Positions 1 to 64,000 of a DNA stretch of 64,000 nt are shown here, in pieces. The DNA comes from Bacteroidota bacterium (GTDB lineage: Bacteria; Bacteroidota; Bacteroidia; Flavobacteriales_D; Crocinitomicaceae), in the NCBI GenBank assembly GCA_016192075.1, contig JACPUU010000022.1, forward strand, positions 124,001 to 188,000. Reading direction: 5' to 3'. The position numbers and the translations under genes are program-made. The stretch's first letter is position 1, and every line of letters begins with the position of its first letter. A model generated the notes under the pieces. The model made no database searches and was not told the origin of the DNA. It saw nothing but the letters and a program-made list of their open reading frames with translations.

Positions 1-1630
1 TTGCGCCCGCAGAAAAATTCTGACCGGTGTTGGAAATAACAACGCCTTTGTATTCTGTTTCAGCCAGGTCAATGGCTTTATTGATACCTTGTAATACGCC
101 GCCGCCAATGGTATTCATTTTGGTATGAAATTCCACATTCAGAATTCCGTCTCCCAAATGCACAATATGACAATCTGCATTTTTCCAAACCGTGTTGGTG
201 TCTCTCAAATTATCCAGGAACAGTAAGTTTTCAGTTCCAGGAATTGATTTATAGGTTTCGCTGGTAATGTCATAAAATTTGCGCACACCATTTTCTATTC
301 TGAAGAATGATTTATTACCCGCAGCAATCATTTTTGTGACCCAGGCAGCCGGTGTTTTGCCATGTTCTTTCATCATGGCTATGCCTTTTTCAACACCCAG
401 AATATCCCAGGTTTCAAAAGGGCCTAACTCCCAGCCAAAGCCGGCCTTGAGCGCATCGTCAATTTTATAAATATCATCGGTAATTTCAGGTATGCGGTAG
501 GATACATACGAGAATAAACCTGAAAATAATTTTCTGAAAAACTGTCCAGCTTTGTCCTGTGCACCTAACAACATTTTGGTACGTGTTGCCAGATCATCTA
601 CCGTTTTGGTTTGCGACAGAATTGGAAAATCAGATTTTTTCTTTGGTTCGTACTCCAGTGTTTTCAAATTCAGGGAGAGAATTTCGCTGTCAGCTCCTTT
701 TGAAACTTTTTTGTAAAATCCTTGTTTTGTTTTTGAACCCAGCCATTTATTATCTATCATTTTTTTGATGTACGAAGGCAGTTTAAACTGGTCTTTTTCT
801 TCGTCATTCGGTAAGTTGGCTGCCAGACCATTGGCCACGTGAACAAGCGTATCAAGCCCTACCACATCACAGGTTCTGAAGGTTGCTGATTTGGGTCTTC
901 CTAAAACAGGTCCGGTTAATTTATCCACCTCATCAATGGTTAAGTCCATTTCTTCAACGGTGTGGAACAAAGACATAATAGCGTAAACACCTACCCGGTT
1001 GGCAATAAACGCCGGCGTATCTTTACACAATACGGTTTTCTTACCCAGGAAACGGGCGCCGTAATGCATCAGAAAATCGACAATTGCAGGATCTGTTTTT
1101 GGTGTTGGAATAATTTCAAGCAAACGCAGATAGCGTGGTGGATTAAAGAAATGCGTTCCGCAGAAATTTTTCTGAAAATCATCACTTCGTCCTTCTAACA
1201 TCAGGTGAATTGGAATACCGGATGTATTGGACGATATCAGCGTGCCTGGTTTTCTGAACCTGTCTGCTTTTTCAAGAATGAGCTGCTTAATATCCAGGCG
1301 TTCAACAACCACTTCAATAACCCAATCGTATGCATTTATTTTTGCAAAATCATCGTCAAAATTTCCGGTGGTGATTCTTTTTGCAAATACCGCATGATAA
1401 AGCGGGGCCGGTTTTGATTTAATGCAGTTGGTTAATGAATCATTGACAATGCGGTTTCTGACATTTTTATGCTCCAGGGATAGTCCTGACGCTTTTTCTT
1501 TATCATTCAGTTCACGCGGAACCATATCGAGCAATAACACTTCACAACCAATATTTGCAAAGTGGCAGGCAATGGCAGATCCCATAACACCTGAACCAAG
1601 AACCGCTACTTTTTTAATTTTTCTATTCAT
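1..1630 (-). CDS. 3-hydroxyacyl-CoA dehydrogenase / enoyl-CoA hydratase (partial, C-terminus beyond window)
   Basis: Multifunctional fatty-acid beta-oxidation enzyme: it hydrates trans-2-enoyl-CoA and oxidises the resulting L-3-hydroxyacyl-CoA with NAD+. The ATG is at 1630 and 543 codons are visible before the window edge. The N-terminus has a Rossmann NAD site (VAVLGSGVMGS, GxGxxG pattern), followed by the 3HCDH C-terminal signature DTPAFIANRVG, a second helical dehydrogenase domain, and the beginning of a crotonase domain (ending ISNTGQNFSAGA) at the edge. Dehydrogenase-before-hydratase is the FadN-like order, opposite to E. coli FadB. The ATG overlaps the stop of the upstream MarR gene (ATGA at 1630-1627), so the two are translationally coupled. 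In related genomes a thiolase and an acyl-CoA dehydrogenase usually follow; here they would lie outside the window. Confidence 0.92.
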   Translation of the reverse strand, partial: MNRKIKKVAVLGSGVMGSAIACHFANIGCEVLLLDMVPRELNDKEKASGLSLEHKNVRNRIVNDSLTNCIKSKPAPLYHAVFAKRITTGNFDDDFAKINAYDWVIEVVVERLDIKQLILEKADRFRKPGTLISSNTSGIPIHLMLEGRSDDFQKNFCGTHFFNPPRYLRLLEIIPTPKTDPAIVDFLMHYGARFLGKKTVLCKDTPAFIANRVGVYAIMSLFHTVEEMDLTIDEVDKLTGPVLGRPKSATFRTCDVVGLDTLVHVANGLAANLPNDEEKDQFKLPSYIKKMIDNKWLGSKTKQGFYKKVSKGADSEILSLNLKTLEYEPKKKSDFPILSQTKTVDDLATRTKMLLGAQDKAGQFFRKLFSGLFSYVSYRIPEITDDIYKIDDALKAGFGWELGPFETWDILGVEKGIAMMKEHGKTPAAWVTKMIAAGNKSFFRIENGVRKFYDITSETYKSIPGTENLLFLDNLRDTNTVWKNADCHIVHLGDGILNVEFHTKMNTIGGGVLQGINKAIDLAETEYKGVVISNTGQNFSAGA

Positions 1631-2076
1631 TTCTGATTCTCTTTTTTATCTACTAATAACTCTGTGAGTAATTCATCAATTTTATAACTTACATCGAAAA
1701 AGGCTGCAACTTTAGCTTTTGGAATGCGGTCATACAATTTCTGGTTAAAATCCAAAACCACATCGCGGGCAATTTTTCGCTTTTCAATACCTTCTTCAGT
1801 CAAAAAAACCAACGATTTGCGTTTATCCACTTTATCGGGTTCACGGTAAATAAGCCCTTTGTCTTCCATGCTTTTCAGCGTACGTGATAAACTCGTAGGC
1901 TCCATTCCCATTTTAGGTCCGAGGGATGTACTCGGTGTTCCGTCCCGCTCCACATTCATCAAAATGAATCCCCACGAAAAGGTCATCTTATATTTGGCCG
2001 CAACCTGGTTGTAATAACGGGAAATTTTAAACCAGTTATTCCGTACATGAAATTCAAATAATTGCTCCTTATTCAT
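1627..2076 (-). CDS. MarR-family transcriptional regulator
   Basis: Winged-helix regulator of 149 aa. The core shows the MarR recognition helix and wing (MEPTSLSRTLKSMEDKGLI, then a DKRKS wing loop and LTEEG). I chose the ATG at 2076; an in-frame GTG at 2094 would add six residues (MSRDSK) and cannot be excluded. It is the first gene of an operon with the beta-oxidation enzyme, overlapping it by ATGA, so it probably controls fatty-acid degradation in response to a fatty acid or acyl-CoA (inference). A perfect 14-bp palindrome 42 bp upstream of the ATG is a strong candidate operator for autoregulation. Confidence 0.92.
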   Translation of the reverse strand: MNKEQLFEFHVRNNWFKISRYYNQVAAKYKMTFSWGFILMNVERDGTPSTSLGPKMGMEPTSLSRTLKSMEDKGLIYREPDKVDKRKSLVFLTEEGIEKRKIARDVVLDFNQKLYDRIPKAKVAAFFDVSYKIDELLTELLVDKKENQK

Positions 2077-2117
2077 CTTACTGTCTCTGCTCACCCTAAA
2101 GGTAATAAATATTTTTG

Positions 2118-2131
2118 TTATGCGCGCATAA
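2118..2131. promoter_or_regulatory. Perfect 14-bp palindrome, candidate MarR operator
   Basis: TTATGCGCGCATAA is identical to its own reverse complement. It lies in the divergent gap between the MarR gene and the S9 peptidase gene. MarR dimers bind palindromes of this size, usually near their own promoter. That the local MarR protein binds here is inference. Confidence 0.6.
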
Positions 2132-2198
2132 TTACTAAAAAATATTCATTTTTTTTGGCGTTCTTCGCAGATACCTTTTATTCTCAATTCTTTATTGC

Positions 2199-4553
2199 AT
2201 GAAAAAAATCTGTTTTTTGCTTTTGGCATGCCTGTTTCTGGCTGATTTCAATTCATTTAGCCAACCACAGCTGGACCAGGTAATGGCCGGAAACAGTTTT
2301 ATTGGCTTTCAGCCCCAGGACATTGTTTGGGCACCTAACAGCCAGTTTATTTATTTCAGATGGAAACACGAAAATGAAACGGTTGCGCCCTACTACGCCT
2401 ATTCCCTGGCTGAGAAAAAATACCGCAAGCTAACTCCTGAAGAGACCTTGCAACTACCTGTTGACGGATACATAACCAGTGATCAGCACACGCAAACGGT
2501 ATTTACCAAAGGTAATTACCTCTATACCTGGACACCCAAAACAACTTCCCTGCTCTATTCAAACTATGGAAACTACCATGTTCACGCTGTTTTAGATAAA
2601 GACAGAATACTGCTGCGTGACGGTGATAATTTATTTCTTCTGGACAAAACCAGCCTCTCTATTCAGCAAATCACCAATTTCCAGAAAGGGAACAAACCCG
2701 GTGAACGCGCGTCTGATAATTTTCTGGACAACCAGCAGGAAGAGCTTTTTGAAATAGTGCGCACCGATCAAAAGAGAGCCGATGACCGCAAAAAATTTGA
2801 TGAAACCTATACTCCAAAGGAACTTACACCGGTTTACCTGGAAGGTAAATTTCTGAGTTTTATCAGCATCAATCCACAACTGACACATGTTGTTTTTGGG
2901 TTGGATAAATATCCTGAAGATACCTATACCCATATTGAAGAGTATGTTACGGCTGATGGTTATTCCCGCGCTGTAAATGCGCGCCCTAAAGTGGGCTCTG
3001 AAGATCCTGTTCATGAAATCTATGTCTGGAATTTAAAAGCAGATACCTGCTTTCAGTTAAAAACCAATGATCTTACCGGTATTTTCAAAAAGCCGGAATT
3101 TTTGAAAGAATATGCCGGGGATGATTTTAATCCGGATCTGACAAATCCAAAAAAAGTAATTTTTCACAATCACGGCTTTAACAATGCCGGCACCAAATGT
3201 TTGCTTGAAATTAAATCATACGATTCCAAAGACCGGTGGATTGCCTGCTATGATACCGCCAGCTTTTCACTGACCGGATTCGAATACCAGCACGATGAAA
3301 AATGGATTGGCGGCCCTGGCATTTCTGGCTGGAAAACAGAAGCCGGAAATGTTGGCTGGATTGATGATCACACGGCTTTTTTCCAATCCGAGGTCTCCGG
3401 CTATTCGCACCTCTATACCTGTGTCCTGGATGATCACAAAAACGACCAGCCAAAGACCCGCGCACTCACCTCCGGAAATTTTGAAATTCATCAGGCTTAT
3501 CTCTCAAAAGATAAAACGCGTTTTTTTATTTCTGCCAATAAAAATCACCCCGGCAACCGTGAATTCTATGTCCTCGATATAGCAACCGCAAAACTCACGC
3601 CCGTACTTACGAAAGATGGAAACCATGATGTGTATGTTTCACCCGATGAAAAATGGCTGGCAGTTAATTATTCGTACAAAAACAAACCCTGGGAATTGTA
3701 TTTAGCACCCCTCGAAGAAAACAGTGAACCGGTTCAGCTCACCCATTCAACAACGCCCGAATTTAACCAATACGCCTGGCGGTCACCCGAGGTTATCAGC
3801 TTTCTTGCAGCCGATGGTACACCGGTTTATGCCCGGCTTTATGAACCAAAAGCAGATGTAAAAAACGGCGCGGCAGTGCTGTTCGTTCACGGTGCAGGTT
3901 ACCTGCAGAATGCCCATAACTGGTGGAGTAGTTACTACCGTGAATTTATGTTTAACAACCTGCTTGCCGATAAAGGATATACGGTACTGGATATTGACTA
4001 TCGCGCCAGCGAGGGGTACGGCCGTGATTTCAGAACAGCCATATACCGCCACATGGGAGGTACTGATTTGTCAGATCACCTCGACGGACGAAAACTGCTG
4101 ATTGAAAAATACGGTATTGACTCAACACGTGTTGGAATCTACGGTGGTTCATACGGTGGATTTATTACGCTGATGGCAATGCTTACAACACCCGGAAAAT
4201 TTAAATGCGGTGCCGCTTTAAGATCTGTCACTGACTGGGCACATTACAATCATGAATACACGTCCAATATTCTCAATACCCCGGAGGAAGATCCGGTTGC
4301 ATACAAACAAAGTTCGCCCATTTATTTTGCAGCAGGTTTAGAAGGAAAACTACTGATGCTGCATGGTATGGAAGATGATAATGTTCAATACCAGGATGTG
4401 GTAAGACTCAGCCAGCGTTTTATTGAACTCAAAAAGAAAAACTGGGATTTGATCGGATACCCGGTTGAATCACATGGATTTGTTGAAACCACCAGTTGGA
4501 TTGATGAATACCGGCGGATTATGGAACTTTTTGATGAAGAACTGACAAAATAA
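2199..4553 (+). CDS. S9-family prolyl oligopeptidase (DPP IV-like), secreted
   Basis: A 784-aa serine peptidase expected to remove dipeptides (X-Pro or X-Ala type) from peptide N-termini in the periplasm or at the cell surface. The N-terminal signal peptide is roughly residues 1-21 (MKKICFLLLACLFLADF...). Residues ~30-520 form a DPP IV-type beta-propeller and ~530-784 an alpha/beta-hydrolase domain. The catalytic serine is S651 in GGSYGG, the acid is D726 or D727 in EDDNVQ, and the histidine is H759 in ESHGF, the order expected for S9. Length matches DPP IV relatives (700-800 aa). The gene is monocistronic: divergent from the MarR gene and convergent with the SBBP-repeat gene. The exact substrate preference (DPP IV versus other S9B/C members) cannot be read from motifs alone. 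Confidence 0.93.
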   Translation: MKKICFLLLACLFLADFNSFSQPQLDQVMAGNSFIGFQPQDIVWAPNSQFIYFRWKHENETVAPYYAYSLAEKKYRKLTPEETLQLPVDGYITSDQHTQTVFTKGNYLYTWTPKTTSLLYSNYGNYHVHAVLDKDRILLRDGDNLFLLDKTSLSIQQITNFQKGNKPGERASDNFLDNQQEELFEIVRTDQKRADDRKKFDETYTPKELTPVYLEGKFLSFISINPQLTHVVFGLDKYPEDTYTHIEEYVTADGYSRAVNARPKVGSEDPVHEIYVWNLKADTCFQLKTNDLTGIFKKPEFLKEYAGDDFNPDLTNPKKVIFHNHGFNNAGTKCLLEIKSYDSKDRWIACYDTASFSLTGFEYQHDEKWIGGPGISGWKTEAGNVGWIDDHTAFFQSEVSGYSHLYTCVLDDHKNDQPKTRALTSGNFEIHQAYLSKDKTRFFISANKNHPGNREFYVLDIATAKLTPVLTKDGNHDVYVSPDEKWLAVNYSYKNKPWELYLAPLEENSEPVQLTHSTTPEFNQYAWRSPEVISFLAADGTPVYARLYEPKADVKNGAAVLFVHGAGYLQNAHNWWSSYYREFMFNNLLADKGYTVLDIDYRASEGYGRDFRTAIYRHMGGTDLSDHLDGRKLLIEKYGIDSTRVGIYGGSYGGFITLMAMLTTPGKFKCGAALRSVTDWAHYNHEYTSNILNTPEEDPVAYKQSSPIYFAAGLEGKLLMLHGMEDDNVQYQDVVRLSQRFIELKKKNWDLIGYPVESHGFVETTSWIDEYRRIMELFDEELTK

Positions 4554-4582
4554 AAAAGGAGACCGGTTAATGATCTCCTTTT
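4554..4582 (-). terminator. Hairpin between convergent genes (Rho-independent-like)
   Basis: A 9-bp perfect stem (4554-4562 with 4574-4582; AAAAGGAGA/TCTCCTTTT) with an 11-nt loop. Read on the minus strand, the stem runs into a T-rich tail, so it best terminates the SBBP-repeat gene. The U-rich arm may also serve the plus-strand peptidase gene, which ends at 4553. Confidence 0.7.
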
Positions 4583-4602
4583 CGAAAAAAAAATGCCTTC
4601 AA

Positions 4603-7600
4603 TTATTGTTTGATAATTCGTTTTGAAATAACCTGGTCACCTTTCACAAACTGCAGCGCATACGTTCCGCTTGAAAGATGATTCAGATCCAGGGTATTTA
4701 TGCCGCTTACCAGATTGGTTTCTACCTGTGCAACGGTTCCGTCTATTGAAACAATCAAAAGCTGATCAATTCCTTCTTCCAGCTCAATGGTTAACATACC
4801 TTGTGTTGGATTCGGATAAATGCGCAGCATCATTTCATTTGTTTCAGCAATACCTACATCAAAAATGACAATGATGTTTGATCCGTCAGAGAAACTTGAA
4901 CAGCCGTTTGAATCTGTATAAAGAACGGTGTATCCGCCATTCTGACCTACCGTAGCATAATTCACGGTATCATTGGTTTCACCCAAAATAGGATTTCCGT
5001 TTACATACCATTGGTTGCCTGTTGGGTAAGATGAGAAAATGAATACACTGTCCAAAGTAATTACAGGTGGTGTAGGTAACGGGTTAACCGTAACGGTTAC
5101 ATCATCGGTATTGCTGCAGCCGTTTGCATCAGTTGCGGTAAGATAATACGTGGTTGTAGCAGTTGGTTCTGCCCACGGATCTGCAACTACAAAATCAGAC
5201 AGGGTTGTATTAAAGGTCCACACATAAATTGTTCCGCCTGTTCCATTTAACTGCGTACTGTCACCAATACAAATTGCAACATCAGGGCCTGCAGAAATTG
5301 TAGGGAGTGGATTGATGGCTACCGTTACCTGCGCTGAATTTTCACAGCCGTTTACATCCTGGCCGGTTACAAAATAGGTGGTAGGTCCGCCGGGTGACGC
5401 ATTTGGGTTGGAAATATTTGTTGCCGAAAGGCTTGCATTGGGCGCCCAGGTATAAGTACTTGCACCGGTAGCCTGCAGCTGAATGGTTCCGCCAACACAA
5501 ACAGAGGTATCCGGTCCGGCTGATACATTTGGTAATGTATTCACAAAAACAACCACCTGATCGGTATTTGAACAGCTATTGATATCTGTTCCTTCAACGG
5601 TATAGGTTGTTGTTACTAGCGGTGACGCAAATGGATTGGAGATGCTTGTAGAAGATAAGGTTGGATCTGCATTCCAGGTGTAACTGATACCTCCGGTAGC
5701 AAAAATCTGAACACTTTCACCCTCACAAATTGTTTTATCAACCCCTGCACTGATACCTGGCAGGTTGATGGTAGAAATAGTTACCGAATCAATGTTAGAG
5801 CAACCATTTGCATCTGTTCCGGTCACAAAATATTCTGTTTGTGACATTGGTGTTGCAACCGGGTTTGGAATATTCAATGCAGAAAGACTTGGGCTTGAAT
5901 TCCACAAATAGGAATTAGCTCCGGTAGCATTCAGCGGCCATGGATCACCCACGCAAACCTGTCCGTCAGAACCGGCATTTACAGCCGGAAGTGCGTAAAG
6001 TGAACCTACCAGTGTGTCTTTATCCTGGCAGCCGTTTACATCTGTTCCGGTTACAATGTAAGAGGTTGTTCCCGTTGGTGTGGCATCCGGATTTGGAATA
6101 TTTAATTGTGAAAGTGTCACATCTACATTCCAAAGATACGTAGAAGCACCGGTGGCATTTAACGGTTCTGAATCACCCGGACAAACGGTAAAATCAGATC
6201 CGGCATTTACCGTTGGAAGTCCGTTAATAGCAACCGTTGCGTTGGCTGAATTCTGACATCCGTTTACATCTGTAATGGTAACGGTATACGTACCGGCTGA
6301 TGTCACTGTGATTGAATTGGATGTTGCTGTAGTACTCCACAAATAAGAACTGTAAATGTCCGTAGAAAGAACCACATCACCTCCGGTACAGAAAGTAAGC
6401 GGACCATCTGCATAAATAGTAGGTACCGGAATGGCATTGACCACAACCACTACGGTATCATAATCAATACATCCGGTTGCACTTTCACTGCTTACGAGGT
6501 AGGTTGTTGTTGTTGTTGGATCAACGTTTACAGTTGAACACGAGGTACAGGACAAACTACCGGCATCACCACTGGAAACAGACCAGGTAATATTAATTCC
6601 ACCGGTTGCTGTCAGGTTTACATTCTGCCCGGCACAAATTGCCTCATCTGCTCCGCCAAGGGTTTCAAGCTGGCAATATTTAATGGTGCTGTAATCCAGG
6701 TTTGTAGAAGGGCCACCGTGCGATTTTCCGGTAACGAAAATATTTTCTGTCGGATCCAGTTTCATTCGGATAGCCTGATCAGACAGCGAAGACGGGCCAT
6801 CAAAACTGGTTTCCCAGATCATGTTTCCGGAAAGATCATATTTCAGCGTGGTGTAATCGTTGTTGGTTGCACTTTCATAACTATAACCGGTTACATATAA
6901 ATTACCACTTCCGCCCAGCACAATATCGGTTGCTTCATCAAATCCCAAACCGGTGGATGAGTAACTGTCTGACCACTGCAATGTACCTGCTGAATTGTAT
7001 GCCATGGTATGGTAATCTTCACTGCTTGCGAGTGACTTACTTCTGCCGGTTACATAAATAGCATTGGTTGCCATATCAACATCCAGCGCATTAATTCGAT
7101 CAAGCGCCTCAGCATCTCCTGAATAAATCTGCAGCCATTGAAACGTTCCGGCATTATTAAACTTCATCAGCAAATAATCTTCCTCGTCCTGAACGGTGGT
7201 GAACCCCTGCCCGCCAACAATAATATTACCGGCAGCATCCAGTTTCATGGCGTGTGGTGTATCCAGCTTACCAAAGCCGGAATCATGGGTAACACTATAC
7301 GTCAAAGCACCGGCTGGTGTAAATTTCAGAATCAGAAAATCAACATACGTTGTAGCGGTAGAAAATTCTGAGTGACCTGCTACGTAAATGTTTCCGGCAG
7401 CATCTGTTACAACTACTTTACCTTCATCATTGAGAGTGGTACCATCTGAATAACTCCACTGAAAAGTTCCGGCGGAATTGTATTTTAATACAATGTAGTC
7501 AATGTCAGTGGTCGAAAAAGAATAGGTACCGGTTACAATAACATTATTGGATGCATCAACGGTTACATCTTTACCGCCGTCAAAAAGCGTCGAACCGGTG

Positions 7601-8019
7601 TTCAGAACAGACCAGATTTCAACACCGGTTGTACCGTTGTATTTTACCGTGGCAATGTCATAATCTGAACCTGATACAAACCGGTAGCCGGTAATAATTA
7701 CGTCATTATTGCCGTCGAGCACAATTGCAGTCGCTTCATCAATTCCGGCTCCGCCGTAAGAGGTCCGCCAGATTTCATTTCCGTCCGGATCGTACTTTAC
7801 CGTTACCATGTCATAACTGGTGCCGTTGTAGGATGAACCTGTTACGTATGTATTACCTGCTGCATCCAGTGCAAGATCGGAAGCTTTATCAATAAAATTT
7901 CCGGTAGGATCATTCAACCGGGCTTCCCACTGTACGTTGATTTGTGAGAACAAATTAATACTAACAAAAGAAAAAAGTACAAGAGTCGAAATTCTTGTCA
8001 TAAGTCGTTTTTTAATCAT
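4603..8019 (-). CDS. SBBP beta-propeller / Ig-repeat protein with type A T9SS sorting domain
   Basis: A 1138-aa surface or secreted repeat protein. The start is ambiguous between ATG 8019 and ATG 8001 (MTRISTLVLFSF...); both give a signal peptide ending near LFSQ. Residues ~35-430 hold about eight SBBP repeats of ~50 aa with the recurring pattern DAAGNxYVTGxS...DYxTxKY, likely a beta-propeller. Residues ~460-980 hold Ig-like modules, five of them near-regular (75-77 aa, each with C-x-G at the start and NGC near the end, often with YLWN/YTW). The last ~75 residues (from RIYPNPTQG to KRIIKQ) are a 'Por secretion tail' (TIGR04183-type) domain, the type A signal recognised by the T9SS and usually removed on export. 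Function beyond adhesion or binding is unknown. It is the only type A cargo recognised in the window. Confidence 0.88.
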   Translation of the reverse strand: MIKKRLMTRISTLVLFSFVSINLFSQINVQWEARLNDPTGNFIDKASDLALDAAGNTYVTGSSYNGTSYDMVTVKYDPDGNEIWRTSYGGAGIDEATAIVLDGNNDVIITGYRFVSGSDYDIATVKYNGTTGVEIWSVLNTGSTLFDGGKDVTVDASNNVIVTGTYSFSTTDIDYIVLKYNSAGTFQWSYSDGTTLNDEGKVVVTDAAGNIYVAGHSEFSTATTYVDFLILKFTPAGALTYSVTHDSGFGKLDTPHAMKLDAAGNIIVGGQGFTTVQDEEDYLLMKFNNAGTFQWLQIYSGDAEALDRINALDVDMATNAIYVTGRSKSLASSEDYHTMAYNSAGTLQWSDSYSSTGLGFDEATDIVLGGSGNLYVTGYSYESATNNDYTTLKYDLSGNMIWETSFDGPSSLSDQAIRMKLDPTENIFVTGKSHGGPSTNLDYSTIKYCQLETLGGADEAICAGQNVNLTATGGINITWSVSSGDAGSLSCTSCSTVNVDPTTTTTYLVSSESATGCIDYDTVVVVVNAIPVPTIYADGPLTFCTGGDVVLSTDIYSSYLWSTTATSNSITVTSAGTYTVTITDVNGCQNSANATVAINGLPTVNAGSDFTVCPGDSEPLNATGASTYLWNVDVTLSQLNIPNPDATPTGTTSYIVTGTDVNGCQDKDTLVGSLYALPAVNAGSDGQVCVGDPWPLNATGANSYLWNSSPSLSALNIPNPVATPMSQTEYFVTGTDANGCSNIDSVTISTINLPGISAGVDKTICEGESVQIFATGGISYTWNADPTLSSTSISNPFASPLVTTTYTVEGTDINSCSNTDQVVVFVNTLPNVSAGPDTSVCVGGTIQLQATGASTYTWAPNASLSATNISNPNASPGGPTTYFVTGQDVNGCENSAQVTVAINPLPTISAGPDVAICIGDSTQLNGTGGTIYVWTFNTTLSDFVVADPWAEPTATTTYYLTATDANGCSNTDDVTVTVNPLPTPPVITLDSVFIFSSYPTGNQWYVNGNPILGETNDTVNYATVGQNGGYTVLYTDSNGCSSFSDGSNIIVIFDVGIAETNEMMLRIYPNPTQGMLTIELEEGIDQLLIVSIDGTVAQVETNLVSGINTLDLNHLSSGTYALQFVKGDQVISKRIIKQ
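5090..6215 (-). repeat. Tandem Ig-like coding repeats (about 5 x 225-231 bp)
   Basis: Inside the SBBP/Ig gene, five consecutive modules of 75-77 codons repeat with the motifs VCxG, STYxWN, NPxAxP and GTDxNGC. Copy starts fall near + strand 6190, 5960, 5730, 5505 and 5275. The similarity suggests relatively recent module duplication. Boundaries are approximate. Confidence 0.7.
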
Positions 8020-8136
8020 TTCAATCTGCTAAGATAGATAAAATTTAGTCGAATCAAAAATTCAGAAAGACAAAACGCCTAATTAACGGGATGAATACCT
8101 TAAATCGTTAGATAATACAACTAAAATTTGGTAATC

Positions 8137-8162
8137 CGCTAGATTATTAATAATTTCGCTAG
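8137..8162. promoter_or_regulatory. Palindrome flanked by direct repeats upstream of the T9SS adhesin cluster
   Basis: A perfect 12-bp palindrome ATTATTAATAAT (8143-8154) sits between two copies of CGCTAG (8137-8142 and 8157-8162, 20 nt apart). The site ends 30 nt before the ATG at 8193. It could be an operator or part of the promoter of the first adhesin unit. No factor can be assigned. Confidence 0.4.
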
Positions 8163-8192
8163 TTGAACTCCTTGAAAAAAACGGGTCTAAGC

Positions 8193-11100
8193 ATGAAAAA
8201 ACTACTACTTGCCTTAGCGCTTTTAGCGTCTATTGAATCTTTTGCAACACACATTATTGGTGGTGAAATTATCTACCAGCACATGGGTGGGTCCAGTTAC
8301 CTTCTCACCTGTAAGTTGTACCGCGATTGTTGTCCTACCTGTTTCGACTTTCCGGCATCGGTGCAAATTAATGTGCGTCGTGGAAATGGTACACAGCCAA
8401 CTCCCAAACTTTACACCCTGCCGTTTCAGGGGCGGACCATTCTTGATCCACCCATTGACACCTGTGCATTTGACCCGGGAATATGTGTGGAAGAAGCTAT
8501 TTTTTCAGCCGTCGTATCATTACCTCCCGGAACAGGAGGCTATCACCTGTGGATGAGTTCCAATGACAATGTCAGTGCTTTTCCAACTGGTCTCTGCTGC
8601 CGGAACAACTCCATTGACAACATCAGTACACCAGGGTCTATGAATGAGACTTTTTATGCCTACGTTCCGGACAACAACGTCTGGCTGACAAACTCGAGCC
8701 CGGTTATTGCCAATTTTCCACCGGTATTTGTATGCCAGGGGTATGATCTTGACCTTGATTTTTCAGCAACGGATGCGGATGGTGATGACCTCGTTTATTC
8801 ATTTTATACACCTTACAACAACCTGACCGGAATCAACGGTTTGGGAACTCCTCCGGACAACGTTACATTCAGCACCGTTAACTGGCTTGCCGGATACAGC
8901 GCAACCGACCCGCTTGACCCAACACCGGGATCAGTACCGGGACTGACCATTGACGCAAACGGTCACATTTCGGGAATTCCGCCAATTCAGGGCCAGTTTG
9001 TAGTGGGTGTTATGATTGAAGAGTACCGCGACGGTGTTAAAATTGGTAAAATTACCCGTGACTTCCAGTTTAACGTTCTGAACTGTCCGCCGCCGCAGGA
9101 TGCCGGAATTGGTGCTATTGACGGTTGCTCAGGCACAAACATTTCATTTATTAATGCCAGCGGATCCGGAGCAAATGGTTTCTGGTGGGACTTTGGAACC
9201 GGCAACCCGGCAGATACCAGTGTTGTTTTTGAACCAACATTCAACTACGGCGCTATGGGAACTTACCCTATCACGCTGATGGCGCAAAAAGGAACACTTT
9301 GTGCAGATACGGCTTATTATTCACTGATCATTTCCGGAATGAACGCTGATTTTACAGCACCTGATACCGTATGTATTGGTGAAGCTGCCAATTTTAATGA
9401 CATATCAACATCAGCCTTTAACGGCGTTGTCAATCAATGGGAGTGGGATTTTGGTGATAGTCAAACATCCACATTGCAAAACCCATCGCATACGTATACC
9501 GCTTCAGGCCTTCAAACCGTTCAGCTTATTGCCCATACCACTGCCGGTTGTGCAGACACCATTACCAAACAGCTTTATGTCAAGGTTCCGCCGCAGGCTG
9601 CCATTACGGCGTTGCCAGGCTGTAACGGACTCAATGTAAATTTTGATAACAACAGTGATTTGCTGGCTTCTGGTTTCTGGTGGGATTTTGGAACAAGTTT
9701 CCCTGCAGATACGAGTGTTTCAACCAACCCGACATTTGACTATAGCGCATACGGCTATGGGTCGTATACAGTCACCCTCATTGCACAAAAAGGAACAACC
9801 TGCGCTGATACCACTACGTATAACCTGATGGTATCAAATGTTGTTGCTGATTTTGCAGACCTTGATACTACCTGTACAAATGTACTGATCAATTATATCG
9901 ATCAGTCTACAAATACGAACGGTACCATTACTCAATGGCAATGGAATTTTGGAGATTTTTCAACCACTACACTGCAAAATCCAACCCATGGTTATTCAGT
10001 TGCCGGAGATTATAACGTGCAGCTTATTGTTACCAGTTCTATTGGCTGTAAAGACACCATTGTAAAACCAATTCATGTAGATGATGCACCGCAGGCAATA
10101 ATCGGGGCAACAGATTTCTGTTCAGGCTCCACAATCAATTTTGTTAACAACAGTACCAGTGGTGCAAATGGCTTCTGGTGGGACTTTGGAACCGGTAACC
10201 CGGCTGACAGCAGCATCCTTGCAAGTCCTTCATTTACCTATCCGGGATTTGGAAACTATACAGTAACACTGATTGCTCAAAAAGGTACTGTTTGTGAAAC
10301 GTCAACAACCCTGCCTATTACGATATCTGATCTCATTCCTGATTTTGATTTACCAGCCGGATCCTGCGTTGGCAGCACGGTTTCATTCATTAACCAGTCT
10401 TCTACCAGTGCCGGAACATCAATTACCGGTTACGGCTGGGATTTCGGCGACATGTCTACCAGTACACTTCAGGACCCTACGCATACCTATACAACAGGAG
10501 GAAGCATGCCGGTACAGTTGGTAGTTACCAATAACGTAGGGTGTTCAGACACCATCGTTCAGAATTTGAATATTCAGTCGTTGCCAATTGCTGATGCAGG
10601 CCCTGATACAGCGGTCTGCGTTTCAAATCCGGGACTTGAACTGAGCGGTATTGTTACCGGCGCAACAGGCGGTGTATGGACACCAAATGGCGGAGCACTG
10701 GTTCCAAGCGCAACCAACCTGAATGCAACTTATTTCCCGTCCCTGGCTGAAATGAATAACGGATCAACCCAACTCATTCTGACAACAACCGGTAACGGAG
10801 ATTGTCCTGCACAAACAGACACTATTCAGATTTTATACCTGGATACACCGGATATTAATACGGGCGGAGACATCGATGTCTGTGAAGATTCCCTGTATGT
10901 TCAGCTAAACGCCAGTGTACAATTTGCCGCAAACATTATCTGGTCAACCAACGGTGCCGGAAGTTTTGATGACGCCAGCCAGCTGAATGCCACGTACACA
11001 TTTGACCCTGCCGACGTTGCTTCAGGACAAATAACCCTGTATATTGAAACATTCAATTTTTCAGGCTGTCCGGATGATCAGGACTCACTCTACATTATAT

Positions 11101-12383
11101 TCAACCAGCCGCCAACCATGAGTCTTGTTTACGATGATACCATTTGCGCTGGTTTCCCGCTTCAGCTGGTTTCCAATTCATCTACCGGTAACGGATGGTG
11201 GCAAACTTCAGGTGACGGAACATTTGCACCGGATGATTCAGCTGCAACAGCATTCTACAATCATGGAACCGCAGATGAAACCAATGGAACAGTTGATATT
11301 TATTTCCAGACAATTGACAACGGAGGCTGCAACGCTCTGTATGATACACTGACCCTGGCTATTGTTCCTTCCCCTACTCCCGGATTCACTTTTGTTGAAA
11401 GCTGTTTTGGTTTACCAACTGTTTTCACCAATACCTCAACCAGCGTTGATCCGATTTCAGGATATGCATGGTCGTTTGAAACAGGTGGTACTTCTACACA
11501 AACGGATCCGGTTTACACCTTTGTTACTCCCGGAATTCACAACGTTGAAATGATTGTTACATCTGCCAACGGTTGTACCGATACCCTGATTCAACCGGTT
11601 AATGCGCATTATATACCGGTAGCTTCATTTGACCTTCCGGCGCCATGCTTACCAGGCGGTACATATTATTATGACGCATCAACAGTCACCGGTGACAGCA
11701 TCGCAAGCTGGAGCTGGAACTTTGGAGACGGCGGCACTTCAACTATTCAGGACCCGGTTCATCAATACTCAAGTTCACAGGGGTATACGGTTGTACTTAC
11801 CGTTACATCCGGCTTTGGCTGTTCAGATGACACCACTGCCAACGTTACCATTTTACCTGGCCCGACTGCTGATTTTGATGTTAATCCGTCAAGTGCCAAT
11901 CTTTATGTAGATCTTACTTTTACAGATCAGTCAGTTCCAAACGGATCTCCGCTTGATCAGTGGCTGTGGAATTTTGCAGATGGTGATTCCTCATCACTGC
12001 AGAACCCGGTTCACCAATATGATTACGAAGGCGAATACGATATTGAACTGATTGTGATTGATGAGGCCGGCTGCCGTGATACTGCCTACCTGATGGTTCC
12101 GATTTACCATGGTCCGCTGGTACCTTCTGCATTCTCTCCAAACGGGGATAATAACAATGACTGGCTGATGGTTCTTGGTGGAAATTTTGAGACACTTGAC
12201 TTCAAAATTTATAACAACTGGGGACAGGTTATTTTTGAAACACAGGATCCGCTGTCAATGGGATGGAACGGAATCTTTAAAGATGAACCTCAGCCAATGG
12301 GCGTTTATGTTTACGTTGCCAAAGTAACAACCTATGATGGTGTTGAGCATGTATTGTCAGGAGATGTTTCTTTAATTCGATAA
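8193..12383 (+). CDS. Giant PKD-repeat surface protein with CHU_C (type B) T9SS sorting domain, unit 1
   Basis: A 1396-aa secreted adhesin-like protein. The start is the ATG at 8193 (MKKLLLALALLASIESFA, a clean signal peptide); the frame is open from a TTG at 8163, but that would bury the signal peptide. The mature start THIIGGE is typical of this family. Next comes a Cys-rich ~300-aa N-terminal region with a cadherin-like segment (ATDADGDDLVYSF), then PKD and PKD-like modules (WDFGDxxTS, NPxHxY patterns), including three long tandem units with WWDFGTGNPADTS. Two SxxG-type Ig modules and more PKDs follow. The C-terminus from VPSAFSPNGDNNND to GDVSLIR is the ~85-aa CHU_C gliding-motility-associated domain, the type B T9SS signal. 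The PorP/SprF gene starts 3 nt downstream, followed by a PorE-like gene, as expected for a type B substrate and its partner. Confidence 0.9.
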   Translation: MKKLLLALALLASIESFATHIIGGEIIYQHMGGSSYLLTCKLYRDCCPTCFDFPASVQINVRRGNGTQPTPKLYTLPFQGRTILDPPIDTCAFDPGICVEEAIFSAVVSLPPGTGGYHLWMSSNDNVSAFPTGLCCRNNSIDNISTPGSMNETFYAYVPDNNVWLTNSSPVIANFPPVFVCQGYDLDLDFSATDADGDDLVYSFYTPYNNLTGINGLGTPPDNVTFSTVNWLAGYSATDPLDPTPGSVPGLTIDANGHISGIPPIQGQFVVGVMIEEYRDGVKIGKITRDFQFNVLNCPPPQDAGIGAIDGCSGTNISFINASGSGANGFWWDFGTGNPADTSVVFEPTFNYGAMGTYPITLMAQKGTLCADTAYYSLIISGMNADFTAPDTVCIGEAANFNDISTSAFNGVVNQWEWDFGDSQTSTLQNPSHTYTASGLQTVQLIAHTTAGCADTITKQLYVKVPPQAAITALPGCNGLNVNFDNNSDLLASGFWWDFGTSFPADTSVSTNPTFDYSAYGYGSYTVTLIAQKGTTCADTTTYNLMVSNVVADFADLDTTCTNVLINYIDQSTNTNGTITQWQWNFGDFSTTTLQNPTHGYSVAGDYNVQLIVTSSIGCKDTIVKPIHVDDAPQAIIGATDFCSGSTINFVNNSTSGANGFWWDFGTGNPADSSILASPSFTYPGFGNYTVTLIAQKGTVCETSTTLPITISDLIPDFDLPAGSCVGSTVSFINQSSTSAGTSITGYGWDFGDMSTSTLQDPTHTYTTGGSMPVQLVVTNNVGCSDTIVQNLNIQSLPIADAGPDTAVCVSNPGLELSGIVTGATGGVWTPNGGALVPSATNLNATYFPSLAEMNNGSTQLILTTTGNGDCPAQTDTIQILYLDTPDINTGGDIDVCEDSLYVQLNASVQFAANIIWSTNGAGSFDDASQLNATYTFDPADVASGQITLYIETFNFSGCPDDQDSLYIIFNQPPTMSLVYDDTICAGFPLQLVSNSSTGNGWWQTSGDGTFAPDDSAATAFYNHGTADETNGTVDIYFQTIDNGGCNALYDTLTLAIVPSPTPGFTFVESCFGLPTVFTNTSTSVDPISGYAWSFETGGTSTQTDPVYTFVTPGIHNVEMIVTSANGCTDTLIQPVNAHYIPVASFDLPAPCLPGGTYYYDASTVTGDSIASWSWNFGDGGTSTIQDPVHQYSSSQGYTVVLTVTSGFGCSDDTTANVTILPGPTADFDVNPSSANLYVDLTFTDQSVPNGSPLDQWLWNFADGDSSSLQNPVHQYDYEGEYDIELIVIDEAGCRDTAYLMVPIYHGPLVPSAFSPNGDNNNDWLMVLGGNFETLDFKIYNNWGQVIFETQDPLSMGWNGIFKDEPQPMGVYVYVAKVTTYDGVEHVLSGDVSLIR
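9104..10590 (+). repeat. Three ~495-bp tandem coding repeats in the unit 1 adhesin
   Basis: Each copy encodes ~165 aa: a Cys-starting module with FWWDFGTxxPADTS, then a PKD module with QWxWxFGDxxTSTLQNPTH. Copies begin near 9104, 9597 and 10096. Copies 1 and 3 are most alike (GANGFWWDFGTGNPAD in both). Such in-frame repeats can expand or contract by recombination. Boundaries are approximate. Confidence 0.75.
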
Positions 12384-12386
12384 GTC

Positions 12387-13376
12387 ATGAGAAAGCTATT
12401 TATATTATTTGCTGCAGGGCTTTTCGCGGTTGAAAGCTACTCACAGGATTTTCACCTGTCACAATACGATGCAGCGGCATTAAATGCCAACCCGGGAATG
12501 ACCGGCGTTTTTAAAGGAGAATACCGCATACATGGTCATTACAGAACCCAATGGCTCGCCGTGGCAACAAAACCTTTTACCACTGGTTTGATCAGTTTTG
12601 ACATGAACAAAGGCAAATGGGGATTTGGTGGTCAGATTGCCAATTTCAGAGCAGGTACCGGCGGCTATAATGTTGTCAGCGTGCTTCCGTCTGCTGCCTA
12701 TAAAATCAGTTTTGGTGAAAAGAAATACAGTTTTATCAGTATTGGAGCTCAGGTTGGTTTTTTTCAGAAATCAATCAACGCAGCCAGTCTTACATTTGCC
12801 AATCAGTATGTAAAAACAAACGGTGGCGAATTCAATACTGCACTCAGCACCAATGAATCTTTTTCAGGAAACGGAATTATGAACCTGGATGTAACTGCCG
12901 GTGCCATGTATTATTACGCCAACCCTACCTCCATGATCAATCCTTTTGGCGGTGTTACATTTTATCACCTCAATAATCCGCAGGAGTCTTTTTTGAATGA
13001 AACCAATAAACTCCCTGTCAGAACAGAGGGAATTTTGGCGGCCCGGGTGGTTGTAACGCCAAACATATCGGTAATTCCAAAAGTGTTTTTCCAATATCAG
13101 AAAGGAGCAACCGAGCTGACGTATGCAGCCCAGGGACAATTTTACCTCTCAAACTATGACCTGTTTCTGTTAGGTGGTATAACCTACCGGAATAAAGATG
13201 CGGCTATTGTTGAATTCGGTGCCAAATATGCCAAGTTCATTGCACGTATTTCGTATGATATTAATACATCAAGCCTGACTAATGTTTCACGCGGAAGAGG
13301 GGGATCTGAATTTTCGCTTACCTATATCTTCAGTACACCAAACCCTAATCCTGTTCCAACCTGCCCAAGATTATGA
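12387..13376 (+). CDS. PorP/SprF-family T9SS outer membrane protein, unit 1
   Basis: A 329-aa outer membrane beta-barrel of the PorP/SprF family. It has a signal peptide (MRKLFILFAAGLFAVESYS), then the family hallmark near the mature start (QDFHLSQYDA...NPGMTGVF...YRTQW), with alternating hydrophobic strands throughout and an internal NKDAAIV segment. In Flavobacterium johnsoniae, SprF is needed for export of the type B cargo SprB. By analogy this protein should handle the CHU_C adhesin encoded 3 nt upstream. It overlaps the PorE-like gene (ATGATG at the stop). It is clearly paralogous to the PorP at 23795 (same QDFHLS and YRTQW blocks) and more distant from the one at 19092. Confidence 0.9.
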   Translation: MRKLFILFAAGLFAVESYSQDFHLSQYDAAALNANPGMTGVFKGEYRIHGHYRTQWLAVATKPFTTGLISFDMNKGKWGFGGQIANFRAGTGGYNVVSVLPSAAYKISFGEKKYSFISIGAQVGFFQKSINAASLTFANQYVKTNGGEFNTALSTNESFSGNGIMNLDVTAGAMYYYANPTSMINPFGGVTFYHLNNPQESFLNETNKLPVRTEGILAARVVVTPNISVIPKVFFQYQKGATELTYAAQGQFYLSNYDLFLLGGITYRNKDAAIVEFGAKYAKFIARISYDINTSSLTNVSRGRGGSEFSLTYIFSTPNPNPVPTCPRL

Positions 13377-15493
13377 TGAATCGATTTTTACTTTTTATAA
13401 TCACTGTCGTATTATCCAGTTCAGCATTCAGCCAGACAAACAATGAACTGATTAAAATGGGTGATGCAGCCATGGCCAACGGACAATATTCCAATGCCGT
13501 TCACTTTTATTCATTTATCCTGTATAAGATTCAACAGGGTGAAGAAGCACTTTACTATCCGTATGAAATATCAACAGCCTATAAAGAGCCTGAAAAAAAT
13601 GCTGACGGAACAATCAGTCCTCCAGAAAATCCAACACCAAAAGAGGTTGAATTAATTCATAAACTCGCCGATGCCTATCGGTTGGCTGATGACTACAAAA
13701 ATGCTGAAATCTGGTATGCTGCTGCATTAAAATATCCGATGGAACAATTTCCGTATGCGCAGTATTTCTATGCCGTTTCATTGATGTATAACAGCAAATT
13801 TGAAGAGGCCAGCGGGCAGTTTGAGCAATACCAGCAGCAAAACAATGATCCTGACAACCAGTACTATCAGCTGGCTACCTCCAAAATTGCAAGTTGCCAG
13901 TTTGCATTGAATCCGGACAATACCAAAGAAGGTATTACCATCACAAACCCCGGAGAAGTATTGAATGCCGGAAGCACCAGCTTTGGTCTTCAGTTTGTTT
14001 CAGACGAATACATGATTTTTTCAAGTGCCCGTGTTTCCAATACGCCGGACTCTTTATTGACAGAAGAGCGGAATCCGCTTGAACTATACATGCTGGATAT
14101 TTACCTGGTTAAATTAAATGAAGATGGCAGCCTGGGTGAAGTTGAAAAATTCCCTTTTTCGATAAACTCAAGCGAATACCATGAGGCCAGTGCTGTTATT
14201 TCTGAAGACGGAAACAGTTTGTTCTTTACCAAAATGGATCCGAATAACCGCAACGAAACAAAAATCTACGCAAGCCGCAAATTCAATAACACCTGGCTGG
14301 CACCGTTTCCAATGGATAAAAATGTAAACATGGATGGTTTCAGATCCATGAATCCGGAACTCACTGAGGATGGTAAAACTCTGTATTTCTCTACAAACAG
14401 ACCTGGCGGCGAAGGCGGTATGGATATCTGGATGACTACCGTTGGGCCCAATGGTGAAACCACTGACCCGGTTAACCTCGGAAACCAGATCAATACATTT
14501 GACGATGAACTGACTCCCTTCTACCACGATGTAACTAAAACACTCTATTTTGCCTCAGGCGGCCACATTGGTTTTGGCGGACTCGACATTTTTTCAGCAC
14601 GCTGGAATGATGAAACCGAATGGTGGGCTGAAGCAAATAACGTTGGCGCGCCAATCAACTCAAGCCGTGATGACAGCTATTACATTATTGATGAACAGCT
14701 GAAAACGGGTTACGTCACATCAGACCGTGAATCATGCATCGAATGCGATTCTATTTACAACCTTAGCATTCACTGCAACAAAATTTACCAGGTCAACCGC
14801 CCTGAGATGAAATTTTTTATCAGTGGTTATGTGTACGATGTAGCAACCAATGAAGTGATTCCGGGAGCGCGCATTGAATTTAAAGATGTCAGTTATAAAT
14901 GGGAACATTTTGAACTGGTTGCTGATGAAAATGGCTATTACGAACATGAGCTGGCCCCTAACCTGGAACTGTTTATGAGAGCTTCACAAAAAGATTATTT
15001 TGCTGATAAGGCGCTTGTATTTACACTGGGTGCAACTGAATCTAAAAATTACAAGCAGGATTTTTACCTTGAAAAAATACCAAAAGGAGAGATTACAATT
15101 GAAGGTATTGAGTACGACTTTGACAGCGCCAAACTCAGACCTGAGTCAGAAAAAATTCTAGACAACCTGATTGAATTTCTTGAGCTCAACAGCAACCTGA
15201 CCATTGAAATCAGATCACACACGGATATGCGCGGAAATGATGAATACAACCTGAAACTTTCTGAACGCCGGGCACAAAGTGTTGTTGACTATCTGGTTGA
15301 TCACGGTATTCCGCGTGAGCGGCTTATACCAAAAGGATACGGAGAAACAATGCCTGCCGAAGTACCGGAAGAGGATGGTACAATGGTTACACTTACCCCG
15401 GCATACATTGATGCGCTACCCGGGCAGGATGCAAAAGAAGTTGCGCATCAGCGAAACCGCCGTACCGCATTCTTTGTGTTAGAGCAAAATTAG
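13373..15493 (+). CDS. PorE-like T9SS periplasmic anchor (TPR / WD40 / CRD / OmpA), unit 1
   Basis: A 706-aa exported protein with the domain order of Porphyromonas PorE. After a signal peptide (residues 1-20), TPR-like helices span ~25-170 and a PD40/WD40-type propeller ~190-470 (ISEDGNSLFFTK, DGKTLYFSTNRPGG, GGLDIFSA). A carboxypeptidase-regulatory-like domain lies at ~480-570 (ISGYVYDVATNEVIPGA) and an OmpA C-terminal peptidoglycan-binding domain at ~580-706 (YDFDSAKLRPES, SHTDMRGND, LSERRAQSV). The TD and RR positions are those that bind diaminopimelate in OmpA-like domains. PorE-like proteins attach T9SS components to peptidoglycan. It is the last gene of unit 1 and is followed by a strong terminator. 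A close paralogue is encoded at 24787. Confidence 0.9.
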   Translation: MMNRFLLFIITVVLSSSAFSQTNNELIKMGDAAMANGQYSNAVHFYSFILYKIQQGEEALYYPYEISTAYKEPEKNADGTISPPENPTPKEVELIHKLADAYRLADDYKNAEIWYAAALKYPMEQFPYAQYFYAVSLMYNSKFEEASGQFEQYQQQNNDPDNQYYQLATSKIASCQFALNPDNTKEGITITNPGEVLNAGSTSFGLQFVSDEYMIFSSARVSNTPDSLLTEERNPLELYMLDIYLVKLNEDGSLGEVEKFPFSINSSEYHEASAVISEDGNSLFFTKMDPNNRNETKIYASRKFNNTWLAPFPMDKNVNMDGFRSMNPELTEDGKTLYFSTNRPGGEGGMDIWMTTVGPNGETTDPVNLGNQINTFDDELTPFYHDVTKTLYFASGGHIGFGGLDIFSARWNDETEWWAEANNVGAPINSSRDDSYYIIDEQLKTGYVTSDRESCIECDSIYNLSIHCNKIYQVNRPEMKFFISGYVYDVATNEVIPGARIEFKDVSYKWEHFELVADENGYYEHELAPNLELFMRASQKDYFADKALVFTLGATESKNYKQDFYLEKIPKGEITIEGIEYDFDSAKLRPESEKILDNLIEFLELNSNLTIEIRSHTDMRGNDEYNLKLSERRAQSVVDYLVDHGIPRERLIPKGYGETMPAEVPEEDGTMVTLTPAYIDALPGQDAKEVAHQRNRRTAFFVLEQN

Positions 15494-15516
15494 GCACCGG
15501 TAAACAAACTGAATTT

Positions 15517-15551
15517 AAAAACCTCAAATGTTCAACCTTTGAGGTTTTTTT
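15517..15551 (+). terminator. Rho-independent terminator after unit 1
   Basis: A 12-bp perfect stem (15517-15528 with 15538-15549; AAAAACCTCAAA/TTTGAGGTTTTT) around a 9-nt loop, with the right arm ending in a run of T. It lies 23 nt after the PorE-like gene and separates unit 1 from units 2-3. Confidence 0.85.
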
Positions 15552-15604
15552 ACGTCAATAGGAACAGAACAATTTCAGATTCAATCGGTTTACAGATAGA
15601 TTTC

Positions 15605-15612
15605 TATCTTTG
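15605..15612 (+). promoter_or_regulatory. Bacteroidota-type -7 promoter element (TATCTTTG)
   Basis: Exact match to the TAnnTTTG core used by the Bacteroidota housekeeping sigma factor. It lies 24 nt before the ATG at 15637 and just after the unit 1 terminator. No convincing -33 TTG is visible at the usual spacing. It probably drives the run of genes from 15637 to 26889. Confidence 0.6.
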
Positions 15613-15636
15613 GCCCAAATTGGATTAACGTGTTAC

Positions 15637-18600
15637 ATGAAGTCAGGTTTTCACATAGTTGAGTCCGGCTGGCAGAAAAAAATTGCCGGATTCTTTGCCA
15701 CCGTTATACTGATAATTATTTCGGCAGGCGGTTTTGCGCAGCAGGATACCGTATTTTGGTTTGCCGCCCCCGACATTTCTTCTGCTGAAGGTCAAAGTCC
15801 AATCTACCTGAAATTTCAATCATACAGCTCACCTTCCACTATCACTGTAACACAACCTGCAAATGGAGCCTTTACACCCATTGTTGTCAACCTTGCCGCA
15901 AATGACAACGACAGTATAAACCTCACGCCTTTTCTGGCACAGGTTGAAAGTCCTGCTGCGAATGTGATTGCAACAACCGGACTCAAAATAGCATCCACAT
16001 CCAACATTACAGCTTATTATGAAGTTGCCGCCGCAAGTAACCGGGAAATGTTTTCGCTAAAAGGAACCAAGTCACTCGGAACCAACTTTTATACACCTTT
16101 CCAGAAATTCTGGAACAACGCCAGTGTTGTTCCTTCAACAACCAATTCCATTGAAATTGTTGCCACGCAAGCGAATACTACCGTTCTGATCACACCCAGG
16201 GCGGCCATTACCGGCCATGTTGCCAATGTTACCTACAGCGTTAACCTGGATGAAGGAGAAACGTACAGCGCGCGCGAAACCGACCTGGTTGCCACCACGT
16301 CACTGGCCGGCTCCATTATATCAGCTGATAAGCCCATTGCCATTACCGTATTTTCCGGAGCCTTGTCTAACGGCGGATGTACGTCTTCAGTTGGTGATCA
16401 GATTACACCAACAGACTACCTGGGAACGGAATACATTATTCAAAGAGGAACAGCCAGCGGTGAGCGCGTTTTTATACTTGCCACTGAAAATGCAACATCC
16501 TTAACCATCTCCAATTCCGGCACAACCTCTACGCTGATAAACTGGGGTGAAACCTATTCGTATGCATTGACTGATCCCATTAACTTTATTGAATCTTCCA
16601 AACCGGTTTATGTTTTTCATGTATCCGGTTCAGGTTGCAGCCTTGGCGGTGCACAGGTACCTTCTTTGTTCTGTGCCGGAAAATACGAACAAACATTTGC
16701 GCGTACACAAAGTGATTCACTGGGACTCATTCTCTACACCCGAAGCGGGTTTGAAGATGCGTTTGAATTGAACGGAAATCCACTGCTGATTACACCCGCA
16801 GACTTTTCGGTTGTGCCCGGAACGGCAGGTGAATTTGTAGTTGCACTTAAATATTTTAACACAACCGATGTTCCGGTAAACACCTATAACCTGGTGACCA
16901 ATTCAGAAGATATATTTGGAATGGGAATGATTCACGGGCAAAGCGGAACCGATGTTTCGTATGCATACCTTTCTGAATTTCAATCATACCCGTTTGTTGA
17001 TGCCGGACTTGAAGAAGATACCGTTTGTGCCAATGTGCCTTATCCACTTACCGGCATTGTTGGCGGAGGCTCAGTAACCGGTTCATGGGGAGGCTCAGGA
17101 TATGGAACCTTTTCAAATGGTCTGACAGCCTTAACCAACACCTATATTCCCAGCGGACTTGATACCATTATTTCTCCGGTGACCATTATTTTGTCATCTA
17201 CCGGACCATGCCCTGTCATGAAAGATACCCTTATTCTGCACGTTGATCCGGCACCTATTGTGAATGCCTCAGCTGATCAGACCGTGTGTGCCAATAATGC
17301 AGATGTATCACTTGACGGAGCTGTTTTTGGAGGCTCAACAACCGGAATCTGGAGCACACTTGGAACCGGAACATTTATACCCGACGCTGTTACCCTGGAT
17401 GCGCTTTATGTACCATCGGCAGCTGATACAACCGCAGGAATAGTGACATTGGTACTGACATCAACCGGCGCTGCAAACTGCAACGTGGTTACAGATACCA
17501 TGGTGGTGACAATTTCAGATGCCCCGGTTGTTAATGCCGTTGATGATACCATTTATGTCTGCTCAAATAATCCGGGATTCTCTCTCTCTGGAACAGTTTA
17601 TGGAGCAACAGCCACAGGTAAATGGACAACCACCGGTAACGGTTCTTTCAGCCCTGATAATCTTACCCTGAATTGCACGTATGCACCAACACCAACAGAC
17701 GTTGCCGGAGGTTCTATCACCATCTACCTGCAGAGTACCAATAACGGGGCATGTACTGCTGTTAAAGACAGTGTAAAAGTTCTGTTCACCCCATCACCGG
17801 TGGTTTACGCCGGCGGCGACATATTAGCCTGTACCAATGAACCTGCTGTTGATCTGGCAGGCGTTGTCAGCGGCGCAACAACAACAGGTCAATGGTCTGG
17901 CGGTGCCGGATCATACACCCCAAATTCTGCCACCCTGAATGCAAGTTATACCCCAACCCCGGGTGAAGTACTGGCCGGTACAATGACATTGACGCTTACC
18001 TCTACCAACAACGGAACCTGTATTTCTGTTTCAGATGTTGTTCAGATAACCTTTATTACGCCGCCGTTTGCCAATTTCAATTTTACAGATGTTTGCCTGG
18101 AAGACACCACCCTTTTTACTGATTTTTCACTGAACGGATTTGGAAGTATCGCATCCTGGGCCTGGGATTTTGATGACGGTACAACGTCATCATCACAGAA
18201 TAACAATCATCTTTTTCCAGGGTCGGGTAATTTTGATGTGGAGCTCATTGTGACCAGTGACGCAGGCTGCTCAGACACCACCGTTAAAACCGTTGACGTA
18301 TTTGAACTCCCTGTTGCCGATTTCTCATACAGCACATCGTGTGACAATGACCTGGTGATTATTGATTTTACCGACAATTCAACAACCACTTCTGACCCGA
18401 TCAACTACTGGTTTTACGATTTTGGCGGACAGGGAACACAGGCTACTCAAAATCCGTCACAGCTTTTTATTGGTTCAGGAAATTTTGTAATCACGGAGAT
18501 TGTTAAAACCATCAACGGCTGTTCTGACACCCTGGTACAAATCATTAATATTCCGCCAAGGCCAACAGCCGGATTTTACTACAATACGTCTAACGGCTTA

Positions 18601-19092
18601 AACATAGGGGCTGAGTTTTCATTCTACGATACCTCTTCGTATGCCGTTTCGTGGATCTGGGATTTTGGAGACGGCAACACGTCTTCCCTGCAAAATCCAT
18701 CCAATATTTATTTTGAGAACGGAACCTATACGGTGGCGCAATATGCTTATGGCCCGCTTGGATGCGTTGACAGCGCAATGGTGGAAATTGAAATTAATAC
18801 GGTAACTACCGAAATTCAGAAACTTATTCCAAACGCCATCTCACCAAACGGAGACGGAAATAATGATGTCTGGAAATTGAATTTTATTGAATTGCTGAGT
18901 ACCGAAGCAGAAGTAATTGTTATGAACCGCTGGGGACAAACGCTTTATAATTCCATTGGTTATACCCAGCCTTTTGACGGAACCTACCATGGAGAAGCTC
19001 TTCCGGAAGGAACTTATTTCTACATCATCAAAATCAGCGAAGACGAAATTTACGAAGGCTCACTGCTGATATTAACGGCAAAGAATAACTGA
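15637..19092 (+). CDS. Giant IgGFc-binding-like / Ig / PKD surface protein with CHU_C sorting domain, unit 2
   Basis: A 1151-aa secreted adhesin-like protein. The ATG at 15637 gives a basic N-terminus followed by a hydrophobic segment (IAGFFATVILIIISAGGFAQ); the upstream in-frame TTG at 15610 lies inside the -7 promoter element, so it was rejected. Residues ~30-440 resemble the IgGFc-binding N-terminal domain (DTVFWFAAP, SLKGTKSLGTNFYTPFQ, GDQITPTDYLGTEYII). Four ~85-aa Ig-like modules follow (VC...L.G.V.GATTTGxW...GxFxP...Y.PS..D), then three PKD modules, then a CHU_C domain (IPNAISPNGDGNND ... LTAKNN). The sorting domain differs from those of units 1 and 3, which end in GDV(S/T)LIR. A PorP gene overlaps by one nucleotide downstream. 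IgGFc here is a fold name; an antibody-binding role is not implied. Confidence 0.88.
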   Translation: MKSGFHIVESGWQKKIAGFFATVILIIISAGGFAQQDTVFWFAAPDISSAEGQSPIYLKFQSYSSPSTITVTQPANGAFTPIVVNLAANDNDSINLTPFLAQVESPAANVIATTGLKIASTSNITAYYEVAAASNREMFSLKGTKSLGTNFYTPFQKFWNNASVVPSTTNSIEIVATQANTTVLITPRAAITGHVANVTYSVNLDEGETYSARETDLVATTSLAGSIISADKPIAITVFSGALSNGGCTSSVGDQITPTDYLGTEYIIQRGTASGERVFILATENATSLTISNSGTTSTLINWGETYSYALTDPINFIESSKPVYVFHVSGSGCSLGGAQVPSLFCAGKYEQTFARTQSDSLGLILYTRSGFEDAFELNGNPLLITPADFSVVPGTAGEFVVALKYFNTTDVPVNTYNLVTNSEDIFGMGMIHGQSGTDVSYAYLSEFQSYPFVDAGLEEDTVCANVPYPLTGIVGGGSVTGSWGGSGYGTFSNGLTALTNTYIPSGLDTIISPVTIILSSTGPCPVMKDTLILHVDPAPIVNASADQTVCANNADVSLDGAVFGGSTTGIWSTLGTGTFIPDAVTLDALYVPSAADTTAGIVTLVLTSTGAANCNVVTDTMVVTISDAPVVNAVDDTIYVCSNNPGFSLSGTVYGATATGKWTTTGNGSFSPDNLTLNCTYAPTPTDVAGGSITIYLQSTNNGACTAVKDSVKVLFTPSPVVYAGGDILACTNEPAVDLAGVVSGATTTGQWSGGAGSYTPNSATLNASYTPTPGEVLAGTMTLTLTSTNNGTCISVSDVVQITFITPPFANFNFTDVCLEDTTLFTDFSLNGFGSIASWAWDFDDGTTSSSQNNNHLFPGSGNFDVELIVTSDAGCSDTTVKTVDVFELPVADFSYSTSCDNDLVIIDFTDNSTTTSDPINYWFYDFGGQGTQATQNPSQLFIGSGNFVITEIVKTINGCSDTLVQIINIPPRPTAGFYYNTSNGLNIGAEFSFYDTSSYAVSWIWDFGDGNTSSLQNPSNIYFENGTYTVAQYAYGPLGCVDSAMVEIEINTVTTEIQKLIPNAISPNGDGNNDVWKLNFIELLSTEAEVIVMNRWGQTLYNSIGYTQPFDGTYHGEALPEGTYFYIIKISEDEIYEGSLLILTAKNN
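16990..18060 (+). repeat. Four tandem ~85-codon Ig-like repeats in the unit 2 adhesin
   Basis: Four successive modules beginning near 16995, 17260, 17525 and 17800 share a Cys after ~8 residues, a central GxW, a GxFxP turn, an LNAxYxPS stretch and an LTSTxNGxC end. The same module type recurs in the unit 3 adhesin and twice in the unit 1 adhesin. Boundaries are approximate. Confidence 0.7.
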
Positions 19093-20048
19093 TGAAAAAT
19101 GTAATTACACTATCGGTTCTGGTTTTACTCGCTGTTAACGCACAGTCACAGCAGCAGTTTGTTTTTACAAACTACATGCTTAATCAGTATTACTATAACC
19201 CGGCCTTACCAGGAAGCCAGTCTGTTCACCGAGCCAACATCGGTTACAGAAATCAGTGGGCAGGGTTTAATGAGGCACCGGTAACCATGCAGGCAAGTTT
19301 TTATGGTTCTTATGCCAATCAACGTAAACATGGTTATGGCGTTTCGCTGATGTCTGACCGCAGCGGACTCATTCAAAACACCAACCTTTATGTGAATTAC
19401 GCTTACCATATAAGACTGACAGATTCAATCAGACTGGGATTTGGTATTAAACCCGGATTTTTGCAATACAACGTAAAACTGTATGATGCGCAGCTGGCTG
19501 ATCCGGTTGACAATGTTTTAACAGGCAACATTCTTGCCACCAACGCCATTGACCTTGGAACCGGGTTATACCTCTATTCCAATAAATTTTTTGTTTCTGC
19601 TTCAATGAGGCACTTGCTTGGAAAATCAGTTTCCTTTACGGGTTTCAATTACGGCCTTGCAAAACATTATACCCTTATTGCCGGTTATAAATTCCAGGAT
19701 AAAAAGAAAAAACTGGAGTTTGAACCAAGCGTCATGTATCAATATGTAAGCCCGGTTCCGGCACAGCTCAGCGTAATGCTGCGCCTCACTTATAAAAACA
19801 AAATCTGGGGAGGCGTGACCATGCGCACGCAGGATGCAGTTGGTATTGTTGGCGGTGTTACCTTGTGGAACAGGTTTAGTATTGGTTATGCATTTGACTA
19901 TTCCCTGGGAGATGTACGAACTTACAACTACGGCACACATGAACTGGTACTTTCATTCATTACAACCAAAAACAAACCAACACTGGATCAGGAAGACGAA
20001 GAATTGAATAACGGTATTTTTGAAGAAAACAAGAAGAAGGACGAATAG
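19092..20048 (+). CDS. PorP/SprF-family T9SS outer membrane protein, unit 2
   Basis: A 318-aa outer membrane beta-barrel. Signal peptide MKNVITLSVLVLLAVNAQS, then the classical family start QQFVFTNYMLNQYYYNPALPGS and YRNQWAGF. The acidic/basic C-terminal tail after the last strand (DQEDEELNNGIFEENKKKDE) is absent from the other two PorP proteins here. The ATG overlaps the stop of the unit 2 adhesin (TGATG), implying translational coupling and a cargo-partner relation. It is more divergent from the unit 1 and unit 3 PorPs than those are from each other. No PorE-like gene follows it directly; the next gene is the unit 3 adhesin, 21 nt on. Confidence 0.9.
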   Translation: MKNVITLSVLVLLAVNAQSQQQFVFTNYMLNQYYYNPALPGSQSVHRANIGYRNQWAGFNEAPVTMQASFYGSYANQRKHGYGVSLMSDRSGLIQNTNLYVNYAYHIRLTDSIRLGFGIKPGFLQYNVKLYDAQLADPVDNVLTGNILATNAIDLGTGLYLYSNKFFVSASMRHLLGKSVSFTGFNYGLAKHYTLIAGYKFQDKKKKLEFEPSVMYQYVSPVPAQLSVMLRLTYKNKIWGGVTMRTQDAVGIVGGVTLWNRFSIGYAFDYSLGDVRTYNYGTHELVLSFITTKNKPTLDQEDEELNNGIFEENKKKDE

Positions 20049-20069
20049 TTGTTCAAAAACTTAAGGACT

Positions 20070-23000
20070 ATGAAACTCATTCGAAAAATAGTATTGATTG
20101 TTGCCTTTTCGTGCTGCGGTGTGCAGCAGGTAAATGCACAGATTGATACGAATTTCTGGTTTGCCGCCCCCTGGGTGACACCCGATCACTGGTGGAGAGA
20201 TCCGATTGCTTTTCACATTTCTACATTCAGCAATCCAACGATTGTAAATATCAAGCAGCCCGCTTTGGCTTACGATACAACATTTACCGTACCTGCAAAC
20301 TCCTTGTTTACAAAATATGTTACGCACATCATGAACCAGTTGGAGAGTAAACCTGCCAATTCAGTTCTCAACTCAGGTGTACATATTACCTCCAACTATC
20401 CGATCACGGTAGTTTATGATATCATTACACGGGCCCCGAACTATTATAACCCGGAGACTTATTCACTAAAAGGAAACAATGGGCTGGGTTATGAGTTTGT
20501 TGCACCGTTCCAGACCAAATGGAATAACCAGACATTGGGTGGTGATTTAAATGGTGATGGTACGGTAACACAACCCCGGCAGCAAATTTCTATTGTTGCA
20601 TCAGAAGACAATACAACCATCTGGATTACGCCCAAATGTGCCATTGTCGGGCATCCGGCGGGTGTTACTTTTTCAGTAGTGCTGCCGCTTGCAGGTAATG
20701 TATACGCCGTTCAGAATATGGTTGGCAATACCAATGTGCTTGGAAATAACCTGGCCGGAACGGTAATCGTTTCAGACAAACCCATTTCTGTTTCAGTATC
20801 CGATGACTCTGTAAACCCAGCCGGCGGCGGCGGATGTTATGACCTGATGGGAGACCAGATTGTTCCGACCGACGTGATTGGAACAGATTACATTGTCAAC
20901 AAAGGATTTTTGAACGGTGGTTCAGATGAATCACTCTACGCTCTCGCTACTCAAAACTTTACAACCGTTACCATCAATGACGGCGTTACTACAACTACCG
21001 TAATTCTCAACCAGGGAGATACCTATTCATTTATTACCGATTACCAGTTAACCTATGTAACGGCAGATAAACCCATTTACATGCTTCACATGTCAGGATA
21101 TGGTTGTGAACTGGGTGAAGCCATACTGCCACCACTCAACTGCGCCGGATCAGACCAGGTGAGTTTTGCGCGTGCCAATGGGCAGAGTTTTCTGCTGAAT
21201 CTATTATGTCCTGCCGGTTCTGAAGGTAATTTTACCTTAAACGGATCACCCACTCTTGTTCCGGCAGCGGCATTCAGCCCTGTACCTGGTACCGGCGGAG
21301 CCTGGATGGGAGCACAAATCAGTTACAACACCACCGATGTTCCCGTTGGATCAGCCAACCTGATTTCAAATTCTTCTGATTATTTTTCATTGGGTATTAT
21401 CAACGGTGGTGCTTCAACCGGATGCCTCTATCACTATATGTCCTCATTTATCCGCCGTGTTTATGTGGATGCAGGAACTGACCAGGTTCTTTGTAAAAGC
21501 AATACCGATATTAACCTGACGGGAAGTGTTACCGGTGGCGTAACAACCGGTATCTGGAGTGTGCTGGACGGTACCGGTACGTTTGCTGACCCGGTTAACA
21601 TGAATACAACATACACTCCTTCCCCGTCTGATTATACCCAGGGATACCTCACATTTGTACTTCAGTCAACCGGCAATTGCCTGCCTGAATATGATACCAT
21701 GAGTGTTTCATTTATTGAATCACCGGTGGTTACAGCCGGTGCTGACCAGTTTTATTGCCGCAACAATGTTCCGGATATTCCGCTTAACGGAACGCTGCAG
21801 TTTGCAGTTGGATCAGTTTGGTCAGGCGGTAATGGCGGTGCCTTTGATGATATTTCAGATTTAAATACCAATTACGTTGCATCTCCGGCTGATATTCTGG
21901 AAGACAGTTTAATACTTATAATTACATCCAGCGGAAGTTTTTTCTCCTGCCCGGATGACAAAGATTCAGTGGTCATTTATTTCACAGATCCGGCAACAGT
22001 TTTTGCCGGGCCGGATATTGTGACCTGTGCCAGTCAGCCTGATGTTCCTCTGGCAGGAAGTGTTACCGGAGCTTCATCTACCGGTATCTGGACTACTTCT
22101 GGTTCCGGAAGTTTCTCTCCGTCAGAAACCAACCTGGTAACTGATTATACCATGAGTTCATCAGACACCACACTTAACAATTTAACGCTTGTACTCACCT
22201 CAACCAACAACGGCGGTTGCCTTGCCGTAGCAGACAGCCTGATGGTTACCATTCTCGACCAGCCTGAAGTGACTATTACTTCCGGAGATTCAATTTGCGC
22301 AAACCTGCCGGTCATTAACCTGGACGGAACAGTTACAACCGGTTATTCGGTTTTATGGACCGTGGATGGTTTTGGCTCAATTGCCAGCCCTGCAACGCTA
22401 AACACCACTTACACCGTGAATCCGGCAGACACGATCAATGGATCCATTATGGTACACCTGGCTACCAGCGGAGGCATTTGTCCAATTGAAGAAGACTCCC
22501 TGCTCATTTCATTTATTGCTCCGCCGGTTGCAAATGCCGGACCCGATCAGGCCTATTGCAGCAATGAACTTGTTGCGCTCAACGGTGTACTCAGCGGCTC
22601 TGCCTCATCCGGAACCTGGACATCAACCGGCACCGGAACCTTTTCACCAAGTAACATGCTGCTCAATACATTCTATGCAGCATCAGCACTTGATTTGAGT
22701 GTTGGGTCCGTTGATCTGATTTTAACCACCTCAGCTGATTTTGGCTGCATTGCTGACCAGGACACCATACAGGTTACCTATAAAGAATCACCTATGGCAG
22801 ATTTTGATTACTCATCTGCCTGTTCAGGAGAGAACACCTATTTTACAGATCAGTCAACATTTACTTCAGGCAGCATCATTACCTGGACCTATGACTTTGG
22901 AGACGCAACAGGATCCATTGCAAATGACCCTATTCACCCCTATTCCGGATCAGGAAATTACCTGGTTTCACTGATTGTTGAATCATCCAATAACTGTTTT

Positions 23001-23795
23001 GACACCATTACAAAAAATGTTTATGTAAACCCTGTGCCGGTTGCTCTCTTTACCAATGAATATGCCTGCCAGGGAGAAGATGTTGCATTTCAGGATATCT
23101 CATTTCTGGCAGCTGGAAATATACTGTCGTGGGCCTGGAATTTTAACAGTGGAGAAGGCACCAGTACATCACAGAATCCATCTTACATTTTTACAAACGC
23201 CGGAGATTTTCCGGTTATGTTAACCGTAACTTCTGATTCTGGTTGTGTTGGTACAGTAACCAACCTGGTAACGGTGCTTACCGGCCCCGACGCCGATTTC
23301 AGTGTAACACCGGTACCTGCCCTGGCACTGGAAAATGTGTTTTACACCGATTTGACCGCAGGTGCTATTACTGACTGGTACTGGAATTTTGGAGACGGCC
23401 TGGGAGGAAATCTTCAAAATGAAATCCACCAATATTCAAACGGAGGTATTTACCAGATCACACTGGAGGTAACTGATACAGCAGGATGCGTGGATACCAC
23501 CTCACAATTCATTAACATTGTTCTGCTGCCCGTTTTACCTACCGCATTTACACCCAACAATGACAACGATAACGATGTTTTCATAATTCGCGGCGGACCA
23601 TTTGAAGCCGTGGATTTTAAAGTTTACAACAACTGGGGACAGCTTATTTTTACCTCGCTTGACGCAAACGTTGGCTGGGATGGTACCTACCAGGGTGATG
23701 ATGCCCCGGTGGGCGTTTATACGTGGACCTTTGTTGTTACCATTTCAGGTGACCGGAAAATAATTAAAGAAGGTGATGTCACATTAATCAGGTAA
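20070..23795 (+). CDS. Giant IgGFc-binding-like / Ig / PKD surface protein with CHU_C sorting domain, unit 3
   Basis: A 1241-aa secreted adhesin-like protein. The ATG at 20070 (MKLIRKIVLIVAFSCCGVQQ) gives a proper signal peptide; the TTG at 20049 was rejected. The N-terminal ~430 residues are an IgGFc-binding-like domain related to that of unit 2 (DTNFWFAAP, YSLKGNNGLGYEFVAPFQ, GDQIVPTDVIGTDYIV). About five Ig-like modules (~85 aa) and three PKD modules follow, then a CHU_C domain (LPTAFTPNNDNDND ... GDVTLIR). The sorting domain is closest to unit 1 (both have DFK(I/V)YNNWGQ and end GDV(S/T)LIR), although the N-terminus matches unit 2. The downstream PorP starts within the stop codon (TAATG). 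Confidence 0.88.
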   Translation: MKLIRKIVLIVAFSCCGVQQVNAQIDTNFWFAAPWVTPDHWWRDPIAFHISTFSNPTIVNIKQPALAYDTTFTVPANSLFTKYVTHIMNQLESKPANSVLNSGVHITSNYPITVVYDIITRAPNYYNPETYSLKGNNGLGYEFVAPFQTKWNNQTLGGDLNGDGTVTQPRQQISIVASEDNTTIWITPKCAIVGHPAGVTFSVVLPLAGNVYAVQNMVGNTNVLGNNLAGTVIVSDKPISVSVSDDSVNPAGGGGCYDLMGDQIVPTDVIGTDYIVNKGFLNGGSDESLYALATQNFTTVTINDGVTTTTVILNQGDTYSFITDYQLTYVTADKPIYMLHMSGYGCELGEAILPPLNCAGSDQVSFARANGQSFLLNLLCPAGSEGNFTLNGSPTLVPAAAFSPVPGTGGAWMGAQISYNTTDVPVGSANLISNSSDYFSLGIINGGASTGCLYHYMSSFIRRVYVDAGTDQVLCKSNTDINLTGSVTGGVTTGIWSVLDGTGTFADPVNMNTTYTPSPSDYTQGYLTFVLQSTGNCLPEYDTMSVSFIESPVVTAGADQFYCRNNVPDIPLNGTLQFAVGSVWSGGNGGAFDDISDLNTNYVASPADILEDSLILIITSSGSFFSCPDDKDSVVIYFTDPATVFAGPDIVTCASQPDVPLAGSVTGASSTGIWTTSGSGSFSPSETNLVTDYTMSSSDTTLNNLTLVLTSTNNGGCLAVADSLMVTILDQPEVTITSGDSICANLPVINLDGTVTTGYSVLWTVDGFGSIASPATLNTTYTVNPADTINGSIMVHLATSGGICPIEEDSLLISFIAPPVANAGPDQAYCSNELVALNGVLSGSASSGTWTSTGTGTFSPSNMLLNTFYAASALDLSVGSVDLILTTSADFGCIADQDTIQVTYKESPMADFDYSSACSGENTYFTDQSTFTSGSIITWTYDFGDATGSIANDPIHPYSGSGNYLVSLIVESSNNCFDTITKNVYVNPVPVALFTNEYACQGEDVAFQDISFLAAGNILSWAWNFNSGEGTSTSQNPSYIFTNAGDFPVMLTVTSDSGCVGTVTNLVTVLTGPDADFSVTPVPALALENVFYTDLTAGAITDWYWNFGDGLGGNLQNEIHQYSNGGIYQITLEVTDTAGCVDTTSQFINIVLLPVLPTAFTPNNDNDNDVFIIRGGPFEAVDFKVYNNWGQLIFTSLDANVGWDGTYQGDDAPVGVYTWTFVVTISGDRKIIKEGDVTLIR
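21465..22790 (+). repeat. About five tandem ~85-codon Ig-like repeats in the unit 3 adhesin
   Basis: Successive modules starting near 21470, 21730, 22000, 22265 and 22520 share an early Cys, GxW, GxFxP(S) and a repeated YTxSPxD-type stretch, matching the modules of the unit 2 adhesin. Boundaries are approximate. Confidence 0.65.
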
Positions 23796-24790
23796 TGAAA
23801 AAATTGCGCGTTATACTAATATCCCTGGTTTTGATTTTCAAAATGCCCGCATTTGGACAGGATTTTCACTTGTCTATTTACGACGCGGCACCGCTTTACC
23901 TGAACCCGGCTATGACGGGTGTTGTAGAAGGCAGCTGGCGCATTCATGCACACTACCGCACGCAATGGAAAGCAGTCAATTTCAAACCTTATACAACCGG
24001 GCTGGTCAGTTTTGATATGCCTTATAAAAAATGGGGATTTGGCGGACAGATTATAAACTACCGTGCCGGTATTGGCAATTACAATGCACTCCAGGGGCTG
24101 GCCTCTGCGGCCTATACCTTGTCTATAGACAAAAACAGGTATCACAATCTTTCATTCGGGCTGCAGCTTGGTATTACGCAAAAATCAGTGGAGTACCAGT
24201 TACACACCTTTGACAACCAATACACCACTACCAACGGAGGAGGTTTTGACAATACACTCAACAGCGGTGAAGATTTTGGCGGACAATCCTTCATTATTCC
24301 TGAATTTAATTTTGGCGCACTCTATTATTATTCAAGGCAACAATCACGCTTAAATCCATTTATCGGAGCATCGGCATTTAATATTTTGCAACCCAAAGAA
24401 TCTTTTTTTGATGCGGCCAATGAACTGCCGTTTAGAATCTATGCGCATACCGGGGTTCGCATAAATCTGACAGAAACATTTTACATAATTCCAAAAGCGC
24501 TGTATATGCAGCAAAAGAATTTTAGTGAACTTACCTTTGCCGGCGATGTGGGCTGGTACCTGAAAGCTCCTGAAACCTGGCTGATTGGCGGACTGATTTA
24601 CCGTAACAAAGATGCGGCCGTGGTTTACCTGGGCGCTAAAAAAATCAATTACATTCTTAAATTTTCATACGACATCAATTTTTCTTCACTCTCAAATGCT
24701 TCAACCGGCAGGGGAGGTTTTGAAATTTCATTCACCTACATGCATCAAAATGCGAAACCGCAACATGTAAAAATTTGTCCGCGTTTATGA
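23795..24790 (+). CDS. PorP/SprF-family T9SS outer membrane protein, unit 3
   Basis: A 331-aa outer membrane beta-barrel with signal peptide MKKLRVILISLVLIFKMPAFG and mature start QDFHLSIYDAAPLYLNPAMTG. It is closely related to the unit 1 PorP: both carry YRTQW, TGL(I/V)SFDM, KWGFGGQI, YRNKDAA and a C-terminal SLxNxSxGRGG(S/F)E(F/I)S block. It overlaps the preceding adhesin gene by one nucleotide and the following PorE-like gene by ATGA, so the three form one coupled unit. Likely the cargo-specific partner of the unit 3 adhesin. Confidence 0.9.
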   Translation: MKKLRVILISLVLIFKMPAFGQDFHLSIYDAAPLYLNPAMTGVVEGSWRIHAHYRTQWKAVNFKPYTTGLVSFDMPYKKWGFGGQIINYRAGIGNYNALQGLASAAYTLSIDKNRYHNLSFGLQLGITQKSVEYQLHTFDNQYTTTNGGGFDNTLNSGEDFGGQSFIIPEFNFGALYYYSRQQSRLNPFIGASAFNILQPKESFFDAANELPFRIYAHTGVRINLTETFYIIPKALYMQQKNFSELTFAGDVGWYLKAPETWLIGGLIYRNKDAAVVYLGAKKINYILKFSYDINFSSLSNASTGRGGFEISFTYMHQNAKPQHVKICPRL

Positions 24791-26889
24791 TCAGAAAATT
24801 TGTTTGGCCGGCATTTCTTTTACTCCTTATTCTGCTGCCGGCAGCTGATTTTGCACAATCTAAAAAAGTGTGGCTGTACAAAGCCGATGAATCATTTGAA
24901 AAGAAAGATTATGCCACTGCATTGCGCTATTACCACATGGTACTGGATGACACACTGGGCATGTCAACCCAGGTGTTACCTTATGAAATAACGCTTTCAA
25001 ATCAAAAAATCAAAAAAGATTCTACTCAAACTCCAACTGAAAAAACAGTCAGCCTGGCACAGTATGTCAATCACCAGATGGCCATGTGTTACCGTTACAC
25101 CCAGGATGATGAAAATGCAGCATTCTATTTCAAACAATCTGCCGAATCATCAAACTATACCGATGATTATTATTACTATGGGCTTACACTCATGTACCTT
25201 GGTAACTATGAAGAGGCGCAACAGGTTTTTGATAAATACGTAGGCCTTGAAGGTGTTTCTGAAAACATGCTGAAACGCGCTTTCCGTGAAATTTCAGGCT
25301 GCCGTTATGCAATGGAAGTGCAGGAACCCGAAGAAAAAATTGAAGTGACCCTGGCCGATACGACCATTTTTAACAAGGGAACATCTTCGTTTGCGGCCAT
25401 GTACTGGGGAGACGGTTTTGACAAAGTAATTTTTACCAGTGCGCGCGATGGCGGAATTATACTTGACCCTGAAACGCAGGACTCCAAATACCTTTGTGAT
25501 TTGTATTGGTCAGAAAAAGGAGAAAACGGGGAATGGACCAGGGCCCATAATTTCGGGCGTCCGCTCAACTCAGCCAGGCATGATGCCTCCGGCGCAATTT
25601 TCAACAACTACGTTTATTATACCCGGTGGAGTGATGAGTCACGCAATGACAAACACATTTACCTGGCCCGCATGATTGACATGAAATTTTTTGAATCACT
25701 TAAACTTGATTCAACCGTTAACATGGAGGGTTTTCAAAGCATCAATCCGTTTGTTACAGCAGATGGAAAATGGCTCTATTACTCAAGCAACCGCCCCGGC
25801 GGATCAGGCGGATTTGATATCTGGCGAATTGAACTGGACGAAGTAGGCAGCCCGAAAGGAGAACCCTATAACGTAGGTGAACCACTCAATTCAGAATACG
25901 ATGAACTTTCTCCGTTTTTTCATGAAAAATCAAGTTCCCTCTTCTTCAGTTCAGACGGGCACGCAACAATGGGCGGACTCGATATTTTCAAAAGTAATTA
26001 TGACCCCGAATCAGACTTTTATGAGATGCCAATAAACCTGGGTATTCCAATAAACTCAGCACACGACGACAGCTATTACATTACCGACGAAGAAATGCGT
26101 TACGGTTTTATTACCTCAAACCGGAGTGATTGTTCTGACTGCGATTCATTGTATAAACTTTGCTCACACTGCTACAAAATATACAACGTGATGCAGCCGC
26201 CTCCGGTTTTTAAAATCAAGGGATACGTTTACGATGAGGTTACTGAAGAAGTTATTCCAGGTGCGCGTATTGAATTTAAAGATGTTAGTTACCAGTGGGA
26301 ACATTTTGAACTGGTGGCAGATGAAAAAGGATATTATGAGCATGAGCTGATTCCGAATCTGGAGCTCTTTTTGCGCTCAACCGCCAAGGGGTACTTTGCT
26401 GACAAAGCAGTGGTAATGACCAAAGGCGAACTTTACTCCAAAGTATACCGGCAGGATTTTTACCTTGAAAAAATTCCAGAAGGTGAAATTACCATTGAAG
26501 GAATTGAATATGATTTTGACAGTGCAAACCTGAGACCGGTTTCAATGGAAATTCTGGACAAGCTGATTGAGTTTCTGGAACTGAACCACAACCTGAAGGT
26601 AGAAATAAGATCACACACCGATGAACGCGGAAATGACAAGTACAACATGAGCTTGTCTGAACGCCGGGCCCAATCAGTAGTTGACTACCTGGTTGCACAC
26701 GGCATTCCGGTTGAAAAACTGGTTGCCAAAGGATACGGTGAAACCATGCCTGCTGAAATAAAAGATGAAAGCGGAAATGTGGTAACGCTTACCCCTCAGT
26801 TTATTTATTCAAACCCTGACAAAGACAAACAGGAAGAATACCATCAGCGCAATCGCCGCACGGCTTTCTTTGTACTGGAAGAGAATTAA
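24787..26889 (+). CDS. PorE-like T9SS periplasmic anchor (TPR / WD40 / CRD / OmpA), unit 3
   Basis: A 700-aa paralogue of the protein encoded at 13373, with the same domain order. The start is the ATG at 24787 overlapping the PorP stop (ATGA); a TTG at 24775 is less likely. Signal peptide MIRKFVWPAFLLLLILLPAADFA; TPR-like helices ~25-160; PD40/WD40-like propeller ~185-460 (DGKWLYYSSNRPGGSGGFDIW, where the unit 1 protein has TLYFSTNRPGGEGGMDIW); CRD ~475-565 (IKGYVYDEVTEEVIPGA); OmpA domain ~575-700 (YDFDSANLRPVS, SHTDERGND, LSERRAQSV). The CRD and OmpA parts are near-identical to the unit 1 copy while the TPR part has diverged, so specificity for the partner PorP probably lies in the N-terminal half (inference). 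A perfect palindrome surrounds the stop codon. Confidence 0.9.
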   Translation: MIRKFVWPAFLLLLILLPAADFAQSKKVWLYKADESFEKKDYATALRYYHMVLDDTLGMSTQVLPYEITLSNQKIKKDSTQTPTEKTVSLAQYVNHQMAMCYRYTQDDENAAFYFKQSAESSNYTDDYYYYGLTLMYLGNYEEAQQVFDKYVGLEGVSENMLKRAFREISGCRYAMEVQEPEEKIEVTLADTTIFNKGTSSFAAMYWGDGFDKVIFTSARDGGIILDPETQDSKYLCDLYWSEKGENGEWTRAHNFGRPLNSARHDASGAIFNNYVYYTRWSDESRNDKHIYLARMIDMKFFESLKLDSTVNMEGFQSINPFVTADGKWLYYSSNRPGGSGGFDIWRIELDEVGSPKGEPYNVGEPLNSEYDELSPFFHEKSSSLFFSSDGHATMGGLDIFKSNYDPESDFYEMPINLGIPINSAHDDSYYITDEEMRYGFITSNRSDCSDCDSLYKLCSHCYKIYNVMQPPPVFKIKGYVYDEVTEEVIPGARIEFKDVSYQWEHFELVADEKGYYEHELIPNLELFLRSTAKGYFADKAVVMTKGELYSKVYRQDFYLEKIPEGEITIEGIEYDFDSANLRPVSMEILDKLIEFLELNHNLKVEIRSHTDERGNDKYNMSLSERRAQSVVDYLVAHGIPVEKLVAKGYGETMPAEIKDESGNVVTLTPQFIYSNPDKDKQEEYHQRNRRTAFFVLEEN

Positions 26890-26894
26890 TTCTC
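26881..26894. repeat. 14-bp perfect palindrome spanning the PorE stop codon
   Basis: GAGAATTAATTCTC is its own reverse complement and contains the TAA stop (26887-26889). It could fold into a short hairpin before the AbiH gene, but it lacks a T tail and has no loop, so it is at best a weak terminator. Confidence 0.35.
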
Positions 26895-26917
26895 CGAAAT
26901 TTATCATTTTTATTACC

Positions 26918-28030
26918 ATGGCCCCTTATAATCGACTTGTTTTAATAGGAAATGGGTTTGATCTCGCTTTGGGTTTAAAAACAACTTATAAGGATTTTGT
27001 CCTTCAATATCTTAAAAACTGCGGGGAAGAACTTCTGAGGAGTAAGAGACCTGATCTCCAAAATGAGTTATTAAGTATGGTGTATACGGGGCAACGGGGC
27101 CTGAATTTAATTCTTCCAATATCACAATTTCAAACTATTGAAAACTTATTAGAGTGTTATAAATCCAATAACATTAATTTGGATTTCAATTCTCCTTTTT
27201 TCGGAAAACTAGTATCAATGTCTTCTATTTCGAACTGGGTCGATTTTGAAGCTGAATATTATAATGCCCTAAAACAGAAGTTTAATTCCATAAAAATGGG
27301 TGTATCGCAAAGTATCACAGATAACCTGGAAACTCTAAACCTTAGTATGGACCTTATTGCTGAGGCATTAAAGAAGCACATCCGACAAGAAAATGAGGAA
27401 TTGAAAAAAAGGGATATTAGAGGATTCTCAAGATTTACTAAAAAGTTCTTCGACCAACTAGCAGATAAAGAACACTACTTGCTCAGGGATTCAAATATTA
27501 CGCATTATCCACCAAACCAAACGCTCTTCCTTAACTTTAATTATACAGATACCATTGATACTCTACTTAAATTTGAAAATACGAGTAAAAAACACATACT
27601 CAATATTCATGGTTCCGTCACAAATTTGGAAAATCCGATCATTTTTGGCTATGGTGATGACACCGACGAGGAATACGCATCAATGGAAAAACATGGGAAT
27701 GATGAGCTACTCAGAAAAATAAAGACTTTTCATTATCCTAGCACACACGATTATCATACACTGCTTGGATTTCTTAAAAGTTCAAAGTATGAAGTTTTTA
27801 TTGTTGGTCATTCATGTGGTTTGAGTGACAAAACACTATTAAATACTATTTTTGAGAATGAAAATTGCGTTGCAATCAAAAATTTCCATTTTATGCCGGA
27901 CGGAAAGGAGGAGGATTTTTATAAACGCATGGCAATATCAAGGAATTTTACCGATAGACAACTTTTCAGAATGAGGGTTCTTCCATTTGATGAAAATGCA
28001 CGTATACCGCAGCTTGGTATATCAGGTTAA
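26918..28030 (+). CDS. AbiH-family abortive infection protein
   Basis: A 370-aa protein of the AbiH family (phage abortive infection). The ATG at 26918 gives MAPYNRLVLIGNGFDLALGL; the frame is open from a TTG at 26870 inside the PorE gene, which was rejected. Visible family motifs are IGNGFD (10-15), NFNYTDT mid-protein, NIHGS, and GHSCGLSD (297-304). No signal peptide or membrane segment is seen, so it is cytoplasmic. The stretch is visibly richer in A/T and uses different codons from the T9SS genes upstream, suggesting transfer. It stands alone: no partner gene, integrase or tRNA borders it. The biochemical activity of AbiH is not established, although the N-terminal glycine-rich motif suggests a nucleotide-binding fold (inference). 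Confidence 0.85.
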   Translation: MAPYNRLVLIGNGFDLALGLKTTYKDFVLQYLKNCGEELLRSKRPDLQNELLSMVYTGQRGLNLILPISQFQTIENLLECYKSNNINLDFNSPFFGKLVSMSSISNWVDFEAEYYNALKQKFNSIKMGVSQSITDNLETLNLSMDLIAEALKKHIRQENEELKKRDIRGFSRFTKKFFDQLADKEHYLLRDSNITHYPPNQTLFLNFNYTDTIDTLLKFENTSKKHILNIHGSVTNLENPIIFGYGDDTDEEYASMEKHGNDELLRKIKTFHYPSTHDYHTLLGFLKSSKYEVFIVGHSCGLSDKTLLNTIFENENCVAIKNFHFMPDGKEEDFYKRMAISRNFTDRQLFRMRVLPFDENARIPQLGISG

Positions 28031-28079
28031 CTATAAAATCTTGTCTGATTTCTCACTTATCACAAGCTCTTTTTTATCC

Positions 28080-28087
28080 TATCTTTG
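28080..28087 (+). promoter_or_regulatory. Bacteroidota-type -7 promoter element (TATCTTTG)
   Basis: Exact TAnnTTTG match 15 nt before the FKBP start at 28103. A transcription start about 7 nt downstream would leave a short leader of roughly 10 nt, typical for the phylum. No good -33 element is visible. Confidence 0.6.
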
Positions 28088-28102
28088 TAAAAATTAATTT
28101 TC

Positions 28103-28702
28103 ATGAGTGATTCACAAAAAGATGCCAGCTATTGTGTTGGTATGAGCGTAGGTTACAGCCTCGAGAACCAGGAACTTTCTTCCATTAACCTGGATGAATT
28201 TATGCAGGGCATGAAAGATGTCTTTAACCAAAAACAAACAAAATTTACGCCCCAGGAAGCCAACAAGATCATTCAGACCTACCTGGGTACCCAAAATGCG
28301 TCAAAGTATGACACCTATAAAACAGAAGGTGAAAATTTTCTGAAAGAAAATGCAAAACGTGACGGTGTGGTAACACTTTCTTCAGGTTTGCAGTATGAAA
28401 TTATGACGGCAGGTACAGGGCCAAAACCAACCGCCTCTTCAGACGTTACCGTTCACTACCATGGCACACTGATAAACGGCACCGTTTTTGACAGCTCAGT
28501 ACTGCGCCAGGAACCTGCAAGTTTTGGCGTTACACAGGTTATTAAAGGATGGACCGAAGCATTGCAGCTGATGCCTAAAGGATCTAAATGGAAACTTTTT
28601 ATTCCTCAGGATCTGGCTTACGGAGCAAATCCACATCCGGGCGGCCCTATTAAACCATACATGGCTTTGATTTTTGAAGTTGAATTACTTGATATTGACT
28701 AA
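28103..28702 (+). CDS. FKBP-type peptidyl-prolyl cis-trans isomerase (no signal peptide)
   Basis: A 199-aa isomerase that speeds proline cis-trans isomerisation during folding. Residues 1-80 are an FKBP_N-type dimerisation region (SYCVGMSVGYSLENQ, INLDEFMQGMKDVF) and ~95-199 the FKBP catalytic domain (VTVHYHGTLINGTVFDSS, VIKGWTEALQLMPKGSKW, AYG). There is no signal sequence at the only plausible ATG, so it is probably cytosolic. That is unusual for the FklB/FkpA-like form, which is often exported in Bacteroidota. A second FKBP gene starts one nucleotide after this stop. Confidence 0.92.
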   Translation: MSDSQKDASYCVGMSVGYSLENQELSSINLDEFMQGMKDVFNQKQTKFTPQEANKIIQTYLGTQNASKYDTYKTEGENFLKENAKRDGVVTLSSGLQYEIMTAGTGPKPTASSDVTVHYHGTLINGTVFDSSVLRQEPASFGVTQVIKGWTEALQLMPKGSKWKLFIPQDLAYGANPHPGGPIKPYMALIFEVELLDID

Positions 28703-28703
28703 T

Positions 28704-29624
28704 ATGAAAACTGCTGCCGGTTTTTTTCTGCTGCTGGTACTCACTGCCTGTTCAGGTGATTCAACTGATCCTATCATGGAACAGGATGGAGGCTCTGAAA
28801 TTGAGTTCAGCGATTTTACTGAGAAGATCAGTTACTGCATTGGCCTGGACCATTCTTTTGCCGCGTATACTATTTACGGTTCGCCGGAAAACAAATCCAA
28901 GTTTGATCTCAACCAGATTGAGGCCGGCATGATTGACTATTTAACCGGCAATGAATTACGGATTCCGTTTGAATCGCGCGACAGTATTTTTGATTTGTAT
29001 CTTCTCAGCGACGGCAGCGTTAATGAAGCGGCAATATCAAAAGCAGATGCCAGTTATGCAATTGGTATGGAAGAAGGCTATGTTTTGGTTGGTTCACTGG
29101 TTGGGCGCGGAATTGACCAGGTGGTTTATGTAGACATGCTGGTGCGCGGCGTTCAGGATGGAATGAAAACCGGTGAGCCGGCTGTATCATTAGCTGAAGC
29201 ACGAACCGAAGTAGCCAACTATTACTCCAAACTGAACCTTGAAAACGGCCGGCTTTTTCTGGCTGAAAATGCCAAACGCGATAGTGTTATTACAACCCAA
29301 TCAGGTCTCCAGTACATTGTCTTCAAAGAAGGCAACGGGCTTAAGCCAAACATAACTGACACCTGTATTGTTCATTATACCGGGCGGTTTATTGATGGAC
29401 GTGAATTTGAAAGTACAATTCCATCGCAACATCCCGCTGCGTTTACACCACTTGGCCTGATACCCGGCTGGCAGGAAGGTTTGCTGCTGATGAAAGAAGG
29501 GTCTCAATACCGTTTATTTGTACCCAATGAATTAGCTTACGGTGAAAAAGGAAGCGGCCCCATTGAACCTTTCAGTACCCTGGTCTTTGACATTGAACTG
29601 ATCAAGGTGAAGCGCTTTAAATAG
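28704..29624 (+). CDS. FKBP-type peptidyl-prolyl isomerase lipoprotein
   Basis: A 306-aa lipoprotein isomerase. The ATG at 28704 is followed by a lipoprotein signal with lipobox LTAC (C16 is the lipidated residue). Two tandem FKBP_N-like half-domains follow (SYCIGLDHSF...QIEAGMIDYL and SYAIGMEEGY...DMLVRGVQDGM), then an FKBP catalytic domain at ~205-306 (CIVHYTGRFIDGREFES, GWQEGLLLMKEGS, ELAYGEKG). It probably acts in the periplasm or on the outer membrane as a folding factor. It forms an operon with the cytosolic FKBP, likely by duplication. Its 3' end overlaps the convergent HTTM gene by 8 nt. Confidence 0.92.
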   Translation: MKTAAGFFLLLVLTACSGDSTDPIMEQDGGSEIEFSDFTEKISYCIGLDHSFAAYTIYGSPENKSKFDLNQIEAGMIDYLTGNELRIPFESRDSIFDLYLLSDGSVNEAAISKADASYAIGMEEGYVLVGSLVGRGIDQVVYVDMLVRGVQDGMKTGEPAVSLAEARTEVANYYSKLNLENGRLFLAENAKRDSVITTQSGLQYIVFKEGNGLKPNITDTCIVHYTGRFIDGREFESTIPSQHPAAFTPLGLIPGWQEGLLLMKEGSQYRLFVPNELAYGEKGSGPIEPFSTLVFDIELIKVKRFK

Positions 29625-30564
29625 CGGTAGAATTACGCCGGGTTAGCCTGAGTTTTGACCGCAGCCAGTCTATCTGATCGTCATTTAAAAAAGGAAGATA
29701 GACTAGGCACATCACTATTCCAAACGTAAAAATTCCCATTCCAAATGCAATACTCAGGTGAAAGAATACACCAAAGAGTAAAAAGGGAATTTTGACTTTT
29801 TTAAACCATACCAGCAAACCAAAACTACCCTGGTATAGCAGCACCATATAAGTAGCAATTACTGACAGCAGGTAATTTTCACTGAACAAAAAACGCATGG
29901 GTGCACCAGAATAAGCAGCTATGCGTGAAATATACATGACCGCCTCTCCGGAGGTCCAGTTTTCATCAAGCAGCTTATAAAACGTGCTGAAAAAATACAA
30001 AATACATACCTGGATTAAAATCAACCAGTAAAAGGTGTTGTTCAGTGTATTCTGCAATTCTGAAAAACGGGGACTTTCACTGCGCCTGATCCAGAAAGAG
30101 GGTTTCCATTTGTCTGAACGATCACTTTTCTGTATAAAAATAAGATAAAATAAAACCAGGCACAGCAGTACTTCTCCTCCGGTGAACATCAGTGCCCCTT
30201 TTAAAAAAAGATTGATCGTAAAAAAATAAACCGCAATGGATGAAAGCCTTGGAAGAATGCGGAAAATTCCGGTTATCAGAAACAAAATCTGGCCGATTAT
30301 AAAAACAACATAAACCCAGCTATAGGTTGCGTTTGCCGGGTGGCTCAATGCATTAACAAGGCCGGTGCTTGCCTGTTCCCAAACCGGCAGGCTGTAATCC
30401 CAGCGGGTACCGCTCATTCCATCGTACGACCAAAGATCAACAGCAACGGGAAGCAGTGTGAGTGTATTTATCAATAAAAAAAAGTAAATGACCCTTCTGA
30501 AAATTTCAATTTTGAACCAGTGATCAAAATTGCGTGTAAATATTTCAGGAATCCGCTTTATCAT
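29617..30564 (-). CDS. HTTM-domain membrane protein (vitamin K-dependent carboxylase-like)
   Basis: A 315-aa polytopic membrane protein. I chose the ATG at 30564 (MIKRIPEIFTRNFDHWF), which overlaps the upstream DUF5819-like stop by ATGA; longer forms from 30576 or 30636 would run into that gene. It contains about seven to eight hydrophobic helices and HTTM-type features: a conserved basic/aromatic N-terminus, WxYxLP early, LYFFSTFYKLLDENWTSGEA in the middle, and a late FHLSIAFGMGIF helix. HTTM proteins include gamma-glutamyl carboxylase relatives, but most bacterial members have no known function. It is always paired here with the upstream gene, so the two likely work together. The 3' end overlaps the FKBP lipoprotein gene tail-to-tail. 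Confidence 0.8.
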   Translation of the reverse strand: MIKRIPEIFTRNFDHWFKIEIFRRVIYFFLLINTLTLLPVAVDLWSYDGMSGTRWDYSLPVWEQASTGLVNALSHPANATYSWVYVVFIIGQILFLITGIFRILPRLSSIAVYFFTINLFLKGALMFTGGEVLLCLVLFYLIFIQKSDRSDKWKPSFWIRRSESPRFSELQNTLNNTFYWLILIQVCILYFFSTFYKLLDENWTSGEAVMYISRIAAYSGAPMRFLFSENYLLSVIATYMVLLYQGSFGLLVWFKKVKIPFLLFGVFFHLSIAFGMGIFTFGIVMCLVYLPFLNDDQIDWLRSKLRLTRRNSTAI

Positions 30565-31136
30565 TTTTTTTCCCATGAAAAAGAAGGTAAAATCAATGTA
30601 CCCGATTCGCCCGTTTTCACATTGTGAAAAGAGCACTCTGCCAGTGCCCTCACCGGTCTTTTTTCAAATAAAAAATCTGCAGTCCCATAAATATAACTGC
30701 GCATCATCCAATAACTGGATGTATTTTTATAGGACGTGCTGCTGTCTGCCGGAAAAGGCTCGTACGGGGACATTCCCATCCAGATGAGGTCATTGCCGGT
30801 ATAGTACAGCAGGTTTGACTCACCCACCGCCAGATCACTGTGATAGGTAAAGCGGAACATGGCGTGGCTGGCACGTACCCCAACCATGGGGTCAATCCAG
30901 TCTGTTGAATCATTCTCAAAATAATACTTCACACGCAAACGGGTATCGTTCAGCGGGCAGGGGGCAAAAAGACTCCAGGTTTGCTCAAAAACAGGCGCAA
31001 CATAGACTGAAGAAGCCTGCTTCAGGGAAGCCGGCATCATCTGTTCTGGAAAAGCATAGATAATAATTGCCAGTGAATGTCCGGCAACAAAGACAAATGC
31101 GAGCCAGCCGAGAAGTATTTTATTTGATTTCTGCAC
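30561..31136 (-). CDS. DUF5819-like single-pass membrane protein
   Basis: A 191-aa protein with one N-terminal membrane helix (ILLGWLAFVFVAGHSLAIIIY), which would expose the remainder to the periplasm. The start must be the GTG at 31136, because no ATG lies upstream of the helix. The segment TWSLFAPCPLNDTRL is like the W-x-FAP-x-P core of DUF5819-type proteins, which are commonly encoded next to HTTM proteins. The gene is coupled to the HTTM gene by an ATGA overlap. Function unknown; the pairing suggests a two-component membrane enzyme or assembly. Confidence 0.7.
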   Translation of the reverse strand: MQKSNKILLGWLAFVFVAGHSLAIIIYAFPEQMMPASLKQASSVYVAPVFEQTWSLFAPCPLNDTRLRVKYYFENDSTDWIDPMVGVRASHAMFRFTYHSDLAVGESNLLYYTGNDLIWMGMSPYEPFPADSSTSYKNTSSYWMMRSYIYGTADFLFEKRPVRALAECSFHNVKTGESGTLILPSFSWEKK

Positions 31137-31158
31137 AAAAAAATCGTGTCAAACTTCT

Positions 31159-31166
31159 TAAATTTG
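31159..31166 (+). promoter_or_regulatory. -7 promoter element (TAAATTTG) for fumarylacetoacetase
   Basis: Exact TAnnTTTG match 33 nt before the ATG at 31200, in the divergent gap with the DUF5819-like gene. No clear -33 element at the usual distance. Confidence 0.5.
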
Positions 31167-31199
31167 GTACAAAATAACAAATTCTCATCAAAACATACT

Positions 31200-32468
31200 A
31201 TGTCTTATATCATACCTGCAAGTGCAGCCTCCTGGATACCCGTTCAACCCGGCAATGATTTTCCTGTTCAGAATCTTCCGTTTGGAATTGTTAAAACACC
31301 CGCACTCCCAAAAAGCGTTGGTGTTGCATTGGGTGAATATGTCATTCACATGACTGCACTTTTTGACGCAGGGTATTTGAAAAACCTTCCGTTTGACCGG
31401 GCTGATTTTGCATCAGACTACCTGAATCAACTGATGTCAAAAGGCAAACAAGCCTGCTCAGACCTGCGCAAACGCCTTTTTGAATTATTCAAAGTAGGCG
31501 GAGAGCTGAAAGAAAGTGCTGATTTGTATGGAACCATTTTGCTGAAACAGGCAGATGTTACTATGGAATTGCCACTGCGGATAGGTGATTATACCGATTT
31601 CTATTCAAGCCGTGAACATGCCTTTAACATGGGGGTAATGTTCCGTGACCCCGAAAATGCACTGCTGCCAAACTGGCTTCACATACCGGTAGGGTATCAC
31701 GGCCGGGCATCGTCAATTATTGTTTCGGGGCAACCCATCTACCGGCCTAAAGGGCAACAACTGCCGGTTGAAAATCAACCCCCGGTTTTTGGTCCTACCA
31801 AACAACTGGACATTGAACTGGAAATGGCTTTCACCACCTTTCAGGGCAAACCGCTGGGAGAAAGTATTACAACCCTTGAAGCCGATCAGTATATTTTTGG
31901 AATGTGTCTTTTTAACGACTGGACTGCACGCGATATTCAAAAATGGGAATACATTCCGCTGGGCCCTTTCCTGGGGAAAAATTTTGCATCATCAGTATCA
32001 CCGTGGATTGTGAGCCTGGATGCGCTTGAACCTTTCAGAATTCCCGGTCCGGTACAGGAACCTAAAGTTCTTCCATACCTTGAATACAGCGGTAATAAAC
32101 ACCTTGATATTAAACTGGAAGTAATACTGGAAACTGAAGATGGCACAGAAAATTTAATTTCAAAATCCAACTACAAACACATGTACTGGAATATGAACCA
32201 GCAGCTGGCGCATCACACGGTTAATGGCTGCAATATTAACTGTGGTGACCTGATGGCTTCCGGAACTATTTCCGGCACAACGCCAGACTCATTTGGCTCA
32301 ATGATGGAGCTTTGCTGGAAAGGCACCAAACCTATTAAACTGAAAGACGGTTCAGAGCGTAAATTCCTGCAGGACGGAGATACCATTATTATGCGCGGTT
32401 ATTGCCAGGGAGAAAACTTCAGAGTTGGTTTTGGTGAAGTGCGTACTAAAATTCTTGCCGCAAAATAA
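31200..32468 (+). CDS. fahA: Fumarylacetoacetase
   Basis: A 422-aa cytosolic hydrolase that splits 4-fumarylacetoacetate into fumarate and acetoacetate, the last step of tyrosine and phenylalanine breakdown through homogentisate. The ATG at 31200 (MSYIIPASAASW) was chosen over a TTG at 31146 that precedes the promoter motif. Typical blocks are visible: an N-terminal SH3-like domain with LPFGIV, then the catalytic domain with HIPVGYHGRASSIIVSG, FGPTKQLDIELEMAF, FNDWTARDIQKWEY, PLGPFLGKNF, VSPWIV and MMELCWKGTKPI. Length fits the eukaryote-like long FAH (~420 aa). Other tyrosine-degradation genes are not in the window. Confidence 0.96.
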   Translation: MSYIIPASAASWIPVQPGNDFPVQNLPFGIVKTPALPKSVGVALGEYVIHMTALFDAGYLKNLPFDRADFASDYLNQLMSKGKQACSDLRKRLFELFKVGGELKESADLYGTILLKQADVTMELPLRIGDYTDFYSSREHAFNMGVMFRDPENALLPNWLHIPVGYHGRASSIIVSGQPIYRPKGQQLPVENQPPVFGPTKQLDIELEMAFTTFQGKPLGESITTLEADQYIFGMCLFNDWTARDIQKWEYIPLGPFLGKNFASSVSPWIVSLDALEPFRIPGPVQEPKVLPYLEYSGNKHLDIKLEVILETEDGTENLISKSNYKHMYWNMNQQLAHHTVNGCNINCGDLMASGTISGTTPDSFGSMMELCWKGTKPIKLKDGSERKFLQDGDTIIMRGYCQGENFRVGFGEVRTKILAAK

Positions 32469-32477
32469 TTGCATTGT

Positions 32478-33602
32478 ATGAAATCGTTTTTTTTGATCCT
32501 TTTCCTTTCAGCCGTTTTGGGCGTATCTGCTCAAAAACACAAGGCTTATTATGACAATGGCAACCTGAAAGAGGTAGGCAAATACAAAAAAAATCTGCCT
32601 GTCAAAGCCTGGATTTTTTACCATGAAAATGGCACCAAATGGGCTGAAGGACTTTATGTGAAGGGGGCTAAAGAAGGCATGTGGAATTATTACGATACCA
32701 ATGGAACCTTTAAAGAAGCCGGACTTTACGTGAATGGTGAACGCAGCGGTAAATGGGTTGGGTATTACCCGGGCGGCGCGTTGGAATATGAGGGCAATTA
32801 TGACGAAGGGAACAGAACCGGTGCCTGGAAATACTATTATGAAAATGGTAAAATTTCACACGAAGGCAATTTTGACCAGGACCTGCAAAACGGCACCTGG
32901 AATTACTATTACGAATCAGGCCAGCTTAAGGAAACGGGGGGCTGGAAGGACGATGTTGCCAATGGTAAGTGGAACTATTATTTTGAAAATGGTAAATTGT
33001 CACAAACCGGATCATGGCTGAATCACCAGCAGCAGGGAAAATGGATCTTTTATTTTGAAACCGGATCCATCGAAGAAGAAGGAGAATACGTGGAAGGCAC
33101 ACAAACCGGTAAATGGACCTTTTATTATGAAAACGGAAACCTGGAAGAAGAAGGAGCCTACGATACCACCGGCAATCAAACCGGATTGTGGAACTATTAT
33201 TATGAAAGCGGCAAATTAAAGAAAACAGGCAACTGGTTAAATGGCTTAAGTCATGGAGCCTGGACATACTATTATGAAAACGGGAATACTGAAAAAACCG
33301 GAAATTTTGAAGCAGGATCAGCCAGCGGCAAATGGGTTTATTTTTCAGAAGACGGCGCCAAAACAGATGAAGGAACCTGGGAAAACAGCCTGATGAATGG
33401 TACCTGGACCTACTACTATAAAAGTGGTAAAATAAAAGAACAGGGCACCTGGGTAAACTCTGTGCAGCATGGAACCTGGTATTATTATTCAGAATCAGGC
33501 AAGCTGGAGGAACAATGGGAATGGATTAACGGGGTTGCCGGGGAAAACTTGTCAGACACCGACAGAAAAGACAACATTATTCAGACAGATAAAAAACACT
33601 AA
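32478..33602 (+). CDS. Secreted MORN-variant repeat protein (YwqK-like), 14 repeats
   Basis: A 374-aa exported repeat protein. The ATG at 32478 gives the signal peptide MKSFFLILFLSAVLGVSA. The rest is about 14 copies of a ~23-aa MORN-variant unit with consensus G-x-W-x-(Y/F)YYENGKL-x-E-x-G-x-(W/Y). Database names such as 'toxin-antitoxin YwqK family antitoxin' belong to this repeat type but are not supported here: the protein is secreted and has no toxin partner. It probably forms an extended beta-sheet stack in the periplasm or outer membrane. Ten nucleotides separate it from fahA, so cotranscription is likely; a related protein is encoded at 51568. Confidence 0.85.
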   Translation: MKSFFLILFLSAVLGVSAQKHKAYYDNGNLKEVGKYKKNLPVKAWIFYHENGTKWAEGLYVKGAKEGMWNYYDTNGTFKEAGLYVNGERSGKWVGYYPGGALEYEGNYDEGNRTGAWKYYYENGKISHEGNFDQDLQNGTWNYYYESGQLKETGGWKDDVANGKWNYYFENGKLSQTGSWLNHQQQGKWIFYFETGSIEEEGEYVEGTQTGKWTFYYENGNLEEEGAYDTTGNQTGLWNYYYESGKLKKTGNWLNGLSHGAWTYYYENGNTEKTGNFEAGSASGKWVYFSEDGAKTDEGTWENSLMNGTWTYYYKSGKIKEQGTWVNSVQHGTWYYYSESGKLEEQWEWINGVAGENLSDTDRKDNIIQTDKKH

Positions 33603-33616
33603 TCCGCATTTTATTC

Positions 33617-35830
33617 ATGACAGGCGAAACGTATAACGAAATAGATCTTGAGAGGGAACGGCTTGAAATATTAAAAGCTTACAGGGGGTTGTTGTGGGTC
33701 AGTCGTCATGTACGTGATAAAGAAGACACCAAACTCATACGCAAAGCATTTGATCTTGCGGTAGAGGCGCACAAGGAAATGCGGCGCAAATCAGGTGAAC
33801 CCTATATTTTTCATCCCATTGCGGTAGCGCGTATCTGCATTGAAGAAATGGGCCTGGGTACTACGGCAATTGTATGCGCCCTGCTGCATGACACGGTAGA
33901 AGACACTTACATTACGCTGAATGACATTGAAGAAATGTTTGGGCTGAAAGTAAGAACCATCATTAACGGGTTGACCAAAATTCCTGAAGTTTTTGATGAA
34001 AACATTTCACTGCAGGCTGAAAATTTCAGAAAACTTATACTGACCATCTCCGATGATTTACGCGTGGCATTTATCAAAATTGCCGACCGACTGCACAATA
34101 TGCGAACATTAAGTTCCATGCGGCCGGACAAGCGTCTGAAAATTTGTTCTGAAACTGAATTTTTGTACGCTCCCCTGGCCCACCGCTTAGGATTCAATGC
34201 CATTAAAAATGAATTTGAAGACATCATTTTTAAATACAAAGAGCCCGAACGTTATGCTGAGATTGAGAGTAAACTGGAAAAAACCAAAGAAATCAGGAAT
34301 CGCTTTATCAGGCAGTTTACCAATCCAATTAAACAGGTTCTGGAGCGTGAGGGCTTTAATTTCAGCATAAAAGCACGTACTAAAAGTATACCATCTATCT
34401 ATAAAAAGGTGTACCAGAAAAATGTCAGTTTTGATGAGATCTTCGACATTTTTGCCATCCGTATTATTTACGATACTGAAATCGAAAATGAGAAACCAAT
34501 GGCCTGGCGCATCTATTCCATTGTAACAGATTTTTATCAGCCCAACCCCGATCGTTTGCGTGACTGGATTTCAATTCCCAAAGCCAACGGGTATGAATCA
34601 CTGCACACTACTGTAATGAGTCCTACCGGTAAATGGGTGGAGGTTCAGATACGAAGCGTGCGGATGGATGAAATTGCCGAAAAAGGTTATGCCGCTCACT
34701 GGAAATACAAAGAAAACAGTACTACTGAAAGCACGTTTGACCGGTGGATTGGAGAAATCAGGGACCTGCTTGAAAATCCGGAAGCCAATGCCGAGGAGTT
34801 TATTGATGAATTTAAACTGAATTTATTTACCGACGAAATTTACGTTTTCACTCCCAACGGAGACCTGCGCGTATTACCAAAAAATGCTACTACACTTGAC
34901 TTTGCTTTTGACATTCACACCGATGTTGGCCTTTCATGCATTGGTGCCAAAGTAAACGGAAAACTAATGCCTATCAGCCACGTTTTGAAAAGCGGTGACC
35001 AGGTTGAAATTATCCGTTCCAAAAAGCAGCTGCCAAAAGAAGACTGGCTGAAATTTGTTGGAACAGCAAGGGCAAAAGCAAAAATAAAATCAGCGCTCAA
35101 AGAAGAGCAAAAACGTATTGCGTCAGACGGAAAAGAAATTCTTCAGCGCAAGTTCAGCCAGCTTCACATCAATTTTACCAGTGAGAATATTTCAATACTC
35201 GAGAAATTTTTTCAGATACCCAACACCACTGAACTTTATTTTCAGATTGCCAAGGGCAAGCTGGACTTATCAAGACTGCGTGAGATTGAGGTGGTTGGAA
35301 AAGCGCTGGTGTTGCCTAAAAAGGTAGAAAAAACAGAAAACAGCAGTTCACTTCAGAATATCATTACCTGTGTTGACAGTAAAAAAGATACCATTGTTAT
35401 TGGTGAAGATTTCAAAGATATTGAGTACCGGCTTGCCAACTGCTGTACCCCCATTCCGGGAGACGATGTTTTTGGATTTATTACCGCTACTGAAGGAATC
35501 AAAATTCACCGTGTAAACTGCCCCAATGCCACCCGGCTCATGTCAAACTATGCATACCGCATTATAAAGGCAACCTGGAAGAGCAAACACCTGAAAGAAC
35601 GGCTGGCAGGTATAAAAATAACCGGTATTGATGATGTGGGTATTGTAAACACCATTACCAACATTATTTCGTCTGAACATCGTGTCAACATGAAATCTAT
35701 CAGTTTTGAGTCAAACGACGGTATTTTTGAAGGCAAAATCATGCTGTATGTGTACGATACAGAGCATTTGGATAAACTAATGCTTCAGTTTGAACAGATA
35801 AACGGTGTCAAATCCGTAGAAAGAATTTGA
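33617..35830 (+). CDS. rsh: Bifunctional (p)ppGpp synthetase/hydrolase (RSH)
   Basis: A 737-aa RelA/SpoT homologue that makes and degrades the stringent-response alarmone (p)ppGpp. Hydrolase domain: HD motif H91-D92 with H52 and E95-D96 (HDTVED), all intact, so hydrolysis should be active. Synthetase domain: RLRDWISIPKANGYESLHT is intact. A TGS domain (EIYVFTPNGDLRVLP) at ~405-470, a Zn-finger-like/RIS segment with NCCTPIPGD, and a C-terminal ACT domain (ITGIDDVGIVNTIT) follow. Length and architecture match the long ribosome-associated RSH. It is followed by fur, STAS and purA, an order common in Flavobacteriales. Confidence 0.95.
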   Translation: MTGETYNEIDLERERLEILKAYRGLLWVSRHVRDKEDTKLIRKAFDLAVEAHKEMRRKSGEPYIFHPIAVARICIEEMGLGTTAIVCALLHDTVEDTYITLNDIEEMFGLKVRTIINGLTKIPEVFDENISLQAENFRKLILTISDDLRVAFIKIADRLHNMRTLSSMRPDKRLKICSETEFLYAPLAHRLGFNAIKNEFEDIIFKYKEPERYAEIESKLEKTKEIRNRFIRQFTNPIKQVLEREGFNFSIKARTKSIPSIYKKVYQKNVSFDEIFDIFAIRIIYDTEIENEKPMAWRIYSIVTDFYQPNPDRLRDWISIPKANGYESLHTTVMSPTGKWVEVQIRSVRMDEIAEKGYAAHWKYKENSTTESTFDRWIGEIRDLLENPEANAEEFIDEFKLNLFTDEIYVFTPNGDLRVLPKNATTLDFAFDIHTDVGLSCIGAKVNGKLMPISHVLKSGDQVEIIRSKKQLPKEDWLKFVGTARAKAKIKSALKEEQKRIASDGKEILQRKFSQLHINFTSENISILEKFFQIPNTTELYFQIAKGKLDLSRLREIEVVGKALVLPKKVEKTENSSSLQNIITCVDSKKDTIVIGEDFKDIEYRLANCCTPIPGDDVFGFITATEGIKIHRVNCPNATRLMSNYAYRIIKATWKSKHLKERLAGIKITGIDDVGIVNTITNIISSEHRVNMKSISFESNDGIFEGKIMLYVYDTEHLDKLMLQFEQINGVKSVERI

Positions 35831-35841
35831 TTTAAAAGCCG

Positions 35842-35870
35842 TTTGAACAGTTAATTTCTTACTATCTTTA
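35842..35870 (+). promoter_or_regulatory. Probable promoter of fur (TTTG-N17-TATCTTTA)
   Basis: TTTG at 35842-35845 and TATCTTTA at 35863-35870 are 17 nt apart, close to the Bacteroidota -33/-7 consensus TTTG...TAnnTTTG. The fur ATG lies 20 nt downstream. It is the best-formed two-part promoter I see in the window. Confidence 0.6.
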
Positions 35871-35890
35871 CGCATAATACCTGCGCAATT

Positions 35891-36358
35891 ATGATCGATA
35901 AGGAATCATTACAGGAAACCGTAAAAACCATTTTCTGCAATTTTTTAGAAAAAAACGGGCATCGCAAAACGCCTGAACGGTTTGCTATTCTTGCAGAAAT
36001 CTATGCGCATCGCGGTCATTTTGACATTGAATCACTCTACGTCAAAATGAAAAACAAAAACTACCGGGTAAGCCGCGCAACACTTTATAATACCATGGAA
36101 TTATTGCTTGCTTCAAACCTGGTTCGCAAACACCAGTTTGGCACCAACATTTCTCATTTTGAAAAAGCACACGGCTACAGCCAGCATGATCACGTAATCT
36201 GCACCAATTCGGGTGACGTAATTGAATTCTGTGATCCGCGCATTGAAAAAATCAAAGCTACCGTGGAAGAACTTTTTAACGTAAAAATTCATCATCACTC
36301 CCTCTATTTTTACGGTGAAAAAATAACCGACAAACAAAGACTTCACAATGAGTCTTAG
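35891..36358 (+). CDS. fur: Fur-family metal-responsive repressor
   Basis: A 155-aa ferric-uptake-regulator-type protein that binds DNA when loaded with metal. It has an N-terminal winged helix ([32 protein letters not shown]) and a dimerisation/metal domain with H99-D100-H101. In classical Fur the next motif is CxxC for structural zinc; here it reads C104-T-N-S107, so the second Cys is lost, an extra Cys appears at 114 (IEFCDPR), and there is no C-terminal CxxC. Zinc binding may therefore be altered. Whether it senses iron (Fur), zinc (Zur) or peroxide (PerR) is not decidable by eye. The last 11 nt overlap the STAS gene. Confidence 0.88.
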
Positions 36359-36698
36359 TCTTTCTGAAACCAGTCATTCCAATTGTATTGAACTCAAATT
36401 ATCCGGCTCAGCACTAAGCAAGGATGAATTTAGTGAATTCAACACCCGTGTAAATGAACTCATTGAAGCCGGCCGTTCAAATCTGATTCTCAACCTGGAC
36501 GGCATTAAACTGTTGAACAGCCTGGGCATCAATGTGCTGATTCGTGTTTTTACACGATGCCGCAACCACGGCGGAGACCTCTATATTGTTAATATCTCAG
36601 ACAAAATTAATCAGGTTCTGCTGCTGACTAAACTGAATACAGTTCTTAATATTGCACCTTCCGTGCAAACAGCGGTTACTAATTTTAATTCGTACTAA
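36348..36698 (+). CDS. STAS-domain anti-sigma factor antagonist
   Basis: A 116-aa single-domain STAS protein like SpoIIAA/RsbV. The characteristic segment after strand 3 ([19 protein letters not shown]) places S58 where the regulatory kinase phosphorylates the family. The end ([18 protein letters not shown]) is typical. Such proteins bind an RsbW-type kinase and release its target when dephosphorylated by a SpoIIE-type phosphatase. One such phosphatase is encoded at 39598, two genes away. No kinase is seen nearby. Overlap with fur suggests cotranscription. Confidence 0.85.
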
Positions 36699-36778
36699 AA
36701 CCAGCCGGTTAAATGCTGCCACAGGCCTTTCAGGCTTATGAGTCTGTTTAACATGCTGCAAAAAACACAGAGCGCAAA

Positions 36779-38053
36779 ATGAAAGTGGATGTTTTATTGG
36801 GTCTTCAGTGGGGAGATGAGGGTAAAGGTAAAATTGTAGATGTCGTTACCCCGGCATACCAGATTATTGCGCGTTTTCAGGGCGGGCCTAACGCCGGACA
36901 CACACTCATTTTTGAAGGGAAAAAGCATGTGCTGCACACCATTCCTTCCGGCATTTTTCGCAAAGACGCTATCAATGTAATTGGAAACGGGGTTGTCATT
37001 GATCCAATCATTTTGCGCAGTGAAATTGAAAAAATTGAAGCCCAGGGAATTACTGTTGGGGCTAACCTGCTCATCTCTAAAAAAGCACACCTTATTTTAC
37101 CTACTCATAAAATTCTGGACAAGTTTTCTGAAGAATCCAAAGGGCAGCACAAAATTGGTTCAACCCTCAAAGGAATAGGTCCAACGTACATGGATAAAAC
37201 CGGGCGAAACGGTCTGAGAATGGGTGATACACAATCACCTAACTTCAAAGAAAAATACACCGGCCTGGTTGCCAAACACAAAAAAATTCTGGGCAATTAC
37301 GACTATCAGCATTTGCTGGATGAAACCGAAGCACAATGGTTTGAAGCCCTCAACTTTCTCAAAAAAATTGAACTGGTTGACAGTGAAATTTACATTAACC
37401 GCGCACTGGCCGAAGGGAAAAAAATACTGGCCGAAGGTGCACAGGGTACAATGCTGGACATTGATTTTGGAACCTATCCGTTTGTGACATCATCCAATAC
37501 CGTAACGGCCGGAACATGTACCGGTTTGGGTGTAGCACCAACAAGAATTGGTGAAGTTATTGGAATTTTTAAGGCCTATTGCACACGTGTTGGCAGTGGC
37601 CCGTTCCCTACTGAACTGGCAAACGAAGTAGGTGCAAAAATCCGTGAAATTGGTCATGAATACGGGGCAACCACCGGCCGTGAGCGCCGCTGCGGCTGGG
37701 TAGACCTGCCAGCCCTGAAATATGCCTGTATGATTAACGGCGCAACCCAGCTGGCCATGATGAAAGCAGATGTGCTGGACTCATTCGAGTCTATCTACGT
37801 TTGTACACACTATGAAATTGATGGAAAAAATATAGACTATTTTCCCTATGACATTGACGGATTGTCGATCAAACCTGTTTACAAAGAATTAAAAGGCTGG
37901 AAAACCGATTTGACAAAAATCCGCAAAATGGAAGATGCCCCGGCAGAATTTTTAGCCTACATCACATACTTGGAACAGGAATTGAACGTTCCTATAACAA
38001 TACTGTCCGTTGGTCCGGACCGTGAACAAACCATTATTCGCAAAAAGAGTTGA
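36779..38053 (+). CDS. purA: Adenylosuccinate synthase
   Basis: A 424-aa cytosolic enzyme that joins IMP and aspartate using GTP, the first committed step to AMP. Diagnostic residues are present: P-loop GDEGKGK at 12-18 with catalytic D13, the GPNAGHT segment with H41, LISKKAHLILPTH, GIGPTYMDKTGR, QGTMLDIDFGTYPFVTSSNT and TTGRERRCGW. Full family length. The stop codon overlaps the TTG start of the OstA-like gene downstream (TTGA). Confidence 0.97.
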   Translation: MKVDVLLGLQWGDEGKGKIVDVVTPAYQIIARFQGGPNAGHTLIFEGKKHVLHTIPSGIFRKDAINVIGNGVVIDPIILRSEIEKIEAQGITVGANLLISKKAHLILPTHKILDKFSEESKGQHKIGSTLKGIGPTYMDKTGRNGLRMGDTQSPNFKEKYTGLVAKHKKILGNYDYQHLLDETEAQWFEALNFLKKIELVDSEIYINRALAEGKKILAEGAQGTMLDIDFGTYPFVTSSNTVTAGTCTGLGVAPTRIGEVIGIFKAYCTRVGSGPFPTELANEVGAKIREIGHEYGATTGRERRCGWVDLPALKYACMINGATQLAMMKADVLDSFESIYVCTHYEIDGKNIDYFPYDIDGLSIKPVYKELKGWKTDLTKIRKMEDAPAEFLAYITYLEQELNVPITILSVGPDREQTIIRKKS

Positions 38054-39582
38054 TTCGTAAAAAACCAATATGGACCTGGGCGCTTCTTCTGAGCGTCCTT
38101 TTTTTTACCGGCAAATCCATAGCCCAGGATAAACCGCTGCGGCTTATTTTTGCTGAGACTGTAAGTGATTATAAAGGACAGGTCAATACCACCAAAGCGG
38201 TTGGAAATGTTCAGTTTGAGTATACCAATACGCGGCTTTTTTGTGACTCAGCCATCTTTTTAAGAGTCCCTAACCTGATTTATGCCTATGGCCACGTGCA
38301 AATTAACCAGGGAGACACCATCAATCTTTTTTGCGATTCACTGCTGTACGACGGAAACACCAATATCTCAAAACTGCGCAGCAATGTCAGGTTCAGGGAC
38401 AATGAATACAAACTTGTGACAGATTCGCTGGATTATAATGGCAACCTTTCACTCGGGTACTATAAAAACCACGCCGTTATTTCAAGCATTCGTGACGATT
38501 CAAAGCTGACATCCGTCAAAGGCTATTACTATTCCAACACCAAAACATTTTTCTTTAAAGACAGCGTTCATGTTGCAAACCCTGAATACGAGCTGTTTTC
38601 AGATACCCTCGAGTTCAGAACACTCAGTTCAAGTGCTCATTTTCACGGGCCAACCCGAATTTTGCTGGATTCCTCTGAAGTAAACTGCAACCGCGGTGTT
38701 TACTGGACGGATCAAAAACTAATTCACCTCTGGAACGGGGCGTCTATTCTTGAAAAAGGCAGGTCTTTTTATGCTGACAGCCTCATTTTTAACCAGGCTA
38801 CCGATGAGGGTGAGGGTTTTTGTGCTGTTCGTATGTATGATTCTACTGAGAATGTACTTTTTCTGGCTGATTACCTCTTCAAGGCTCCAGATAATGTAAA
38901 ACTAACCTTGCTGGATAATGCCCACGTTATACAGTTTGGTGAAAAAGACACCCTTTTTCTTTCGGCTGATACCATTTATTCATTCCGCGATACCGTTACA
39001 GAACAATCTTCTGCCATTGCCATACATGCCGTTGAACTGATAAATGCAGGTATTTTTGTTGCCTGCGATTCAGCCTATTTCAGTGAGCGCGATTCTATTC
39101 TGAAACTTCACCAGGCACCGGTTATGTGGAGTCAGAATTCACAAATTTCAGGAGATTCAATTCTTGCCACCTATTACAACAATGAATTTCACCGGTTGCT
39201 CGTTTATGAAAACGCATTTATTGCCTCTGAGCATGACAGTATTCATTACGACCAGATACGCGGTAAAATGATGACCGCATTTATGGATTCTTCTAAGATT
39301 CAGCGCATTTTTATTGAAACAAATGCCCAAACCCTCTATTACGTTTCAGAAACGACCAAAGACACTACCGGCGCAGACGTTAAAAACCTGTCCGGACTCA
39401 ACCAGATTGACTGTGTTAACATTGTCGTGTATTTCAGCAATTCTGCCATACAGAACATTAGTTTCAATGAAAAACCTACGGGCACCTATACCCCATTTGA
39501 AGACATTGCTGAAAAGCAGCTTTTCTTTAAGGGTTTTTTATGGCAAATTGATCGCAAACCAAAGCCTATATTCTTGGAATAA
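38050..39582 (+). CDS. OstA/LptA-like outer membrane biogenesis protein (TTG start)
   Basis: A 510-aa exported protein. The only start compatible with the signal sequence (IRKKPIWTWALLLSVLFFTGKSIAQ) is the TTG at 38050, overlapping the purA stop as TTGA; no ATG lies before the mature part. The protein is a long series of short beta-strands with recurring phrases such as AVGNVQFEYTNTRLFCDSA, AYGHVQINQGDTINLFCDSLLYDG and LRSNVRFRDN, the pattern of OstA/LptA beta-jellyroll domains that bridge lipopolysaccharide across the periplasm. Bacteroidota carry several such proteins; this one lacks an LptD barrel at its C-terminus, so a periplasmic LptA-like or adaptor role is likeliest. The LptF/G permease at 56027 may act in the same pathway. 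Confidence 0.82.
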   Translation: MIRKKPIWTWALLLSVLFFTGKSIAQDKPLRLIFAETVSDYKGQVNTTKAVGNVQFEYTNTRLFCDSAIFLRVPNLIYAYGHVQINQGDTINLFCDSLLYDGNTNISKLRSNVRFRDNEYKLVTDSLDYNGNLSLGYYKNHAVISSIRDDSKLTSVKGYYYSNTKTFFFKDSVHVANPEYELFSDTLEFRTLSSSAHFHGPTRILLDSSEVNCNRGVYWTDQKLIHLWNGASILEKGRSFYADSLIFNQATDEGEGFCAVRMYDSTENVLFLADYLFKAPDNVKLTLLDNAHVIQFGEKDTLFLSADTIYSFRDTVTEQSSAIAIHAVELINAGIFVACDSAYFSERDSILKLHQAPVMWSQNSQISGDSILATYYNNEFHRLLVYENAFIASEHDSIHYDQIRGKMMTAFMDSSKIQRIFIETNAQTLYYVSETTKDTTGADVKNLSGLNQIDCVNIVVYFSNSAIQNISFNEKPTGTYTPFEDIAEKQLFFKGFLWQIDRKPKPIFLE

Positions 39583-39585
39583 TTT

Positions 39586-39593
39586 TATCTTTA
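39586..39593 (+). promoter_or_regulatory. -7-like element (TATCTTTA) abutting a GTG start
   Basis: One mismatch from TAnnTTTG and only 4 nt before the GTG at 39598. If active, transcription would begin almost at the start codon, giving a leaderless mRNA. It could also be chance, since the gene can be read from upstream. Confidence 0.35.
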
Positions 39594-39597
39594 CTCC

Positions 39598-42500
39598 GTG
39601 AAACTGCGCCTATTAATTCTTTCATGCATCCTTTCACTGGGAACTTTTTCCCAGAATGATTTTCCGTACGGAAAAATAAAAGTCCGCAATTTTACGTCCA
39701 AGGAATACGCTGCCACGGCCCAGAACTGGGACATGATTCAGGACAACAATTATTTCTTCTACATTGCCAACAACGGCGGAATTCTGGAATACAACGGTGA
39801 AGACTGGAATAAACTTGAAATGAACAACGGTGAGCATCCGCGCTCATTTGATAAAAACGACTCAGGAAGGGTGTATGTAGGCGGGCGTGGTGAATTTGGC
39901 TTTATTGATCACGATGCGAATGGAAAAACCATTTATTCAAAACTTTCAGGCCCTGTTGATTCGCTGACTTTTTCAGATGTGTGGAGCGTATACTGCCTGG
40001 GTGAGCACACCTATTTCATTTCAGAAGATTACGTTTTTATTTACTACAACAACGAACTGGAAGTGATTGATGTGCCTGAAGGCGAGTACATCGAAATGAG
40101 TACCCGCCTTGAAGAATTGATTATCTGTTCTTTTGAAGGAGACCTGGGCGACCGCTCTTTCGTGTTAAGAGGCAACAAATTTTTTGAGGTTCAGAATTCA
40201 CTGGGCACAAACCCGGCAATTCTTTATAATTACGGCTCCAAAAAAATCATGATTGACAAAACCGGGGCCATGTATGAATTTCAGCAGAATGGCAACGCCT
40301 ACCAGTACATTCTGATTCCGGAAAAAAGACTGGAAATTGCTGCCGGTTCAAAAATCAATGACATTAAAATTCAAAACAACCTGCTGGTTGCCTGCACCGC
40401 CGGAAGCGGCGTGCGCATTTATGACATGGAAGGCCAGCTGGTACGCACCTTTATCGAACGGGACGGACTTGAAAACATGGAAATAAGGGCTGTCTATTTT
40501 GATCAGTACCACAACATCTGGCTTTGCAATGACAACGGCCTCTCCTTTATTGAAACGTCTGATGCCATGACCTCTTTTGACAAGGATTTTGGCATTACCG
40601 GAACAACCGAAGACATCTACCTGAGAAATGATAAAATTTACCTGGCAACGCATACAGATATTTATGCCAATGCTTACAAACCAGGAGAACTCCTTTTTGA
40701 AAACCAGGGGATATTTGGAATGGAAGTTTACCAGATTAAAGATTTCACCTTTCCTGACAACTCTACTTATACACTTGTCATTGCCAACGACGGCGTTTAC
40801 TACCTGGACGACCGGATGCAAAGAAAACTGATTACCACCATTTATGCCTGGGATATGTGCCAGTCAAAAGTGGATAAAAACCGGATTCTTTTCGGACTTG
40901 ACGGTGACGGAGTCACTTCAATTTACTACTCCAATGGAAAATTTACGTTTGAGGGAAATTACCCGAACACTTCCGGCGAGGTCAGATCAATACTTGAGGT
41001 GGACGGCAAAGTTTACTACGCGGTAAAAAAAGATGGAATCCATATTCTGGACACCACCAGATTACAGGAAAAAAACCAGCTGCAGGGATTAAAGCAATAC
41101 AAGGATTCAACCATGGCTTATTCTCAGTTTACCCTGTGCGAATTCAATAACCAGATTTATGTTGGTACCAGCAACGGACTATACACGATTGTAAATGATA
41201 AGCTGGTACCTTCTGACCTGGAACAAGGCAGTTTTTACCACGAAAAACTACTGGTACACCGCATTATTAATGACAATGATGAAAGACTCTGGATGGTCAC
41301 TTTTCATAACGCAGACAGTAAAGACGAGTATTCAGAAATTGGCTACTTCGAAAATACGAACGGTGTTTTTGAATGGAATTCGGGCCCCTTCAAACAAATT
41401 ACAGACGATGTGGTACATACCATTAAACGGGGAAATGATGGCCTTTATTGGTTTGGAGGAAACCGGAAAGTATATGTCTACAATTCCAACTACCAGTCTA
41501 ACTTTGATTTACCATTCCATTCATTTATTTACCAGGTTTCACTGGGTGAAGATTCTGTATTGGTTTATAACACGCATCACGCTAAACAAACTGAGACCTT
41601 CATCAATTACAAATACAACAGCATCCGGTTCAACTTTACCACCAATGCCTACCTGGGTGGTATTGAAAATCAATACAGCTATTACCTTGAGGGGTTTGAC
41701 TCCACCTGGGGAAAATGGAAAACCGCAAACAGTGCAGAATATCAGCGTTTAGGTGAAGGAGAATATACGTTTCACGTAAAAGCCATGAATTATTATGGGT
41801 ATGAAAGTGAACCGGTCAGTTTTTCGTTTACCATTCTACCGCCCTGGTACCGCACTATCTGGGCGTATATCATCTACTTCCTGCTGTTCGTTTTACTGAT
41901 CTATGTGATTATCCGGCTTTCAATACGCCGTGTTAAGCAGCAGAAAGAAGAGCTTGAAAAAATTGTTCAGGAACGGACCCATGAAATTGCCAAGCAAAAT
42001 CATTTGCTTGAACATCAGAAAGCAGAAATTGAAGAAAAGACAAACGACATCTTGGATTCTATTAAGTATGCAAAACGCATTCAGAATACAATTCTTCCCG
42101 GCGAAGACAAATTAAAAACCATTTTTGATCACGATCACTTTGTACTGTATAAGCCAAAAGACATTGTATCGGGAGATTTTTACTGGGCCGGACGTTTTGA
42201 AAATAAAACCATTTTTTCAGCCATTGACTGTACCGGACATGGTGTGCCCGGTGCGTTTGTGAGTATCGTAGGCTTCAATGCCCTTAACCGCACCGTCAAT
42301 GAATTCAAATTACGGCAGCCGGCAGCCATTCTGGACAAGCTTACAGAACTGGTGGTAGACACATTCTCACAAAGCGAATCCAACATTAAAGATGGTATGG
42401 ACATTGGTTTATGCGCCATCGATAACAAAACCCTTAAACTTGAATTTTCAGGAGCCAACAACCCCTGTATTGTGGTACGCCGGGGTGAGGCCATTGAACT

Positions 42501-42795
42501 GAAAGCAGACAAACAGCCCATTGGTGAATTTGAAGGACGAAAACCCTTTACCAATCACGAATTCCAGCTTGAAAAAGGCGACTGCGTTTATGTACTTTCT
42601 GACGGGTATGCCGACCAGTTTGGCGGACCAAAAGGAAAAAAATTAAAGTTCAAGGCACTTCGTGACCAGTTAATTGAAATCAGCAGCCTGGATGTAAAAA
42701 CACAACTAAAAAAACTGGATGATTCCTTTAATGAATGGAAAGGTGATTACGAACAGTTAGATGATGTGTGTTTGTTTGGAGTACGAATTAAATAG
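39598..42795 (+). CDS. Membrane sensor with propeller, Y_Y_Y and SpoIIE-type PP2C phosphatase domains
   Basis: A 1065-aa signalling protein starting at GTG 39598, with signal peptide KLRLLILSCILSLGTFSQ. Residues ~30-650 are a two-component-regulator-type beta-propeller (IWLCNDNGLSFIE, LYWFGGNRKVYVY), ~660-740 a Y_Y_Y domain (YYLEGFDSTWGKW), ~745-772 a membrane helix (TIWAYIIYFLLFVLLIYVII) and ~775-825 a coiled coil. The cytoplasmic end is a SpoIIE/PP2C phosphatase (DIVSGDFYWAG, IDCTGHGVPGAFVS, VLSDGYADQFGG, DDVCLFG), with metal-binding aspartates present. The architecture resembles hybrid two-component sensors, but the kinase is replaced by a phosphatase. It probably dephosphorylates STAS-type antagonists; the one at 36348 is an obvious candidate. 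Confidence 0.88.
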   Translation: MKLRLLILSCILSLGTFSQNDFPYGKIKVRNFTSKEYAATAQNWDMIQDNNYFFYIANNGGILEYNGEDWNKLEMNNGEHPRSFDKNDSGRVYVGGRGEFGFIDHDANGKTIYSKLSGPVDSLTFSDVWSVYCLGEHTYFISEDYVFIYYNNELEVIDVPEGEYIEMSTRLEELIICSFEGDLGDRSFVLRGNKFFEVQNSLGTNPAILYNYGSKKIMIDKTGAMYEFQQNGNAYQYILIPEKRLEIAAGSKINDIKIQNNLLVACTAGSGVRIYDMEGQLVRTFIERDGLENMEIRAVYFDQYHNIWLCNDNGLSFIETSDAMTSFDKDFGITGTTEDIYLRNDKIYLATHTDIYANAYKPGELLFENQGIFGMEVYQIKDFTFPDNSTYTLVIANDGVYYLDDRMQRKLITTIYAWDMCQSKVDKNRILFGLDGDGVTSIYYSNGKFTFEGNYPNTSGEVRSILEVDGKVYYAVKKDGIHILDTTRLQEKNQLQGLKQYKDSTMAYSQFTLCEFNNQIYVGTSNGLYTIVNDKLVPSDLEQGSFYHEKLLVHRIINDNDERLWMVTFHNADSKDEYSEIGYFENTNGVFEWNSGPFKQITDDVVHTIKRGNDGLYWFGGNRKVYVYNSNYQSNFDLPFHSFIYQVSLGEDSVLVYNTHHAKQTETFINYKYNSIRFNFTTNAYLGGIENQYSYYLEGFDSTWGKWKTANSAEYQRLGEGEYTFHVKAMNYYGYESEPVSFSFTILPPWYRTIWAYIIYFLLFVLLIYVIIRLSIRRVKQQKEELEKIVQERTHEIAKQNHLLEHQKAEIEEKTNDILDSIKYAKRIQNTILPGEDKLKTIFDHDHFVLYKPKDIVSGDFYWAGRFENKTIFSAIDCTGHGVPGAFVSIVGFNALNRTVNEFKLRQPAAILDKLTELVVDTFSQSESNIKDGMDIGLCAIDNKTLKLEFSGANNPCIVVRRGEAIELKADKQPIGEFEGRKPFTNHEFQLEKGDCVYVLSDGYADQFGGPKGKKLKFKALRDQLIEISSLDVKTQLKKLDDSFNEWKGDYEQLDDVCLFGVRIK

Positions 42796-42805
42796 TGATT
42801 AACCC

Positions 42806-43354
42806 ATGCTAAAAAAGAAAAACAGTACCGGTATTTTGGCTATTGCGAGTGTAATTACACTGATTTTACTCATGCTTATTATCCGGTCACAGGCTGAAAT
42901 GGTTAAGGCCCTTTACGTAAAACTGGCCATGACCAATTTTGCACTGGTTGTGGCAAGCGCCGGCATTTACCTCACCGATGTTTTCACAGTTAATATCAGC
43001 CGGCGCGTAAAATTACTTACCTGGTATATGGGCGGACTTCTGGTATTGCTTGCTTTCCTGGTATGTTTTAATATTTTACCCTTTTCTTCAACCTGGAACT
43101 GGCTTATTGTTTTTGGTATTCTATTCATCCTGGTTGTGCAGCTGCAGTTACTCCACTGGGGAAACCGGGTACCGCAAATGGTGCGTTTCAGTGCCCTGCT
43201 GATTGTGTTCTGTGATGCTTTCCTGATCTTTTTCTTCATTGCCAAATGGCAAAACTATCAACTGGGTGCGTGGATTAATTTTGCCACCGTTATTTCGATT
43301 GTACTGACTATTATTGGTCTTATTTTTCTGAAAAAACCAACCAGCAGCAACTAA
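42806..43354 (+). CDS. Small polytopic membrane protein, function unknown
   Basis: A 182-aa protein with about five hydrophobic helices (ILAIASVITLILLMLII, FALVVASAGIYL, YMGGLLVLLAFLVCF, LIVFGILFILVVQLQLL, FCDAFLIFFFIA, ATVISIVLTIIGLIFL) and a basic N-terminus (MLKKKN). I do not recognise a family. It starts 10 nt after the SpoIIE-type sensor and is probably cotranscribed with it, so it may be an accessory of that sensor. Confidence 0.65.
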   Translation: MLKKKNSTGILAIASVITLILLMLIIRSQAEMVKALYVKLAMTNFALVVASAGIYLTDVFTVNISRRVKLLTWYMGGLLVLLAFLVCFNILPFSSTWNWLIVFGILFILVVQLQLLHWGNRVPQMVRFSALLIVFCDAFLIFFFIAKWQNYQLGAWINFATVISIVLTIIGLIFLKKPTSSN

Positions 43355-43731
43355 CGGTTAATTCGTTTTTGTACGGTGCGACTTTTTCACAAGGTTAAAA
43401 CGGCAAGGCTTTTCTGTCATTAAGCACTTCTTTCAAAAACAGAACTGCATCAAATCAATACGTAAAAGCCTACACCAGGACCAAAAAAATCCGTGATAAT
43501 CCGTAAAATCAGTTTCATCCGTGTTCAATTACACGCAGTTTAACAGTAGATCTTCTGAAAAAAACAGAATTCAGTTTTCGCGTTATAATCCAGTAGAATC
43601 CGAACCGGAACCGCTTTTTGTTATTTCGAATTTGCGTTAGATTACTGCTACCCCTATCGCTGTATAGTAATTTCAAAAACGGATGTGGTAATTCAGAAAA
43701 ATCAATGACTAAAAATTACCCTCAGACAGGC
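43355..43731. other. 377-bp intergenic region without a gene
   Basis: No credible ORF. It contains three imperfect copies of ATCCGT(G) at 43489, 43499 and 43517, a degenerate short repeat, and otherwise AT-rich unique sequence. It lies between convergent genes (membrane protein + and tatC -). I see no strong terminator. Confidence 0.5.
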
Positions 43732-44526
43732 TTATACCATTGATTCTTTCCGGCGCTTTTTCTCGACGCGTTTAGCCAGCATAATTCCAAACTCATAAAG
43801 GCCGTAAATAGGAACGGTTACAATGATTTGGGTAAAAATATCGGGGGGGGTAATGATAGCCGCAAGTATCAGAATAACTACCAGCGCGTGTTTGCGGTAT
43901 TTTTTCAAAAAATCAGCCGAAATAATTCCCAGCCGTGAAAAAATATAAATAACCACCGGAAGTAAAAATAAAAGTCCGGTAAAAAAAACAGTCATAATGA
44001 TGGTTCGCAGGTATGAGCCAATGGTGATGTTATTTTCAATGCTGCCGGCCAGTTGCCAGTTGCCAAAAAACTGCACTGTTAACGGGGCAATAATATAGTA
44101 TCCGAAAAGAATACCGATAAAGAATAAAATGGACACAAACCACACAATGCCGCGCACTGTTTTCAGTTCATGTTGTTTTAATCCCGGCTTTACAAAGCCC
44201 CAGAGCTGGTGAAAAATGTAGGGAAAAGCAACCACAATGCCTCCAATAATAGCCAGCATCAGGTTTATGCCAAACTGTGCCGTAAAATCTACGTTTTGCA
44301 AATCAATGTGAATTTCATTGTCACACATTCCAAACGCCCAGCATAAGAAACGAAAAAGCGGAAAATCAGATTCTGCCAGCGTGAGAAAAATGTTGTTCAT
44401 GATCCACTCGGTAAAAATGAAAATCACGATGGCAAAAATCAGAATAGCAGCAGATGATCTGACCAAACGCCATCTCAATTCTTCGAGATGACTCAGAAAG
44501 GGCATGTTATTATCGTTTGCGGCCAC
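43732..44526 (-). CDS. tatC: Twin-arginine translocase subunit TatC
   Basis: A 264-aa six-helix inner-membrane protein that receives twin-arginine signal peptides and, with TatA, exports folded proteins. Diagnostic segments: MPFLSHLEELRWRL at the N-terminus, FPYIFHQLWGFVKPGL with the conserved P and F residues, and FFIGILFGYYIIAPLTVQF. A 30-residue periplasmic insertion with two Cys (FRFLCWAFGMCDNE) is longer than in E. coli. The frame opens at GTG 44526; ATG 44505 (MPFLSH...) is an equally good start and lies closer to the family norm. A -7 element lies just upstream. Substrates could include cofactor-containing enzymes, but none is shown to depend on it here. Confidence 0.95.
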   Translation of the reverse strand: MAANDNNMPFLSHLEELRWRLVRSSAAILIFAIVIFIFTEWIMNNIFLTLAESDFPLFRFLCWAFGMCDNEIHIDLQNVDFTAQFGINLMLAIIGGIVVAFPYIFHQLWGFVKPGLKQHELKTVRGIVWFVSILFFIGILFGYYIIAPLTVQFFGNWQLAGSIENNITIGSYLRTIIMTVFFTGLLFLLPVVIYIFSRLGIISADFLKKYRKHALVVILILAAIITPPDIFTQIIVTVPIYGLYEFGIMLAKRVEKKRRKESMV

Positions 44527-44542
44527 AATTTAGATTTGGATG

Positions 44543-44550
44543 CAAAAATA
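44543..44550 (-). promoter_or_regulatory. -7 promoter element (TATTTTTG) upstream of tatC
   Basis: On the minus strand this reads TATTTTTG, an exact TAnnTTTG match, 16 nt before the GTG and 37 nt before the ATG of tatC. It suggests tatC has its own promoter rather than relying on xseAB. Confidence 0.5.
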
Positions 44551-44592
44551 CGATTATTCAATGAATGTCATACGGGTATACAAAAGTCCTTG

Positions 44593-44811
44593 CTAAACCT
44601 CTGCCTCAGGCTCATCTGCCGATGCCAGCTCTTTTAGTATTCTGGAAACATCTTCTTCCGTTGACGTTAATTTGGATTTACAGATTTTGATAAGTTCTGC
44701 AGCCCGTTTTACCTTTTTTGAAAGTACATCAACAGATATTTCGCCGTTTTCAATTTCATGCACAATCTCCTGCAATTCAGTGAATGCCTTTGTATAATTG
44801 ATCTCACTCAT
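44593..44811 (-). CDS. xseB: Exodeoxyribonuclease VII small subunit
   Basis: A 72-aa two-helix protein (MSEINYTKAFTELQEIVHEIENGEISVDVLSKKVKRA) that binds the large subunit to form exonuclease VII, which degrades single-stranded DNA from both ends. The IENGEISVDVL turn is the family signature. ATGA overlap with xseA at 44808-44811. Confidence 0.93.
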   Translation of the reverse strand: MSEINYTKAFTELQEIVHEIENGEISVDVLSKKVKRAAELIKICKSKLTSTEEDVSRILKELASADEPEAEV

Positions 44812-46208
44812 TTTTTATTCTTTTTTGTTACTTCCACCTTACTTTCAATGGTTCCGTCAAGGATCAGTGTTTCCAGTATATCGCCGGCAGCCAGCTGGTC
44901 AACCGAACGCACCAGTTTGCCATTGACAGAGGTAATGCTGTATCCTCGTTGTACCACATTCATGGGGTCAACCAGTTTAATAATTTTTGCGGTATGTTTC
45001 AGTTGTTCATCCTGCGTTTTCAGTAAGCGGCCGGTATCTTTCTGCAGGTTTGTGAACGAGCGTTTCAGTTCCCGCTGTTGTTCTCCTATAAGCTCCCGGC
45101 TTTCGCGGGCAAGTGCATAACGGGTTTGCTGTAAACTTTCATGTTCAGTCTGCAAACGCAGGCGCGTGCCGGTTAACACGCCCCGGGTAAGCTGATATAT
45201 TTCCTGGTTCAGTTCCCTGAGCCTGTTTTTGACCAGGTTTTTAAAAAGCCGGGTAGTGTGGTCAAAATGCCGTTTTTCTATCTCAACCAGCTGCATGGTA
45301 TCCTGGAGCAGCAACTCTTCTGCACGCTGAACCGGAACTGCAAAATTGTGGAACTTCTGCAGAAAAAAATCACCCAGTTCAGTGGGTGTTATGGCACTTT
45401 GAAAGGCCACCATTTCAGTCACCGTAAGGTTCGTTGAATGCCCGATACCCGTAAAAACCGGAAGCGGAAAATTACAGATTGCCTTAGCCAGCTGATAATT
45501 ATTGAATGAAGACAGCCCCACATCTGCCCCGCCACCCCGTATAATGGCAACTGCATCAAAATGACCTTTAACTTTTTTAATACGGCTAAGTTGGCTGCGA
45601 ATGGTTTTTATAGAAGCATCTCCCTGCAGCACGGCCGGAAAAAGCATGTGAAAAAACCGGTAGCCAAAAATATTCTGATCAATTACCTTAATAAAATCCT
45701 GGTACCCTTTGCTGGTTTCAACTGAAATAACTGCAATGCGTTTTGGAAGCAGCGCCAGTGAAACCAGTTTGTTTTTGCCAAACAATTTTTCTTTCTGAAG
45801 CCTTTCAATAGTTTCTTTTTTCTCACGCTCCAGTTCACCCAATGAAAAAGAGGGGTCAATATCACGAATAATTAACGAAAGCCCGTATTTGGGTTCATAC
45901 GAAATGGTTGCCAGCAGCAATACTTTAATACCGTCTTTGAGTGGCTCATTGATTGCTGCTTTAAAGGCACGGTTAATGCGGTCAAAATCCAGTTTCCAGA
46001 TTGTAGCCTGCATTTCACATTCAATTTTACCGTCCCGCTTGTCTACCAGTTCAGGGAAGCAGTGCCCGCTTTTGGCGTACACATTCAGTTTATTGATCTC
46101 TGCCTTAATCCAATAGGCCGATGCATAGCGGTCAGCAATTGTTTTTCGAATGCTGTTGGCCACCTCCGTCAGTGTAAACACCTGCTTATTATCTACCTGT
46201 TCCGGCAT
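44808..46208 (-). CDS. xseA: Exodeoxyribonuclease VII large subunit
   Basis: A 466-aa nuclease subunit. The N-terminal OB fold (AYWIKAEINKLNVYAKSGHCFPELVDK) binds DNA; the catalytic domain (RIAVISVETSKGYQDF, DAVAIIRGGGADVGLSSFNN, PVFTGIGHSTNLTVTEMVAF) follows, then a long coiled coil (~290-420) and a short C-terminal strand domain (VDPMNVVQRGYSIT). The family segment GHExDxT is replaced by GHSTNLT, and the usual RAxTPTAAAE by SAITPTELGDF. Divergence at this spot is notable, but the rest, and the paired xseB, support a working enzyme. Confidence 0.94.
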   Translation of the reverse strand: MPEQVDNKQVFTLTEVANSIRKTIADRYASAYWIKAEINKLNVYAKSGHCFPELVDKRDGKIECEMQATIWKLDFDRINRAFKAAINEPLKDGIKVLLLATISYEPKYGLSLIIRDIDPSFSLGELEREKKETIERLQKEKLFGKNKLVSLALLPKRIAVISVETSKGYQDFIKVIDQNIFGYRFFHMLFPAVLQGDASIKTIRSQLSRIKKVKGHFDAVAIIRGGGADVGLSSFNNYQLAKAICNFPLPVFTGIGHSTNLTVTEMVAFQSAITPTELGDFFLQKFHNFAVPVQRAEELLLQDTMQLVEIEKRHFDHTTRLFKNLVKNRLRELNQEIYQLTRGVLTGTRLRLQTEHESLQQTRYALARESRELIGEQQRELKRSFTNLQKDTGRLLKTQDEQLKHTAKIIKLVDPMNVVQRGYSITSVNGKLVRSVDQLAAGDILETLILDGTIESKVEVTKKNKK

Positions 46209-46373
46209 AGTTGTTAATCGAAAACTAAATTACTGAAACTGCCCGCAAAAAATGAAATTGTGAATAAATGTTTCTACCCGTATACGCCGGTTGTGCCAAA
46301 CGCGAAAAGCTGATTTTCAATCAATGGCTGCCTTTCATCAACGAACGGGTGAACAAGGATAGGGCTTTGTTGT

Positions 46374-46381
46374 TACCTTTG
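46374..46381 (+). promoter_or_regulatory. -7 promoter element (TACCTTTG) for the ABC exporter operon
   Basis: Exact TAnnTTTG match 23 nt before the ATG at 46405, in the divergent gap with xseA. No -33 TTG at the standard distance. Confidence 0.5.
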
Positions 46382-46404
46382 TCTCATACCAATCCCATTA
46401 AATC

Positions 46405-47298
46405 ATGAAATTGCTGGAAGTTGAGCAGTTGAATAAATCATTCAAAGATTTTCAGGCCGTTAAAAACCTCAGCTTTTCAGTAAACCAGGGAGATATTTAC
46501 GGTTTTTTGGGACCAAACGGTGCCGGAAAAAGTACTACGCTGCGAATGATTCTCGGACTCATTTATCCTTCCGGCGGATCAATTCGGTTTAAAGGTGAAC
46601 TCATTACTCCAGCGTCGCGCAACTACCTTTCACACATTGGCGCGTTGATTGAACGGCCTGATTTTTACACTAACCTGACCGCTTACCAGAACCTGTCCAT
46701 TTTTGCCAAACTTTCCGCCATTCAGAATCGTGAAAACCGCATACAGGAAGTTTTGCGTGAGGTTAAGCTGGATGACCGCCAGCATTCAAAAGTAAAATCA
46801 TACTCACAGGGTATGAAACAACGGCTGGGAATTGCACAGGCTATTTTGCACAAACCCGATCTCATTATTTTAGATGAACCTTCCAACGGCCTTGATCCGC
46901 AAGGCCAGGCAGACATGCGCGAACTTATTTTGCGCATCAGCCGTGAAATGAATATAACTGTTATCTTATCGTCTCACATTCTCTCAGAAATAGAACAAAT
47001 TGCCAACCGGATGCTGATTATTTCACGCGGTGAAAAATTGCGTGAAGGAGGGGTAAAAGAACTGATGGCAGCCGACGAAATGAACGTGGATGTAAAAACA
47101 GACCGGCCCCAGGAAGCGGCAAAGATGCTGCTTGCAGCAGGCTACAGCGCTGAAATGTACAACGGATACCTGCGCGTTCGCTGCGATGAAGCAGGAATAC
47201 CCGAAATGACAAAAACACTCCTGACTGCCGGATTTCTGATTTATGAAATCAAACAACTGCGCACACTGGAAGAATACTTTATTCACGTTACAGCATGA
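46405..47298 (+). CDS. ABC transporter ATP-binding protein
   Basis: A 297-aa ATPase of an ABC-2 type exporter. Walker A GPNGAGKS, signature YSQGMKQRLGIAQA, Walker B LIILDEPSNGLDP and the H-loop (LSSHIL) are all intact. The ~80-residue C-terminal extension (from VKTDRPQEA) is typical of CcmA-like/natA-type exporters. It overlaps the permease gene by 4 nt (ATGA). The substrate is unknown. Confidence 0.93.
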   Translation: MKLLEVEQLNKSFKDFQAVKNLSFSVNQGDIYGFLGPNGAGKSTTLRMILGLIYPSGGSIRFKGELITPASRNYLSHIGALIERPDFYTNLTAYQNLSIFAKLSAIQNRENRIQEVLREVKLDDRQHSKVKSYSQGMKQRLGIAQAILHKPDLIILDEPSNGLDPQGQADMRELILRISREMNITVILSSHILSEIEQIANRMLIISRGEKLREGGVKELMAADEMNVDVKTDRPQEAAKMLLAAGYSAEMYNGYLRVRCDEAGIPEMTKTLLTAGFLIYEIKQLRTLEEYFIHVTA

Positions 47299-48131
47299 GA
47301 ACGTTACTCAAAACAGAACTTTACAAGATTACCAAACGGCCCAGAACGTATATCGGTTTTGGCGCAATTCTGATCATTGTTCTTGCTCTTGAATTTGCCT
47401 TTTATGCCGAAGGAGATACACTGATTGGACTGGCTGTTCAAAACCTCGAAAGCGTTTTCCGGCTTGAGGGAAAAATAATTTCCGTCAACTTTTTGACGTA
47501 TATGTTACTGAATGTTCTTATCATTCATGTTCCCATTCTGATATGCCTGGTAACGGGTGATATTATTTCGGGTGAGGCAGCAAACGGATCACTCAGACTG
47601 CTTTTGCAAAGACCCTATAGCCGGTTCAAAATTTACATGGCCAAATGGCTTGCAGGTTCTATATACACTCTTGCGCTCATTCTCTTTCTTGCACTGACAT
47701 CGTACCTGCTGGGGTATGCACTTTTTGGTGATGGCGACCTCCTTGTTTTCAGGCGGGGAGTTCATGTTTTTGAGGCGGCCGATGTTCCCTGGAGGTTTGT
47801 CTGTGCATTTGGAATGGGTACACTCTCCATGCTGGTTGTTGCTTCACTTTCCATCATGATTTCAAGCTTCACCAGCAATTCAATTGGCCCTATTGTCGGC
47901 ACCATAGCCATACTCATTGTATTAAACATTATCAGTACCGTTGCAGTCAATGTCATTCAACCAGTACTCCCCTATATCTTTACCACCCATTTTGTCAAAT
48001 GGCAATACTTTTTTGAAACTGAAATAGAATGGAGTGCCATCTATACCGGCATGGCAGTGCAGATAGGCTATATTATACTATTCACCACAATCGGGCTGGT
48101 AAATTTCAAACGCAAAGACATACTCACATGA
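47295..48131 (+). CDS. ABC-2 type transporter permease
   Basis: A 278-aa membrane subunit with six hydrophobic helices (IGFGAILIIVLALEFAF, FLTYMLLNVLIIHVPILICL, LALILFLALTSYLLGYAL, GTLSMLVVASLSIMI, IVGTIAILIVLNIISTV, VQIGYIILFTTIGLV) and the conserved GEAANGSLRLLLQRPYSRFKIYMAKW cytoplasmic segment after helix 2. It pairs with the ATPase at 46405 and overlaps the secreted LolA-like gene by ATGA. Confidence 0.9.
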   Translation: MRTLLKTELYKITKRPRTYIGFGAILIIVLALEFAFYAEGDTLIGLAVQNLESVFRLEGKIISVNFLTYMLLNVLIIHVPILICLVTGDIISGEAANGSLRLLLQRPYSRFKIYMAKWLAGSIYTLALILFLALTSYLLGYALFGDGDLLVFRRGVHVFEAADVPWRFVCAFGMGTLSMLVVASLSIMISSFTSNSIGPIVGTIAILIVLNIISTVAVNVIQPVLPYIFTTHFVKWQYFFETEIEWSAIYTGMAVQIGYIILFTTIGLVNFKRKDILT

Positions 48132-48787
48132 AAAAGTTTTTTGTTTTTTCCATCTTCCTGGCGCTGTTTTCAGCACCGTCCTTTTCACAATCTGCCTTTG
48201 CTGATTCACTGATGAAAGGTGCCATGGCAAAACTGGATAAAATTCCGGAATACGTCTGTGATATCCGCATTCTCCTTGATGTAGAGTGGATCAACATCAA
48301 AGAACGAACCGGTAAGGTATACTTCTATCCACCAGACAGTATTAATTATGAAATAAAAGGCTTTGCCTTTTTACCCCGCAAAGGTTATAACTCACAACTG
48401 AATTCAGTAACCGATGGTGAGTATGTAGCGCTTCACATTGGCCAGGAAACGATTGCCGGTTCAGCCTGTGAAATCGTTAAAATTATTCCGTCTGACATTG
48501 AATCAGATGTAGTTTTGGGTCAGTTCTGGATTGACAAAAATCTGAATATTCGTAAAATGACTTTTGTGACGAAAGAAGAAGGGAGCTTTAACCTGTTTCT
48601 GGAATATGGAACCGAAAAATATGCTGTTCCCAAAAAAGTAACCGTTGTTTTTGACATTAAGAATCAGGAACTGCCTGCAACCATGACCGGTGACCTGGAA
48701 GCCTCCGGAGACGAACGCCCAAAAGGAGAAAAATCAAAAGGAAAAATTGAGATTTATTATTCGAATTACGTTTTTAAGAAGGGTTAA
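48128..48787 (+). CDS. Secreted LolA-like / outer-membrane lipoprotein-sorting-like protein
   Basis: A 219-aa exported protein. The ATG at 48128 overlaps the permease stop (ATGA), and the signal peptide is MKKFFVFSIFLALFSAPSFS. The mature part is a run of beta-strands with a LolA/LppX-type fold pattern (YVCDIRILLDVEWINIKERTGKVYFYPPDSINYE, FWIDKNLNIRKMTFVT, VTVVFDIKNQELPATMTGD). I infer a hydrophobic-ligand carrier working with the ABC exporter, because the three genes are tightly coupled. The family assignment is tentative. Confidence 0.65.
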   Translation: MKKFFVFSIFLALFSAPSFSQSAFADSLMKGAMAKLDKIPEYVCDIRILLDVEWINIKERTGKVYFYPPDSINYEIKGFAFLPRKGYNSQLNSVTDGEYVALHIGQETIAGSACEIVKIIPSDIESDVVLGQFWIDKNLNIRKMTFVTKEEGSFNLFLEYGTEKYAVPKKVTVVFDIKNQELPATMTGDLEASGDERPKGEKSKGKIEIYYSNYVFKKG

Positions 48788-49224
48788 GGGGGAAAGATAT
48801 AAGGAGTAAGGTTTAAGGGGGTAAGATATAGGGGGATAAGATGTAAGTAGTACGGTTTACGGGGATAAGGAATAAGATTTGAGGAGATAAGATTTGAGGA
48901 GATAAGATTTGAGGAGATAAGATGTAAGTAGTAAGGTTTACGGGGGGGAAAGCCTTCTTTAGTTCTTCACTCACGCCTTTTCCTTAAGGTATGCAAACTT
49001 ACTCCTATTGTCTTATACCATTTAAACTTACACCTCACAACCATACTCCATACTTCTCACAGCCTTACTCCTTACATCTCACAGCCGTACGCCTTATATC
49101 TTAAAACCTTACATCTTACTCCTTACAACCTTACATCTCACAACCATACCCCTTACATCTTACAACCTTACTCCTTATCTCTTACAACCTTACTCCTTAC
49201 ATCTTACAACCTTACCCCTAACAC
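48787..49224. repeat. Noncoding TAAG-microrepeat array in two opposed arms
   Basis: The left arm (48787-48947) is purine-rich on the + strand and built from phrases such as GATAAGATGTAAG and AAGGAGTAAGG. The right arm (48996-49224) is made of the complementary phrases (CTTACTCCTTACATCTTACA and variants), so the two arms form a long imperfect inverted repeat around a ~48-nt centre. The left arm contains a 15-bp tandem unit (GAGGAGATAAGATTT) at 48881, 48896 and 48911, and a 30-bp block repeated at 48835-48864 and 48916-48945 with one mismatch. There is no ORF. It fills the gap between the ABC exporter operon and the heptose genes (48788-49304) and could extrude a cruciform or form an H-DNA structure. 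Confidence 0.8.
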
Positions 49225-49292
49225 CCCAACGTTATTAACATATTCCGCTGATATTGTTGACTTTTTTCCGGTCACGGGCACCGCAATATTTC

Positions 49293-49300
49293 TACCTTTA
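49293..49300 (+). promoter_or_regulatory. -7-like element (TACCTTTA) for the heptose operon
   Basis: One mismatch from TAnnTTTG, 4 nt before the ATG at 49305. Transcription from here would be nearly leaderless. It has the same arrangement as the motif at 39586. Confidence 0.35.
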
Positions 49301-49304
49301 CTTT

Positions 49305-50330
49305 ATGATAATCCGAAGCAAAGCTCCATTCCGGCTGGGCCTGGCGGGCGGCGGTACTGATGTAAGTCCTTACTCTGATCTTTACGGGGGGGCCATTCTG
49401 AATGTAACTGTAAACCTCTATGCACGCACTACCATTGTGCCCCGGACAGATTCAAAAATCAGCATCCATTCGATTGACCAGGACAAAACATTTGAGTTTG
49501 ATGCCACTTCTGAATTAAAACGCAACAGCGCAATTGATCTTCAGATTGGTGTCTATAACCGCATTGTACGTGATTTTACGCATCAGCCCCTTGCTTTTGA
49601 AATGACGACGTCTATGGATGTACCAACCGGAAGCGGCCTTGGAACATCTTCTACACTGGTTGTATCCATTATTGGTGCTTTTGTAGAGTGGCTTGAACTG
49701 CCTTTGGGTGAATACGATATTGCCAAACTTGCCTATGATATTGAACGGACTGACCTGGGAATGGCCGGCGGAAAACAAGACCAATATGCGGCCACATTCG
49801 GCGGTGTTAATTTTATGGAGTTTTTGCCCAATGATAAAGTCATTGTAAATCCGCTGCGCACAAAAAAAAGTTTTCTGAACGAGCTGAATTTTGACCTCAT
49901 TTTATATTACACCAATACCAACCGGGAATCAGCCAGAATTATTGAAAAGCAAATTGAAAATGTAAAAGCGGCTACCTCAAAACCCGTTGAGGCCATGCAT
50001 CAGCTCAAGGTTCAGGCTTTCCAGATGAAAGAAGCTTTTCTGCGCAGTGAGGTCTCTGCCATTGGGCGGTTATTGCATGAAAGCTGGATCAATAAAAAAG
50101 AAATGGCCAGCGGTATTACCAACTCAGACATTGATCAGATTTATGAAACCGCTTTGAAAGCCGGGGCATCGGGCGGAAAAATTTCAGGTGCCGGCGGCGG
50201 TGGATTTATGATGTTTTTTGCTGAAAAAAATAACCGTTACAATGTCATAAACGAGTTGAAAAAACTGGGAGGTAATGTGGTCAATTATGAGTTTACACAA
50301 AAAGGTTTAGACGCATGGACAACCCGATAA
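49305..50330 (+). CDS. hddA: D-glycero-alpha-D-manno-heptose 7-phosphate kinase
   Basis: A 341-aa GHMP kinase that phosphorylates heptose 7-phosphate at C1 on the way to GDP-heptose for LPS, S-layer or other surface glycans. The ATG at 49305 (MIIRSKAPFRLGLAGGGTDVSPY) was preferred to a TTG at 49254. The ATP loop is PTGSGLGTSS; the GHMP motif near the end is GKISGAGGGGFM. The next two genes supply the nucleotidyltransferase and phosphatase of the same path, which fixes HddA rather than fucokinase. The isomerase GmhA is not in the window. Confidence 0.92.
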   Translation: MIIRSKAPFRLGLAGGGTDVSPYSDLYGGAILNVTVNLYARTTIVPRTDSKISIHSIDQDKTFEFDATSELKRNSAIDLQIGVYNRIVRDFTHQPLAFEMTTSMDVPTGSGLGTSSTLVVSIIGAFVEWLELPLGEYDIAKLAYDIERTDLGMAGGKQDQYAATFGGVNFMEFLPNDKVIVNPLRTKKSFLNELNFDLILYYTNTNRESARIIEKQIENVKAATSKPVEAMHQLKVQAFQMKEAFLRSEVSAIGRLLHESWINKKEMASGITNSDIDQIYETALKAGASGGKISGAGGGGFMMFFAEKNNRYNVINELKKLGGNVVNYEFTQKGLDAWTTR

Positions 50331-51019
50331 AACAAGCAATTGTTCTGGCTGGTGGCTTAGGCACACGGCTCCGCTCTGAAATTGGCGAGTTTCCAAAAGT
50401 GCTGGCACCGGTAAACGGTCAGCCTTTTTTACATTACCTGCTGCGTTACCTGAAAAAAAACGGCATTGAAACAGTTATTCTGTCTGTAGGCTATAAGTAT
50501 GAATTGATTGTTGAAGCAGTAGGCGAAGAATTTGAAGGCATGAAGCTGATTTATGCCATTGAAAAAGAACCGCTGGGCACTGGCGGAGCCATTAAACTGG
50601 CTCTTGAAAAAACAAAGGCAGATATACTCTATGTCTGCAACGGAGATACCTTTTTTGACATCAGCCTGAAAGAACTTTCTGACATTCATTTTGAAAAAAA
50701 ATCAAACTGCACCATGGCGCTGAAAAAGCTACACAACGTAGATCGTTATGGCAGTGTGGAAATGGATGAAACCGGAAAAATTACGGCGTTCCATGAAAAA
50801 AAATTCCGGGCCGAGGCTGTTATCAACGGCGGTATTTATTGCATTAACCGGAGCCTACTCATTCATTACCCGGTGAACACTCCTTTTTCGCTCGAAACCA
50901 ATTATCTTGAAAACAACCCGAAAGCAAAAAAAATATACGGACACTGTTTTGACGCTTATTTTATGGATATTGGCGTGCCTGAAGATTATCGTCAATTCCA
51001 AAAGGACGTTGAAAAATGA
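50315..51019 (+). CDS. hddC: D-glycero-alpha-D-manno-heptose 1-phosphate guanylyltransferase
   Basis: A 234-aa sugar-nucleotide transferase that would make GDP-D-glycero-alpha-D-manno-heptose. N-terminal AIVLAGGLGTRLRSE and EFPKVLAP are the nucleotide-binding motifs; EPLGTGGAI and CNGDTFFD carry the metal-binding aspartate. It overlaps hddA by 16 nt and gmhB by 4 nt. The specific sugar is inferred from the flanking kinase and phosphatase. Confidence 0.9.
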   Translation: MDNPIKQAIVLAGGLGTRLRSEIGEFPKVLAPVNGQPFLHYLLRYLKKNGIETVILSVGYKYELIVEAVGEEFEGMKLIYAIEKEPLGTGGAIKLALEKTKADILYVCNGDTFFDISLKELSDIHFEKKSNCTMALKKLHNVDRYGSVEMDETGKITAFHEKKFRAEAVINGGIYCINRSLLIHYPVNTPFSLETNYLENNPKAKKIYGHCFDAYFMDIGVPEDYRQFQKDVEK

Positions 51020-51561
51020 ATCTGAAAGAACTTTTTATAGACCGCAGCTGGACCCTTTTTCTGGATCGTGACGGTGTTATCAATCACCAGTTGCCCAACG
51101 ACTATGTTAAACGCATTGAAGAGTTCAAACTCATTGACGGCGTGCTGGATGCCCTGGTACATTTTGCCGGAATTTTTGGACGGATTTTCATTGTTACCAA
51201 CCAACAAGGCATTAATCGTGGCATAATGACCGAGCAGGAATTAACCGTTTTGCATGATTACCTGCTTGACCTTGTCAAAACGGCAGGCGGACGGATAGAC
51301 CGGATTTATTTTGCACCGCAACTGGCAACAGAAAGCGGATATTACCGAAAACCGGGTGTAGGCATGGGACTGCATGCAAAAAAAGAGTTCCCTGAAATTG
51401 AGTTTTCCAGATCAATTATTGTGGGTGATTCAGAAACTGACATTGAGTTTGGTATAAAATTGGGTATGAAAACTGTGATGTTAACAAAGGGCCGTAACAT
51501 TTCGTCAAAAGCAGATTATAAGTTTGAAAATTTGTACGAAGTATCAAAAGCACTTAAATAG
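51016..51561 (+). CDS. gmhB: D-glycero-D-manno-heptose 1,7-bisphosphate 7-phosphatase
   Basis: A 181-aa HAD phosphatase. FLDRDGVIN places the nucleophile at D17 and the acid at D19; TNQQGINRG, YYRKPGVGM and VGDSETDI complete motifs II-IV. The zinc-binding loop of E. coli GmhB (CxH...CxC before RKP) is absent: the segment here is FAPQLATESGYYRKP with no Cys. It overlaps hddC by 4 nt. Function in the heptose pathway follows from the cluster. Confidence 0.88.
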   Translation: MNLKELFIDRSWTLFLDRDGVINHQLPNDYVKRIEEFKLIDGVLDALVHFAGIFGRIFIVTNQQGINRGIMTEQELTVLHDYLLDLVKTAGGRIDRIYFAPQLATESGYYRKPGVGMGLHAKKEFPEIEFSRSIIVGDSETDIEFGIKLGMKTVMLTKGRNISSKADYKFENLYEVSKALK

Positions 51562-51567
51562 ATTACC

Positions 51568-52305
51568 ATGAGAATTCTCTTCTTACTCCTTACCGCATTT
51601 GGTTCAATTGTCTCAACAGCGCAGATAAACCAGGTTGATGCCAACGGCAAAAAGCAGGGTGTATGGAAAAAAGCCTATGAAAACAATGCCGTTTACCGGT
51701 ATGTGGGGCAGTTCAAAGATGACAAACCTTATGGAAAATTTGTTTACTATTATGAAAGCGGCGATGTAGAAGCTGTTATCCAGTTTTCAGACGACGGATC
51801 TATAGGCTACAGTAAAATGTACCACGAAAGCGGCTACATGAAAGCCCGTGGAAAATATGTCAATCAGCAAAAAGACAGCACCTGGGTTTATTTTGATGAC
51901 CGCGGTATTGTCAGCTACCAGGAAAATTATGAAAACGGTAAACTGGATGGAGTTAAGGTCATTTACTACGAGCCCGTAGACGGACAATACCTGATTGCTC
52001 GCTACTACACCTATAAAGATGGAATTTTACACGGTGATTTCAAAACCTACCATCCCAATACACAGTTAGAAAGTGAGGGACAATATGAAAACGGAAACCT
52101 GCACGGCACTGTTAAGTATTATTACCCCAACGGAAAAACCATGCGCATTGAGCGTTATCAATATGCAGTCAAACACGGGTACTGGATTTTTTACGATGAA
52201 ACCGGTAAGCAGGTAGGCTATAAACTATACTGGGAAGGTGTTCAGCTGAAAGGGGATGCACTCGCCAAGAAAGAGGCAGAGCTGAAAGAGCAGCGGAATA
52301 ATTGA
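51568..52305 (+). CDS. Secreted MORN-variant repeat protein (YwqK-like), 7 repeats
   Basis: A 245-aa exported protein with signal peptide MRILFLLLTAFGSIVSTA and about seven MORN-variant units (YYYESGDVEA, MYHESGYMKARG, KYYYPNGKTM, FYDETGKQVG), similar to the protein at 32478 but shorter and less regular. It starts 6 nt after gmhB and may be read with the heptose operon. Function unknown. Confidence 0.82.
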   Translation: MRILFLLLTAFGSIVSTAQINQVDANGKKQGVWKKAYENNAVYRYVGQFKDDKPYGKFVYYYESGDVEAVIQFSDDGSIGYSKMYHESGYMKARGKYVNQQKDSTWVYFDDRGIVSYQENYENGKLDGVKVIYYEPVDGQYLIARYYTYKDGILHGDFKTYHPNTQLESEGQYENGNLHGTVKYYYPNGKTMRIERYQYAVKHGYWIFYDETGKQVGYKLYWEGVQLKGDALAKKEAELKEQRNN

Positions 52306-52336
52306 TCTGGTAAATTCCAAAACGCTTTTTTAGGCA

Positions 52337-52403
52337 GTCATCCTGAACTCGTTTCAGGATCTGCCCAAACTGTCAACAGATGCTGAAACAAGTTCAGCAT
52401 GAC
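52337..52403. repeat. REPIN-like element: two palindromic halves in inverted orientation
   Basis: The left half (52337-52363) contains ATCCTGAA-5 nt-TTCAGGAT; the right half (52377-52403) contains ATGCTGAA-5 nt-TTCAGCAT. The right half, reverse-complemented, matches the left at 24 of 27 positions, so two small hairpins sit in inverted order 13 nt apart. This is the REP-doublet (REPIN) layout of short dispersed bacterial repeats. It lies between convergent genes and may also act as a bidirectional terminator. Family-wide copies cannot be checked here. Confidence 0.75.
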
Positions 52404-52452
52404 CTATCAATCGTTTTGGAATTTTGTTTTTTTGAATTCTGTCACTTCTGCA

Positions 52453-53085
52453 TCACACCATCTGCACGTAAACCAGCTTTTTGGTTTCAAAAAATTCTTC
52501 CTGAAAAAAATCCTTCAGGTCAATAATTTCCATGTAATGCTTAATTCCTTTCAACTCTTCGGTTAAATCACCACCCTTGAGGTAAAAGATACCATTCGGA
52601 TAGCCGTTTTGCTGTTTGGTTTTGAATTTATGTTCTACCCAGGGCAAAAAATCACCCATTTGCGTAACGGCACGGCTGACCACAAAATCAAATTTTTCCT
52701 TCAGCTCTTCTGCCCTTTTGTGTTCCGCTTTCAGATTTGTCAATCCAATTGCATTTTTTACTTCATTCACCACTTTGATTTTTTTACCAATAGAATCAAC
52801 CAGGTGAAAGCGTGCATTTGGAAACATAATAGCCAGCGGCAACCCCGGAAAGCCGCCCCCGGTTCCAACATCCAGAATATCGGATTTATCGGTGAACTGA
52901 ATTACTTTAGCAATGGCCAGGGAATGCAGCACATGCCGTTCATAAAAAAATTCAAAATCCTTGCGGCTTACAACATTGATCTGATCATTCCAGAATTTGT
53001 ACAGATCAAACAGTGCATTGAACTGATCTTTCTGCTGCGCAGTCAGGTTAGGGAAATAACGAATTATTAAACCGGCGTTTGCCAC
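52453..53085 (-). CDS. rsmG: 16S rRNA (guanine-527-N7)-methyltransferase
   Basis: A 210-aa SAM-dependent methyltransferase that modifies G527 of 16S rRNA. The start is the GTG at 53085, as no ATG precedes the conserved part. The helical start (NLTAQQKDQFNALFDLYKFWNDQINVVSRKD), the SAM motif DVGTGGGFPGLPL and the RAEELKEKFDFVVSRAV segment are diagnostic. It lies 7 nt after the sigma factor gene on the same strand. Confidence 0.95.
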   Translation of the reverse strand: MANAGLIIRYFPNLTAQQKDQFNALFDLYKFWNDQINVVSRKDFEFFYERHVLHSLAIAKVIQFTDKSDILDVGTGGGFPGLPLAIMFPNARFHLVDSIGKKIKVVNEVKNAIGLTNLKAEHKRAEELKEKFDFVVSRAVTQMGDFLPWVEHKFKTKQQNGYPNGIFYLKGGDLTEELKGIKHYMEIIDLKDFFQEEFFETKKLVYVQMV

Positions 53086-53092
53086 TGATTGA

Positions 53093-53698
53093 TCAGATTG
53101 TATCTTTTGACTCGCCCATCATTTCAGCCAGAAACGTGCGCGCCCTGAACAACTGTGCCTTTACTGTACCCAGCGGCAAATTCATTTGTTCAGCAATTTC
53201 TTCGTATGATAATTCTTCGAAATATCTTTTTTCAATCAGATCACGGTAACGCGGTTTCAGTTTTTTAACCAGGCCGCGCATCATTTTTACTTTTTCATCG
53301 TGAATACGCTCTTCTTCCGGATCTTTTTCGCCGCTTCTGACATCAATAGATACGCTGTCACCATCATCATTGGTATAGCCGCTGTCAATAGACGTTACCT
53401 GAATTCTCTTTTTACGAATATAGTCGATGGCATTGTTTGATGCAATTTTAAACAACCAGGTAGAAAATGCAAAGCTGGGTGAATACTGATGCAAACGGTT
53501 AAATGCTTTTCCAAATGCCTCAATGGTCAAATCTTCTGCATCATCTTCAGAACGAACCATTTTGAGCATCATAAAATAAATGGATTCGCGGTATCTTTCC
53601 ATCAGGTCGCCATAAGCGGTCTGATTGCCATTGAGCGCCTGCTCAACCAGAACTAAATCTCTTTTTCCCTTGTCAGATAAGTTTTCTCCTGTTACCAT
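53093..53698 (-). CDS. ECF-type RNA polymerase sigma factor
   Basis: A 201-aa sigma-70-family factor. Region 2 (YFMMLKMVRSEDDAEDLTIEAF, FSTWLFKIASNNAIDYIRKKR) binds core polymerase and the promoter core; region 4 (KPRYRDLIEKRYFEELSYEEIAEQMNLPLGTVKAQLFRAR) is the HTH that reads the -35 region. An acidic linker of ~35 residues joins them. There is no anti-sigma factor gene next to it. It overlaps the glycosyltransferase gene by 7 nt. In P. gingivalis an ECF factor (SigP) drives T9SS genes; whether this one does is unknown. Confidence 0.93.
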   Translation of the reverse strand: MVTGENLSDKGKRDLVLVEQALNGNQTAYGDLMERYRESIYFMMLKMVRSEDDAEDLTIEAFGKAFNRLHQYSPSFAFSTWLFKIASNNAIDYIRKKRIQVTSIDSGYTNDDGDSVSIDVRSGEKDPEEERIHDEKVKMMRGLVKKLKPRYRDLIEKRYFEELSYEEIAEQMNLPLGTVKAQLFRARTFLAEMMGESKDTI

Positions 53699-54822
53699 TT
53701 GTCTGGTTCTCTGCGATCTGTCGAATAATAAATGAATGGCATTACAATCAGGTGAATCAATTCAAGCAACGGATACCAAATGACCAGGTCACCTGATGCC
53801 AGCTTCTTAAACAGTGCCCGGTTTACTATCCAATATAAAACATATCGGATAAGCAATAATCCGGCGGGTATCCACCACCATTTAAAATTAAACAGTAAAA
53901 TAAGGAAAGATAAGAGCATCAAAATCATGGATGCCGGGAATATTCCTAAAAGCAATTTGTTAATAAGTCTGTATCGCGGGGCTGTTGTGAAATGCCTTTG
54001 TTTTTGCTTAACCCAGTCACCCCATGTTTGTTTTGGGTGTGAAAAGACAAAACTTTCAGGACAGATATCAACGGCCACATTTTTCTTTGTGGCGGCATCA
54101 CGCATAAACAAATCATCATCACCAGACTGAATGTGGTAATGATTTTTGAACCCGTCTACTTCAAAAAACCGCTTTTTGGTATAGCTCATGTTACGGCCAA
54201 CGGCCATATATGGTTTGCCCGCAAGCGCAAAACTGAGGTAGTTGATGGCTATCTGCGTGGTATCAAACCGAATCAGCTTATTCAAAAATCCTTTCTCTGT
54301 TTCATACGGCCCATACCCTATCACAATTTCTTTTCCATCCGCATAGTTCGAAACCAGTTTACGAAGCCACTGATTGCCTGCCGGGTAACAATCGGCATCA
54401 ATCATTACCAGGTGCTCATAAACCGCACCTTTTATACCAATTGTGAGTGGCATTTTCTTTCCGAATTTACGGTGACGGTTTTTTTCCAGCTCAATAATAC
54501 GCAAACGCGGATATTGTTTTTGATAGGCCTGAATAATGTGTTTGGATTCATCAACACTCATGTCATTCACAACAATCACTTCAAATTCAGGATAATCCTG
54601 CGCCAGAATAGCGGGCAGGTTTTTGAACAGGTTGTCCTCCTCATTCCGCGCGCAGACAATAACGCTGAGCGGAGGTAAAGACGAACTACCTACCGGTTTA
54701 CGATACCGGATAAGCCTCAGCCCAAAAACAAGCAGGTAGATCAACTGGATAAAAACCGCCAGGCAGAATACCAGGAACAAAATCCCCCAAAAGTCTGTGT
54801 GTATTTTAGGCCAAAACCCCAT
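53692..54822 (-). CDS. Membrane-anchored family 2 glycosyltransferase
   Basis: A 376-aa inner-membrane glycosyltransferase. The ATG at 54822 (MGFWPKIHTDFWG) was chosen; a GTG at 54837 adds five residues. There is one N-terminal helix (ILFLVFCLAVFIQLIYLLVFG), then a GT2 GT-A domain with LSVIVCARNEEDNL, the metal-binding D-A-D at MIDADCYPA, SGDDDLFMRDA and QKQRHFTTAPRY (QxxRW-like), then three C-terminal helices. The acceptor is unknown; a cell-surface polysaccharide is likely. It overlaps the sigma factor gene downstream. Confidence 0.9.
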   Translation of the reverse strand: MGFWPKIHTDFWGILFLVFCLAVFIQLIYLLVFGLRLIRYRKPVGSSSLPPLSVIVCARNEEDNLFKNLPAILAQDYPEFEVIVVNDMSVDESKHIIQAYQKQYPRLRIIELEKNRHRKFGKKMPLTIGIKGAVYEHLVMIDADCYPAGNQWLRKLVSNYADGKEIVIGYGPYETEKGFLNKLIRFDTTQIAINYLSFALAGKPYMAVGRNMSYTKKRFFEVDGFKNHYHIQSGDDDLFMRDAATKKNVAVDICPESFVFSHPKQTWGDWVKQKQRHFTTAPRYRLINKLLLGIFPASMILMLLSFLILLFNFKWWWIPAGLLLIRYVLYWIVNRALFKKLASGDLVIWYPLLELIHLIVMPFIYYSTDRREPDKW

Positions 54823-54862
54823 AATTCTCAATCTCACAAATGTCCGGCTATTTATTATAGCG

Positions 54863-54870
54863 TATATTTG
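54863..54870 (+). promoter_or_regulatory. -7 promoter element (TATATTTG) for tgt
   Basis: Exact TAnnTTTG match 23 nt before the tgt ATG at 54894, in the divergent gap with the glycosyltransferase gene. Confidence 0.55.
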
Positions 54871-54893
54871 TTTCCTCAGTACTTTTCAACAAA

Positions 54894-56024
54894 ATGGATT
54901 TTATAGCGGGACACCAGGATCCTCATTCTAAAGCGCGCACAGGCACCATCATAACCGATCACGGGGCTATTCAAACGCCTATCTTTATGCCGGTTGGAAC
55001 GGCAGGAACAGTCAAAGCGGTACATCAGCATGAGCTGAAAAACGATATCAAAGCACAGATTATTCTGGGCAATACCTATCACCTGTACCTGAGACCCGGA
55101 CTGGAGGTGCTCGAAAAAGCCGGCGGCCTGCATAAATTCAACGGCTGGGACCGGCCCATTCTCACCGATAGCGGTGGTTACCAGGTCTATTCCCTGGCCG
55201 GAACCCGCAAAATAAAAGAAGAAGGAGTAAAATTTCAGTCACACGTTGACGGCAGTTATCACGTTTTTACGCCGGAATATGCCATTGATATTCAGCGAAT
55301 CATTGGCGGTGATATCATTATGGCATTTGATGAGTGTACCCCTTTTCCCTGCGAATATGAATATGCCAAAAAATCCATGCAGATGACGCACCGCTGGCTG
55401 CAGCGCTGTGTTGACCGCATGCGTGAAACAGAAAGCAAATACAATTATTCCCAGGCTTTGTTTCCAATAGTACAAGGCAGTGTTTATAAAGATTTACGTA
55501 CACAAAGTGCTGAAAAAATTGCATCGTTTGATATGCCCGGTAATGCCATTGGCGGACTTTCTGTGGGTGAACCCGATGAAGATTTGTATGGCATGACAGA
55601 ACTGGTTTGTGCCATTTTACCCAAAGACAAACCGCGTTACCTGATGGGCGTTGGTACACCTGCTAATATACTCGAGTGTATTGCCCTGGGTATTGACATG
55701 TTTGACTGCGTTATGCCTACCCGCAATGCACGGCATGGTATGCTGTTTACCCGCAACGGCATTATGAACATGAAAAATGCCAAATGGAAAGATGATTTCA
55801 GTCCGCTCGACGAATCAGGAACTTCGTATGTTGATTCCTTTTATTCCAAAGCCTACGTCAGACATTTATTCCACACCGGTGAAATACTGGGAATGCAGAT
55901 AGCCAGCATTCATAACCTGGCATTCTATTTATGGCTGGTTGGTGAGGCACGCAATCAAATTGAAAAAGGAACGTTTACATCCTGGAAAAACAGTATGGTG
56001 CCTAAACTCAGTCAAAAAATATAA
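54894..56024 (+). CDS. tgt: tRNA-guanine transglycosylase (queuine tRNA-ribosyltransferase)
   Basis: A 376-aa enzyme that swaps guanine 34 of GUN-anticodon tRNAs for preQ1, an early step of queuosine formation. Core motifs are intact: ILGNTYHLYLRPG, LTDSGGYQVYSLA with the catalytic aspartate, FDECTPFPCEY, PIVQGSVYKDLR, GGLSVGEP and MGVGTPANIL. The C-terminal zinc site is not: the CxCxxC spacing before YS(K/R)AY is occupied by G309, S311 and D314, and only H340 (IHNL) of the four ligands remains. Loss of the cysteines is probably a lineage trait, since the fold around them is kept. An LptF/G permease gene follows 2 nt later. Confidence 0.95.
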   Translation: MDFIAGHQDPHSKARTGTIITDHGAIQTPIFMPVGTAGTVKAVHQHELKNDIKAQIILGNTYHLYLRPGLEVLEKAGGLHKFNGWDRPILTDSGGYQVYSLAGTRKIKEEGVKFQSHVDGSYHVFTPEYAIDIQRIIGGDIIMAFDECTPFPCEYEYAKKSMQMTHRWLQRCVDRMRETESKYNYSQALFPIVQGSVYKDLRTQSAEKIASFDMPGNAIGGLSVGEPDEDLYGMTELVCAILPKDKPRYLMGVGTPANILECIALGIDMFDCVMPTRNARHGMLFTRNGIMNMKNAKWKDDFSPLDESGTSYVDSFYSKAYVRHLFHTGEILGMQIASIHNLAFYLWLVGEARNQIEKGTFTSWKNSMVPKLSQKI

Positions 56025-56026
56025 CA

Positions 56027-57103
56027 GTGATCTTAACAAAGCTTGATCGGTATATCATGAAAAAGTTCCTCGGAACTTTTGTTTTTATGCTCATTCTGCT
56101 GATGTCTATTGCCATTGTTTTTGACCTTTCTGAAAAGCTCAATGAACTAATCGATAACGGTGCTCCGTGGAGTGAAATTATTGGCATTTATTACGTCAAT
56201 TTTTTCATGAACTACGGTGTTCAGTTCAGTTACATGCTCAATTTTATTTCGGTTATCTGGTTCACGTCCAAAATGGCCGGTAATACTGAAATTGTACCGG
56301 TTCTGAGCGCTGGTGTTGGGTTTAACCGGTTTTTAAGACCCTATTTTTTTTCATCCATTATCCTGGTGATATGGGCTATTCTGATGTACAACTATGTATT
56401 ACCTGCATCCAACAAATCACGGCTTGAATTTGAAGAACTTTACTACCGGGCCAAAACCAGCAAAGCCAACGAGCACATTCAGCTCAGCGATTCTGAAATT
56501 GTATACTACGTGAATTACAACGGTGTAACACATCATATAACACAACTGACCTATGAAAAATGGGAGGGTAATTCACTCGACTATACACTGACAGCCAATT
56601 CAGCCATTGGTGACAGCCTGAGCAAAGACTGGAAATTATACAATTATGAAATCCGCTATTTTGGAGCATTCAATGACAGTGTTGTACGAAAGTCAATTGC
56701 AGACACAACCCTGGTGTTTGGTATCAGCGACCTCGTTTTCAGATCTGAAGTTATTGAGGCAATGAACAATGCTGAACTGGATGCGTTTATCAAAGAACAA
56801 AAAGAAAAAGGATCAGACAGCATTGCCGCCTATGAAATTGAAAAATACAACCGCTGGGCATCACCGTTTGCCATTATTATTCTCACCGTAATTGGTGTTT
56901 CAGTTTCAAGCAAAAAAACGCGCGGCGGATTAGGACTCAACCTGGCCATTGGTCTGGCCATTTGTGTGTTGTATATTTTTTCCATGAAAATAACCACCGT
57001 GGCGGCTGTAAATGTTGGTTTTACACCTGCACTGGCCGTGTGGCTGCCAAATATTATTTTTGCAGGAATTGCTTTACTGCTTTACCGCCTTGCACCTAAA
57101 TAA
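56027..57103 (+). CDS. LptF/LptG-family lipopolysaccharide export permease
   Basis: A 358-aa inner-membrane permease of the Lpt transporter that pulls LPS out of the membrane. The start is the GTG at 56027: the conserved opening LDRYIMKKFLGTF lies before the first ATG at 56057. Three N-terminal helices, a periplasmic beta-jellyroll (~130-265), and three C-terminal helices (FAIIILTVIGVSVSSKKTRGGLGLNLAIG) fit LptF/G. Which of the pair it is cannot be told; a second permease and LptB are not in the window. It begins 2 nt after tgt, so they share a transcript. Confidence 0.9.
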   Translation: MILTKLDRYIMKKFLGTFVFMLILLMSIAIVFDLSEKLNELIDNGAPWSEIIGIYYVNFFMNYGVQFSYMLNFISVIWFTSKMAGNTEIVPVLSAGVGFNRFLRPYFFSSIILVIWAILMYNYVLPASNKSRLEFEELYYRAKTSKANEHIQLSDSEIVYYVNYNGVTHHITQLTYEKWEGNSLDYTLTANSAIGDSLSKDWKLYNYEIRYFGAFNDSVVRKSIADTTLVFGISDLVFRSEVIEAMNNAELDAFIKEQKEKGSDSIAAYEIEKYNRWASPFAIIILTVIGVSVSSKKTRGGLGLNLAIGLAICVLYIFSMKITTVAAVNVGFTPALAVWLPNIIFAGIALLLYRLAPK

Positions 57104-57109
57104 ATTTGT

Positions 57110-57532
57110 ATGATAAATCCTGCTATTTCTATTGAACAAGTCAACGCCATGCGTGCAAATACAATGATTGAATTGCTGGGAATTGAAGTTGTGGAAATTG
57201 GAAAAGACTTCATTATCGGACGTATGCCTGTTGACAAACGCACACATCAGCCGGCGGGGCTGCTTCATGGCGGAGCAAGCGCAGCAATGATTGAAAGTCT
57301 CGGGTCGCTGGGCTCAGCTCTTATTGTAGACATGAGCAAGTATGGAATTGTGGGTATTGAAATCAATGCCAATCATATTCGCGGTGTAAAAGACGGGTTT
57401 GTAAAAGCCAAAGTAGAAATTATTCACTGCGGAAAAAGCACACACATCTGGCAGGGAAACCTGTTTGACGAAAATGATAAATTGGTTTGTACCGGAAGGT
57501 TAACCATTTTGGTTGTCAATAAATCGGTTTAA
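57110..57532 (+). CDS. menI: Hotdog-fold thioesterase, probable DHNA-CoA thioesterase
   Basis: A 140-aa PaaI/YdiI-type thioesterase. The central helix motif PAGLLHGGASAAMIESLGS carries the catalytic acid (E at the MIES position), and HIRGVKDGFVKAKV is the dimer strand. It overlaps the isochorismate synthase gene by one nucleotide (TAATG), so the likely substrate is 1,4-dihydroxy-2-naphthoyl-CoA of menaquinone synthesis (inference from context). Other acyl-CoAs cannot be excluded. Confidence 0.8.
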   Translation: MINPAISIEQVNAMRANTMIELLGIEVVEIGKDFIIGRMPVDKRTHQPAGLLHGGASAAMIESLGSLGSALIVDMSKYGIVGIEINANHIRGVKDGFVKAKVEIIHCGKSTHIWQGNLFDENDKLVCTGRLTILVVNKSV

Positions 57533-58512
57533 TGCCTGAAGCTTTTTTTGCATATCGGTTGCCGGATGAACACGACGTTCATTTTCTGAAAGGAGACCTG
57601 GTTTCTGTTCAGAATTTAAGCAGCATTCATGAACCGGGAATCATCATTCACTCCTTTTCGGGCGACCGGATTTTTTTTCTTAAAAATCACCACGAAATTA
57701 ACAGCGATCAATTTGAAACACACCTGCTGGGTGGCAAACAAGAGTTCATCAGTTCACAGGAAAACTATTTGAAAGACTTTGAAAAAGTGATAGCCCTGTT
57801 GAATTCAGGTGAATTTCAAAAACTGATTTTATCACGCATTAAAGAAATAAAAACAGTCCGGCCTGCTATTCGTATTTTTGAAGATTTGAATGTCCGTTAT
57901 ACCAATACGTTTAATTACATTTTTTCATCTGCCGAAACCGGAACCTGGATTGGCGCAAGTCCCGAACTGCTTTTGAAAGACAACGGAACTGAAGTTTCTA
58001 CCGTTTCATTGGCAGGCACCAAACCTGCTGACGGTTTTTCAGAATGGACTTCCAAAGAAAAGCACGAACAAAAAATAGTCACTGATTTCATTCTTGATGC
58101 TTTTCACAAACGAAATTTCGAGAATGTTCAAACCTCTGGTATTTATACTGCAAAAGCCGGACCTGTCGAACATTTAAAAACTGCTATCAGCGCCCGGTCA
58201 AAAACTCCCGAATCATTTTTTGGTCTTCTGCAGGATCTTCACCCCACACCAGCCACCTGCGGCATTCCAAAAACACAGGCCATCCAAAAAATCACGCAGA
58301 TTGAAAAGCACGATCGTAAATTCTACACCGGTTATATTGGTTTGATTTCAGAAAAAAGCAAAACCGTTTTTGTAAATCTGCGTTGCCTGGAACTGCAGGC
58401 TGGTCGCGCCCTGATTTATGTCGGAGGCGGTATTACCCCCTCGTCAGTGGGTATCAGTGAATGGATTGAGACTGAACGCAAATCTGAAACACTGCTTCCG
58501 TTTCTCAGCTAA
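57532..58512 (+). CDS. menF: Isochorismate synthase
   Basis: A 326-aa chorismate-binding enzyme that turns chorismate into isochorismate, the entry to menaquinone (or siderophores). Motifs: FQKLILSRIKEI, IGASPELLLKDNG, SLAGTKPADG, LHPTPATCGIPKTQAI, KFYTGYIGLIS, NLRCLELQ and YVGGGITPSSV. It is short for MenF (~400 aa) because the N-terminal non-catalytic part is reduced, as in many Bacteroidota. The overlap with the hotdog thioesterase supports a menaquinone role rather than siderophore synthesis. The other men genes are not in the window. Confidence 0.9.
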   Translation: MPEAFFAYRLPDEHDVHFLKGDLVSVQNLSSIHEPGIIIHSFSGDRIFFLKNHHEINSDQFETHLLGGKQEFISSQENYLKDFEKVIALLNSGEFQKLILSRIKEIKTVRPAIRIFEDLNVRYTNTFNYIFSSAETGTWIGASPELLLKDNGTEVSTVSLAGTKPADGFSEWTSKEKHEQKIVTDFILDAFHKRNFENVQTSGIYTAKAGPVEHLKTAISARSKTPESFFGLLQDLHPTPATCGIPKTQAIQKITQIEKHDRKFYTGYIGLISEKSKTVFVNLRCLELQAGRALIYVGGGITPSSVGISEWIETERKSETLLPFLS

Positions 58513-58553
58513 TTTACCAGTACCTTACTAACTCTCCCTTTGCCCGGCTGGCG

Positions 58554-58570
58554 TTGACCGGATAGGTCAA
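58554..58570. promoter_or_regulatory. 6-bp inverted repeat (TTGACC-5 nt-GGTCAA)
   Basis: Perfect inverted repeat in the gap before the ferredoxin gene, one base before a second inverted repeat. No T tail follows, so it is more likely an operator than a terminator of menF. Confidence 0.45.
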
Positions 58571-58571
58571 A

Positions 58572-58591
58572 ACTATGATTTGTATCATAGT
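58572..58591. promoter_or_regulatory. FNR/CRP-type inverted repeat upstream of the molybdenum hydroxylase operon
   Basis: ACTATGAT-TTGT-ATCATAGT: perfect 8-bp arms with a 4-nt spacer. The core TGAT-N4-ATCA equals the FNR half-site arrangement (TTGAT-N4-ATCAA) except for the outer base. Its centre lies 60 nt before the ferredoxin ATG, suitable for an activator site. Which protein binds is inference. Confidence 0.6.
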
Positions 58592-58641
58592 CTATTGCAG
58601 CATTACTTCGGAACTTTATTCTAAACAATTAAACGAAGACA

Positions 58642-58992
58642 ATGTCAATAGTAATTACCGACGAATGTATCAATTGCGGGGCCTGCGAGGCCGAGTGCCC
58701 CAATCATGCAATCTATACCGGAGACTCAAACTGGACCATCGCTGAAGGAACCAATGTTTCCGGATCGTTCAAACTAAAAAACGGGACCCGGATAGATGCG
58801 TACGCAGAGCAAAATCCTATTTCAAGTGAGTATTATTTTGTTGTGCCGGATAAGTGTACCGAGTGTAAGGGTTTTCATGATAAGCCTCAGTGCGCGGCGG
58901 TGTGCCCTGTTGATTGCTGCGTACCCGATCCCGATAATGTGGAACAAGAATCTGATTTGCTGAACAAACAAAAACAGCTTCATGAAACCTGA
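58642..58992 (+). CDS. 2[4Fe-4S] ferredoxin
   Basis: A 116-aa ferredoxin. The first cluster motif CINCGACEAECPNH (CxxCxxCxxxCP) is near residues 9-20; the second, CTECKGFHDKPQCAAVCPVDCC, has the long spacer typical of the YfhL/FdxA-like group. The ~45-residue insertion between them (SNWTIAEGTNVSG...) is also seen in Bacteroidota members. Probably the electron partner of the oxidoreductase operon that starts here: the next gene begins 11 nt before this stop. Confidence 0.88.
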   Translation: MSIVITDECINCGACEAECPNHAIYTGDSNWTIAEGTNVSGSFKLKNGTRIDAYAEQNPISSEYYFVVPDKCTECKGFHDKPQCAAVCPVDCCVPDPDNVEQESDLLNKQKQLHET

Positions 58993-59611
58993 AAAAAGTT
59001 CTGATTCCGGTTCATGTAATTTCGGCGTGGTTATACTTGCTGGCGGAAAATCGTCGCGGATGCATTCACCCAAAGTCTGGCTGACACTAGAAAACGGTCA
59101 GTCATTCGCTGAAACCCTTTCACAAAAATACAAACAGGCAGGATTCACTGAAATAGTCGTTGTACTGAACGCTGAATTTGCTTGCGGAGATTGGCATTCA
59201 AGCCTCTCATCCTTAAAAGAAAAAGCATTGGTTGTTTTAAACAACCAGCCTGAAATGGGACGTGTTTATTCGTTGAACCAGGGACTTCAGTACATCCGGA
59301 AATCCAATTTTGTTTTTATTCAGAATGTAGATAATCCGGTTATAAAAAATGAAACGCTTAAACTCCTTTGCAGAAAGGCAGAAAGAAACGGTGTTACTGT
59401 TCCGGAATTTAAAAAACAAGCCGGACACCCGATTGTTGCTGATGTTCATTTGCTGCGGAATTTACTCCGGGGTACCGGCGAAAAAAAAACATTGCGTGAA
59501 GTTTTGCTTCCCTGCCATAAAAAACGAATTGATGTAAATGACCCCGGTGTTTTGGTAAATATCAATACCGCTGAGGAATATGAGGCAATGATGCATGGAG
59601 TTGTGGCGTGA
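58982..59611 (+). CDS. MocA-like molybdenum cofactor nucleotidyltransferase
   Basis: A 209-aa NTP-transferase of the MobA/MocA type. VVILAGGKSSRMHSPKVWL is the nucleotide-binding loop, and FIQNVDNPVI supplies the metal aspartate. MocA attaches CMP to molybdopterin for xanthine dehydrogenase-family enzymes; the neighbours XdhC and XDH fit this. It could also be another sugar or lipid nucleotidyltransferase, but context argues for MocA. It overlaps XdhC by 17 nt. Confidence 0.78.
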   Translation: MKPEKSSDSGSCNFGVVILAGGKSSRMHSPKVWLTLENGQSFAETLSQKYKQAGFTEIVVVLNAEFACGDWHSSLSSLKEKALVVLNNQPEMGRVYSLNQGLQYIRKSNFVFIQNVDNPVIKNETLKLLCRKAERNGVTVPEFKKQAGHPIVADVHLLRNLLRGTGEKKTLREVLLPCHKKRIDVNDPGVLVNINTAEEYEAMMHGVVA

Positions 59612-60356
59612 AATAGCGGAAGTAAGATCTACCGGCGACATAGCCGCCTTGTGTACCATTGTGAACACCAGCGGATCTGTACCAAGGCATATCGGGGCCA
59701 AAATGCTGGTATATACTGGCGGTAAAATTTCAGGAACAATTGGCGGGGGAAACCTCGAAAAAAAAGTAATACAGCAGGCACTCGAACAAATCAATGAACA
59801 AAAACCCAAACTATTCAGACACGATTTACTGCATCAGCATAATATGTGCTGCGGAGGACAAGTTGACCTGTACATTGAACCAATTATGCCCCTGAAACGA
59901 CTCTATATTTTTGGTGCCGGGCATACCGGACAGGCCCTGGCTAAACTTGCCTGCGGAACAGATTTCGAAATTTTTGTCATCGATGACCGCAAAGAGTATC
60001 TTGATGCAATAAACGAAAGCACCGTAAATAAACTTGCCGCTGCGTATAAACAGGCATTGCCCTTTCTGCCCTTTACATCTGAAACCTATGTAATTATTGC
60101 AACTTACGAACATTCGTTTGACAGGGATATACTTGCTTATTGCATTCAAAAACCACACGCTTATATTGGTATGATTGGCAGTCAGCGAAAAATTTTGCTG
60201 ACCAAAAAAATGTTTCTCGAAGGTGGTATAGCAACGCACGAAGAATTAGAAAAAATTGACATGCCGGTTGGGCTGGCTATTAAGGCAGAAAGTCCTTATG
60301 AAATAGCCGTGAGCATACTGGCCGGTTTAATACAACGAAAAAATGAAATATCTTAA
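59595..60356 (+). CDS. xdhC: XdhC-family molybdenum cofactor insertion protein
   Basis: A 253-aa chaperone that delivers sulfurated molybdenum cofactor to xanthine dehydrogenase-type enzymes. The N-terminal XdhC/CoxI domain (CTIVNTSGSVPRHIGAKMLV, GTIGGGNLEK, NMCCGGQVDLYIEP) carries the cofactor-binding CCGG. The C-terminal Rossmann domain has LYIFGAGHTGQALAK, TYVIIATYEHSFDRDIL and YIGMIGSQRK. It overlaps the next gene by 14 nt. Its presence tells that the 61107 enzyme has a terminal sulfido ligand (inference). Confidence 0.92.
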   Translation: MELWREIAEVRSTGDIAALCTIVNTSGSVPRHIGAKMLVYTGGKISGTIGGGNLEKKVIQQALEQINEQKPKLFRHDLLHQHNMCCGGQVDLYIEPIMPLKRLYIFGAGHTGQALAKLACGTDFEIFVIDDRKEYLDAINESTVNKLAAAYKQALPFLPFTSETYVIIATYEHSFDRDILAYCIQKPHAYIGMIGSQRKILLTKKMFLEGGIATHEELEKIDMPVGLAIKAESPYEIAVSILAGLIQRKNEIS

Positions 60357-61080
60357 AATAGCACTTGTTACAGGGGCTGCCAATGGTATAGGTAAAGCCA
60401 TTGCGCGTCGCCTTACAACTGAAAATTACACAACGATCCTGGTTGACATTGATCGTGAAAATGGTGAAAAAATGGCTGCCACACTGGGAGAACGTGCCCT
60501 TTTTATGGAATGCAATATCTGCGACGAAAAATCGGTTGAAGCCTTGTTTGCCAGAATAAAAAATGAATACAGCCGCATTGACGTTTTAGTCAATAACGCC
60601 GGCATCATCCGTGACAACATGATTTGGCGAATGCCTGCCGAAGAGTTTGACAGTGTCATTGACATCAATCTGAAAGGTACCTGGCTGATGTGCAAACAGG
60701 CAGCAATAATGATGCGGCCACTGAATAGCGGAAGAATCATTAATATTTCATCCCGTGCCTGGTTAGGTAATCGCGGACAATCAAATTATGCAGCATCCAA
60801 AGCCGGCGTAATCGGGTTAACCCGTGTGCTTGCACTTGAACTGGGTGCAAACGGAATTTTTGTAAATGCCATTGCCCCGGGGTTAATTGATACACCGCTC
60901 ACTCAAAAATTACCGGCTGATGTGCGGGAAAAATTAATTGATGCGCAGCCTACAAAAACCATGGGAAAACCAGAAGATATTGCCCAGGCAGTGGCCTTTT
61001 TATGCGATGAGCGCACCCAATTTATCACCGGTCAGACGCTTTATGTGGATGGAGGAAAAAGTATTGGCGCAGGATTATAA
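60343..61080 (+). CDS. SDR-family oxidoreductase (FabG-like)
   Basis: A 245-aa short-chain dehydrogenase. NAD(P) loop TGAANGIG (10-17), NNAG, and catalytic Y149-xxx-K153 (NYAASK) are intact; the end (FITGQTLYVDGG) is typical. Its substrate is unknown. It lies within the molybdenum hydroxylase operon, so it may oxidise or reduce a substrate or product of that enzyme. Annotation as beta-ketoacyl-ACP reductase would be only by similarity. Confidence 0.88.
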   Translation: MKYLKIALVTGAANGIGKAIARRLTTENYTTILVDIDRENGEKMAATLGERALFMECNICDEKSVEALFARIKNEYSRIDVLVNNAGIIRDNMIWRMPAEEFDSVIDINLKGTWLMCKQAAIMMRPLNSGRIINISSRAWLGNRGQSNYAASKAGVIGLTRVLALELGANGIFVNAIAPGLIDTPLTQKLPADVREKLIDAQPTKTMGKPEDIAQAVAFLCDERTQFITGQTLYVDGGKSIGAGL

Positions 61081-61106
61081 AACCTGAAAAATTTAATACG
61101 ACAAAC

Positions 61107-63911
61107 ATGGAACTGATTACCCTTACTGTAAATAATAAACGTTACCAATTGGCTGTTGAACCGCATGATTCACTTTCTGCTGTTTTGCGTGACCGTATAA
61201 ACCTTACCGGAACAAAAACAGGATGTGAACAGGGAAGCTGCGGGGCCTGTACGGTATTTGTAGATGGCCTGGCGGTGCAGAGTTGTATTACACCCGTTAT
61301 GAAAGTGGCAGGTGCAACAATCACCACCATCGAAGGAATAGCAGACCAGGCTAAATTACACAGTTTACAGCAAAAATTTGTTGAAAAAGGAGCCGTTCAA
61401 TGCGGTTATTGTACACCGGGAATGATCCTGTCTTCTCTGCAATTGCTGAATGAAAATCCAAACCCTGACCGCCACCAAATCCAGGAGGCAATTTCAGGAA
61501 ACTTGTGCCGGTGCACAGGCTATAAAAAAATAATTGACGCTGTAGAAGCCTATGTGCAGGAGTCAAATGGCAAAATGACAGCGCCGCCCGAAATCAAAAA
61601 AAACAGCTCTTCTTATAAAACCATTGGTACACCAAGACCATACATTGAGGCAGAAAAAAAAGTTCGTGGTGCAGCTGAATATGCCGATGATGTGCGCATC
61701 AAAAATGCGCTTCACTGCAAGTTTCTCCGCAGTACACAGGCACACGCTCAAATTATCTCCATCGATACCAGTGTTGCAGAAAAACTTCAGGGAGTGCGGG
61801 CAATCATTACCGGCAAAGCGCTTCCGATTTCTTTTGGAGTACTCCCTATTTCGCAGGATGAGACCGCCCTGGCTGTTGAAAAAACCCGGTATATCGGTGA
61901 AATTGTAGCAGCCGTTGCGGCTGACACAATCGAAATTGCAGAACAGGCCTGCTCGCTCATTGAAGTAAAATACAAACCGCTCAAAGCCTTTTTTGACATG
62001 ATGGAATCTGTCAATGATATTGGTGAAAATGAAAAAATTCATGCCTACGGAAAATTCAATAACAACATTCAGAAAAAAGCGGAACTGCGTTTTGGTGATC
62101 AGCAGGACGAACTTTCAAAATCAGATCACCGCCTGAAAATTGATTACGAATTCCAGGGAATTAATCACGGTTTTACAGAGCCCCATGCGGCTACCGCCTG
62201 GTGGGATGAAAACGGGTTAACCATCATAACAGCAACCCAGGTTCCGCATTACCTGCACCGCTACCTGGCAAAGGTACTTCAAGTTCCCATGAGCAGGGTG
62301 CGTGTAATCAAACCGTACGTCGGCGGTGGATTTGGTGGTAAGTCTGATCCTTTTCCACATGAACTGATTATTTCACACCTCTCGAGGCTTACCGGGCAGC
62401 CTGTTCGGGTACGATTCTCCCGCGAGGAAGTTTTCCTGAGCAATCATGGACGGCACCCAACTAAAATGACAGTAGAAATGGGCGTTTCCAGGGAAGGTGA
62501 AATAAAAGTACTCGATGCAGATATTGTAATTGATGGCGGAGCATACGGCAGTTTTGGTGTGGTGACATCGTATTACAACGGCGTATTGCTGCAGGCACCT
62601 TACAAAATCAACAATTTCGGATTCAGAACACGCAGGGTGTATACCAACAAACCGCAATGCGGTGCCATGCGCGGTCACGGAGCCGTAAATTCAAGATATG
62701 CCGTTGAAACCATGCTGGATCAGTTTGCTGAAAAAACAGGATTAGATCCGTGTCAGTTACGATTGAAAAATTTTCTAAGTGAAAATACAACCACGGTGGG
62801 TGAATACCGGATTACGTCCAACGGAAGCCGTGAAAGTTTGCAGCGTGTTATGGAACAATCCGGCTGGAAAGACAAGTACAAAAAACTACCCGCCGGAAAA
62901 GGAATTGGTGTGGCCTGTGGATTTTTTATCAGCGGCAGTGCACTGCCTATTCATTGGAATGAATATCCGCAATCGGTGGTACACCTCAAACTGGATCTGG
63001 ATGGTCGGGTTTTAGTCCTCTCAGGTGCAAGTGATATTGGACAAGGAAGTGATACCATGTTAGCGATGATTGTAGCTGAAGTGCTGGGAATTTCCATGGA
63101 CAAAATTTTTGTGGTGGCGGCAGATACAACCCTTACTCCCATTGACCTTGGAAGCTACTCAAGCCGCGTGACATTCATGGCCGGAAATGCAGCCCGGCTT
63201 GCCGCGGAAGAATTAAAAGAAAAAATGCTGTCTAAAATTTCAACCGTCAAAAATGTGGCGGCTTCTGATTTGCATTTTGAACATGAACAGATTTTTACGA
63301 CCGATAAATCTGTTTCACTTACCTGGAATGAAGCCGTGGAAATTGCAACACGGAAAACCGGAGCACTCAATTCATCCGGTGCTTACAATTCACCCAAATT
63401 AGGTGGTGATTTTAAAGGCGCCGGTGCCGGGTTAAGTCCGTCTTATAGTTTTGGTGCAGTGATTGCAGAAGTAACCGTTGATGCAGAAACCGGTCAGGTA
63501 AAAGTAACCGGTATCTGGGGTGCACATGATGCCGGCAAGGCAATCAATCCGCTTGCGGTTGAAGGGCAGCTGGAAGGATCATGGCACATGGGAATGGGTC
63601 AGGCACTCAGTGAACAAATGAAATATTACAACGGTCTTCTGGTCAATTCAAATCTGCTCGATTATAAAATTCCAACCTCCAAAGACACGCCGGATATCTT
63701 CACCCACATTATTGAAACAAATGATCCGGAAGGTCCTTTTGGCGCCAAAGAATGCGGTGAAGGTGCCATTCACCCGGTGATTCCGGCAATTGCAAATGCA
63801 GTTTATGATGCTGTCGGAGTTCGTATCACTTCCCTGCCTATTCGTTCTGAAGCTATCCTGGAAACACTGCAGAAGAACAAACATGTTGAATCCAAACCTG
63901 AAAGCGTATGA
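61107..63911 (+). CDS. Xanthine dehydrogenase-family molybdenum hydroxylase, fused 2Fe-2S and Mo subunits
   Basis: A 934-aa fusion. Residues 1-155 are the 2Fe-2S subunit, with plant-type ferredoxin Cys C40, C45, C48, C60 and the second cluster C99, C102, C134, C136. Residues ~165-934 are the molybdopterin-binding large subunit: the aldehyde oxidase/XDH a/b hammerhead (KVRGAAEYADD), then GGGFGGK at 406-412, MRGHGAVNS, ASDIGQGSDT, and the catalytic E885 in GAKECGEGA. There is no FAD domain; it is supplied by the next gene (ATGA overlap at 63908). The active-site pattern is that of aerobic hydroxylases acting on purines, aldehydes or N-heterocycles; I cannot name the substrate. SDR, XdhC, MocA and ferredoxin are cotranscribed. 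Confidence 0.93.
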   Translation: MELITLTVNNKRYQLAVEPHDSLSAVLRDRINLTGTKTGCEQGSCGACTVFVDGLAVQSCITPVMKVAGATITTIEGIADQAKLHSLQQKFVEKGAVQCGYCTPGMILSSLQLLNENPNPDRHQIQEAISGNLCRCTGYKKIIDAVEAYVQESNGKMTAPPEIKKNSSSYKTIGTPRPYIEAEKKVRGAAEYADDVRIKNALHCKFLRSTQAHAQIISIDTSVAEKLQGVRAIITGKALPISFGVLPISQDETALAVEKTRYIGEIVAAVAADTIEIAEQACSLIEVKYKPLKAFFDMMESVNDIGENEKIHAYGKFNNNIQKKAELRFGDQQDELSKSDHRLKIDYEFQGINHGFTEPHAATAWWDENGLTIITATQVPHYLHRYLAKVLQVPMSRVRVIKPYVGGGFGGKSDPFPHELIISHLSRLTGQPVRVRFSREEVFLSNHGRHPTKMTVEMGVSREGEIKVLDADIVIDGGAYGSFGVVTSYYNGVLLQAPYKINNFGFRTRRVYTNKPQCGAMRGHGAVNSRYAVETMLDQFAEKTGLDPCQLRLKNFLSENTTTVGEYRITSNGSRESLQRVMEQSGWKDKYKKLPAGKGIGVACGFFISGSALPIHWNEYPQSVVHLKLDLDGRVLVLSGASDIGQGSDTMLAMIVAEVLGISMDKIFVVAADTTLTPIDLGSYSSRVTFMAGNAARLAAEELKEKMLSKISTVKNVAASDLHFEHEQIFTTDKSVSLTWNEAVEIATRKTGALNSSGAYNSPKLGGDFKGAGAGLSPSYSFGAVIAEVTVDAETGQVKVTGIWGAHDAGKAINPLAVEGQLEGSWHMGMGQALSEQMKYYNGLLVNSNLLDYKIPTSKDTPDIFTHIIETNDPEGPFGAKECGEGAIHPVIPAIANAVYDAVGVRITSLPIRSEAILETLQKNKHVESKPESV

Positions 63912-64000
63912 TTTTACAAAAGCACTATCTCCAACCGCTTACCGTGGATGAAGCCAGCACAATGGCTGAAAAAAATAAAGAAAGTTTCAAATTTATTGCC
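63908..64000 (+). CDS. FAD-binding subunit of the molybdenum hydroxylase (partial)
   Basis: The first 31 codons (MILQKHYLQPLTVDEA...) before the window edge. The ATG overlaps the stop of the fused Fe-S/Mo gene (ATGA). The start P-x-TVDEASTMAEKN matches the opening of FAD-binding domains of molybdopterin dehydrogenases (CoxM/XdhB type), which carries electrons from the Fe-S clusters to NAD+ or a partner. Confidence 0.75.
   Translation, partial: MILQKHYLQPLTVDEASTMAEKNKESFKFIA

Follow-up and report, generated by a model that had tools for sequence, protein, structure and literature searches.

Eight genes in the window, which is the whole 64,000-nucleotide stretch of DNA that was analyzed, read as two operons for adhesins of type IX secretion, A1-P1-E1 and A2-P2-A3-P3-E3, where each adhesin's type B sorting domain and its PorP carrier behave as a matched cassette; we hold this reading of operons and cassette jointly with high confidence. 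The best explanation as a whole, to which we give a modest preference, combines the two operons with display chosen by the carrier and anchoring set by the carrier's tail. It bears on what keeps type B adhesins stationary at the cell surface rather than travelling along the gliding track. Cognate pairs of type B sorting domain and PorP are already published for F. johnsoniae (excerpts of PMC12618676), and what is new here is a lead connecting carrier tail cysteines to PorE cysteines, together with a paired-adhesin operon.

Gene content and operon structure

All eight genes are located on the + strand (Table 1), with gene starts set at the first ATG by a choice of this analysis. According to Pfam and NCBIfam, A1 consists of PKD repeats and a CHU_C domain, A2 and A3 consist of an IgGFc_binding domain (E = 1.9e-31 and 4e-32, respectively), PKD and CHU_C, P1 to P3 are PorP_SprF proteins, and E1 and E3 contain PD40 and OmpA domains, each above its cut-off. 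The best NCBIfam model for E1 and E3 is T9SS_PorE (NF052230), with 344 bits against a cut-off of 600, and we therefore call them PorE-like. The adhesins exceed the cut-offs of both type B sorting domain models (PF13585, cut-off 27: 47.4, 77.8 and 49.6 bits for A1 to A3; TIGR04131, cut-off 35: 38.2, 55.7 and 42.3 bits), and the carriers exceed those of both PorP/SprF models (PF11751, cut-off 22.3: 98, 232 and 124 bits for P1 to P3; TIGR03519, cut-off 90.55: 146, 242 and 175 bits). Each giant adhesin is followed immediately by its own PorP/SprF-like gene, as the first-pass annotation had claimed. The C-terminal domain of E3 matches PDB 6top (E = 3.6e-25), a PDB comparison of P3 returned chance matches only (best E = 0.74), and AlphaFold monomer models of E3 and the A2 head were too poor for a fold search (mean pLDDT 55 and 50).

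Table 1. Positions of the adhesin, carrier and PorE-like genes and their features within the window
Feature	Position	Strand	Description
A1 adhesin	8193-12383	+	PKD repeats; head not of IgGFc type; type B (CHU_C) sorting domain 12120-12383
P1 PorP	12387-13376	+	P3-superfamily; C-terminal TCPRL
P1 tail cysteine codon (CPRL end)	13362-13364	+	
E1 PorE-like, class C (our own label)	13373-15493	+	beta-propeller repeat, OmpA; Cys cluster ~14735-14788
Predicted terminator hairpin	15517-15549	+	3' of E1, ahead of the five-gene operon; -12.6 kcal/mol, z -4.69
A2 adhesin	15637-19092	+	IgGFc_binding head, PKD, CHU_C sorting domain 18826-19065
P2 PorP	19092-20048	+	SprF-like side of PorP tree; Cys-less acidic tail; no PorE immediately 3'
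P2 tail motif DEELNNGI (pattern D[DE]xLN[NK][SG]I)	19995-20018	+	
A3 adhesin	20070-23795	+	IgGFc_binding head, PKD, CHU_C sorting domain 23538-23774
P3 PorP	23795-24790	+	P3-superfamily; C-terminal ICPRL; one Cys beyond residue 25
P3 tail cysteine codon (CPRL end)	24776-24778	+	
E3 PorE-like, class C	24787-26889	+	beta-propeller repeat, OmpA; C-terminal domain matches PDB 6top
E3 cysteine segment	26116-26184	+	invariant Cys codon 26170-26172 = C462 (protein start 24787)

The mosaic of shared parts described for the three adhesin units is present. The A2 and A3 heads, both with IgGFc_binding, are identical at 172 of 409 aligned residues (42%), and the A1 head is unrelated to either one (Z = 0.2 and 0.5). 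Units 1 and 3 share their CHU_C type (45% identity over the last 95 aa of the adhesins), PorP type (47%) and PorE (47%), while unit 2 has a different sorting-domain end (34 and 31% identity to units 1 and 3) and a different PorP (23 and 31%). Separately, the C-terminal halves of E1 and E3 look homogenized in this lineage.

The A2 stop is overlapped by P2, A3 starts 21 bases past the P2 stop, the A3 stop is overlapped by P3, and P3 is overlapped by E3; because of these overlaps and the short gap, A2-P2-A3-P3-E3 reads as one five-gene operon. A2 is separated from E1 by 143 bases containing the predicted hairpin, which was spotted by eye and was not on the list from a terminator scan (14 found, compared to a shuffle mean of 19). 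A scan for sigma-70-type promoters gave a result at chance level. The TAnnTTTG motif of Bacteroidota also occurs at chance level within the window, and its match at 15605 was therefore not used. Consequently, the eight genes are where the first-pass annotation had placed them, but its three separate units become two operons because units 2 and 3 form one. Its observation that unit 2 has no adjacent PorE holds on the 3' side only, as E1 is 143 bases upstream and E3 lies within the same operon. We rejected the reading that unit 2 lacks a PorE, since it is the first half of an operon that ends in E3.

The paired-adhesin operon is conserved, with its order kept across families. P2 (E <= 1e-60) is present in 18 of the 150 genomes searched, and in all 18 P3 is located ~4.7 kb downstream on the same strand. 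P3s with at least 58% identity number 19, including the window's own, and the only one without a P2 starts 1.3 kb from a contig end. A PorE frame follows P3 in all 18 P3 loci that were read, and a Crocinitomicaceae MAG (L210) has the identical order A2-P2-A3-P3-E3. A2 and A3, an ancient pair with IgGFc heads, have retained their order, a near-constant length and the same carriers in three family groups, and on that basis they probably act together. The operon is a natural system where one head family is presented on two different carriers at once.

Inheritance of sorting domains, carriers and heads

We compared sorting domains and carriers across nine genomes. Starting from 148 PorPs, the removal of 2 partial sequences (leaving 146) and of 35 without a usable sorting domain yielded 111 adjacent pairs; 8 of 135 PF11751 matches had been left out of the PorP census as fragments or weak, and 1 of 58 CHU_C matches is missing from later processing. 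The CHU_C and PorP distance matrices are correlated with r = 0.698, compared to a mean of 0.021 and a maximum of 0.122 in 1000 within-genome re-pairings, and in 64 of the 111 pairs CHU_C and PorP find their best cross-genome neighbor in one and the same unit (mean 4.5 and maximum 12 in 200 re-pairings). The data supports the proposal that sorting domain and PorP behave as one cassette; a check for their disagreement across genomes found agreement far above re-pairing.

As a control, we used the 96 pairs with long adhesins, excluding 15 of the 111 whose adhesin frames were too short. The last 95 aa track PorP with correlations of 0.72 (Spearman) and 0.77 (Pearson), compared to 0.12-0.20 and 0.39-0.43 for four segments farther upstream, and 0.22 and 0.43 for the heads (73 units). 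Upstream correlations are lowered because upstream domains are often non-homologous, yet these segments and the heads remain above their own re-pairings, and therefore whole units are also inherited together. Congruence can also come from tight linkage alone, which counts against a purely functional reading. A search of the literature on coevolution returned nothing relevant besides PMC9143113.

The first-pass annotation had further suggested that adhesin heads are swapped onto the cassette, and this part is not supported as a process at work here. The A2 heads (4 rows, the only ones taken into the head tree) and the A3 heads (20 rows, 19 genes) form separate clades with support of 100/100 and 99/99, respectively, and one A2-like head (49-63% identity) plus one A3-like head (39-44%) is present in 17 of the 18 genomes searched. 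In 16 of these 17, P2 and the A2 head share a contig; in the exception, G084, P2 starts 284 bases from the contig start and the A2 head is on another contig. A modular export cassette with repeated swapping of heads would account for the confirmed mosaic, for the congruence of sorting domain and PorP, and for the fact that, at large divergence, the sorting domain tracks PorP far more closely than upstream domains do. It would also account for IgGFc-like heads on other carriers, which occur with a class N PorE at G009:C45, G020:C1:3538388 and G027:C19 (24-27% to A2) and also at G003:C5:614421 (28%) and G027:C33 (38%). We nevertheless judge repeated swapping quite unlikely, because the A2 and A3 heads stay with their own cassettes and the head's nearest neighbor agrees with that of PorP in 47 of 73 units (56 of 73 for the sorting domain); ongoing swapping is not supported by the head tree and the orthologue search. 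The 73% identity of E1 and E3 over their last 234 aa, compared to 34% before, and a DNA block of 719 columns at 72% would fit a mosaic made recently in the array itself, by tandem duplication or gene conversion. However, third-codon identity is 47% in the last 699 bases of E1/E3, the heads and PorPs are far diverged, and the P2-P3 order is present in three family groups, which makes a recent origin highly implausible; the codon positions and diverged heads and PorPs led us to reject recent gene conversion. The mosaic is explained by a single old reassortment that then became fixed. The question posed by the first-pass annotation thereby has a quantitative answer: the sorting domain and PorP travel together as a cassette, and head exchange looks old and rare.

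Cysteines in carrier tails and PorEs

P1 and P3 end in CP[RKQ][LI], and this tail cysteine is present in 25 of 25 rows of P3/P1 orthologues, being the sole cysteine beyond residue 25 in 23 of them. P2 in the window has no cysteine beyond residue 25, while 4 of 19 P2 orthologues do, none of them within the listed tails. The acidic P2 tail motif is found in all 19 P2 orthologues and in 0 of the 143 other census PorPs. None of the carriers is SprF proper, which has a Cys-x-Cys periplasmic tail, as P2 has no tail cysteine and P1 and P3 have one.

PorEs beside Cys-tailed carriers have a matching invariant cysteine, and PorEs beside Cys-less carriers are without that segment. All 35 class C rows that cover the position have the PorE cysteine (31 distinct genes, as four occur twice), and in the 35 PorEs beside Cys-less carriers the column is empty. 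Among 11 class C PorEs that are 21-51% identical to E3, this column is one of 25 that do not vary. Within the P3-superfamily, which is not a secure clade because outgroup rows fell inside its tree, 12 carriers with a Cys tail have an adjacent class C PorE and 5 do not, compared to 0 and 23 carriers with a Cys-less tail (Fisher P = 1.1e-6, not phylogenetically independent because the association is read as one origin and about two losses).

In three of the five unlinked cases (G002, G009 and G020), the genome holds a clear, unlinked class C PorE (706, 496 and 545 bits) with a CC-x-D motif in frame by coordinate arithmetic; only the place of this motif is informative, because its totals are at the level of the backward control. 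A candidate unlinked PorE in G027 (C2:25566, 397 bits) scores within the range of another PorE-like family and is without the pattern, and for G027:C33 there is none. One gene beyond G014:C3:1643673, a Cys-less relative, lies a PorE that lacks the post-propeller cysteines; this PorE scores nearer class N (356 versus 277 bits) and may therefore be another PorE rather than a joint loss. At G014:C2:158953, the PorP frame runs on into an OmpA-like region.

A tail cysteine alone does not mean a PorE, because five core PorPs ending in PC[AP]KF have an upstream PorE of 520-530 aa without the cysteine segment, and 27 PorPs outside the P3-superfamily have a tail cysteine and no PorE nearby. With 3 to 11 cysteines beyond residue 30, class C PorEs could also pair them internally. 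Based on these sequence comparisons, which reflect few independent events within one order, we put a disulfide between the P1/P3 tail cysteine and the invariant PorE cysteine at about an even chance.

Proposed anchoring of the adhesins and comparison with known systems

We propose that each adhesin would exit the SprA translocon with its own PorP as carrier, picked by its C-terminal sorting domain, and would remain bound to the carrier at the cell surface, as shown for F. johnsoniae homologues. The carrier's short periplasmic tail would set what the complex is fixed to. The lone tail cysteine of P1 or P3 would be joined by a disulfide to the invariant cysteine of the PorE whose gene comes next, locking A1 and A3 statically to peptidoglycan via the PorE's OmpA domain. 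Static PorE anchoring of A1 and A3 is likely. A2 would be carried by the SprF-like P2, with its invariant acidic motif in place of a Cys tail. Since P3 accompanied P2 wherever P2 occurred, P2 may have E3 or the A3-P3-E3 complex as its partner, though docking of P2 on the E3 complex is doubtful.

Alternatively, the P1/P3 tail cysteines could bond GldK on the moving track, as SprF does, with A1 and A3 mobile and PorE incidental. The tail cysteine of SprF forms a disulfide with GldK Cys343, reported to be invariant across GldK/PorK (PMC12635249), the window genome's own GldK has six cysteines in frame, and the 27 PorE-free carriers with a tail cysteine fit such bonding. We consider it unlikely, as P1 and P3 have a single tail cysteine rather than Cys-x-Cys, the Cys tail in their clade accompanies a class C PorE and its cysteine, including the three unlinked cases, and the PorE-linked set is static in F. 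johnsoniae (excerpts of PMC12618676). Linkage alone might also suffice, if sorting domain, PorP and PorE agree as co-inherited neighbors and the cysteines have no joint role or form internal disulfides. Neighbor agreement is indeed high throughout the unit (56 to 67 of 96 across five segments), upstream segments are also above re-pairing, class C PorEs have several cysteines, and the independent events are few. Against this, the correlation is much higher in the last 95 aa, P3 has no second cysteine beyond residue 25 in nearly all rows, the cysteine partner is present in three genomes with unlinked genes, and cognate dependence was shown for homologues (excerpts of PMC12618676), all of which renders linkage alone decidedly improbable.

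Related systems are known. Fjoh_3952-Fjoh_3951-Fjoh_3950 of F. johnsoniae has the same order as A1-P1-E1 and A3-P3-E3 (type B adhesin, PorP, PorE-like); Fjoh_3952 is static while SprB is mobile, and the authors speculate that a PorE homologue keeps type B adhesins still on the surface. Sorting domain and PorP are matched there as they are here, but in the window a single operon with a single PorE holds two adhesin-PorP pairs, and we noticed no tail or PorE cysteine in those excerpts (PMC12618676). SprB-SprF on the GldJ/K/N track (PMC12635249) is likewise an adhesin and carrier without a PorE, P2 falls toward the SprF-like side in the PorP tree, and SprF's covalent use of its tail cysteine is the model for the proposed P1/P3-PorE bond; unlike SprF, the proposed partner is PorE, not GldK. 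In P. gingivalis PG1035-PorP-PorE, a type B protein is similarly held at the surface by PorP and PorE (excerpts of PMC9143113), where PorE binds peptidoglycan and 6top is its C-terminal domain (excerpts of PMC7192894). P. gingivalis differs in being non-gliding with a single set, and no PorP-PorE disulfide was noticed in the excerpts of either paper.

By analogy, we propose the PorP-PorE disulfide as the static counterpart of the SprF-GldK disulfide (PMC12635249); if true, disulfide-locked wall anchoring would be the static twin of a disulfide-locked gliding track. We also suggest, tentatively, that the short periplasmic tail of PorP is an address code for the carrier's anchor. In this scheme, a single-Cys CPxL or CPDYL tail would specify a disulfide to a class C PorE and a wall-fixed adhesin, a PR[YF][FL] tail would specify a class N PorE, a twin-Cys tail would specify the GldK track and movement, and the acidic D[DE]xLN[NK][SG]I tail would dock a second adhesin-carrier complex on the same PorE. 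A2 and A3 would then make up a surface unit of two adhesins with a shared wall anchor, and the static or mobile fate of many Bacteroidota adhesins would be predictable from a few C-terminal residues.

Composition and neighbourhood of the three adhesin units

Eight genes in the window, all on the plus strand, run in the order A1-P1-E1 and then A2-P2-A3-P3-E3, where A is an adhesin, P a carrier and E a PorE-like protein. Family profile searches found PKD repeats and a terminal type B (CHU_C) sorting domain in all three adhesins, identified P1 to P3 as PorP/SprF carriers, and placed an IgGFc_binding domain at the N-termini of A2 and A3 and not in A1. E1 and E3 are classed as PorE-like (top NCBIfam model T9SS_PorE, 344 bits versus a cut-off of 600). 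E3 matches the PorE C-terminal domain 6top (3.6e-25), and the closest named relative found for it is a Crocinitomicaceae MAG protein at 65% identity.

The first-pass annotation had described these units as a domain mosaic, and pairwise identities confirm it: the heads (adhesin N-terminal parts) are common to units 2 and 3, and the sorting domain, PorP and PorE are common to units 1 and 3. The A2 and A3 heads are identical at 172 of 409 residues, and the A1 head is unrelated to either (Z of 0.2 and 0.5). Between units 1 and 3, the last 95 aa of the adhesins are 45% identical (34% and 31% in the other pairs), the PorPs 47% (23% and 31% in the other pairs) and the PorEs 47%.

The PorE identity is unevenly spread. 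E1 and E3 are 73% identical over their last 234 aa and 34% upstream of that, and the window's E3 and that of L210, a Crocinitomicaceae MAG locus, are 71% and 62% identical over the same two parts. The wall-binding half looks homogenised between both paralogues in the window's lineage.

Positions of PorE-like genes and their downstream neighbours in the window
Feature	Positions	Strand	Assignment
E1	13373-15493	+	PorE-like
E3	24787-26889	+	PorE-like
AbiH gene	26918-28030		AbiH family (abortive infection)
Two FKBP genes	28103-29624		FKBP isomerases

The AbiH gene starts 28 bases past E3. At L210 the next frame lies about 50 bases past E3 and no AbiH-sized frame is present there; therefore, the AbiH gene looks inserted. 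Two frames with very similar C-termini, as compared by eye, lie directly 3' of the PorE gene at L210 and two further loci (L211 and L212).

The sorting domain and PorP as a cassette

We took a census of PorPs in nine genomes, the organism's own and eight others of the order. It gave 156 matches (21 own, 135 elsewhere), of which 8 fragments or weak rows were omitted, leaving 148 places; 146 of these PorPs were full length, and 111 had a usable sorting domain next to them. Across these 111 pairs, sorting-domain and PorP distances are correlated (r = 0.698), versus a mean of 0.021 and a maximum of 0.122 in 1000 within-genome re-pairings. In 64 of the 111 pairs, sorting domain and PorP have one and the same unit as their closest neighbour in another genome; in 200 re-pairings this held for 4.5 pairs on average and 12 at most.

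As a control, we compared PorP with other parts of each unit. For 96 pairs, the last 95 aa of the adhesin correlate with PorP at Spearman 0.72 and Pearson 0.77, compared to 0.12–0.20 and 0.39–0.43 for four windows upstream, values depressed because homology is often lacking among these windows. For the heads of 73 long units, the figures are 0.22 and 0.43. Though lower, the upstream and head correlations exceed their own re-pairings, so PorP is tracked by further parts of the unit as well. Nearest neighbours agree in 67/96 pairs for the sorting domain versus 56–61/96 for upstream windows, and in 56/73 units for the sorting domain versus 47/73 for heads. The earlier interpretation, that sorting domain and PorP are one co-evolving cassette onto which heads are swapped, is partly supported: sorting domain and PorP do form a cassette with congruent distances, though linkage contributes. 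The cassette itself was already known, as was sorting-domain/PorP specificity from F. johnsoniae.

The own genome holds 58 CHU_C matches (55 above cut-off) and 21 PorPs, 16 of them directly 3' of a CHU_C protein, so that, by difference, about 39 type B substrates lack a PorP behind them. By analogy, these orphans probably share carriers, as excerpts of PMC12618676 report for three type B substrates of F. johnsoniae; the excess is far greater here (55 sorting domains to 21 PorPs) than the three/twelve given there.

Several PorPs stand apart from these units. One without a sorting-domain partner lies directly 5' of gldK in all nine census genomes (G000:C16:80670, L017, in the own genome), and these mostly end in NPRFL or alike. 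Other orphan PorPs have ends like FRTISCPSF and a second upstream cysteine (G000:C1:39285, L016, and seven alike places elsewhere); 8/12 of this type lie directly 5' of a GldK-like paralogue, some paralogues being matched over only 56–102 residues. This type could be the shared carrier of orphan substrates. Two further PorP frames of the own genome (G000:C12:310804 and G000:C2:189546) are about 463–474 aa long with a C-terminal extension, and frames of like size occur in G010, G021 and G028.

Units 2 and 3 across the order

We searched 150 genomes of the order for P2 at E <= 1e-60, weaker relatives being uncounted. P2 was present in 18, carrying three family labels (f1, f3 and f10), and each of the 18 has a P3 on the same strand, about 4.7 kb downstream of P2. 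Conversely, of 19 P3s at at least 58% identity (own included), 18 accompany a P2, and the start of the remaining one is 1.3 kb from the edge of its contig. A P1-like carrier lies about 6.7 kb 5' of P2 in two genomes (G010 and G028), like in the window, and about 11 kb downstream in G100. L210 has the 3' part of an E1-like gene, followed by A2-P2-A3-P3-E3 in the window's order.

A search with the A2 head found one A2-like (49–63%) and one A3-like (39–44%) head in 17 of 18 genomes searched, the exception being the contig-edge genome (G096). The A2 head shares a contig with P2 in 16 of 17; in the other, G084, P2 starts 284 bases from the contig start. A2 open frames span 1143–1176 aa, apart from one of 492, and A3 open frames 1230–1276 aa, apart from one of 852. 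In the head tree, four readable A2 heads form one clade (100/100) and 20 A3 rows (19 genes) another (99/99), with long-branch warnings on the G026 A2 head and on rows outside both clades. A hairpin with a T run is predicted between E1 and A2 (z -4.69).

Units 2 and 3 read as a single ancient operon. From its conservation and the separate head clades, it follows that each head was joined to its own cassette before these families diverged. Heads of the IgGFc-like type also occur on other carrier types at 24–38% identity; therefore, reassortment did occur.

Carrier tails and the PorE anchor

All 25 rows of P3/P1 orthologues end in CP[RKQ][LI], and in 23 of them this cysteine is the sole one after residue 25, so no bond within the mature protein is available, provided the signal peptide is removed. 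The PorEs behind such carriers, which we call class C, share an invariant cysteine, present in 35/35 rows that have a residue at its position (31 genes once duplicates are removed), and another cysteine often immediately precedes it. When E3 is compared with ten other class C PorEs, 21–51% identical to it, its copy of this cysteine, C462, is among 25 invariant columns. In class N, the 35 PorEs behind cysteine-less carriers, the column of this cysteine is empty; two other columns near the C-terminus instead hold cysteines in 27/35 and 27/34.

Within the P3-superfamily, the group of 40 of the 146 census PorPs that holds P1 and P3, 12 have a cysteine tail and an adjacent class C PorE, 5 the cysteine alone, none the PorE alone and 23 neither (Fisher P-value 1.1e-6, which overstates independence as the carriers are related). 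For three of the five cysteine-alone carriers, the genome encodes a class C PorE that is clear but unlinked (G002:C1:1681920, 706 bits; G009:C55:47008, 496 bits; G020:C1:1855230, 545 bits) and contains an in-frame CC-x-D motif; motif totals per genome are not above a backward control, and only the motif's place is informative. The candidate in G027 (G027:C2:25566, at 397 bits) is questionable and does not show the motif, and the G027:C33 carrier, which ends in YCGF, has none. Behind one CPDL carrier, the PorE is split across frames and retains the cysteines, which lie in the second frame. The carrier G014:C3:1643673, with no tail cysteine, has a PorE one gene further that lacks the cysteines but scores closer to class N. 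Sixteen carriers ending in CPxL, CPDYL or PC[DE]R fall, with four others, in one clade of 20 (87/93), and we read the pairing as having one origin and about two losses.

Outside the P3-superfamily, 76 carriers have a sorting domain; by counts that ignore kinship, a class N PorE accompanies 26 of those ending in PR[YFWH] and is missing from 3, versus 9 and 38 for other ends. The motif D[DE]xLN[NK][SG]I is in 19/19 P2 orthologues and 0/143 other PorPs. A simple tail rule is countered by five core PorPs with PC[AP]KF ends, whose upstream PorE lacks the cysteine segment, and by 27 further tail-cysteine PorPs, all outside the P3-superfamily, with no PorE nearby. None of 22 PorPs with at least two cysteines in the last 40 residues is adjoined by a PorE.

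A 704-aa PorP frame, G014:C2:158953 (L146), runs on into an OmpA-like region. It is possibly a natural PorP-PorE-type fusion and hints at physical partnership.

The tail-cysteine pairing is a candidate lead, sharply testable. We found no description of a PorP-PorE disulfide in the available portions of open-licence PMC papers, including PMC7192894, PMC9143113, PMC12618676 and PMC12635249. Excerpts of these papers report that a type B substrate needs its cognate PorP for secretion (PMC12618676) and remains bound to it (PMC9143113), and that in F. johnsoniae a PorE-linked type B substrate forms static foci only and SprB moves (PMC12618676). A tail cysteine of SprF is reported to form a disulfide with GldK (PMC12635249). 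PorP tails are likely an address code for the periplasmic anchor. The lone tail cysteine of P1 and P3 would bond PorE, which would hold peptidoglycan via its OmpA domain. A1 and A3 would thereby be fixed to the wall, and A2 on P2 may be part of the same surface assembly.
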